Virus record (IMG/VR): IMGVR_UViG_3300020455_000070 | Span: 1 to 29,555 of that record | Strand: one strand, 5' to 3' | Source: a virus | DNA: 29,555 nucleotides | In this document: piece by piece, positions 1 to 29,555 of the stretch | How positions within the stretch are numbered: position 1 is the stretch's first letter | Layout: the number at the start of each line of letters is the position of its first letter | Made by a program: the position numbers and the translations under genes | The notes under the pieces: model-generated | The model's input: only the letters and a program-made list of their open reading frames with translations | What the model was told of the DNA's origin: nothing | The model's database searches: none

Positions 1-191
1 CTGTTATACATTACTAAAATAGCTTGATAGTCTATATTTTGACCGAAAGCCCATGCTGGCAAATATTCCGTTAACATTGTGCTTTTTTGATGTTGCGGCG
101 GCATAAAAAGCATCAAAAAAGGGTGCTTGTCTGTCAAAATCCAATCTTGCAAAATCTTACAGACAAATTTATGATGCCAATTGAATGAAAA
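1..191. repeat. Left copy of the contig-end overlap
   Basis: Bases 1-191 match 29365-29555 except at six positions (42, 54, 57, 72, 78, 114). All six are third codon positions of the terminase frame and are silent. This is best read as the overlap of a circular assembly built from closely related strains, not as an identical terminal repeat. Confidence 0.93.
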
Positions 192-305
192 TTCAGGCGG
201 CGAAAGGTACCGAAGGAAAGTAAAAAAACATTTTCTTGCCTTCCTTTTTTCCCTTTCGTGTAATAATTCTAAATATTGCCTTTTATTTATCTTTTCGCCT
301 TTCAA
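1..305 (-). CDS. terL: Terminase large subunit, N-terminal part (continues at 29555)
   Basis: This is the upstream end of the large terminase, cut by the contig break. Joining position 1 to 29364 leaves the frame open and gives a protein of about 491 residues, a normal length for the family. No ATG occurs in this frame before the in-frame stop at 339-341; TTG at 303-305 is my preferred start, TTG at 312-314 is an alternative. The segment contains FNWHHKFVCKILQDW, the aromatic and basic stretch usual just before the terminase ATPase motif. The start overlaps the end of the small terminase gene by about 20 bases, which fits translational coupling. The exact start is uncertain; the frame is not. 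Confidence 0.85.
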   Translation of the reverse strand, partial: MKGEKINKRQYLELLHEREKRKARKCFFTFLRYLSPPEFSFNWHHKFVCKILQDWILTDKHPFLMLFMPPQHQKSTMLTEYLPAWAFGQNIDYQAILVMYN

Positions 306-684
306 ACTGTTCAATTTGTGCCTGTATTTCTGCGTCTGTCAGGGTTTCTTTGTCAAGTTTCACTGTCGTTTCTTGCTTGTCTTTGTAGTTGTGGTTATTC
401 TTCAAGTCAAATATAGCCCCAGCGGCGCTGTAATTGCCTGAAAGAAGCCCTTCAATTTTACTTTGTTGTATTTGTAGCCTGGCTCTTTTTATAGTGTCCA
501 AAAAGGGCTTTTTATTTTTGTCTGTGTAACCTTCATAATTTAGCAAGCTTTGACGGCTTGTAAAGTCCAGGGCTAAACAAAGGCCTTCAATAGTCAAAGG
601 CCTGTTTTCTTCTTTCTGCTGGTCAAAATATGCCTGAACCTTTGCTTGAAATTCTTCTATTGTTTGAAGCTTTTTTTTTGCCAT
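283..684 (-). CDS. terS: Terminase small subunit (DNA recognition for packaging)
   Basis: A 133-residue protein immediately upstream of, and overlapping, the large terminase. Residues about 28-60 (RPLTIEGLCLALDFTSRQSL) form a helix-turn-helix typical of phage DNA-packaging proteins, and residues about 80-100 (SGNYSAAGAIFDLKNNHNY) match the conserved end of that domain. The C-terminus is charged and helical, as expected for oligomerisation and contact with the large subunit. By family it recognises the packaging site and forms a ring that delivers DNA to the motor. It starts 4 bases after the stop of the 125-residue gene upstream. Confidence 0.85.
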   Translation of the reverse strand: MAKKKLQTIEEFQAKVQAYFDQQKEENRPLTIEGLCLALDFTSRQSLLNYEGYTDKNKKPFLDTIKRARLQIQQSKIEGLLSGNYSAAGAIFDLKNNHNYKDKQETTVKLDKETLTDAEIQAQIEQFERRKDK

Positions 685-687
685 TTT

Positions 688-1065
688 TTATTTGTTTCTT
701 TCTTGGTGTGCCTGAATGCAAAGTTGAATAAACTTAGAAATTTCAATACCTATTTTTATTCCCTGTACAACTAATTTTTCAGAAGTTTCAGAATTTAATC
801 CTTTTACGTTTTTTGTAACGTCATTAATTATTGATTGGCTGTAAGATTCACTGTCTTTAAATTTAAGCCACTCTTCGGGAATATCTTTAAGCCCTTTAAT
901 AATTCCAGGCAATTTTATTGCATTGTCCCAAAGGGCCAAAGCTTCGGCAAAAGTGAATTTTTTATCTTCAAGGTCTTTAGCTATTTCAACACCTAATTCA
1001 ACAGCCCAATTTAAAGTATTTTGAAGGCTGTTTGTTTCTTTTTTTGCTTTTTTTTCTTTTTTCAT
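688..1065 (-). CDS. Unknown 125-residue protein upstream of terminase
   Basis: The protein begins with a Lys/Glu-rich stretch followed by predicted amphipathic helices (NWAVELGVEIAKDLEDKKFT; IKLPGIIKGLKDIPEEWLKF) and ends in another helix. No signal peptide, strong membrane segment or catalytic motif is visible. It lies between the lysis enzyme and small terminase, 4 bases before terS, so it should be expressed with the late genes. Helical proteins of this size are common beside lysis and packaging genes in Bacteroidota phages, but I cannot assign a role. Confidence 0.7.
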   Translation of the reverse strand: MKKEKKAKKETNSLQNTLNWAVELGVEIAKDLEDKKFTFAEALALWDNAIKLPGIIKGLKDIPEEWLKFKDSESYSQSIINDVTKNVKGLNSETSEKLVVQGIKIGIEISKFIQLCIQAHQERNK

Positions 1066-1113
1066 TTTATTTTATCTGTTTAAGTTGTTTATAATATACA
1101 AAAAAAAATTGTT

Positions 1114-1314
1114 TTAGTCGTCTTCTTGAAAAGTATTATTGAATTTACTTTGTAAAATTTCGTTTTCTGTTTGCCGGTCTTGAATTTTGCAGAATGTCAA
1201 AAGGCTATTCATTTTTTTGTGAAAATCAGCAATTAAATTTTCAAGCAAAATAATTCTTTCTTTTTGGTGCTGGTTTTCTTTAATCAGTATTTTTATTTTT
1301 TCGCTTTTGTTCAT
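1114..1314 (-). CDS. Small coiled-coil protein
   Basis: A 66-residue protein whose first 40 residues have heptad-like spacing (KIKILIKENQHQKERIILLE), followed by a polar tail ending in Glu-Asp-Asp. Its ATG directly abuts the stop of the glucosaminidase gene (1315), so it is probably translationally coupled to it. The pairing suggests an accessory to lysis, but there is no membrane segment or lipobox, so a spanin is not supported. Function unknown. Confidence 0.65.
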   Translation of the reverse strand: MNKSEKIKILIKENQHQKERIILLENLIADFHKKMNSLLTFCKIQDRQTENEILQSKFNNTFQEDD

Positions 1315-2124
1315 TTAATTAAATCTTTTCAAGTTGTATTTTTTAATTACTGCTTTTAATTTGTCAGCGTAACAGGTGCCTTTATAACAGCTTGTTGCAT
1401 AAACTGTGCCGCCGTTTTGAACGTGCTTTTTTGATTGCTCAACAGTCAAGCCGCCGCACAAAGCAAAAAGCCATTTTTCAAGGGTTGGCTTTCCTTTTAT
1501 TCGTTTTCTATATTTTAAAAGTAAATAGCTATGACTTCTTAAACAGTGCCATTTTGAAACGTAATTTGAAAACCTGTCTTTGTCGCTGTCATCTTTTGCA
1601 ATAGTGAAGCCTTTTGTAAATTTTCGGTTCTTTCTGTGCTTGTGTCCAAATAAATTATTTGAAGCGGCCAGCTTTGAAAGTCCAAAATTGCTTTCAATTA
1701 TTGCCTGTGCTATTACCAGGGCCGCCGGAATATCTTTAAATCTTTTCAAGTTGTATTCTTTTTGTGCTTCTTTGCCTATCCAATCAATAAAAATTTCAAT
1801 GTGTTTAACCTTCCAGGCTTTAAACCTGGCTTTTGTTTTTGGGTTTTTTATATGTTGGCCTTTCCATTCTGAAGAAGAAAGCCAAAGCGGCCGGCGTTGT
1901 GGTATTCCTGAATCGTTATATTTTGCGGCGGCTGGTTTTTTGTCGTGCCTTCCTGGGTAAATTTCTGCTTTTATTTTGCTGTGCTTTGTTGTCTTTTGTG
2001 CTGTTATATTTTGCGGCTGGTAAGCGTCATATTTATTTTTAAAGCTGCTAAAGCCGTAATAAATCAAAGTAAATACTAAAATAAAAACTAATAACTTTAA
2101 AATTCTATTAATTAGCTTAGTCAT
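1315..2124 (-). CDS. Membrane-anchored glucosaminidase (probable endolysin)
   Basis: A 269-residue peptidoglycan hydrolase of the glucosaminidase (LytG/FlgJ-like) type, which cleaves glycan strands next to N-acetylglucosamine. Residues 9-23 are a hydrophobic membrane anchor (signal-anchor type) after a short basic start. Residues about 40-105 are a basic linker. The catalytic domain starts near 110 and contains LVIAQAIIESNFGLSKLA, with Glu144 the likely acid, then SNNLFGHK and FSNYVSKW, the usual order. It is the first gene after a strong promoter at 2310-2342 and has two tandem copies of an AACACAACAA leader directly before its ATG. It probably lyses the host; the anchor could allow holin-controlled release. 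Confidence 0.85.
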   Translation of the reverse strand: MTKLINRILKLLVFILVFTLIYYGFSSFKNKYDAYQPQNITAQKTTKHSKIKAEIYPGRHDKKPAAAKYNDSGIPQRRPLWLSSSEWKGQHIKNPKTKARFKAWKVKHIEIFIDWIGKEAQKEYNLKRFKDIPAALVIAQAIIESNFGLSKLAASNNLFGHKHRKNRKFTKGFTIAKDDSDKDRFSNYVSKWHCLRSHSYLLLKYRKRIKGKPTLEKWLFALCGGLTVEQSKKHVQNGGTVYATSCYKGTCYADKLKAVIKKYNLKRFN

Positions 2125-2125
2125 T

Positions 2126-2146
2126 TTGTTGTGTTTTTGTTGTGTT
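2126..2146 (-). promoter_or_regulatory. Tandem AACACAACAA translation-leader motif
   Basis: In the sense direction two copies of AACACAACAA (2137-2146 and 2126-2135) stand just before the glucosaminidase ATG. The same 10-mer precedes five other starts (3679, 5359, 7549, 7977, 10844). Bacteroidota translation favours A-rich unstructured leaders rather than Shine-Dalgarno pairing, so this may be a translation enhancer; that role is inferred. Confidence 0.6.
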
Positions 2147-2160
2147 ATTAAAAATAAAAA

Positions 2161-2256
2161 AAGAAAAGCCGCTTTTAATAAGTTGAAACGACCTATTGAA
2201 ACAATCCTATTGTTAAAAAATTTAATTTGATTTAATTTAATTTTGCGGCTTTTCTT
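2161..2256. repeat. Perfect 12-bp inverted repeat, 72-base loop
   Basis: AAGAAAAGCCGC at 2161-2172 is the exact reverse complement of 2245-2256. The GC-rich core stands out in very AT-rich DNA. It lies in the leader between the promoter and the glucosaminidase ATG, so it can fold in the mRNA. Confidence 0.8.
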
Positions 2257-2266
2257 ATGTTTTAAA

Positions 2267-2353
2267 AAACAAAGGGCATGCCGTCACCTTATAAATATTT
2301 ACTATATATCAAACCTATTAAAAAATAAATTTATAAAACAAAGCCCTTTGTTT
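2267..2353. repeat. Perfect 11-bp inverted repeat flanking the promoter
   Basis: AAACAAAGGGC at 2267-2277 is the exact reverse complement of 2343-2353. The pair brackets the -33 and -7 boxes, with the right arm overlapping TTTG. This suggests paired operator half-sites or a looping repressor, though an RNA role is possible. Confidence 0.75.
2310..2342 (-). promoter_or_regulatory. Bacteroidota-type promoter for lysis/packaging genes
   Basis: On the minus strand TTTG (2342-2339) is followed after 21 bases by TAGGTTTG (2317-2310), an exact match to the TAnnTTTG -7 box with the -33 TTTG element. Transcription would start near 2300-2305 and run into the glucosaminidase, the packaging genes and possibly the whole late operon across the contig junction, because no other interval wide enough for a promoter follows until the head genes. 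Confidence 0.65.
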
Positions 2354-2458
2354 ATATCTTAAAAAAGGAAAAAAGAAATTTTAGTCTTAAAAAATTAAAT
2401 TATCTAATTAATGTTAGAAAAATAATAATTGTTTTTATTTCTTAATTCCTTTTATTTT

Positions 2459-2593
2459 TTAAACCTTTTGAAAAATCTTTTTACAATTTGAACATCTTAA
2501 TTTTTTTGTAAAATCACAGCCGGTTTTGTTTATAATTTGGCGTAGTAATTTTTCGCAAATTGGGCATTTTGGCCGCTTCTGTTTTTTATTCAT
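2459..2593 (-). CDS. 44-residue zinc-ribbon protein
   Basis: A short gene that is easy to miss. ATG at 2593-2591, TAA at 2461-2459, 45 codons without interruption. It encodes two Cys pairs in zinc-ribbon spacing, CPIC and CSNC, separated by about 18 residues, in a Lys-rich protein. Its start overlaps the end of the preceding gene by 8 bases, as expected in this tightly packed operon. Four well-spaced cysteines in such a short reading frame make a chance origin unlikely. Small zinc ribbons in phages often bind nucleic acid or RNA polymerase; the specific role is unknown. It is the last gene of the replication operon. Confidence 0.7.
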   Translation of the reverse strand: MNKKQKRPKCPICEKLLRQIINKTGCDFTKKLRCSNCKKIFQKV

Positions 2594-2810
2594 TTTGTAA
2601 ATTATAATTGTTTATGTCAAAAATTACAGCATCAAAATACAAAAATAATTCTGTTTTTGTTTTAAAAATCATTCTTTCTTTTTCTTGCCGGACAAAAACA
2701 AGCATTATTTCAGGATTAACAAAAACCGGTTCTTTGTCTTCAGGGCTTCCGGGCCTGTGCTTTTTTGCTGTTCTTATTTGCTTTGTATTTATTACCTGGC
2801 CTTCAATCAT
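2586..2810 (-). CDS. Unknown 74-residue protein of the replication operon
   Basis: The start overlaps the stop of the 290-residue replication gene by the four-base ATGA arrangement (2807-2810), showing translational coupling. The protein begins with a basic Lys/Arg/His stretch (TKQIRTAKKHRPGSPEDKEP), then has a beta-like hydrophobic segment (PEIMLVFVRQEKERMIF). No catalytic motif or membrane segment. Function unknown. Confidence 0.65.
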   Translation of the reverse strand: MIEGQVINTKQIRTAKKHRPGSPEDKEPVFVNPEIMLVFVRQEKERMIFKTKTELFLYFDAVIFDINNYNLQNE

Positions 2811-3679
2811 TTTAAAATACTTTTAATAATTAATAGCCGGCTATATTCATTAACAACAGCCGCTTTAAAGTTTTTAGTTTCAATCCCTTCTTTTAATTCT
2901 TTTAAAAGATTTCTAACTTGCATTTTTTCAGAAGCTTTTACTTCATTTTGAAGAAGCTTTTTTTTGTATTCGTTTTTTGTTTTTTGCTTTGCCTGGTTAT
3001 AAATTTCAAGCTTTTCTTTTTCTGTAAAGTCAATAATTTTTTCTTCAAGCAATATTTTTGCCCAAAATGCCTTAATTATGCCTTCTTTTAATTCTCCTTT
3101 GTCAATATACCTTTTTTTTATTTCGCTGTAAATTTGGGCTATTTGTTTTCTAATTTCAGTGTTTTTTGCTTCCTTGTTTACATCTTCAGCCCGGCTTTCT
3201 TCAATTTGCTTTAAATTTTCATATTTTGCTAAGCATTTTTTTCTAAATTCAATATAAGCTTTTAATACTTTGCCAAGTATTTGAACAGAAAATTTTCCGT
3301 AATAGGTTTCAATGTTAAGCCCTTGAAACCTTCCGGCGGCCGCCATTTTGAAAGCTTCTTTTAATTCTTCAGGCGCTAATTGTGGGAACATAGTACAAAC
3401 AAATTCAGCCGAAGCTTCAATAATTTGTTTGTTTTGTTCAGTTATCGGAATTTTAAAATTTGCGGCTGTGTAAGTATTTGCTAAAAAAAGAATTGCAAGC
3501 TTTAGGTTTTTATATAGTTCTTCTATTGCTTCGGGGTCGTTACTTTTTAAAATGCTTCTAATGTTGCAGATATTAGAGTTCAGTATTATTGAAATAGTCT
3601 TTGGTGGCGCTTGCACCTGTTGACAAATAGTCAGCATATTCTTTGTATAAGCTTTTTGTGTTGTCAGCTGTTTTTTCAT
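2807..3679 (-). CDS. Putative replication partner / helicase-loader-like protein
   Basis: A 290-residue, almost wholly helical, Lys/Glu-rich protein immediately downstream of the replication initiator and overlapping it by 107 bases. Residues about 90-125 (FPQLAPEELKEAFKMAAAGR, then GLNIETYYGKFSVQILGKVL) resemble the helical N-terminal part of proteins that load the replicative helicase. No Walker A is visible, so it is not a DnaC/DnaI-type ATPase; a lambda P-like or purely adaptor role is more likely. The C-terminal half (about 150-260) is likely coiled coil. The ATG is preceded directly by AACACAACAA (3681-3690). Function is inferred mainly from position. Confidence 0.55.
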   Translation of the reverse strand: MKKQLTTQKAYTKNMLTICQQVQAPPKTISIILNSNICNIRSILKSNDPEAIEELYKNLKLAILFLANTYTAANFKIPITEQNKQIIEASAEFVCTMFPQLAPEELKEAFKMAAAGRFQGLNIETYYGKFSVQILGKVLKAYIEFRKKCLAKYENLKQIEESRAEDVNKEAKNTEIRKQIAQIYSEIKKRYIDKGELKEGIIKAFWAKILLEEKIIDFTEKEKLEIYNQAKQKTKNEYKKKLLQNEVKASEKMQVRNLLKELKEGIETKNFKAAVVNEYSRLLIIKSILK

Positions 3680-4439
3680 TTTGTTGTGTTTTTTTGGTTT
3701 TATTAATTCTGTTTTTTGTCCATTGCGGATTAAAATTTGTATTTCCTTTTAAAATGCATTCTTCTATACTTTCAATTATTTCTTTGTTTGTAAATTCTTT
3801 TATTAATTTTTCAAACCTATAAACCTGTGCTTTTACTGTTGTGACATTTCCCCAGGAAGCGCCTTTTTTTTCTTCAAGATAACGCCAATATTTTAATATT
3901 TCATTTTTTAAAACCGGCTTGAATTCCGGCTTGAATTTAAAATTATTTAAGGTAATATCCAAAGCCGTTTTGTTTTCAAAAGAAAGAATTTTTTTATTTT
4001 GAATTTTTTCTTTTATAGTGTTTTCTTTATTATTCTTTCTTGTATTATTATTACTTGTATTATTCTTTTGTATAGAAGTTTTCTTCCTGGGGGGCTGGAA
4101 GCTTTCTTCCTGGGGGGTAGAAGTTTTCTTCCTGGGGCTGGAAGTTTCAAGCTTTGTTTCAGGTCTTATAATTGGCCAAATTTTTCTGTAAGTTCCGGCC
4201 GGGCTTCGTTGAATTTCAATTTTTATAAAGCCTTTATTTTCTAAAATTTGAAAGTTCTTTGAAATAGTTCTTTTTGTTGTTTCGTATAGTTCAGAAAAGT
4301 AAAAATTTGAAGCATTTGAAAAGCCCTTTTTATTTGAAAGTGCTGTGATTTCTGCAAACAAAATTTTTGCAATTGCTGGAATTTTTGCATATCTGACACA
4401 GGCCGGAAGTATAGCAAAATAATTCGGTTTTTCAATCAT
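3573..4439 (-). CDS. Replication initiator with N-terminal winged helix
   Basis: A 288-residue protein laid out like lambda O and related phage initiators. Residues about 1-90 form a winged helix (AKILFAEITALSNKKGF, then SELYETTKRTISKNFQILEN, then a wing GFIKIEIQRSPAGTYRKIW). Residues about 100-150 are a disordered basic linker with repeated PRKKTS units and an Asn/Lys-rich stretch. Residues about 155-250 form a helical C-terminal domain typical of primosomal partners (EILKYWRYLEEKKG; ECILKGNTNFNPQW). The linker DNA carries three iteron-like repeats followed by an AT-rich tract, so the gene probably contains the origin that its product binds. It overlaps the next gene by 107 bases. Confidence 0.72.
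   Translation of the reverse strand: MIEKPNYFAILPACVRYAKIPAIAKILFAEITALSNKKGFSNASNFYFSELYETTKRTISKNFQILENKGFIKIEIQRSPAGTYRKIWPIIRPETKLETSSPRKKTSTPQEESFQPPRKKTSIQKNNTSNNNTRKNNKENTIKEKIQNKKILSFENKTALDITLNNFKFKPEFKPVLKNEILKYWRYLEEKKGASWGNVTTVKAQVYRFEKLIKEFTNKEIIESIEECILKGNTNFNPQWTKNRINKTKKTQQNEKTADNTKSLYKEYADYLSTGASATKDYFNNTEL
3985..4147. other. Candidate replication origin: three iterons plus AT-rich tract
   Basis: Three copies of GAAGTTTTCTTCCTGGGG begin at 4075, 4098 and 4120 (one mismatch in the second), with a partial fourth start GAAGTTT at 4141. The spacing of 21-23 bp is about two helical turns. Each copy has the dyad GAAG-N4-CTTC. Directly next to them (3985-4072) is a strongly AT-rich tract that could melt. 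The whole lies inside the initiator gene between the DNA-binding and C-terminal domains, as in lambda O. Confidence 0.6.
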
Positions 4440-4761
4440 TTTAAAAGGGTGTTTGTAGCAAAAAAAAAGCCATTCAAAAGAAAAACAAAGGCCTGATTAG
4501 GGCAGCGGCAACAAAACACAACAATTGAAGCCTTCTTTGTTTTTCCTTCAAATAGCTTTTAAAACTATATTGAAATTTTATTTTCTTTTGGGTTGTGTTA
4601 GCTGTTAAGTAATCAATTTAACAGTAAAAACGGCGGCTTTAAAAATTCATCTCAATAAACATAGTTAAGAAAAAATTAAATAATTGCCGCCGCTATATTT
4701 TTACACCATACTAAAAATATAAAGCAATATACAAAAATATTTAAACACTTGTATTGTTTTA
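4440..4761. promoter_or_regulatory. 322-base interval with operator-like dyads and inverted repeats
   Basis: No gene fits here. It contains a perfect dyad CTGTTAA-N9-TTAACAG (4602-4624); a wide inverted repeat with GC core CGGCGGC/GCCGCCG (4631-4637 with 4686-4692, extended by 4624-4630 with 4698-4704); and a second with arms AAAAACAAAG/CTTTGTTTTT (4481-4490 with 4535-4544). In the minus direction both wide repeats are followed by T-rich runs and could attenuate. A -7-like TATTTTTG lies near 4740 without a clear -33 partner. It should control the replication operon starting at 4439. Confidence 0.6.
4602..4624. promoter_or_regulatory. Perfect 7-bp dyad, operator-like
   Basis: CTGTTAA and TTAACAG are separated by 9 bases, giving a 23-bp symmetric site in the leader of the replication operon and downstream of a possible small regulator gene (4762-5070). 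The size and symmetry suit a dimeric repressor; binding is inferred. Confidence 0.45.
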
Positions 4762-5070
4762 TTAAAAAATTTTAATTTTCCAATTTATATTAAAAAAATC
4801 CAAAAGCTTAATTTGTAATTTTGTGCTGATTGGCTGACCTTTTAAAATTTTTATTAAATTCCTGGAGCCAATAGGGAACGGGTTTTTTGCTTTGCCTTCT
4901 TTTATTTGGTTTGCTGTAATGCGTTTAAACTTTAAAATTTCGTTGATTTTAGCACTTATTATATTTTCGGCGTCTGTTTGTACCAAAGACAAAAAAGCGG
5001 CCTTAGTTTGGCGCTTTTCTTTTGGTGTTTGTAAGTCTAAAAGTTCGGTTAAATATTTTATTTGTTTCAT
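4762..5070 (-). CDS. Possible small DNA-binding regulator
   Basis: A 102-residue basic protein, the first gene after a strong terminator. The middle and C-terminal part (AKINEILKFKRITANQIKEG, then SRNLIKILKGQPISTKLQ) resembles a Cro/CI-type helix-turn-helix in which a helix pair is followed by a short recognition region, but the fit is loose. It is followed by 322 bases with operator-like dyads and then the replication initiator, a natural position for a regulator of replication. It lacks a cleavage or dimerisation domain, so it is not a typical CI repressor. Function is tentative. Confidence 0.5.
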   Translation of the reverse strand: MKQIKYLTELLDLQTPKEKRQTKAAFLSLVQTDAENIISAKINEILKFKRITANQIKEGKAKNPFPIGSRNLIKILKGQPISTKLQIKLLDFFNINWKIKIF

Positions 5071-5103
5071 TTGGTTTGATTTTTTTATTGTTTGAAAAAA
5101 AAT

Positions 5104-5121
5104 AGGAGGGTTACCCCTCCT
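5104..5121 (-). terminator. Rho-independent terminator
   Basis: A 7-bp GC-rich stem (5104-5110 AGGAGGG with 5115-5121 CCCTCCT) with a 4-base loop is followed in the minus direction by TATTTTTTTT. It ends the early operon 11 bases after the stop of the 75-residue gene. Confidence 0.85.
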
Positions 5122-5131
5122 TTGTTGATTG

Positions 5132-5359
5132 TTATTTTTTCCATCTTTTTGTTATTAATGTTTCTTGATTTATATAGCACCCAGAATCAAAATACCACTC
5201 TTTAACCTGTGTTCTTTTATGACCTTTTAATTTAACATTATTACAATAATATGTATTTGATGCCTTATGAGAATTTTCATTATATTGTTGCAATCTTTCA
5301 TATTTATAAGTGTTTCCATTTTCACCTTCAATTATTGTTGTATGCAGTAAGTAATTCAT
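5132..5359 (-). CDS. Unknown 75-residue early protein
   Basis: I chose the ATG at 5359-5357 because it follows the AACACAACAA leader (5374-5383) and the promoter at 5401-5432. A longer reading from 5431 would translate through the promoter. The product is polar and Tyr/Asn-rich, with alternating hydrophobic residues that suggest a small beta protein (LLHTTIIEGENGNTYKYERL; VKEWYFDSGCYINQETLITK). It is a single-gene transcription unit between a promoter and a terminator, so it may be strongly expressed early. Function unknown; takeover or anti-defence genes often have this setting. Confidence 0.65.
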   Translation of the reverse strand: MNYLLHTTIIEGENGNTYKYERLQQYNENSHKASNTYYCNNVKLKGHKRTQVKEWYFDSGCYINQETLITKRWKK

Positions 5360-5400
5360 AATTTTGATTTTTTTTGTTGTGTTAATAATTAAGTACAATA

Positions 5401-5432
5401 CGAATATCGAAAAAAAAACAATACCGCGCAAA
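5401..5432 (-). promoter_or_regulatory. Early promoter (degenerate -7 box)
   Basis: On the minus strand TTTG (5432-5429) is followed after exactly 20 bases by GATATTCG (5408-5401). Spacing and downstream sequence (ATTGTACTT then TTATTAACACAACAA) match the promoter at 8018-8049, so the two appear homologous. The -7 box is weaker than consensus. Confidence 0.5.
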
Positions 5433-5522
5433 TTTTTACGCGTTTTATTTCAATGTTTTTTTGTTTTATTTCATAAATACTTGATAATCAGTAAAACTTT
5501 TTTTAATTAAATTTTATATTTT

Positions 5523-5768
5523 TTAATACCAGGTTATTTTTTCGGGCTTTTTTTCAAAGAAATCAATAACAGCTTTAGCCAAATAAACAGCCATTTTAAA
5601 GACTTTAAAGACTTTAAAAAAGCCTTTCGCCGCTTTTATTTCTTTTGCAACCGGTAAGCATTCTATGAAAATTCGTTCTAAAAAGAAATGTATCTTTTCA
5701 TTTTCCATTTTTAAAAGCATGTTTTGCTGTTCCAGCTTTGCAATTTTTGCCTGTTGTTGTTTTTTCAT
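5523..5768 (-). CDS. Small coiled-coil / amphipathic-helix protein
   Basis: An 81-residue protein coupled to its upstream neighbour by a four-base overlap (5765-5768). Residues 1-30 are a short coiled coil (AKIAKLEQQNMLLKMENEKI); residues about 48-70 are a hydrophobic or amphipathic helix (FFKVFKVFKMAVYLAKAVID) that could touch membrane. The DNA encoding the KVFKVFK stretch contains a short tandem repeat of about 9 bases (around 5597-5620). Function unknown. Confidence 0.6.
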   Translation of the reverse strand: MKKQQQAKIAKLEQQNMLLKMENEKIHFFLERIFIECLPVAKEIKAAKGFFKVFKVFKMAVYLAKAVIDFFEKKPEKITWY

Positions 5769-5995
5769 TTTGTTTTTTTTAATCGTTTTAATTCTTTAAG
5801 TTTTAGCGCTTCAGCCTGTTTTATTTTGCTATTAATATTTTCTATTGCCTGGGCTGTTTCTTTGCTGAATTGGTGCTTTATTTCGTCGGCCGGGTGTTTG
5901 TGGTCTATTGCTTGGTATATTTCAAAACGTGCTTTGTTTTTCGGGTCATTATGATACAACCAGGAAGCAACCAAAGAAAGCCTTTTTTTAATCAT
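5765..5995 (-). CDS. Unknown 76-residue helical protein
   Basis: The protein is basic and helical, ending in a Lys-rich coiled coil (KIKQAEALKLKELKRLKKTK). The start overlaps the nuclease-like gene upstream by 8 bases and its stop overlaps the next ATG. No recognised motif. It is part of a run of six small early genes with the same tight coupling. Confidence 0.6.
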   Translation of the reverse strand: MIKKRLSLVASWLYHNDPKNKARFEIYQAIDHKHPADEIKHQFSKETAQAIENINSKIKQAEALKLKELKRLKKTK

Positions 5996-6548
5996 TGTTA
6001 ATTTTATTCATTTTCAAAATATGAAACATTGAAATATAGCCGTATTTGTTGCCGCTTCCGTTTGTGGTTTTAATAAGCTTTATTTTTTCATGTTCTTTCA
6101 TTTGCCCAGGACAAAGCCAGGTTTTATTTTCACATGGAATAAAAAGCCCGGTTTTGATATGTGCAACCAGGCCGGCAGCGTTTACTTTTTGCCTTTCAAA
6201 AACAAGCTGTGAAGGCTTGCAAAAATAAAAATTATCATTAATATAAAAAATTATTATGACATTGCAGCCGCTTTGTTCTAATCTTTTATAATTCATATAG
6301 CAATTAAATTCAATTGTTATACTGTGTTTTATTTCTGCAAACCAAAGGCCATTTCTTAAAATTAAGAAGTCAGGGCTGTATCTGACAGCGGCCGCCGTTG
6401 TGCTGTTGTCTTTGTTCAAGAAGCTTTCAATTTGTTTGTTTTTTATCTGAAATTCGCGGCCCATTTTTACAAAAGGAATCTGTTTTTTATTTAGTAAATC
6501 TTTGAAGCATTGTTCTGCAATTTGGCCTTTTTTAAATCTTTTATTCAT
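5988..6548 (-). CDS. Putative PD-(D/E)XK-fold nuclease
   Basis: A 186-residue protein with the signature of restriction-endonuclease-like nucleases: Glu12 in a first helix (KKGQIAEQCFKDLLNKK), Asp60 in RYSPDFLI, and Glu72-x-Lys74 in LWFAEIKHS at the end of the following strand. Next comes a hydrophobic strand (CNVIIIFYINDNFYFC). In Holliday-junction-resolvase and VRR-NUC-like nucleases the same Asp/Glu/Lys residues bind metal. Since a RusA resolvase is already present, this could act in DNA degradation or repair, or on host DNA. The reading frame is clear; the substrate is unknown. Confidence 0.6.
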   Translation of the reverse strand: MNKRFKKGQIAEQCFKDLLNKKQIPFVKMGREFQIKNKQIESFLNKDNSTTAAAVRYSPDFLILRNGLWFAEIKHSITIEFNCYMNYKRLEQSGCNVIIIFYINDNFYFCKPSQLVFERQKVNAAGLVAHIKTGLFIPCENKTWLCPGQMKEHEKIKLIKTTNGSGNKYGYISMFHILKMNKINND

Positions 6549-6557
6549 ATTATTTTT

Positions 6558-6755
6558 TTATAAAAATCCATAACCAATACAAACAGCATTTAAAATTTTA
6601 TACTTAAATCCTGGGCTTAAATCCATTGAATACCGGTATTTATTCAGGTGCTTTTGAAGTTCTTTTTTATAGTCTTCGTTTAATTCTAAAACAGCCGGCG
6701 GCCAAAGTTGGCCGCGGTCTGTTATTTGGTAAGTAACTTTAAAAATTTTGTTCAT
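6558..6755 (-). CDS. Unknown 65-residue protein
   Basis: A small basic protein starting with a beta-like segment (FKVTYQITDRG), then a helix (NEDYKKELQKHLNKYRYSM) and a C-terminal strand. No membrane segment or motif. It lies 5 bases after the coiled-coil gene upstream (6760), in the same operon. Confidence 0.6.
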   Translation of the reverse strand: MNKIFKVTYQITDRGQLWPPAVLELNEDYKKELQKHLNKYRYSMDLSPGFKYKILNAVCIGYGFL

Positions 6756-6759
6756 GCTT

Positions 6760-6969
6760 TTACTTTTTATATTTGCCTAAAACAATTTTATACCTTTTTG
6801 AAAGTCCGTCATAATGATTCATAAGCCTGTTAAATTCAGCTTTCTTTTCCTGGGCTTGCTGCCTTTCTTCTTTTAGCTTTTTTTCAAGCTGCTGAACTTC
6901 TAATTTCAAGCCTGTATTTTCAATCTGAAGTAAAAGCTTGTCAAGCTTATGCTGTGTTTCTTTATCCAT
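6760..6969 (-). CDS. Coiled-coil protein, 69 residues
   Basis: Nearly the whole protein is one charged coiled coil (residues about 8-50, LDKLLLQIENTGLKLEVQQL then KKLKEERQQAQEKKAEFNRL), ending in a basic tail. It could oligomerise or bridge partners; nothing more specific is visible. Confidence 0.6.
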   Translation of the reverse strand: MDKETQHKLDKLLLQIENTGLKLEVQQLEKKLKEERQQAQEKKAEFNRLMNHYDGLSKRYKIVLGKYKK

Positions 6970-6981
6970 TTTTTATAATTT

Positions 6982-7155
6982 TTAAAGTTCAAAATCTTTA
7001 GGTAAAATATCATCATAAAGCCCGGCGGAAATATCGCGCCTATACTCAATAGATTTTTCTTTATATCGCTGAATTTCGCTTTCTTGTTTTTGGGCTTCTT
7101 CTAAGGCTTTCAATCTTGCCTTTTCGTCTTCTGAAATAATGCTTTTTTCTTTCAT
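6982..7155 (-). CDS. Unknown 57-residue acidic protein
   Basis: I place the start at ATG 7155-7153, after the stop of the preceding gene (7163). A longer in-frame reading to 7224 overlaps that gene and has poor composition at its N-terminus. The protein is helical and charged (EDEKARLKALEEAQKQESEI) with a short conserved-looking end (AGLYDDILPKDFEL). Function unknown. Confidence 0.55.
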   Translation of the reverse strand: MKEKSIISEDEKARLKALEEAQKQESEIQRYKEKSIEYRRDISAGLYDDILPKDFEL

Positions 7156-7162
7156 GGGTTTT

Positions 7163-7549
7163 TTATTTTGCTGGAAAGTATTTATTGATAATTCTTTTTT
7201 CTTCTTGATAGAAATTATAAGCAATTTGAACGTTTATAACTTCTATTAAATTTCTTACATCAAAACAGCGCCAATCATATTTTTCCAAATCATAGTACTT
7301 TACTATGTACCAACATTTAGAAGCGCCGCCTTTAAAATCGTAATCAAAAGAATCATATTGAGTGGTACCGAATGCTTTGCGAATTTCTCCGGATTTTTTC
7401 AGGAAGGTAAAGTTTACTTTTCCGCTTTTAAGCTTGGCTTGAATTTTTAATTTCTTCCAGGCAAATTTTAAAGCCTGTGACCAGGTTTGAAAGTTGGTTT
7501 TAATTTGGTGTGCAAAGGTAAATACTTTGCTTTGGATTGAATTTTTCAT
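7163..7549 (-). CDS. WYL_2 / SH3-like beta-barrel protein
   Basis: A 128-residue protein in two parts. Residues about 12-40 are a helical segment (FQTWSQALKFAWKKLKIQAK), seen in many Bacteroidota phage proteins. Residues about 42-110 resemble the WYL_2, Sm-like SH3 domain: KVNFTFLKKSGEIRKAFGTT, then a Tyr-Tyr-Asp-Leu-Glu turn and WRCFDVRNLIEV. The family is common in gut and aquatic Bacteroidota phages and plasmids and its role is not established. The start is preceded by two overlapping AACACAACAA leaders (7551-7569). Confidence 0.65.
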   Translation of the reverse strand: MKNSIQSKVFTFAHQIKTNFQTWSQALKFAWKKLKIQAKLKSGKVNFTFLKKSGEIRKAFGTTQYDSFDYDFKGGASKCWYIVKYYDLEKYDWRCFDVRNLIEVINVQIAYNFYQEEKRIINKYFPAK

Positions 7550-7576
7550 TTTGTTGTGTTTGTTGTGTTAAAAATT

Positions 7577-7592
7577 GGGGCTTTTACACCCC
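7577..7592 (-). terminator. Weak hairpin after the 125-residue gene
   Basis: In the minus direction GGGG-N8-CCCC is followed by AATTTTT. The short stem suggests partial termination between the gene ending at 7600 and the one starting at 7549. Confidence 0.4.
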
Positions 7593-7599
7593 TTGTTTA

Positions 7600-7977
7600 T
7601 TATTTAGTTATGATTAAAGGAAAGTTTTTATTAAGTTTAATTCTTCCTTTCTTTACATTATTAAATAAAATCATAAAATTATTATATTCTTTATGGTTAG
7701 GTGTGTATTTAGATACATTAGGATATAATTTTTTGAAATCATTTAAAGCATTTTCAAAAGGTTTCATAAAAATAATTCTTTCTTGTCTTCTTTCTTCTTT
7801 GGCTTTGTTTACTTTTGAAGTGAATTCTTTTTGTGTTAAATCCCAATTTTTTTTAACGCATGAACTCCCCAGGTTTAAAATTTCGCCCTGTTCAGTTTCT
7901 ACAACAAAAACACCTTTTAAGCCTGTTTTTCCACAATCACAAGTGTTTTTTGAATCTGTATATCCTAAAATTTTCAT
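7600..7977 (-). CDS. Small Cys-motif protein, possible metal binder
   Basis: A 125-residue protein with a Cys-rich N-terminus: Cys13 and Cys15 in TCDCGKTGLKG and Cys40 in LNLGSSCVKK, separated by a beta-hairpin-like stretch. This resembles small phage zinc-ribbon modules with one cysteine pair and a later partial pair, but a fourth ligand is not obvious. The rest is basic and helical. It is the first gene of its transcript, behind the promoter at 8018-8049 and the AACACAACAA leader (7991-8000), so it is probably an early protein. Function unknown. Confidence 0.65.
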   Translation of the reverse strand: MKILGYTDSKNTCDCGKTGLKGVFVVETEQGEILNLGSSCVKKNWDLTQKEFTSKVNKAKEERRQERIIFMKPFENALNDFKKLYPNVSKYTPNHKEYNNFMILFNNVKKGRIKLNKNFPLIITK

Positions 7978-8017
7978 AATGTTATTTTTTTTGTTGTGTT
8001 AATAACCAAGTACAATG

Positions 8018-8049
8018 TAAATATATAACCTTTGTTCCAAAAAAACAAA
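8018..8049 (-). promoter_or_regulatory. Early promoter
   Basis: On the minus strand TTTG (8049-8046) is followed after 20 bases by TATATTTA (8025-8018), one mismatch from TAnnTTTG. The upstream flank TACAAAGTTTG is shared with the promoter at 10876-10907, as is the T-run after TTTG, indicating a repeated promoter module. Confidence 0.6.
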
Positions 8050-8094
8050 CTTTGTACAAGTTTTTTTTCATTTTCAAGCAAAAAAAGTGCTAAA

Positions 8095-8121
8095 AGTGCC
8101 AAAATAATGCTTTCAGGCACT
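8095..8121 (-). terminator. Probable terminator of the recombination operon
   Basis: In the minus direction AGTGCC-N15-GGCACT is followed by TTTAGCACTTTTTTT. The 6-bp stem with a T-rich tail, 31 bases after the RusA stop, fits a terminator just before the next promoter. Confidence 0.5.
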
Positions 8122-8151
8122 AAAAAAAGACAAAAAAAACAGATTTTTTTT

Positions 8152-8595
8152 TCAAATTCCTTTTAAATGTATAATAATACAGCCCTTTTGTCCGTAAACC
8201 TTTGAAATATTATCTTCTTTACATATTAAGCAGTCATCTTTGAAAACAAGGCCTTGCATAGAATCAAGAAGCAATTTTTTTAAATTGTCTGATAAGTCCG
8301 GCCTGGTTGTTTTTTCTATTGTTCCGCCCTGGGCAAATAAAGCCAGGTTTTTTTTGATTTTGAAATGCTTTGCCAAAGGCTGAAAAACAAATTGAAGCTT
8401 CTCAATATAAACTTTTTTTGTAAACATCTGAAAACCCGGCGGAAGCTGTGCTTTAATTTGATATTTATATTTTAATTCAATTAGTTTGTATTTCGCCGGC
8501 TGATAAAATACTTTTTTACCTTTCCAGCTTCGGCCCTGTTTTACTGATTGCTTTGAAATTGGCTGGCCTTCAATAATTAATTTTAAACTTTTCAT
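8152..8595 (-). CDS. RusA-family Holliday junction resolvase
   Basis: A 147-residue member of the RusA family, which cuts four-way DNA junctions as a dimer. Visible signatures are the N-terminal PISKQS, then RPDLSDNLKKLLLDSMQGLV with Asp100 and Asp103, and FKDD with Asp120/Asp121, the acidic residues that hold the catalytic metal, followed by a C-terminal beta segment. Length is normal for the family. The start overlaps the exonuclease stop by four bases (8592-8595). With the exonuclease and annealing protein it forms a complete phage recombination set, useful for resolving branched DNA before packaging. Confidence 0.85.
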   Translation of the reverse strand: MKSLKLIIEGQPISKQSVKQGRSWKGKKVFYQPAKYKLIELKYKYQIKAQLPPGFQMFTKKVYIEKLQFVFQPLAKHFKIKKNLALFAQGGTIEKTTRPDLSDNLKKLLLDSMQGLVFKDDCLICKEDNISKVYGQKGCIIIHLKGI

Positions 8596-9491
8596 AATAG
8601 TTTTAAAATTTCTTTTGTTTGCTCATCTCTAAGTTTAGCCGCTAATGGAATAATATTTTTAAATTTAGCCTGTATTTCTTCATCTTTTTCAATTCTTACA
8701 ATATGCAAAGAAAGCTTTGAATAAGGGCCGGCCATTAAATCCGGGTGGAAGCTTACAAAGTCGCACCAATTGCGGCCAGTGCAAAAAATTTGGTGCTGGC
8801 ATTGAAACCAATATTGAACAGAACGCCGCCGCAAATCTTCAGCCGTTTTAATATGTAAAATATTTTTTAAATGGTTTACCTGGTTAGGACATTTAAATTC
8901 AGCCAGGCCGTCTTCATTTACTAATAAATCCGGGCTGCTTCCGGTATCGTTTCCAAATTCAACAAAGCCAACATCTAAACCATTAAAGCCGGTATATTTA
9001 ATATATTCTTCTTTTGCCCTGTGTTCATTATCAAGGCCCCACTGCATAGAATCGTTCGAAAGTTTAAAATCTGAAAAAGAAAAAAGAAATTCAGCCGCCT
9101 TTTCTAAAATATGATTTTTTGCGCCCTGGCTGAAGCAGTGTACATTTTTTAAGGCGCTGCAAAATTCAAAAATTTTTTGTGTGTTTTCTGTAGAAATGCC
9201 GGCTTTTATTTCTTGTTTTAGCTTCATAAGGTCACAGCCTAAAATATTAAATTGTTTGGCCGCAAAATTTACTTCTGAACATGTGGCCGCTGTGTCTTCA
9301 GAAAGCCAGGCGCCCCGGTTTACTTCTTTAAGGGCTGCCGCCGTTCTTGCTGCTTTTGTTGCCTGTGTGAATAGCTTAAAAATTTCACTGCTGGTAAATT
9401 TGCCAACCCGAATTTCAAACCATGCCGGCGTTCGTTGCTCTATGTTAAAATGTAGAATTCTTTCTTTTGTTTTTTCTGTTAGTGTTTTCAT
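8592..9491 (-). CDS. YqaJ / lambda-exonuclease-type recombination nuclease
   Basis: A 299-residue nuclease of the PD-(D/E)XK family. Residues 15-40 hold the usual entry motif (QRTPAWFEIRVGKFTSSEI). Catalytic residues are Glu156 (WGLDNEH), Asp188 (GSSPDLL) and Glu198-x-Lys200 (LAEFKCP), followed by YWFQCQHQIFCTG, the characteristic Gln-rich helix. Such enzymes resect one strand so that the partner can anneal single strands. Between the entry motif and Glu156 there are about 110 residues, more than I expect for the family, suggesting an inserted helical subdomain (about 45-145). It overlaps both neighbours by four bases. Confidence 0.88.
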   Translation of the reverse strand: MKTLTEKTKERILHFNIEQRTPAWFEIRVGKFTSSEIFKLFTQATKAARTAAALKEVNRGAWLSEDTAATCSEVNFAAKQFNILGCDLMKLKQEIKAGISTENTQKIFEFCSALKNVHCFSQGAKNHILEKAAEFLFSFSDFKLSNDSMQWGLDNEHRAKEEYIKYTGFNGLDVGFVEFGNDTGSSPDLLVNEDGLAEFKCPNQVNHLKNILHIKTAEDLRRRSVQYWFQCQHQIFCTGRNWCDFVSFHPDLMAGPYSKLSLHIVRIEKDEEIQAKFKNIIPLAAKLRDEQTKEILKLL

Positions 9492-10123
9492 TTTTCGGCT
9501 TTTTGCAATGTGCTTAAATTGGTTTTATATATTTCAATAAGTTCTTTGTCTGTGTGCCAGGTTTTTTTTGTTGCCCAAATCTTAATAATTGCCGCCGCTG
9601 TTGCTGCCTGTTTCAGTACCTTTTCAGCTGCCTTTCTTTCTGCCTGGCTTAAAATTGTATCTGTTGCATAATCAGCTATCTTTTCGTATCCTTCAACTTC
9701 AAAGCGGCCTTCATAAACATCTGAAGAAAAGCCCAGCTTTGAAAGTGCTTTACTTATTGTGTTAGTTTCTACTTTTTTAAAGGCTTCTGTATCTACAATA
9801 TATTTGCCGCCGGCCGACAAATAACAAAGTTTTATTGAATTGCTTATTTCAAAGCTGCCGCCAGGATAGAAAAATACTGCTTCAAATATAATCAATTTTA
9901 TACTATTTTCAAGGTCTAAAATTTCCCGGCGGCAATCCATTAAACCCCAACTTTGCCCATAATAGCCAAAAATTTCAGTAGCTTGTTTAAGCTGCTTTTG
10001 TGGGTTTATAGCTGAAATTTTCCGGCCTGAAATGTTAGCCGTTTTTAGCCAGGCCGGGTCTGTTACTTCTACCCTTTGCCAAAGCTTTAAATTACATTCT
10101 GTTTTTTTTGTTGTGTCTTTCAT
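9488..10123 (-). CDS. Putative single-strand annealing recombinase (Rad52/ERF/Sak-like)
   Basis: A 211-residue protein coupled directly to the exonuclease (four-base overlap), the usual place for its annealing partner. The core has the pattern of phage annealing proteins: NPQKQLKQATEIFGYYGQSW, then beta strands (LIIFEAVFFYPGGSFEISNS), then VETNTISKALSKLGFSSDVY, like the helix-plus-GF element that follows the sheet in Rad52-like proteins. The last 60 residues are helical and less conserved. Its expected job is to anneal complementary single strands made by the exonuclease. Family assignment is inferred from pattern and context, not a firm match. Confidence 0.6.
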   Translation of the reverse strand: MKDTTKKTECNLKLWQRVEVTDPAWLKTANISGRKISAINPQKQLKQATEIFGYYGQSWGLMDCRREILDLENSIKLIIFEAVFFYPGGSFEISNSIKLCYLSAGGKYIVDTEAFKKVETNTISKALSKLGFSSDVYEGRFEVEGYEKIADYATDTILSQAERKAAEKVLKQAATAAAIIKIWATKKTWHTDKELIEIYKTNLSTLQKAEK

Positions 10124-10554
10124 TTTATTATATATATTTCATTATTAAAAACAATGTTAAACTTTTGACCGGTAAGGTCAAAATATTTTTTTAAATCTTT
10201 TATTTTTATGTTTTCACTTTTTAAAACCTGTTTAAAAGTTCCGTATTTAAAGCCAAGCTTTCCGGCCGCTTCTTTCTTGTTTATTCCTGTGCTTAAATAA
10301 GCCAATTTTGAAAACGTCAAAGCCTGGAATTCTTCTAAAATAAAATCTTTATACTTTACAGAAAAAGGAATTTCAAGCCCTTTAAAAATTCTTTTAATTG
10401 CGCCTAATGTTTTAAAGCCGGTTTTTATATTATATGTTAATTGGCTTTTTGAAATGCCGGCTTTTTCTGCAATTTGCCGCTGGTTTAATCCTGTGTAAAA
10501 TTGCATTAAAATAAAAAGCTGGTTCAATGTTATTTTTTGCTGTATCATTTCCAT
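10120..10554 (-). CDS. Tandem helix-turn-helix protein
   Basis: A 144-residue protein that seems to contain two helix-turn-helix units. The first is at about 18-45 (LNQRQIAEKAGISKSQLTYN), the second at about 85-115 (INKKEAAGKLGFKYGTFKQV); both are followed by a similar helix and hydrophobic end (KRIFKGLEIPFSVKYKDFIL; KKYFDLTGQKFNIVFNNEIY), suggesting internal duplication. It is the second gene of the early operon and overlaps both neighbours, so it may be an early transcriptional regulator. A second ATG three codons in (10548) is an alternative start. Confidence 0.6.
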   Translation of the reverse strand: MEMIQQKITLNQLFILMQFYTGLNQRQIAEKAGISKSQLTYNIKTGFKTLGAIKRIFKGLEIPFSVKYKDFILEEFQALTFSKLAYLSTGINKKEAAGKLGFKYGTFKQVLKSENIKIKDLKKYFDLTGQKFNIVFNNEIYIIK

Positions 10555-10844
10555 AATGTATTAAATTTTGAATTCAAAAAATCTTTGTAATGTTGCAACA
10601 TTTCAAGAAGTGTAAAACTTCCAGCATGTTGCAATAAAACATAAAAATAATTTGAAGAATAGATTGAATCTACTTTGTGAGATAGGTAATTTTGAAAGTC
10701 TGACAAGTCAAAAAATACAGGCTGTAATTCTTTGCCATTTTCGTCTTCTAATAAAAAAGCCGCGTTTTCTTTTTGGCCTTCTATGTGCTGCAATAATTTA
10801 ACGCCGTATGCATAAACTTCTAATTTTTCGCTTTTTTTAGTCAT
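10545..10844 (-). CDS. Unknown 99-residue protein, first gene of the recombination operon
   Basis: A mixed alpha/beta protein with several aromatic residues (DSIYSSNYFYVLLQHAGSFT) and no membrane segment or motif. It follows the best early promoter (10876-10907) and an AACACAACAA leader (10855-10864), making it one of the first phage proteins expected after infection. It overlaps the HTH gene by 10 bases. Function unknown. Confidence 0.65.
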   Translation of the reverse strand: MTKKSEKLEVYAYGVKLLQHIEGQKENAAFLLEDENGKELQPVFFDLSDFQNYLSHKVDSIYSSNYFYVLLQHAGSFTLLEMLQHYKDFLNSKFNTLWK

Positions 10845-10875
10845 TTTTATTTATTTGTTGTGTTTAATAATAAAT

Positions 10876-10907
10876 CAAAAATATAGTTTTTGTTTTAAAA
10901 AAACAAA
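10876..10907 (-). promoter_or_regulatory. Early promoter, best match of the family
   Basis: On the minus strand TTTG (10907-10904), 20 bases, then TATTTTTG (10883-10876), an exact fit to TAnnTTTG. It sits right after the late terminator and drives the recombination genes. Confidence 0.7.
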
Positions 10908-10936
10908 CTTTGTAAAAGTTTTATTATAAATAAAAG

Positions 10937-10965
10937 AAAAAAAAGGCCGCCTAATTTAGACAGCC
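10937..10965 (-). terminator. Late-operon terminator
   Basis: In the minus direction GGCTGTCT-N5-AGGCGGCC pairs over 8 positions (two G-U pairs in RNA) and is followed by eight T. It lies 28 bases after the last late gene and just before the early promoter, so it closes the late operon. Confidence 0.75.
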
Positions 10966-10992
10966 CCCACAAAAAAAACAAAATGAATTTTA

Positions 10993-11106
10993 TTATTTTG
11001 ATGTTTTAAGGCGTTTTTTTAGCCGTTCGCATCTTTCGCGCTGCTTTAAAATAAAGTATTTTATTTCTTCAGCGGCTTTTGTTGCCGCTTCCTGGCTTAC
11101 AGTCAT
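10993..11106 (-). CDS. 37-residue basic protein after the holin-like gene
   Basis: A short gene: ATG at 11106-11104, TAA at 10995-10993. It begins one base after the stop of the holin-like gene and is followed by the late terminator, so it is the last gene of the late operon. The product (MTVSQEAATKAAEEIKYFIL, then a Lys/Arg-rich helix) is amphipathic and strongly basic. It may be a lysis accessory, but that is positional inference. Confidence 0.5.
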   Translation of the reverse strand: MTVSQEAATKAAEEIKYFILKQRERCERLKKRLKTSK

Positions 11107-11107
11107 T

Positions 11108-11374
11108 TTAATTAAATTTTGAATTTATAAGAATGCTTATATTTTCAACAGTGCTAGTAATTTGTTGTAAAGCTTCAAGGGTTTCGGCGTCGCGTTCTCT
11201 TATATATAAATTTAAAATTTTTAATTCTTCAGCATGTGCTTTTTTGGCTTCTTTTAATTCTTCTTTGTGTTCTTTTTGGTCATGGTTTGCTTTGTTCCAT
11301 AATGAAAAAAGAGAAATTGAAAGCACTATAATTACCGGCGTTTGTTCAAGTAGTTTCAACAATAATTCATTCAT
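11108..11374 (-). CDS. Holin-like single-span membrane protein
   Basis: An 88-residue protein with one N-terminal membrane segment (about residues 12-26, TPVIIVLSISLFSLW) followed by a long charged coiled coil. This matches the layout of BhlA/XhlA-like phage holins and accessory lysis proteins. It lies at the end of the late operon, but about 9 kb upstream of the glucosaminidase in transcription order, so the lysis genes are split. A tail- or membrane-linked function other than holin cannot be excluded. Confidence 0.5.
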   Translation of the reverse strand: MNELLLKLLEQTPVIIVLSISLFSLWNKANHDQKEHKEELKEAKKAHAEELKILNLYIRERDAETLEALQQITSTVENISILINSKFN

Positions 11375-11402
11375 TTTTTAGCGTGTGTTTTATGTGCTTT
11401 TT

Positions 11403-11993
11403 TTATGCATGATTTAATAAAAAAGAAGCGAATTTTGAATAATAGCTTGTACTAAAAGTCCAAAAAGCGGCCGTTGAATCAAAGGTTGAAGGAAGTTCTG
11501 AAACGTAAGTATAAGAAGCTTTAACCATGCCCATAAAACGAGCGCCTGTAGAATCTAAGCCGGCCGGCGTGTCTAAAAATTGTGTTGTATAAGAAGAATG
11601 ATTTCCTACGCTTGCAGTATCTGCAATTAATACATTTAAATAAATACCTGGTAAAAGTGTTGTGTCTGTAATTGTAACAGTTTGCAAACCTGTTGCCGCT
11701 GTATTCCAGGTGTTAATATTTGTATTTTCTACTCTTTCCCAAAGTGCAGTACTTGTATTATATTTATAAATTGCTGTAGTAAGGTTTCCGCTTCCGGCTG
11801 TGCCTTTTTCTATTGTGCAGCCGTTTATTATTAGTTTTGAATCTAAACTATAAGGAACGGCCCAAAGCTTATCTGTTTGAGTGTAACCGCTTGCACTTGT
11901 ATAATTTCCAACAGTTGGATTTATTAATGTTTCGTTTAAATATTTATGATGTGCCGGCGGCGCGCCGCCGCCTGTTTCTATAATAAAGCCCAT
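11403..11993 (-). CDS. Beta-rich virion protein, possible receptor-binding or appendage protein
   Basis: A 196-residue protein rich in Thr, Ser, Asn and Tyr with repeated short strands (SKLIINGCTIEKGTAGSGNL; GLQTVTITDTTLLPGIYLNV), very few charged residues and a Gly-rich start (METGGG-like, GFIIETGGGAPPAHH). The composition suits a beta-sandwich exposed on the virion, such as a tail fibre or decoration domain. It is the last large gene of the structural block, where host-range proteins are often found. No catalytic motif; the receptor role is a guess. Confidence 0.5.
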   Translation of the reverse strand: MGFIIETGGGAPPAHHKYLNETLINPTVGNYTSASGYTQTDKLWAVPYSLDSKLIINGCTIEKGTAGSGNLTTAIYKYNTSTALWERVENTNINTWNTAATGLQTVTITDTTLLPGIYLNVLIADTASVGNHSSYTTQFLDTPAGLDSTGARFMGMVKASYTYVSELPSTFDSTAAFWTFSTSYYSKFASFLLNHA

Positions 11994-11995
11994 TT

Positions 11996-12397
11996 TTAAA
12001 ACTGGTTTAAATATTCGTTAATTAAAGAAATATATTTTTCTTTTCTTTCTTCTGTATAAATTGAATTTGTTTCAATTAATGGTAAATATTTTGCTATGCT
12101 TGTAATTGCGCCGGTTTGGGCAAAGGCCAAAATATCACGAAATTTTAAAAGTAAAGCTTCTGACTGTTCTGTATTTATTCCCTGGTTCCTATTGTCCTGA
12201 ACAAAAGTAAATATTAAAGAATTGCCAAAATATAAGTCTTTTTCAAGCCTTTCTTCAATTGTTGGCGCTGTGTAAGGTGCTATATATTCAACAGAATAAC
12301 CGGCGCCAAAAGAAGCGGCGGCCGCCAAAGCTTCAGCTTCATTTTTATACTTTTCTATTACTGACCAGGCAGCCTTTGAAATTTTATAATAATTCAT
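11996..12397 (-). CDS. Unknown 133-residue structural-block protein
   Basis: Mixed protein with an Ala-rich helix (NEAEALAAAASFGAGYSVEY), then EERLEKDLYFGNSLIFTFVQ and further helices. It sits between two beta-rich putative virion proteins with 2-base gaps on either side, so it is probably co-translated. It could be a chaperone or assembly factor for its neighbours, as small helical genes near fibres often are; there is no direct sequence support. Confidence 0.55.
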   Translation of the reverse strand: MNYYKISKAAWSVIEKYKNEAEALAAAASFGAGYSVEYIAPYTAPTIEERLEKDLYFGNSLIFTFVQDNRNQGINTEQSEALLLKFRDILAFAQTGAITSIAKYLPLIETNSIYTEERKEKYISLINEYLNQF

Positions 12398-12399
12398 TT

Positions 12400-12909
12400 T
12401 TATTTTTTAATGGTTATTAAAACTGTGCCTGTGCCGTCAAAAGTACAACTTCCGGCGGAAGAATCGCTTTCAAAATTAGCGCCTAATATTTTGCTGCCGT
12501 CCAGGTCGTATGGGTATTGAATTACATTTGCGTTAATTGTTACGTCAATTGTCCCCGAACACACAAAACTTATTTTTTCCCAGCCTGAAACCACAACGGC
12601 CGCCGGGTTTGTAAGCTGTTGCTGTGTCGGGTCATTGGCCCCGCCTTGGCCGCTGTTCAATTCGTTTGCCTGTTTTGCAAGTTCTCGAATTTGCGTTTCT
12701 AAGTCTGCAAAGCTTCCGGAAAATGAAACGCCGTTAATGCTTGTAATTGTAGTGTTACAAAGTACTGAATTATTATATTTATCTTTTATTAATAATTGGT
12801 TTAAATTGTCTTTTGTATCTACTTCGATTTTTGGCTGCAAATAAGTTTCAATAGCGCCGGTAAAAGCGGAAAGTTTTCCGTCTTGTAAAATTGTTATTGA
12901 ATCAATCAT
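12400..12909 (-). CDS. Putative virion protein, coiled coil plus beta domain
   Basis: A 169-residue protein. The first half is mixed, with a short coiled coil at about 70-90 (FADLETQIRELAKQANELNS). A Gly/Asn/Gln-rich hinge follows (about 91-105), then a C-terminal beta domain (KISFVCSGTIDVTINANVIQ; GSCTFDGTGTVLITIKK). Coiled-coil-then-beta layouts are typical of trimeric fibre or spike proteins. Located after the connector-like gene. Function inferred only from architecture. Confidence 0.5.
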   Translation of the reverse strand: MIDSITILQDGKLSAFTGAIETYLQPKIEVDTKDNLNQLLIKDKYNNSVLCNTTITSINGVSFSGSFADLETQIRELAKQANELNSGQGGANDPTQQQLTNPAAVVVSGWEKISFVCSGTIDVTINANVIQYPYDLDGSKILGANFESDSSAGSCTFDGTGTVLITIKK

Positions 12910-12926
12910 TTTTTATATTTTTTATA

Positions 12927-13508
12927 TTAATATATAATTATTCCCAAATCTGACCCGCTGGCGGTTTCTGTGCAATCTGTTTCTTCGCAACAAGGGCAAA
13001 TTTTGTCTTCAAAAAGTGTAAAAGTTGTTTTATTATCGCAAAGATATTCTATAATAAAAGGCCGCCTTTTTTCCAGGTGCTGAAGCTGTGTATCTTGCAT
13101 AAATTTTAAACCGTCAATTCCGCTATTGCTTGAAAATTCTGTATTGTTTAAAAACAGGCCATTGCTTCCGCTTTGTAAAACTATTTCAGGCAAAGCAACA
13201 AAATAAACAGCGCGAGAAAGAAAAGGCAAAAGGTACTGTTTCCAAAGTGTTTCATAAGCTGCAACAGTTGGAAAAGCTTGTACAATCGGCCCCAAATCAG
13301 CATTATAATTTGAAGGCGTGCTGTTTTTGTTTGCCAGCAAATCTTCATAAAAAGTTTTATTAATTATAGGCTTCAAGAATCTGTCTTCAGCTAAATGAAT
13401 AACACCGGCAATTTTTGAAGCATCAAAGCGGCTGTTTAAAGGTGCGGCCGTTAGTATTCCGGTGTTTACTATTTCCGCCGCTTGTATTAAAGTTGTTACT
13501 GTTGCCAT
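12927..13508 (-). CDS. Connector-like (head-tail adaptor) protein
   Basis: A 193-residue, mostly helical protein directly downstream of the portal, where head-completion proteins are encoded. It contains FDASKIAGVIHLAEDRFLKP and AYETLWKQYLLPFLSRAVYF, in keeping with helical connector proteins of Bacteroidota phages that dock under the portal. The C-terminus has a cysteine cluster (ICPCCEETDC) that could bind metal or form disulfides. Its start overlaps the portal end by 86 bases in another frame; there is no later Met that keeps the N-terminal helix. Adaptor assignment rests on position and length. Confidence 0.5.
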   Translation of the reverse strand: MATVTTLIQAAEIVNTGILTAAPLNSRFDASKIAGVIHLAEDRFLKPIINKTFYEDLLANKNSTPSNYNADLGPIVQAFPTVAAYETLWKQYLLPFLSRAVYFVALPEIVLQSGSNGLFLNNTEFSSNSGIDGLKFMQDTQLQHLEKRRPFIIEYLCDNKTTFTLFEDKICPCCEETDCTETASGSDLGIIIY

Positions 13509-14907
13509 TGTTTTGCGTTTTTTCTGTTTCTGTTTTAAGTGTTTGTTGTGTTTCAGTGTCTAAGGCGTCAAAGCCTAATATTTGCCGCTGTTCGTTCTGT
13601 AATAATAGTTCTTTAGGGTCTAAATAAGAAGCTAACGAAACCGGGTTCATGTTTGCAATTTCTAACATAATTCCCTGTAAAGCCGGATTCAATAAAGCGT
13701 TTTCTTTTACAAAAGGATTTACAATAGATTGAAGAATTTTTCTTCTTGCCTGTTTTATGCTTGTGTTTATTACGTAGTCAAGCTCGTCTCTAATCTGCTG
13801 ATTGCTGCCAAGTTTTCCGGCTGTTGCAAGTCCGGCCAGGCTCATCGTCCAGCGATTGGCGGTAACTATTGCTTGACTTGCTAAGGCTTGCAAATCCATG
13901 TAATTACCATCATTTTTATCTTCTAATACCTGGGCATTAAGTTTGTACTTTTCATCCCTTAAAACTTGAACCAGCATTTTACTGTTTCTTCCGGTATCTG
14001 TGAAAGTGTCTTCAACAGAAGCAACTAATTTTTTTGCTTCTTCCTGTGTAAGGCTTCCGAAAAATTGCAAAATTGCGGAAGGTACAAAGCCGTTTTTGAA
14101 TTTAGAAATATTATACTTTGGTATTCTATATTCTATTTCAGCCCAAAAGCGGCCGGCCACATTTTCAGGAAGGCCCCAATAAAAGAAGCCGGCACTGTAT
14201 TGTTTTATGTGTATAGCTGTGCGGCCTTTTGTGTTAAATTCCGGGTACAGTGGAATAGTTCTTATTCCTTTATTTGTGCCGGTTTGGTTTTCCCAATTTT
14301 CAGAAATGCCAATTTCTTTAACAATATTGTTTTCATTTGCCTTTTTTATAGCTACTTTATACAGCGGCACATGATACAAATAAACAACTTCCTGGCCTTG
14401 CCTGGTTCCCTTTACGAGTTCTACAATAGAATTTCCAAAGGCCCACCAATCAAAAACAGCCTTTTCAATTACTTCTTCTAAGGTTTCATTGTTTAGATTA
14501 ACCGAAGAAATTAAATTGTTCATTTCTTCAATGCCGGTATCTGTAACAGCCAGCTTTTTTAACAGGCGGCGGAAGGTCTGCAAAAAAGGTACTTCTTTTG
14601 CCTGTACAGCGTTGAAGCCTTCGCCCATTGTTAAAGAAGTTTTTTGCTGTATTACATTTCTTAAAGTTGTACTGTTGTTTATCAAAGCCATTAAGCCTTT
14701 CAAAAAGCTGCTGTTCGGGTCAAAAAACCGCACCCATTGCCCATTAATTAAGTAGCTTTCATCTGTATTAAACCGGTCGGGCTGAAATTCCCTTATAAGG
14801 TCTTCTTGTAGTATGTCGGTGTCTATACCTTGGCGAATTGTCGCGCTTGCCAAAATGCCCTTTTGTGGCCTTTTTATGGCCTGTTTTTTACTGTTCTTCC
14901 TGGTCAT
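13423..14907 (-). CDS. Portal protein
   Basis: A 494-residue portal, the 12-mer ring through which DNA enters the capsid and to which the tail attaches. Family signs include FDPNSSFLKGLMALINNSTT and FDWWAFGNSIVELVKG near 165-180, the basic IKQYSAGFFYWGLPE, and a long helical stem/wing region (LTQEEAKKLVASVEDTFTD, then QALASQAIVTANRWTMSLAG, then QIRDELDYVINTSIKQARRK). The last 30 residues are Asn/Gly/Thr-rich and overlap the next gene. It is unusual that it follows capsid and tube genes instead of the terminase. Confidence 0.82.
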   Translation of the reverse strand: MTRKNSKKQAIKRPQKGILASATIRQGIDTDILQEDLIREFQPDRFNTDESYLINGQWVRFFDPNSSFLKGLMALINNSTTLRNVIQQKTSLTMGEGFNAVQAKEVPFLQTFRRLLKKLAVTDTGIEEMNNLISSVNLNNETLEEVIEKAVFDWWAFGNSIVELVKGTRQGQEVVYLYHVPLYKVAIKKANENNIVKEIGISENWENQTGTNKGIRTIPLYPEFNTKGRTAIHIKQYSAGFFYWGLPENVAGRFWAEIEYRIPKYNISKFKNGFVPSAILQFFGSLTQEEAKKLVASVEDTFTDTGRNSKMLVQVLRDEKYKLNAQVLEDKNDGNYMDLQALASQAIVTANRWTMSLAGLATAGKLGSNQQIRDELDYVINTSIKQARRKILQSIVNPFVKENALLNPALQGIMLEIANMNPVSLASYLDPKELLLQNEQRQILGFDALDTETQQTLKTETEKTQNNGNSNNFNTSGGNSKHRNTNGRTFKQPL

Positions 14908-15154
14908 GTGTCGCGGGTTTTGTTGGTGGTGCTTCGTGTTTGAAATCCGGCGGAATTTCTCCGACTAAATAACGGCCAACCGTCTTTTCATCATGTGAAA
15001 GTTTGAATTCAACTAATTCTTCAAGCGTCATTTCGCCTAAAATTCTTGGCTCATCAAATTGAAATTTTCCACATGTGCCAACAAAAGCCAATCTTTTGTA
15101 TTTTTCTCTAACTGTCAAAATATTATCAAAAGCCTTTTTCTTTTTCTTTGCCAT
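14888..15154 (-). CDS. Unknown 88-residue protein before the portal
   Basis: The protein starts with a very basic stretch (MAKKKKKAFDN), has a compact middle with LAFVGTCGKFQFDEPRIL and TLEELVEFKLSHDEKTVGRY, and ends in a Pro/Glu/Gln-rich tail. It overlaps the portal start by 20 bases and follows a strong terminator hairpin. Possibly a small head or neck component; function unknown. Confidence 0.6.
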   Translation of the reverse strand: MAKKKKKAFDNILTVREKYKRLAFVGTCGKFQFDEPRILGEMTLEELVEFKLSHDEKTVGRYLVGEIPPDFKHEAPPTKPATHDQEEQ

Positions 15155-15178
15155 TTTGTTTTTGTTTGTGTAAAAAAA

Positions 15179-15214
15179 TAGGGAATAGAAAATATAAGTT
15201 TCTTCTATTCCCTA
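15179..15214 (-). terminator. Strong terminator between tube and portal genes
   Basis: A perfect 12-bp stem (15179-15190 with 15203-15214) and a 12-base loop are followed in the minus direction by a run of seven T. It sits between the tube-like gene and the portal cluster and probably lowers expression of the latter relative to capsid and tube. Confidence 0.85.
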
Positions 15215-15245
15215 ATATATAAAAATATAAAATAAAATCAATATT

Positions 15246-15770
15246 TTATACAGGTATTCCAGCTTCGCCAGGTGTCCAAACAGCAGCCTTTTTCGTGCTT
15301 ATTGCTGTAAGTGTAATAATTTCCTGGTTTGCGTCACTTTTTGCCGTTCCGCTGGTGCCTTCAACGCCTGTTAGAAAAGCTTCTTCTGTTTCAGAATATC
15401 CCCAAATCCAGGAAGTACCGGTATTTTCGCCATGAATCGCAACCATACCACAACAACAATCAGCCAAATCTTTAATTAAGTTAACATCTGCTTGTTTTCG
15501 GCCGTTCCAATTCATTGTAAACGTTTGCGTAACTTGTGTTGCGCAATTTTCATTCGTTACACTTTCAGAAAAAACCGCTGTATTTGGTGCAAATTGGAAT
15601 TTGAAAAATACCGCTGTACCTGGATTCATTACTATTCCTGTAGCATCTCCGCCGGCGCCTATTGTCACGCTGTCTACGTCTTCAAAATCTACTAAATAAA
15701 GGAAATTACAACCGCCTGAAATAGCTGTTGAACAGCTGCGAGTTCTTCCCCCTGTAATACAAGTTGCCAT
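15246..15770 (-). CDS. Putative major tail tube protein
   Basis: A 174-residue, beta-rich, low-charge protein directly after the major capsid gene and ahead of a strong terminator, the setting of an abundant structural protein. It starts MATCITGGRTRSCSTAISGG, a Gly/Cys/Arg opening I associate with tube-like proteins of Bacteroidota phages, and has strand pairs AVFFKFQFAPNTAVFSESVT and QVTQTFTMNWNGRKQADVNL suited to a tube fold. It is unusually rich in cysteine, including three in a row (DCCCGM). A head decoration protein is the main alternative. Confidence 0.55.
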   Translation of the reverse strand: MATCITGGRTRSCSTAISGGCNFLYLVDFEDVDSVTIGAGGDATGIVMNPGTAVFFKFQFAPNTAVFSESVTNENCATQVTQTFTMNWNGRKQADVNLIKDLADCCCGMVAIHGENTGTSWIWGYSETEEAFLTGVEGTSGTAKSDANQEIITLTAISTKKAAVWTPGEAGIPV

Positions 15771-15793
15771 AATTTATAAAGTTTTTGTTTCTA

Positions 15794-16777
15794 TTAATAA
15801 CCTACAGCCATTAAAGAAGGATGAACATAATTTGAACCCATTTTACCGTTTACTTTTACGTAAGTTTTTTCCTGTAATTGGTCATAAAAAACTAAAACAG
15901 AAGCCAAAGAAGAAAATAAATCTGTAGCAAAAATTAAGTTTTTCGGCGTAGTGTATAATATTTGATGATGGTCTGCAAGTCCTAAATCAGCGCTTGTATA
16001 AACGTCCCAATTCCAATTAGGTTTTACAGGAATTCCGCGGAATGTCAGCTGTTGCGCGCCGTCAATCACTAACTGTCGGCCAGCATCTCCGCCCCCTGAA
16101 TTTTCTAAGTCTTCGCGGTACTGCTCATAAATAGAACCTGAAACAAGAAAAACTTTTTCGTTTGTTGGTAATCCTTTTAGCGGTAAAGCAGCACTTTCGT
16201 AAACGCTACGAAGTAAAGCTTCGCCCTGTCCAGCTGCCAAAGGCGCCCCGGAACCAGTCGCAGTATAAGGAACAGAAGCCGCAGCAACTAAGGCCGGAAT
16301 GTGAACAGTCCAAAGGCCGTCTGTTATGTCATAATCTGCTGAAGCGCTCGCTTTGTCGCCAAACCAAAATAAACGCATATAATCTAATAAGGTAGCGTCT
16401 TTAACTTTTTGTATTAAGTATTTAAAAATTTCAGTGCCGGACATGTCAAATTTCATATTTCCTTTCTTCAATTTTTCCTGTAATACTGTGCTTTTGAATT
16501 CGTCGTAACACTGTTCAATGTTGATTTTGACTTCATCGACGTCAATTTCTCTTTCTGTTATTCCGAAATTACCGGCGGCAGAAAAGCCGCAACCTGTATT
16601 TTTTCTAACAATTTTTTCAAGCTTATCAACATATTGAAGCTTCCTTTTGTAGACCACGTCCGGAAGTACTGTAAAATCTCCTATGTTTAAAATGTCTGTG
16701 AAAATTGGTTCAAAAAACAATTTTTGTGCTTCAATTCCTTTGTAAGAAACCGAAAATTCATGCTGTATTGTTCCCAT
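15794..16777 (-). CDS. Major capsid protein (HK97-fold candidate)
   Basis: A 327-residue protein immediately after the protease/scaffold gene. Its N-terminal part (about 1-110) is polar and helical, followed by a central region with YDITDGLWTVHIPALVAAAS and an Ala/Gly-rich loop. The C-terminal region has LPTNEKVFLVSGSIYEQYRE, LTFRGIPVKPNWNWDVYT and DHHQILYTTPKNLIFATDLF, the strand-rich P-domain style end seen in HK97-fold capsid proteins of Bacteroidota phages. Length and position fit. No long coiled-coil delta domain is apparent, which agrees with a separate scaffold fused to the protease. Confidence 0.78.
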   Translation of the reverse strand: MGTIQHEFSVSYKGIEAQKLFFEPIFTDILNIGDFTVLPDVVYKRKLQYVDKLEKIVRKNTGCGFSAAGNFGITEREIDVDEVKINIEQCYDEFKSTVLQEKLKKGNMKFDMSGTEIFKYLIQKVKDATLLDYMRLFWFGDKASASADYDITDGLWTVHIPALVAAASVPYTATGSGAPLAAGQGEALLRSVYESAALPLKGLPTNEKVFLVSGSIYEQYREDLENSGGGDAGRQLVIDGAQQLTFRGIPVKPNWNWDVYTSADLGLADHHQILYTTPKNLIFATDLFSSLASVLVFYDQLQEKTYVKVNGKMGSNYVHPSLMAVGY

Positions 16778-16800
16778 TTTTTTTAAAATTTATTTATTAA

Positions 16801-17973
16801 TTATTGAAATATTGAACCAAAAAAGTTCATAAATTCTTTATGTTTTTTCGTTGGTGCAATTAGTGCTTCAATTGAAGCTTTTTCTGTGTCTAATTTTTCC
16901 CCGGCACCGGCTGAAGGGCTGCAAGCCGCTTCTTCTAATTCTTTCAGGGCTGCTTTTAATTGTTTTACTTCCGCTTGAAGGTCTCCTTCTTCTTCTTGCT
17001 GTGTTTCAGCTTCAAAAGAAATTACTTCTGTTGGTGTTTCTGCCTGTGTCAAAGCTTCGTCTTCAGGTGTTATTTCAACACCTTCAAAATTTGGCTGTTC
17101 TGCTGGCGCTTCCGCTGTGCTTTCAGCGTCTAAATAAAAGCCGTTTTCTTTTGCTATTAAAATAGCTTTTTCAATTTCTGCCTGTTTGTCTGCTTGTTTT
17201 TGTGCTTGAATATCAGCCGTTAATTTTTCGGCTTCTGCTGGGTTAGAAACAAACCAGGCTTTCACCTTTTCAAAAAAGGTTTCTTTTGTTTCTTCTGTTT
17301 TATCTTGCATAGTAGCAAAAGTTTTAAATTGATTAAGTAATTTAACAGGCACATTTTTAAAATTCTTTGTGCTGTTGTATATGTTTTTATAATTGCTTTT
17401 GTTTAGAAATTCAACGCCTTCAGTCACTTTGTCAATGAATCCGGCTTCGTAAGCTTCTGAAGCTGTGAACCAGGTTTCATTTTCAACCCATTTTTCAATT
17501 TGCTTTTGTGTCTTTTCTTCGCTGCCGTCAATTAATTTTCCATTTTCAGAAATCTTTTGAAGGTAAGTTTGTACAAGTTCCGCTTTCATTTTATCTAAAA
17601 GCCCGGCTGTCTGCCGCAAATCTTCGGCTTCTCCGCCTATTGCCGCCCAGGGTTGATGTATCATAAAATAAGAACCTTTTGCCATGCTTACAACATCGCC
17701 AGCCAAAAGAATTTTTGTAGCGATAGAAGCTACAAGGCCAAAACCTGAAGTATTAACAGGTTTTTTATATCCTTTTATAAAGTCCGCTATTGCTCCGCCT
17801 TCTGTGACACTTCCGCCGGGGCTGTTTATTTGAATATTTAAACGTTCTGCTTTGCTTTCTTTTATTTCTGCTGCAAGGTCTTGAAGCCCTACATTCCAAA
17901 AAGAATCAATTTCGCCATTTATTAAAATATTGGCTTCATTTTTTGCTGTATGTTCAAACGTATAATTTTTCAT
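16801..17973 (-). CDS. ClpP-like head maturation protease fused to scaffold
   Basis: A 390-residue fusion. Residues about 1-190 are a ClpP-fold serine protease: LNIQINSPGGSVTEGG (substrate strand/oxyanion loop), Ser83 in GLVASIATKI, His106 in YFMIHQPWA, and Glu166 in ENETWFTASEA at the third triad position. Residues about 215-390 are acidic, Gln/Glu-rich and helical (EEEGDLQAEVKQLKAALKEL), as expected of a scaffold. Such enzymes cut the scaffold and capsid delta region inside the prohead. Met222 (ATMQDKTEETKE), at the domain border, could start a separate scaffold product. The capsid gene follows. Confidence 0.87.
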   Translation of the reverse strand: MKNYTFEHTAKNEANILINGEIDSFWNVGLQDLAAEIKESKAERLNIQINSPGGSVTEGGAIADFIKGYKKPVNTSGFGLVASIATKILLAGDVVSMAKGSYFMIHQPWAAIGGEAEDLRQTAGLLDKMKAELVQTYLQKISENGKLIDGSEEKTQKQIEKWVENETWFTASEAYEAGFIDKVTEGVEFLNKSNYKNIYNSTKNFKNVPVKLLNQFKTFATMQDKTEETKETFFEKVKAWFVSNPAEAEKLTADIQAQKQADKQAEIEKAILIAKENGFYLDAESTAEAPAEQPNFEGVEITPEDEALTQAETPTEVISFEAETQQEEEGDLQAEVKQLKAALKELEEAACSPSAGAGEKLDTEKASIEALIAPTKKHKEFMNFFGSIFQ

Positions 17974-17987
17974 ATTACAAATATAAT

Positions 17988-18329
17988 TTATTTTTTTTCT
18001 TGCTTTGGTCGAATTTTGGGAATTAATCTATTTTCAAACCTAAAAGCCTTTTGAAATCTTTTTAATATTACTTTTATAGTACTTTCTTTTACACTTACCT
18101 GTTCTTCCAGCTGCCAAATAGCGAAGCGCTTAATTCCAAAGTTTTCTTCAAGCGCTTCAGGGTATTTTGATATTACAATAAATCTGTTTATTGTAATATC
18201 TTTTATAAGGCTTCTATTTATAATATATTTAACAAAATTTTCGTTTGTTGGTTCCTGGCTTTTACGTTTGCAAAAGCTTTCAAATTCTTCAAGCAGTATT
18301 TTTAAAAATTCGTTTCTTGTTGTTTCCAT
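17988..18329 (-). CDS. Unknown 113-residue basic protein
   Basis: A helical basic protein between the tape measure and protease genes. The central part (KRFAIWQLEEQVSVKESTIK) might form a winged-helix-like unit, but the pattern is weak. It overlaps the 81-residue gene by 28 bases and ends 14 bases before the protease ATG. It may be a regulator or assembly factor at the tail-head boundary; unproven. Confidence 0.55.
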   Translation of the reverse strand: METTRNEFLKILLEEFESFCKRKSQEPTNENFVKYIINRSLIKDITINRFIVISKYPEALEENFGIKRFAIWQLEEQVSVKESTIKVILKRFQKAFRFENRLIPKIRPKQEKK

Positions 18330-18547
18330 TGTCGGGCCAGGCTTCGCATTACTCCAATAACTTTCGACCTACAACCGCCGCAGCTTTCTTGTTGTTGGTC
18401 GTGTTTTGATGCAATATATTTATTATAAACTTCAAATAAATAAGTTTGATGTTTTGAAGGACAAAAAGGTAAAAACTTTTCAACGTGTTCAATAACTTCA
18501 ATAATATCTTTAAATATTTCACGCGGTATTCTGTGATTAATAGCCAT
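18302..18547 (-). CDS. Unknown 81-residue protein with CGGC motif
   Basis: Small helical protein with a Cys-Gly-Gly-Cys motif near residue 58 (ESCGGCRSKVIGVMRSLARQ) after a helix. The start abuts the tape measure stop (18549). A single CxxC suggests redox or metal binding by a dimer. Similar small proteins are frequent next to tape measure genes in Bacteroidota phages, but the role is unknown. Confidence 0.55.
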   Translation of the reverse strand: MAINHRIPREIFKDIIEVIEHVEKFLPFCPSKHQTYLFEVYNKYIASKHDQQQESCGGCRSKVIGVMRSLARQWKQQETNF

Positions 18548-18548
18548 T

Positions 18549-21464
18549 TTACAAAGTTGTTAACGTGTTTAAAGTGCTGTCATTATCTTGCAAGTCTTGT
18601 AAATTGTTTAAATCCTGGACAACTTGCAGCCGGTCAATTCTTGCATTTATTGCCGCTGTTCTGTCTTCAGAAGCTTGTAAAAATTGCTGAAAAGTTGTAT
18701 TTATTCCGCCAGCCTGGCCGCCTTGTGGCGCTGTTAATACTTCGCCTAATATTCCGCCGTCTGCAAAAGACTTGCCGCCGCCGGCCCGGTTCAAAGCTGA
18801 TAGAATAGGCTTAAACATTTTTGTACTTTTTTTATTTATTACAGCTTCGCCGCCTTCCAATTCTCCGAATCCTGTCTGTATTCCGCCGGCACTGTGGGCC
18901 GGGCCTTTTAATATTCCGCCTTTTGCAAATTTTTGGCTTGATATGGTCGCAATCTGTACGGCTGTTGCTACGGCTGTAGCTGCCGCTGCTATAAATGAAG
19001 CCGGCGGCGGAAGTGTGAAAGCATTGGCAATACCTAAAGCGGCGGCAATTATAGCCTGTGTTATTGCAATTGCTTTCTGTGTTTCTGCTTGTTTCTTCCG
19101 GGCTTTTTCTCTGTTTTCTGTTTCTTTTTTAAGTGCTTCTTCTTCCTGTTCTACTTGCTGAAGCAAAAACTTTTTTTGAAGTCCGGTCGCTGCTTGAAGG
19201 TCTTCGTTTAAATTTGTAATATTTTGCTTTCTATTTTCAATTGCCTGTTCAAAGCGTGCATTTTCCGCCTTAAAAGCAAGCTCTGAAATGTCGGCAATTG
19301 CTTGAATTGTAACATTTACGGCGTTTACTATTGCCGCCGTTGTTTGTTTTCTTATTTCTGCCTTCTTTTCTTCTGTTGCCTTTGCGTCTTCAATTTCTTT
19401 TTTGTCTGCTTCTTCTTCTGCTTTGTCAATTTTTACCTGTTGTTTGTCACGTTCTTCTATAAAGTCAGTAAATTCAGCCTTCCAGGCGGCGGCTTTCTTT
19501 TCTGTTGCTGCCTGTTTTATGTCTTTAATTTCTGCTTCATGCTGTTTTAGTTGTGTTTGCTTTACTTCGTTTCCTTTTTGTTGCAAAGCAATTATTTCAT
19601 TATTAGACTTTGTTTCAAGGTCTTTAATTTCTGCTTTGCTTAATTTTTCCAATTCCAGCCGCTTTTTAAGTGCTTCTTTTTCTTTTTGTATAAGCGTGTC
19701 AATTTCTTTTTGAAGCTGTGCCTGTTCTTTTTCAAAATCAAGCTGCTTCTGTGCTAATACTTTTTTGTTATTGTCTTTTATTGCATCAATTTCAAGCTGT
19801 GCAAGTTCAGCACTTAATTTCAAAAGCAAGCTTTGCCGCCCTTTGGCGTTCTGTTCCATGCTTTTTTTAAGGTCTGCTTCTGCCTTTTTCCGGTCTGCTT
19901 CTTTTTGTTTTGCAACGGCTGCGGCTTCTTTTTTTGCTGCTTCAATTGCCGCCTTTTTTGCTTCTTCTGCCGCTTTTTGTTCTTCTTCTGTTTGTTTTTC
20001 TTTAAATTTTGAAGTGTCGAAGCCTTCAGCTTTTATAACTTCATTAAGGGCCTTTTTTTCCTGTTCAATTTGGGCCAAAAGTGTTTTATTTTGTTTTATT
20101 CTTTTTTCATTGTTTTTAATATATGACTTTACCGATATTAAAGCGGTATTCATGCCTTCTTTGCTGTTTGTTGTGCCGGTTTTTACTGCTTCTTGCCTTT
20201 CTTCTTCTAATCTTATAGCGTTTCTATTAAGTGCCGCTTCTTCCCTTAATGCAGCTAAACGGCGTTTTGTTATGTCAATGAAATTTTCTTCTGTTGCCAG
20301 CAATAAAATCTTTTGTTCAAAGGCTTTGTTTCCGGCCAGCTGTGCCGCTGTTATTTCTTCAAGGGTTGAATTTTCATCTAATAAGTCCGGTAAATAATCC
20401 TTATATTTTTTGTTTATGTCTTCAATTAGCTGCTTTCTTGCTTCCTGTGATATGTTGCCCCGTTTTAATGTTTCTATTTCAGCATTAAATTGGTGCTGTA
20501 AATCTTCAACGCCCTTAGAAGCTTTTTTTGCCCCCAGGTCAATACCAAAAAGCCCTTTTGAAACAAATTCAAGGCCATTTAAAAAGCCTTTTAAAGGCCC
20601 GGCCACAACATCAATAAGAAACATTCCAAGTTTTTCTAAAATAGCAGAAACCCGGCCAAAGCTTTCAGATAAAGAACGGGCTGCTTCAGAACCTTCTTTG
20701 TTCTTGTCTACAAGCCGCTTAATTGCCCCGCCTATTTTTCTAATGCCCTGGGCTATTCCACGACCTATAAAAATTGCACCGGCCGCCTTTCCTAATTTTC
20801 CCAAAGAAGAAGCATAATTTCCAACATTCCGCCGGTTGTCGCCGGTCTGTTTTTCCAACTTTTTCAGCTGGTTTGTTAATGCTTTCTTTTGTTGTATAAC
20901 TTGTTTGGCTGTTTTGCCTGTTTTTTCATTTACTTTATTGCTTTTTATTTCTTCTTTTGTAAGTTTTTTCCATTGTATTGTAGTTAAAGCCAGCTTTGCT
21001 CTTAATTTTTCAATTTGGCCGCTTTCTTTGCTTGTTAAAATTGCTGTTTGTTTAGCAATTTGCTGCCGTTCCCGGTTTGCCAGCTTTAACTTTTGTTTTG
21101 TCTGTAATTCTTTGTCAGTTAAAACAATTACTTCTTTTTTTGTCTTTTGTGCCTTCTTTTCTTCAGCCCCGGCTGCCTTTACGGCCTTTGTAACTTCTTT
21201 ATATTCAGAACCTAATTTTTTAACAACCTTATTGCCATTGTCAAAGGTTTTAAAGCTTTTTGAAATAGCTGTTCCGGCTGTTTGTGCTGTTGTGCCAAAT
21301 TGTTTTAGCTGCCTTTCTGCTGTTCCTGAAACGCTGTAAATTTCTGCAAGGGTTCCAGCTACTAAAATTAATTGAGTGTTCAAAAGGCCCATTAATTTAG
21401 TGACTTTTGTTATGTCTTTTTGGCCTTTTATTTCTATTTTAAAGCCAACTATTTTTTCAGCCAT
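18549..21464 (-). CDS. Tape measure protein
   Basis: A 971-residue protein, by far the longest gene, with long coiled coils (roughly 90-215 and 450-790, Lys/Glu/Gln/Ala-rich), a hydrophobic region at about 225-310 and an Ala-rich membrane-like stretch at about 797-843 (FIAAAATAVATAVQIATIS). The C-terminal end has Gly-rich repeats typical of tape measures (KGGILKGPAHSAGGIQTGFG; GGEAVINKKS; FADGGI). It sets tail length and helps DNA pass the membrane. At about 0.15 nm per residue the tail would be near 145 nm, supporting a siphovirus. Confidence 0.9.
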   Translation of the reverse strand: MAEKIVGFKIEIKGQKDITKVTKLMGLLNTQLILVAGTLAEIYSVSGTAERQLKQFGTTAQTAGTAISKSFKTFDNGNKVVKKLGSEYKEVTKAVKAAGAEEKKAQKTKKEVIVLTDKELQTKQKLKLANRERQQIAKQTAILTSKESGQIEKLRAKLALTTIQWKKLTKEEIKSNKVNEKTGKTAKQVIQQKKALTNQLKKLEKQTGDNRRNVGNYASSLGKLGKAAGAIFIGRGIAQGIRKIGGAIKRLVDKNKEGSEAARSLSESFGRVSAILEKLGMFLIDVVAGPLKGFLNGLEFVSKGLFGIDLGAKKASKGVEDLQHQFNAEIETLKRGNISQEARKQLIEDINKKYKDYLPDLLDENSTLEEITAAQLAGNKAFEQKILLLATEENFIDITKRRLAALREEAALNRNAIRLEEERQEAVKTGTTNSKEGMNTALISVKSYIKNNEKRIKQNKTLLAQIEQEKKALNEVIKAEGFDTSKFKEKQTEEEQKAAEEAKKAAIEAAKKEAAAVAKQKEADRKKAEADLKKSMEQNAKGRQSLLLKLSAELAQLEIDAIKDNNKKVLAQKQLDFEKEQAQLQKEIDTLIQKEKEALKKRLELEKLSKAEIKDLETKSNNEIIALQQKGNEVKQTQLKQHEAEIKDIKQAATEKKAAAWKAEFTDFIEERDKQQVKIDKAEEEADKKEIEDAKATEEKKAEIRKQTTAAIVNAVNVTIQAIADISELAFKAENARFEQAIENRKQNITNLNEDLQAATGLQKKFLLQQVEQEEEALKKETENREKARKKQAETQKAIAITQAIIAAALGIANAFTLPPPASFIAAAATAVATAVQIATISSQKFAKGGILKGPAHSAGGIQTGFGELEGGEAVINKKSTKMFKPILSALNRAGGGKSFADGGILGEVLTAPQGGQAGGINTTFQQFLQASEDRTAAINARIDRLQVVQDLNNLQDLQDNDSTLNTLTTL

Positions 21465-21467
21465 TGT

Positions 21468-23630
21468 TTAAGATGTTAATAATGAAACAACCGAAGAAAG
21501 AAGGCTGTTTTCAATGTTATTTAAATTTTCTGTTCCAGGTGCAACGTCTACATAAAATGTAAATTTTGTGGGGCTATCCTTTAAAGGGTTAAAGCCGGTT
21601 ATTTGTTGCACTATGTATTTTTTTGAATCAATATAAGCTTTTTCCCTAAATGAAAAATTTATAAAATCTAAAGAATTAAATTTTATATAATTATTTCTAA
21701 TTTCTCCAGTGTCGTTCCTGGTCATTTGCTGAAGGTAAAAGTTTTGTAAAAGGCCAGGGCTTTCAATGCCGTTTATTGTCTGTGTATCAAATCCAATATT
21801 CGGGTCTAAGCCGCTGCTGTCGTTATAATTTACCATAAAGGCAACCGGAACCGCTGCCGGGCTGCCAAGGTATTCAAATAATTCTATTGTGCCGTCGTTA
21901 TCGGCCCAGCTGCCGCCGGTTCTTTGCCCGGCAAAATATAAAATTCTTGGGCTTATTTCTTCGGCCTTTGGGCCTGTTGTCGCTGTTGGGTCTAAAATGT
22001 AATTCTGTGAATATATAAGCGGAAATTGTGGCACTGTGTTTGTATTTGGATATTTTGCCAGGTGGTCTAAGACATGTATAGTTTTAACAAAGAAAGGCAC
22101 TTCAATTTTTTCTGTTTTTGTAAGGTCTGCGCCTGTTAAAATTTGGTATTTTGATTGATATATTTTTAAAGGGTTTGAACCTTCAACAAATTCAATAGTT
22201 GTTTCAAAAGAATCTGCTTTATATTGAAAATCATAAACGCCAGGCAAAGCCGGAAATTCAAAACTTCCTTCTTTGTTATAGTCTATTATTTTACTATAAT
22301 CTTTTTGTATAGATGTTTTATAAAAGCCTTCTGTTTTTTGGTCAACTGTTGCCGGGTATCTTGCTGTTTCCTTATATGTATCTTTGGGTTCTATTGTTAC
22401 AACTTTTGAAAATTCATCTGTTTGAAAGTCTAAATTAAACATTGCTTTTAAGCCTTTGAGCATATCTAAAAAAGCCCAATCCCGAAGCAAGAATTTAAAA
22501 TCTATTTCAAAGCCAGGCCCCGGCACAGCTTCGCCAATAAAAGAAGCGTTTCCGCTTATTATTTGGACATTTGAACCGGATAAATTCCAGGTTAAAACAT
22601 CGCCAGCAGAAGCATAAACAACGCCTGAAGCTGTAAGATTTTGACCGGCGGCCGGATATGCTGGCGCAATATGAGAAAAAGCAAAACCAACATTTGGAAC
22701 AACCGGCGTGCCATTTTGAAATAAGTATATAATAAAGAAAAAAGTACCTGGCGGAACAGCTGCGGCAAATTCTAAACTAATACTACATTCATAATAACCG
22801 GTTAAAGGTGCTGTATATTCATAATTGGTTATATTGTCGTATGCTGTCGGGTTTTGTGGTGCTGCTGTGTCTATTGTGTCAAAAGGCATATTTGTTAAGC
22901 CTGTAACAGAATAAGGCGCAGACAACGAAACAAAAGTATTTAAAAATTCATCATTATAGCCCCTGGGCATTTTTTCAGGAAAAGGCAAAGGCAAAACAAG
23001 TTTTGAAAATAAATCTGTATCAAAAAAAACACTGTTTATCGTATAGCCTATATTTTTAAATGCCTGAACAATTAAAGGCTTTATAAATAGCGCTGGCGTG
23101 CTTTCATATATTGAAGGTTGATATTGAATATTGGGCGCCGTTCCGGTGCTGTTTGCCCATTCTTTAAACTTTATTAATAAAAAAGCAAATTCTTGGCTTG
23201 AAGGGCTTGAAACAAAGCCGGCTAAAATGTTTGTTGAATTAAAAGTTTTTACAACATCTGTAAGTTCTGAAAGCAAAGTATTGCCAAGCAAAACAAACCA
23301 TGAAGAATTATTTGAAATTAAGTTCAATTCAAAATTTTCTTCTTGCGCTTCATATCCAAAAGAAAAAGTTTTAGCTTTCTTTATTTGTGCTGTTCCTGAA
23401 AAGCTTGGCGCGCCGTCTACTTCAATTCTAAAAGGCCTGTATATTTTAGTTTTTCCTAATATGTTTATATTGTTTTTTGTTGCCGGAACCTTTACAGAAA
23501 CGCGCGAAAAATCGCCTTGAGTTTTGCCTTCTACAGTGTTAATTCTTTTTGTAATATTAAGCGGCAAATCTTCAGCGCTGTAAAGGTCAATTTCTTTATT
23601 ATCAATAAAAAGCTTAGTATAATTGTTCAT
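21468..23630 (-). CDS. Large tail-tip / baseplate-hub-like protein
   Basis: A 720-residue, beta-rich structural protein next to the tape measure. It opens with a short beta segment (YTKLFIDNKEIDLYSAEDLP) and an element (KRINTVEGKTQGDFSRVSVK) found in tail-tip proteins of Bacteroidota phages. A middle region about 260-370 is rich in Pro, Gly and aromatic residues like a beta-sandwich insertion, and the remainder (LKAMFNLDFQTDEFSKVVTI and after) resembles hub domains. No enzyme motif is seen. Likely forms or binds the distal tail with the amidase encoded just upstream. Confidence 0.6.
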   Translation of the reverse strand: MNNYTKLFIDNKEIDLYSAEDLPLNITKRINTVEGKTQGDFSRVSVKVPATKNNINILGKTKIYRPFRIEVDGAPSFSGTAQIKKAKTFSFGYEAQEENFELNLISNNSSWFVLLGNTLLSELTDVVKTFNSTNILAGFVSSPSSQEFAFLLIKFKEWANSTGTAPNIQYQPSIYESTPALFIKPLIVQAFKNIGYTINSVFFDTDLFSKLVLPLPFPEKMPRGYNDEFLNTFVSLSAPYSVTGLTNMPFDTIDTAAPQNPTAYDNITNYEYTAPLTGYYECSISLEFAAAVPPGTFFFIIYLFQNGTPVVPNVGFAFSHIAPAYPAAGQNLTASGVVYASAGDVLTWNLSGSNVQIISGNASFIGEAVPGPGFEIDFKFLLRDWAFLDMLKGLKAMFNLDFQTDEFSKVVTIEPKDTYKETARYPATVDQKTEGFYKTSIQKDYSKIIDYNKEGSFEFPALPGVYDFQYKADSFETTIEFVEGSNPLKIYQSKYQILTGADLTKTEKIEVPFFVKTIHVLDHLAKYPNTNTVPQFPLIYSQNYILDPTATTGPKAEEISPRILYFAGQRTGGSWADNDGTIELFEYLGSPAAVPVAFMVNYNDSSGLDPNIGFDTQTINGIESPGLLQNFYLQQMTRNDTGEIRNNYIKFNSLDFINFSFREKAYIDSKKYIVQQITGFNPLKDSPTKFTFYVDVAPGTENLNNIENSLLSSVVSLLTS

Positions 23631-23635
23631 GGCTT

Positions 23636-24214
23636 TTATAAATAGTTAACTGTTTTTATTATTGTGTTATAAATCCAAGCTGTACACTTCCGGCGGCCTT
23701 CATCTGTTAAAAGAATTTCTTTACATTCTTTTTCTGTGTCCATGAAAAAGCATTCAAATAAAACAGCCGGGCAGCGTGTTTTTGCTATTACTGTAAAATT
23801 TTTCTTTTTTATTCCGCGCCAGCGGTATGAAGGAAAAACTTTTTTATATTCTGCTTGGGCTGTTTCGGCTATTAGTTCACTTCTTCGGCTGGCATTTTCA
23901 GAAATAAAAATTTCTGAACCTGTGCCGCCGCCGGCGTTAGCATGAATAGAAATATAAAAAGCGTTTTCAATTTCATTTGCCCGCCTTACTCTTTCATTTA
24001 AAGAAATGTCTTCTGTTTCCGGGTTTATATCTACATAGTTTATTTTATCTGCTGTTAATAGTTCTATAAGCCGCCCTTTTATAGCCCGGTTGAATTCTCC
24101 TTCAAACAGCTGCGCGCCGTCGGCCCAAATAGGGCTTCGTTTTCCTGGCGTGCAATAAAACCCATTAATTACAGAACCATGTCCGCTGTCCAAAATTACA
24201 GTCTTTAAAGCCAT
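23636..24214 (-). CDS. N-acetylmuramoyl-L-alanine amidase (Amidase_3 type)
   Basis: A 192-residue zinc amidase that cuts the bond between muramic acid and the peptide stem. Likely zinc ligands are His12 in LDSGHGS, Glu40 in FEGEFNRAI and His91 in YISIHANAGG; Glu154 in AVLFECFFMD is the catalytic acid. No signal peptide or cell-wall-binding domain is present. It lies inside the tail operon between two large tail proteins, 5 and 6 bases from its neighbours, so it may act as a virion-associated enzyme for entry, while the separate glucosaminidase handles lysis. A role in lysis is also possible. Confidence 0.85.
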   Translation of the reverse strand: MALKTVILDSGHGSVINGFYCTPGKRSPIWADGAQLFEGEFNRAIKGRLIELLTADKINYVDINPETEDISLNERVRRANEIENAFYISIHANAGGGTGSEIFISENASRRSELIAETAQAEYKKVFPSYRWRGIKKKNFTVIAKTRCPAVLFECFFMDTEKECKEILLTDEGRRKCTAWIYNTIIKTVNYL

Positions 24215-24218
24215 TGTT

Positions 24219-25490
24219 TTAAATTCTTTGTATTATCAAATCATTTGCCAATTTAACAACTATTTCAAAGCGTATTTTTCCAGCCTGTGAAAAAGTTTTC
24301 TGTTCTTTGTTTTGTATAATTACCGGCACAAAATCGCCGTCAATTTCTGCATAAACTTTAGGCGAAGTGAGCAATTCAGAAAGCCAGGCCGCCTTTTCAT
24401 TTGTTAAAAATCTGCTTTTTACCTTGTAAGAATTTGAACCGGTGCTTTTTGTTTTGAAGCTGCCGCTGTCTGTTGTTAAATCAGGCGCAGAAGTTCCGGC
24501 CGTATAATTTAAAGCTTTCTTTGCGGCTGTGCTTTCAGCTTTTAAATTCAATTCTTTTTCACTATTAAAAGTATAAGAGTCTAAGCCGCCCAGCATGTTT
24601 ATAAAATGAAGTTTTAAATCTCTAAGGGAACAACAGCTATTTTTTATTTTATATACTGCTGTTTCTGTTTTGTCTGTATGTACCCAGGTAGGCCCAACAA
24701 GAACCATTTCGCCAAAAGAAACAGCATAATATTTTATTAATGGGTCGTTAAAATTTGGTGCGCCTTGTACATAAGTTTTAGTTGCTAAAACATCAAAGCC
24801 AACATTTAAAGAAGCCTGTTTAAATCCTGTTGTTAAAAAAGTTTGTGCCAAAGCATCATATAAAACAGCTAACGAAGAATTTAAAAGCTGTACACGAAGC
24901 CCGGCATAAGGTAAAACAGAATTTTTTTGAATGAAAGAAAGATATAAATTTTCATCTTTGCAAGTTGGCAAAAAAGAAAGATTTTGCTTTGTCAAAAATT
25001 TTGTTTGTGTATATGGTGCAACGTTGCCAACATAATCATATAAAAATTTAATTTCTTGGTGCTTTCTGCTTGCTGAAAAAATTGTATAAGTGTTTGAAGT
25101 ATCCGAAACAGCCGGCACAGCTTCCAAAATTCCAGCTGTTGAAATTCTTTCGTAAGTAATTTCAATATGATAATCTGCGTAAAAATCTGTATTATCAATA
25201 ACAAAATTATTTTGTACAAGGCTTTTAGGCGCTCCGGTGTCCGGGCCTAAAGAATCCTGGACATATTTTTGTATATCTATATTGAAATAATAGTCTACTT
25301 GGGGCGGCGAAAACCCTACTTGATTAAAAAAGCTTTTATATTTTACTGTTGCAATTAATGAACCATTTTTATAAATCTGTACAACGGCATTTTCTGCCGG
25401 CGTCGCTGCTGGCTGCGTTACATAAACTGTAAATTTTACAGGCCTGTAAGCCGGTAAAACTACAAAAGGCGGCTGAAGTGCTAAGGGCAT
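24219..25490 (-). CDS. Beta-rich tail protein, unknown
   Basis: A 423-residue, low-charge protein rich in beta strands (RPVKFTVYVTQPAATPAENA; VQIYKNGSLIATVKYKSFFN). Near residue 290 is LKLHFINMLGGLDSYTFNSE, a segment I associate with large structural proteins in Bacteroidota phages. The C-terminal third (KSRFLTNEKAAWLSELLTSP) reads like a small alpha/beta domain. It lies with the amidase and tail-tip protein and is likely a distal tail or adhesion component. The exact part is not known. Confidence 0.6.
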   Translation of the reverse strand: MPLALQPPFVVLPAYRPVKFTVYVTQPAATPAENAVVQIYKNGSLIATVKYKSFFNQVGFSPPQVDYYFNIDIQKYVQDSLGPDTGAPKSLVQNNFVIDNTDFYADYHIEITYERISTAGILEAVPAVSDTSNTYTIFSASRKHQEIKFLYDYVGNVAPYTQTKFLTKQNLSFLPTCKDENLYLSFIQKNSVLPYAGLRVQLLNSSLAVLYDALAQTFLTTGFKQASLNVGFDVLATKTYVQGAPNFNDPLIKYYAVSFGEMVLVGPTWVHTDKTETAVYKIKNSCCSLRDLKLHFINMLGGLDSYTFNSEKELNLKAESTAAKKALNYTAGTSAPDLTTDSGSFKTKSTGSNSYKVKSRFLTNEKAAWLSELLTSPKVYAEIDGDFVPVIIQNKEQKTFSQAGKIRFEIVVKLANDLIIQRI

Positions 25491-25493
25491 AAT

Positions 25494-25778
25494 TTAATAT
25501 ATTTTATTATATTCAACGTTCCAGGCTGTTACAAAATCGCGCTCTTTGTGTTCAGGGCTGAAACATTTTGAAGTTATGATTGCAAAATTATTCTGTTTTT
25601 CTGTATCTGCATTGTTAAATTCTTCTAATTTGTCCGCCGGAATTGTCGCAACAAAATAATTTGATAATTGACCACAGACAGAAATTATTGACTCATTAGC
25701 GCCGGCTTTTTTGTAGTTTTCGTTTACACTTTCGGCGGCTGCCTGTGCCTGTTCTTTTGTTAGTTGTTGAAGTATCAT
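25494..25778 (-). CDS. Unknown 94-residue protein of the tail operon
   Basis: A small protein with helix EQAQAAAESVNENYKKAGAN, then beta-like SVCGQLSNYFVATIPADKLE and a Cys-containing C-terminal part. It is coupled to the upstream gene by the four-base overlap 25775-25778. It could be a small tail assembly component; no motif is recognised. Confidence 0.55.
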   Translation of the reverse strand: MILQQLTKEQAQAAAESVNENYKKAGANESIISVCGQLSNYFVATIPADKLEEFNNADTEKQNNFAIITSKCFSPEHKERDFVTAWNVEYNKIY

Positions 25779-26287
25779 TTTTTATTTATGTTTAGGCTTT
25801 CAATAAGCATTTTTTGTAATGCGTTTTGAAAGAAGTTTTCAATAAGTTGTTCAATTTTCCTTTCATTTGCTTTTAAAACATTGTCAATAAATCCGGTTTT
25901 CCTGGTCAAAGGGTAGCCCTTTTGTTTTTGCTTTGTGGCTATTGCAAAAGCAATTCCTTTCGCTTTCTTTTTTGTTACACCAAATTTAAGTTGCGCAAAT
26001 TTTATTAAGCCTTGAATGTATTTAGACCTTCCGCCCCGGTATGGCGGAACAGATGTAAAAGGAATCCTGGCCGGGCTTATTCCGTTATTAAGCGAAAGGC
26101 CATAAGAAAGCATTAAAAATTTTATTATTGTTTTTTCTGTCTGCTGTTCAATTTTTGCTTCAAAACTTTTTGAAAGTGCGCCTGTTAGTTTGTGACCTTG
26201 CCGAAGCAATTCTTCAGCCAAATTTTCAAAAATAAATTTTGCTAAAATTTCAGAAAGTTTTTTAATATGTAAATTTTGCTGTTCCAA
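25775..26287 (-). CDS. Putative tail-completion (HK97 gp10-like) protein
   Basis: A 170-residue basic protein with the pattern of neck/tail-completion proteins: an N-terminal helix followed by RQGHKLTGALSKSFEAKIEQ, a variable middle with Arg/Gly (PPYRGGRSKYIQGL), and TRKTGFIDNVLKANERKIEQ near the end, where such proteins usually have a Gly-Phe turn and a long helix. Next to a putative tail-terminator gene. Assignment is moderate; sequence similarity in this family is low. Confidence 0.5.
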   Translation of the reverse strand: MEQQNLHIKKLSEILAKFIFENLAEELLRQGHKLTGALSKSFEAKIEQQTEKTIIKFLMLSYGLSLNNGISPARIPFTSVPPYRGGRSKYIQGLIKFAQLKFGVTKKKAKGIAFAIATKQKQKGYPLTRKTGFIDNVLKANERKIEQLIENFFQNALQKMLIESLNINKK

Positions 26288-26296
26288 ATCTAAAAA

Positions 26297-26869
26297 TCAA
26301 ATAAAGTTTAAGTTGTTTTCAAGGTCTTTTCTTTCTATATATTCCGGTAATGCTGAAAGTTCTATTTTATGTCTTTCGGCGGTGCATTGTGCAACATGTG
26401 ACAAAATAAAAGAAACTTGAAAAGTAATTAATTTATCATTATGCAAGTTTGCCCGGGGTTCATATCGGGGCTGTGTTCTTATAAATCCTATGTTATAATA
26501 TTCTAAAACCTGGGCCAGGTTACAAATAAAATCTTCTGCAATTTGTTTAACATCTGCCCATTGTTCAATAAGTGTTTTTATTATTTGGCTGCCGCTGTTG
26601 TCGTAGCCTTGTAAATCATCAAAATATAAGTTTATAGATATATCTTGATTGAATCCAAGATAGTTTTCTTCTTGTGTCGGTTCGAAGTAATCAGGAATGT
26701 CAAAATGAAGGGCCGGAAACATTCGGCCGCTGCTGTTGCCTGGGTCGAAGTTATTATCAATATTTTTGTTTATGTCAGAACGCCAACCAAAATGATAAAA
26801 TTTAAGGCGGCTGTCTGCCTGTGTCATTAGGTTAAAAATATTTGATATTTGTATTATTGTAGTATTCAT
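26297..26869 (-). CDS. Putative tail terminator-like protein
   Basis: A 190-residue protein located with the tail-completion-like gene. It has an N-terminal helix, then strands (ALHFDIPDYFEPTQEENYLG; DISINLYFDDLQGYDN), a long helix (SQIIKTLIEQWADVKQIAED) and ends with FQVSFILSHVAQCTAE. This alpha/beta order resembles tail terminators that cap the tube. Its ATG overlaps TGA of the -1 frame of the upstream gene (26866-26869), good evidence that the frame-shifted reading upstream is really used. Confidence 0.5.
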   Translation of the reverse strand: MNTTIIQISNIFNLMTQADSRLKFYHFGWRSDINKNIDNNFDPGNSSGRMFPALHFDIPDYFEPTQEENYLGFNQDISINLYFDDLQGYDNSGSQIIKTLIEQWADVKQIAEDFICNLAQVLEYYNIGFIRTQPRYEPRANLHNDKLITFQVSFILSHVAQCTAERHKIELSALPEYIERKDLENNLNFI

Positions 26870-27728
26870 TTTTCTTTTGTTGTTTGTAGCTTTGAAAGTG
26901 CATTTTCAGCCGAAAGAAACAAAAAAGCTTGGTAAAGGTCTGCTTCTTCTGCCGCTTGTATGCTTGTTTTTCCGTTAATATCAAAAATTTTACTTTCTGC
27001 CAGGCGTTTAATAATTAAATACCAGCCGTATGTTTTTTCAATTGCTTTTGCCGTTTTTGTTGAATTTGCTGTTGTAGCGAATAAATCAGCAAATTGCTCT
27101 GTAATTCTTTGTTTAGTCGAAGCAAAAAAAAAGATACATTTATAATTTTATCCATACTCAATTTTTTAAAAAGCTTCTTTCTTGCTTCGTGCCTTCTTTT
27201 GTCATAGCTGTATTTTTCGCCGGGGGGCCGGCATAATACTGCCACAACATCCAGCATAGAAAGCCAGGCGCCGTTTTCAACTTCCTGGAAATTTTCTTGA
27301 AATTGGGCAGCTTCTGCAAATTCTGAAACTGTTGAACCTTCCATGTGCTGCGCCGGCAATATATACTCCTTTCCATTAATAGAAAAGCCTGTGAAGTTTT
27401 CATCCGCATTCATTTCCGAAAGGTCAATTTCAATAGTCCAAAAAGCCTTTTGAAGCTGCTGTAAATTCATGCTTTGTTCAATTTCTTCTTTATCAAGTCC
27501 GACCCAAAAGCCAACAGATAAAGCCATAAATTCAAAACATTTCAGCCGGTCTTTCTTTTTTAATTTCTTCCAGGCTTTTTCAAGGTCTTCAGATTCATAA
27601 AGATTTTTTAAAACTTCCGGCGTTTTTGGTGCTACGTCTGAAAGGTAATTCAAAAACTTTTCAAAAGTTACTTCTTGCCAATTTGCCGGTGTTTTATATT
27701 GCTTGCTGTTTAGTTCAAAGCTTATCAT
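26866..27728 (-). CDS. Tail-operon protein read with a -1 frameshift (tail assembly chaperone-like)
   Basis: Frame 0 starts at 27728 and stops at 27015 (237 residues), but its last 36 residues are Gln/Lys/Leu-rich and look out of frame. At a run of nine T (sense; 27132-27124) a -1 slip opens a frame of 86 further residues (FASTKQRITEQFADLFATTA, then KTYGWYLIIKRLAESKIFDI, then EADLYQAFLFLSAENALSKL) that ends with TGA overlapping the next ATG as ATGA. The combined product is about 287 residues. Tail assembly chaperones often use such slips, which fits the place in the tail operon. A one-base homopolymer error or true mutation would give the same picture. Confidence 0.65.
27124..27132 (-). promoter_or_regulatory. 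U9 slippery run, candidate -1 frameshift site
   Basis: Sense codons TCT TTT TTT TTG. Slipping one base back on the T9 run keeps U-U pairing throughout and enters the -1 frame. Ten T instead of nine would restore the frame without slippage. Confidence 0.5.
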
Positions 27729-28180
27729 TTCAATTCTTCTTTAAGTTGTTGAATTTCCGTTTTTGAATTGTCAGCTATTAAATTTTTATTTGGTTTTTCA
27801 ATTGCCTTTTTTATTTTGCTTTCATGAATCCAAAGCTTTTCAGAAATTTCATAAACAGTTAAACCTTCATAATACAAGGCCAAAACTTCAGCCTGTCTTT
27901 GTTTGTTCAAATATTTGTTTTCTTTCGGGCCTTTCTTTGTTTCCGCTGTAACTTCTTTTAATTCCGGCACAACTTCCGCCGGCCTTTTATAAGGGTTTGT
28001 CTTTGGCGGCGTATTGTCTGTTTTTGTCCTGGGCTTTCTATATCCTAACCGGTACAAAATCCGGCTTTGTACATTTAAATAATTTCTATAGTCTTTCTTT
28101 TCAAAAGCTGTTCCTTCAAAATTTTCAAGTTTCTTTTCAATCCAGGCCACAACTTCAAGCTGTTTTTCAATTAAGTTCAT
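27725..28180 (-). CDS. Helix-turn-helix protein after terminase
   Basis: A 151-residue protein; I start it at ATG 28180-28178, after the terminase stop (28194), because an in-frame start at 28225 would overlap terminase. The N-terminal half is helical (EKQLEVVAWIEKKLENFEGT) with a basic Pro-rich linker (about 60-85). Residues about 100-140 contain a clear HTH: RQAEVLALYYEGLTVYEISE then KLWIHESKIKKAIEK, like sigma-70 region 4 or resolvase HTH. It may bind DNA during packaging or regulate late genes. It is coupled to the next gene by a four-base overlap. Confidence 0.6.
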   Translation of the reverse strand: MNLIEKQLEVVAWIEKKLENFEGTAFEKKDYRNYLNVQSRILYRLGYRKPRTKTDNTPPKTNPYKRPAEVVPELKEVTAETKKGPKENKYLNKQRQAEVLALYYEGLTVYEISEKLWIHESKIKKAIEKPNKNLIADNSKTEIQQLKEELK

Positions 28181-28193
28181 TTTGTTTTTTTGT

Positions 28194-29555
28194 TTATAGT
28201 GTAATATAAGGGTTTGAACCTTCAATTAAATATTCAAAAATTGGATAACATAAAACGTCTATTTTGTCATCATGCTTAGCGTTTGGAAAAGCTTCCGCCT
28301 GTTGTATAAATGAATCTATCCAAGCGCCCCTTATAAGCTTAACGCGGCCCGAACGAAGGAAAGGTTCTATGCTTTCAACCCTGTTAAATTTTCCAAGTTT
28401 TACAAAGTTATTATTTATTCCGGTACAGTTCCAGCCGGATTTCAAAAGCAAATCTTCAAAAGCATATCCTGAAGCCTTCAGCTCAATTTGAATTAAACTT
28501 TCATTTGTTAGGCCGTTAAGCCTTGCAAAGCCTGAAAAGAAGGCTATGAAATCAGAAAGTTTTTTTCTGACGCCGGTTATATTGCGAATATACAAAATTT
28601 TTGCGGCTTTGTCAAAATAGCAAAAACAAAGCGCTGTTTCATCATTCTGCTTTTTTTCTGTCCAAGCGCCATCAATAAAACAAGACCAGGTAACAAAATT
28701 TATATTAAAAGGAAGCCTGTTTTCTTCTATTATTTCAAACCATTCGCCTTTTATCATGTCGCCGCCTTTGGCCGCCGGCCGCTGTTGATATAGCCCGGCA
28801 AAAGTTCGCGGCTGCTTCTGTTTTATTTCTTCTAATCTTTGGCGGCTGTGTAGTTGTGGAAAAAGTGCCTGGCCTATTTCTCGCGGGTCTTCTTTATTGC
28901 TGTTGTCTTCTTTCAGGGCTGGCAATTTAATGACTTTCCATTTGCCGCCGGCTTCTGTTGTGCCGTCTCGTTTTATTAGTCTTCCGGCCAGGTCGTCTTC
29001 ATGTCTTCGCGTTATTGTAAAAGCGACTTTTGAATCGTTATGAAGCCGGGCTTCAAGTTCATCTGTAAACCAATCAAATACTTTATTTCTGTAAGTTTGG
29101 CTGTTTGCTTCAGCTACATTTTTTATAACGTCATCCATGAAGGCAAGCTTTGCCGGGTTGCCAGCAATTCCGCCTTCAACGCCTACAGATTTAAGAAAGC
29201 CCCGGCCGCCGACAATTTCAAATTCTTCAGAATTTTTTATATAACTTTCTTTTGAAGCTGTTACAACATTTTTTTCATTTAGCTTTGTATTTGGAAAAAT
29301 TCGCCTGTACTTTTCAGACTGAATAACGCGCTGTATTTTTCTATTTTGCTTTTTTGCTTGGGTGCTGTTATACATTACTAAAATAGCTTGATAGTCTATA
29401 TTTTGGCCGAAAGCCCAGGCCGGCAAATATTCCGTCAACATCGTGCTTTTTTGATGTTGCGGCGGCATAAAAAGCATTAAAAAAGGGTGCTTGTCTGTCA
29501 AAATCCAATCTTGCAAAATCTTACAGACAAATTTATGATGCCAATTGAATGAAAA
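28194..29555 (-). CDS. terL: Terminase large subunit, main part (continues at position 1)
   Basis: ATPase and nuclease of the packaging motor. The TTG at 29514-29516 is internal, because the frame stays open to the contig end. The Walker A-like loop is FMPPQHQKSTM (the PP-x-HxKS type, with Gln where Gly is usual); Walker B is KLAFMDD; motif III is AFTITRRHEDDLAG. A linker follows (FAGLYQQRPAAKGGDMIKGE), then the RNase H-like nuclease with FIDGAWTEKK (Asp), IELKASGYAFEDLLL (Glu) and KHDDKIDVLCYPIFE (Asp pair near the end). It precedes a HTH gene. Total length with the wrapped N-terminus is about 491 residues. Confidence 0.92.
   Translation of the reverse strand, partial: FSFNWHHKFVCKILQDWILTDKHPFLMLFMPPQHQKSTMLTEYLPAWAFGQNIDYQAILVMYNSTQAKKQNRKIQRVIQSEKYRRIFPNTKLNEKNVVTASKESYIKNSEEFEIVGGRGFLKSVGVEGGIAGNPAKLAFMDDVIKNVAEANSQTYRNKVFDWFTDELEARLHNDSKVAFTITRRHEDDLAGRLIKRDGTTEAGGKWKVIKLPALKEDNSNKEDPREIGQALFPQLHSRQRLEEIKQKQPRTFAGLYQQRPAAKGGDMIKGEWFEIIEENRLPFNINFVTWSCFIDGAWTEKKQNDETALCFCYFDKAAKILYIRNITGVRKKLSDFIAFFSGFARLNGLTNESLIQIELKASGYAFEDLLLKSGWNCTGINNNFVKLGKFNRVESIEPFLRSGRVKLIRGAWIDSFIQQAEAFPNAKHDDKIDVLCYPIFEYLIEGSNPYITL
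29365..29555. repeat. Right copy of the contig-end overlap
   Basis: Repeats bases 1-191 with six silent differences in the terminase frame. See the left copy. It shows that the sequence closes on itself. Confidence 0.93.

Follow-up and report, generated by a model that had tools for sequence, protein, structure and literature searches.

Complete absence of GATC from a tailed-phage genome points to selection by a host GATC-cutting endonuclease

Avoidance of restriction sites by phages is well documented for GATC: in each of the 46 phages with a host that encodes a matching endonuclease, this word was found to be under-represented (Rusinov et al. 2018, PMC6286503). In the case of phage phiX174, the absence of GATC has been explained by mismatch repair and undermethylation (PMC5014478). 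Among the lactococcal 936 phages, as reported by Murphy et al. (2014, PMC4190342), close relatives differ by an acquired Dam-like orphan methyltransferase able to protect GATC.

The window analyzed here, a stretch of viral DNA of 29,555 bases, is ordinary in kind, as it is an instance of this avoidance, and the avoidance is real and strong. It resembles the phages of Rusinov et al. (PMC6286503) in that the palindrome of an endonuclease is nearly gone from a phage genome with no recognizable methyltransferase. The hosts in that study encode the enzyme, whereas the host of the window is placed as likely Bacteroidota; in addition, the window has an 86%-identical control with normal GATC, and this pair clearly differs in GATC alone. 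With phiX174 (PMC5014478), the window shares a GATC count of zero, about 20 sites being expected in phiX174, but the latter is small and infects E. coli, which has Dam/MutH, while the window is a tailed dsDNA phage with a probable Bacteroidota host. The clean control pair and a difference in a methyltransferase cassette, in which the two genomes recall the 936 phages, are the less ordinary aspects of this case. The control, L001, is an IMG/VR contig, a 17 kb fragment that shares 86% (85.6%) DNA identity with the window over 13 kb.

The window is a tailed-phage genome, and the recognized genes, all on the minus strand, encode a terminase, a portal protein, a Clp-type protease, a tape measure protein, lysis enzymes, a YqaJ exonuclease, a RusA resolvase, and a replication protein. 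The two ends of the contig share an overlap of 191 bases, the copies of which differ at six positions, none of them changing an amino acid in the terminase frame. The contig therefore probably represents one complete circle of about 29.36 kb in which two strain variants were joined during assembly. GATC occurs in neither copy of the overlap. The relevant features are the following:

1-29555, whole phage genome, about 29.36 kb plus the 191-base terminal overlap, with GATC on neither strand
2801-2830, minus strand, cassette junction, where two tandem D12 genes of L001 (L001:634-2207) are absent from the window
13423-14907, minus strand, portal protein (phrog_33693, E 5e-8)
16801-17973, minus strand, Clp-type head maturation protease (phrog_94, PF00574)
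18090-29555, minus strand, structural half, which together with 1-3436 holds the stretches aligned with L001 (18 GATC sites in L001, 0 in the window)
28194-29555, minus strand, terminase large subunit (phrog_38, E 6e-84; PF03237), with the remaining N-terminus in the overlapping copy at 3-314
L001:634-1413 and L001:1416-2207, tandem genes for D12 (Dam-superfamily) N6-adenine methyltransferases (PF02086)

An exact count on both strands gave no GATC in the 29,555 bases. GAT was followed by A in 41 cases, by T in 49, by G in 16, and by C in none, in agreement with the original prediction, which had described GATC as seemingly completely absent and roughly a hundred GAT occurrences as never followed by C. 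Its expectation of 80-100 GATC sites was too high because GAT itself is rare in the window, and fair expectations range from 13 to 35. Base composition predicts 90 sites, a first-order Markov (dinucleotide) model predicts 29.5 (35 with both strands pooled, hence about 30-35), and a second-order (trinucleotide) model predicts 12.9, a figure that is deflated because the missing GATC sites also reduce the counts of GAT and ATC. Shuffling of synonymous codons in 44 genes (500 shuffles) gave 33.8 +/- 4.8 sites, with a minimum of 22. The word is strongly depleted relative to the Markov and codon nulls (0 versus 12.9-35). The Poisson probability of finding no site is 2e-15 under the codon null and 2.5e-6 under the most conservative Markov null, so GATC is not low merely through dinucleotide or codon use, the outcome that would have refuted the prediction. 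That chance, or a codon, dinucleotide, or strand bias, produced the pattern has practically no probability left: the rarity of GAT and ATC does bring the expectation down from 90 to 13-35, but both P values speak against this explanation, as does L001, which has much the same composition and yet contains 20 GATC sites. Chance and codon bias were consequently rejected on the basis of codon shuffling and of the L001 comparison. Other four-base palindromes had been described as plentiful, which holds for GGCC (119) and AGCT (151); CATG (43) lies mildly below the first-order expectation of 72 and near the second-order one of 34.

Codon choice was found to depend on context. Before a C, aspartate is encoded by GAC in 44 of 44 cases and never by GAT, whereas elsewhere GAT is used 176 times and GAC 151 times (P about 4e-14). 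Serine codons following NGA are AGC or AGT (AGY) in all 19 cases and never TCN (P about 3e-8); in the window overall, TCN serine codons are commoner than AGY (299 versus 212). The Gly/Ser context goes in the same direction, as GGA never precedes a TCN serine codon, while the isoleucine frame says little, ATC being rare in any context. The depletion thus acts on the GATC word itself and not on codon use, the aspartate and serine choices switching where GATC would form.

The original prediction had also called for a comparison with related phages. L001 is the sole available close relative with normal GATC, and its number of sites is near expectation (20 observed versus 22 expected) where the window has none; the loss is therefore not a composition property of the whole clade. 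A comparison of the two genomes that covered every 4-6-mer and 1,528 degenerate palindromes yielded GATC as the only clear outlier (0 versus 20, P 1e-9); the other words at the top of the ranking either are AT-rich and follow composition or have P around 1e-3. None of the 18 aligned GATC sites of L001 is kept in the window, as against an average tetramer retention of 57% and a retention of 20-68% for the other palindromes (CTAG apart, which has 2 aligned sites only), and most of the 18 differences are silent changes. Three GATC sites are common to L001 and the outgroups, so the window lost at least these three sites, which its ancestor had; seven others are absent from the outgroups, which suggests that L001 also gained some. 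The window and L001 form an unusually clean natural control pair, clearly differing in one word, and such a pair could make it possible to attribute what this word costs a phage to one particular enzyme or methyltransferase cassette. Because of the codon-shuffle null, the codon-context switch, and the loss at every aligned L001 site, selection against the GATC word in the window is well supported.

Relatives were found with the terminase large subunit. The closest terminases outside IMG/VR are those of Flavobacterium phages (41-42%), and a search of GTDB genomes with a terminase profile led to one Saprospiraceae metagenome-assembled genome (MAG; 54%). Based on these matches, the host phylum is likely Bacteroidota. 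A search with the terminase of 396 Bacteroidota genomes returned nothing closer than the Saprospiraceae MAG, and the window DNA gave weak short matches only, none convincing, against 199 genomes of the family of this MAG.

The original prediction had ascribed the loss to a host restriction system cutting GATC and had proposed a search for the corresponding genes. Candidates were indeed found in the phylum to which the host likely belongs, Bacteroidota. Of the 396 genomes, 5 encode Sau3AI-sized proteins (about 463-514 aa) containing a MutH domain, and in two of these loci, read over their full length, a C5 methyltransferase gene adjoins. Full-length DpnII-like enzymes accompanied by a Dam-type methyltransferase are encoded by 2 of the 396. 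GATC-cutting enzymes therefore probably exist in this phylum, their specificity being read from family membership. We infer that the selecting agent was a GATC endonuclease, and we infer its type as well: the window has very probably been under sustained strong selection by one or more hosts, probably Bacteroidota, with a GATC-cutting restriction endonuclease of the Sau3AI or DpnII/MboI type. One or more of these hosts would carry the enzyme, and the phage, which has no recognizable DNA methyltransferase (the window lacks matches to the common families PF02086, PF00145, and PF01555, though hypermodified bases are conceivable), would escape cutting by losing GATC. The sites would have been removed mostly via silent codon changes until none was left. 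The part of the prediction that stands is thus selection against GATC, with an endonuclease as the best explanation given that such systems occur in Bacteroidota; the loss is not confined to a single palindrome, as described below.

Two other selecting agents were considered. For phiX174, which has no GATC and in which restored sites lower the mutation rate (PMC5014478), it has been proposed that the phage evades Dam/MutHLS mismatch repair or nicking by MutH. This is very unlikely for the window, as stand-alone MutH, which this explanation needs, is essentially absent from the 396 Bacteroidota genomes; their clear MutH-domain matches are all Sau3AI-sized (463-514 aa), next to one small partial match of 202 aa, and no D12 methylase was matched in the Saprospiraceae MAG. 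The second agent is a methyl-dependent enzyme of the DpnI type, cutting G6mATC, which avoidance of GATC would escape too. We give it a hardly better, still slim chance: if the D12 enzymes of L001 methylate GATC, L001 becomes a DpnI target.

The endonuclease explanation favored here bears on the second difference between the genomes, the methyltransferase cassette of L001. Apart from this cassette, whose gain or loss is exact, the two genomes are collinear. At the junction in the window, the upstream minus-strand gene (2807-3679) runs directly into the minus-strand gene at 2586-2810, and tblastn with both L001 methyltransferases gave no match in the window. The two L001 proteins contain a D12 domain (PF02086 scores of 73.3 and 67.9 bits, cut-off 22), and their best PDB matches include EcoDam, DpnM, and T4Dam. 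They are 74% identical to each other, with 91% DNA identity over the first 104 codons and a diverged target-recognition part (58%).

It is possible, if on balance doubtful, that both phages face the same host enzyme, L001 protecting its GATC sites by means of the D12 pair and the cassette-less window purging them, a reading that extends the endonuclease explanation rather than opposing it. In its favor are the exactness of the cassette difference and the membership of both proteins in PF02086 (73 and 68 bits), with Dam-type enzymes among their best structural matches. Moreover, L001 and the window avoid the same other words, GATC alone clearly differing, and a phage-encoded Dam protects a lactococcal 936 phage against DpnII, as reported in PMC4190342. 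The protection described there was shown by experiment, while the L001 proteins are known from sequence and do not show a Dam-like hairpin signature. Indeed, EcoDam, DpnM, and the methyltransferases of two DpnII systems from Bacteroidota (L109 and L110) have the FNVPxGxY recognition hairpin, whereas both L001 proteins lack it, and the scores of the L001 proteins against TIGR00571 (dam), 82 and 77 bits, fall below the curated cut-off of 115. In this family the middle part, which serves target recognition, is hypervariable, and strong GATC depletion was observed in 20 of the 57 phage loci in which a relative of these methyltransferases is encoded, so this family does not in general permit GATC. 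With one pair of genomes, a coincidence is also possible.

The family name was accordingly rejected as proof that the L001 methyltransferases are specific for GATC, given the missing hairpin and the frequent occurrence of relatives in GATC-depleted phages. The few loci with a target-recognition region closest to that of the second L001 methyltransferase have GATC at 1.1-1.7 of expected (L054, L040, and L052) or at 0/9 (L045), a set too small to tie such a region to normal GATC numbers. Chromosomal relatives have no recognizable endonuclease adjoining them and so do not reveal the specificity. The closest relatives in isolated phages are the D12 methyltransferases of Cellulophaga phage phi10:1 and Olleya phage Harreka_1 (66-68% identity), which differ from the L001 pair in being encoded by a single gene and in having a different target-recognition region. 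GATC is depleted in the examined stretches of both phages (L034 and L043), in which 40 and 39 sites would be expected but 7 and 14 are present.

An alternative for L001, to which we give an even chance, is that its hosts lack a GATC enzyme, the number of GATC sites having relaxed to neutral and the methyltransferases acting on other sites. This is at least as likely as protection by the cassette and leaves the endonuclease explanation of the window intact. The lack of a GATC signature in the L001 methyltransferases is consistent with it, as are the seven GATC gains of L001 relative to the outgroups, which fit relaxed selection, although protection by methylation would relax it too. However, L001 and the window avoid the same other words and hence probably have a similar host range. 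We consider it somewhat improbable that one lineage has been switching between two solutions to the same enzyme, with cassette gain leading to neutral GATC, and loss of the cassette, or never having had it, leading to a complete purge. If this were true, the tandem pair would be a GATC-protecting module with an unrecognized target-recognition region, and, should the cassette protect GATC, it could be tested directly whether methylation and avoidance are exchangeable counter-defenses ("methylate or avoid").

GATC is one of several words missing from the window. CTAG is almost as depleted (1 observed versus 23-52 expected), and the non-palindromic words CCTGC (0), CCAGA (1), and CCTC/GAGG (1 per strand) are depleted as well; the depletion of CTAG, CCTGC, CCAGA, and CCTC had been overlooked in the original prediction. 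The corresponding counts in the window and L001 are 0 and 0 for CCTGC, 1 and 0 for CCAGA, 2 and 2 for CCTC/GAGG (both strands), and 1 and 5 for CTAG. Since several words are missing and are common to relatives, the window seems to record a restriction history longer than one enzyme. More distant members of the clade lack other words: GGCC is absent from L007-L010, CCAGC from L002, L003, and L011, and GAAGAC, present 26 times in the window, from L002 and L011. The avoided set thus turns over within one phage clade (GATC, GGCC, CCTGC, CCAG, and others), which is the pattern expected of changing host restriction, and the words absent from phage genomes can be read as a record of which restriction enzymes their uncultured hosts carry. 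A near absence of GATC is itself not rare, as 8 of the 40 compared phage contigs of at least 15 kb have less than a tenth of the expected number of sites.

Several words besides GATC are scarce in the window when compared with the expectations of the Markov and synonymous-codon-shuffle nulls. CCTGC/GCAGG does not occur at all (35-47 expected), while CTAG and CCAGA are found once each (23-52 and 25-39 expected, respectively), CCAGT four times (14-31 expected), and CCTC/GAGG twice over both strands (13-74 expected). These depleted words are possibly non-palindromic restriction sites. It should be noted that the codons GAG and CTC are also rare in the window, with GAG accounting for 15 of the 722 Glu codons. 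Two other words are present in approximately threefold excess over the codon shuffle, namely CCAGG/CCTGG (92 vs 29) and CCGGC/GCCGG (147 vs 47), and both are also high in the close relative L001. The CCGGC count is 0 in the comparison contigs L005-L010.

In the more distant relatives L002 and L011, and also in contigs L003 and L004, CCAG is almost missing except before G. The combined counts for L002 and L011 were 0 for CCAGA, 0 for CCAGC, 1 for CCAGT, and 20 for CCAGG. L002 encodes the following feature:

L002, 2555-3697: C5 methyltransferase gene

This CCAG pattern could result from a CCWGG methyltransferase that spares the overlapping CCAG sites. GAAGAC, a BbsI-type site, is absent from L002 and L011, as compared with 26 occurrences in the window. 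GGCC, found 119 times in the window, has a count of 0 in contigs L007, L008, L009, L010, L012, L013, and L023-L026; for L008, 40 were expected.

Phage contigs often carry the D12 methyltransferase family represented by L001:634-2207. Across this locus and more than 50 IMG/VR loci, the N-terminus is near-invariant and the target-recognition region is hypervariable; the family looks like an exchangeable specificity cartridge.

Finally, positions 1-191 and 29365-29555 of the window form a terminal overlap of 191 bases. The two copies differ in six places, and none of these changes the terminase protein. The overlap is probably not an exact terminal repeat but the product of two strain variants that were merged during assembly.
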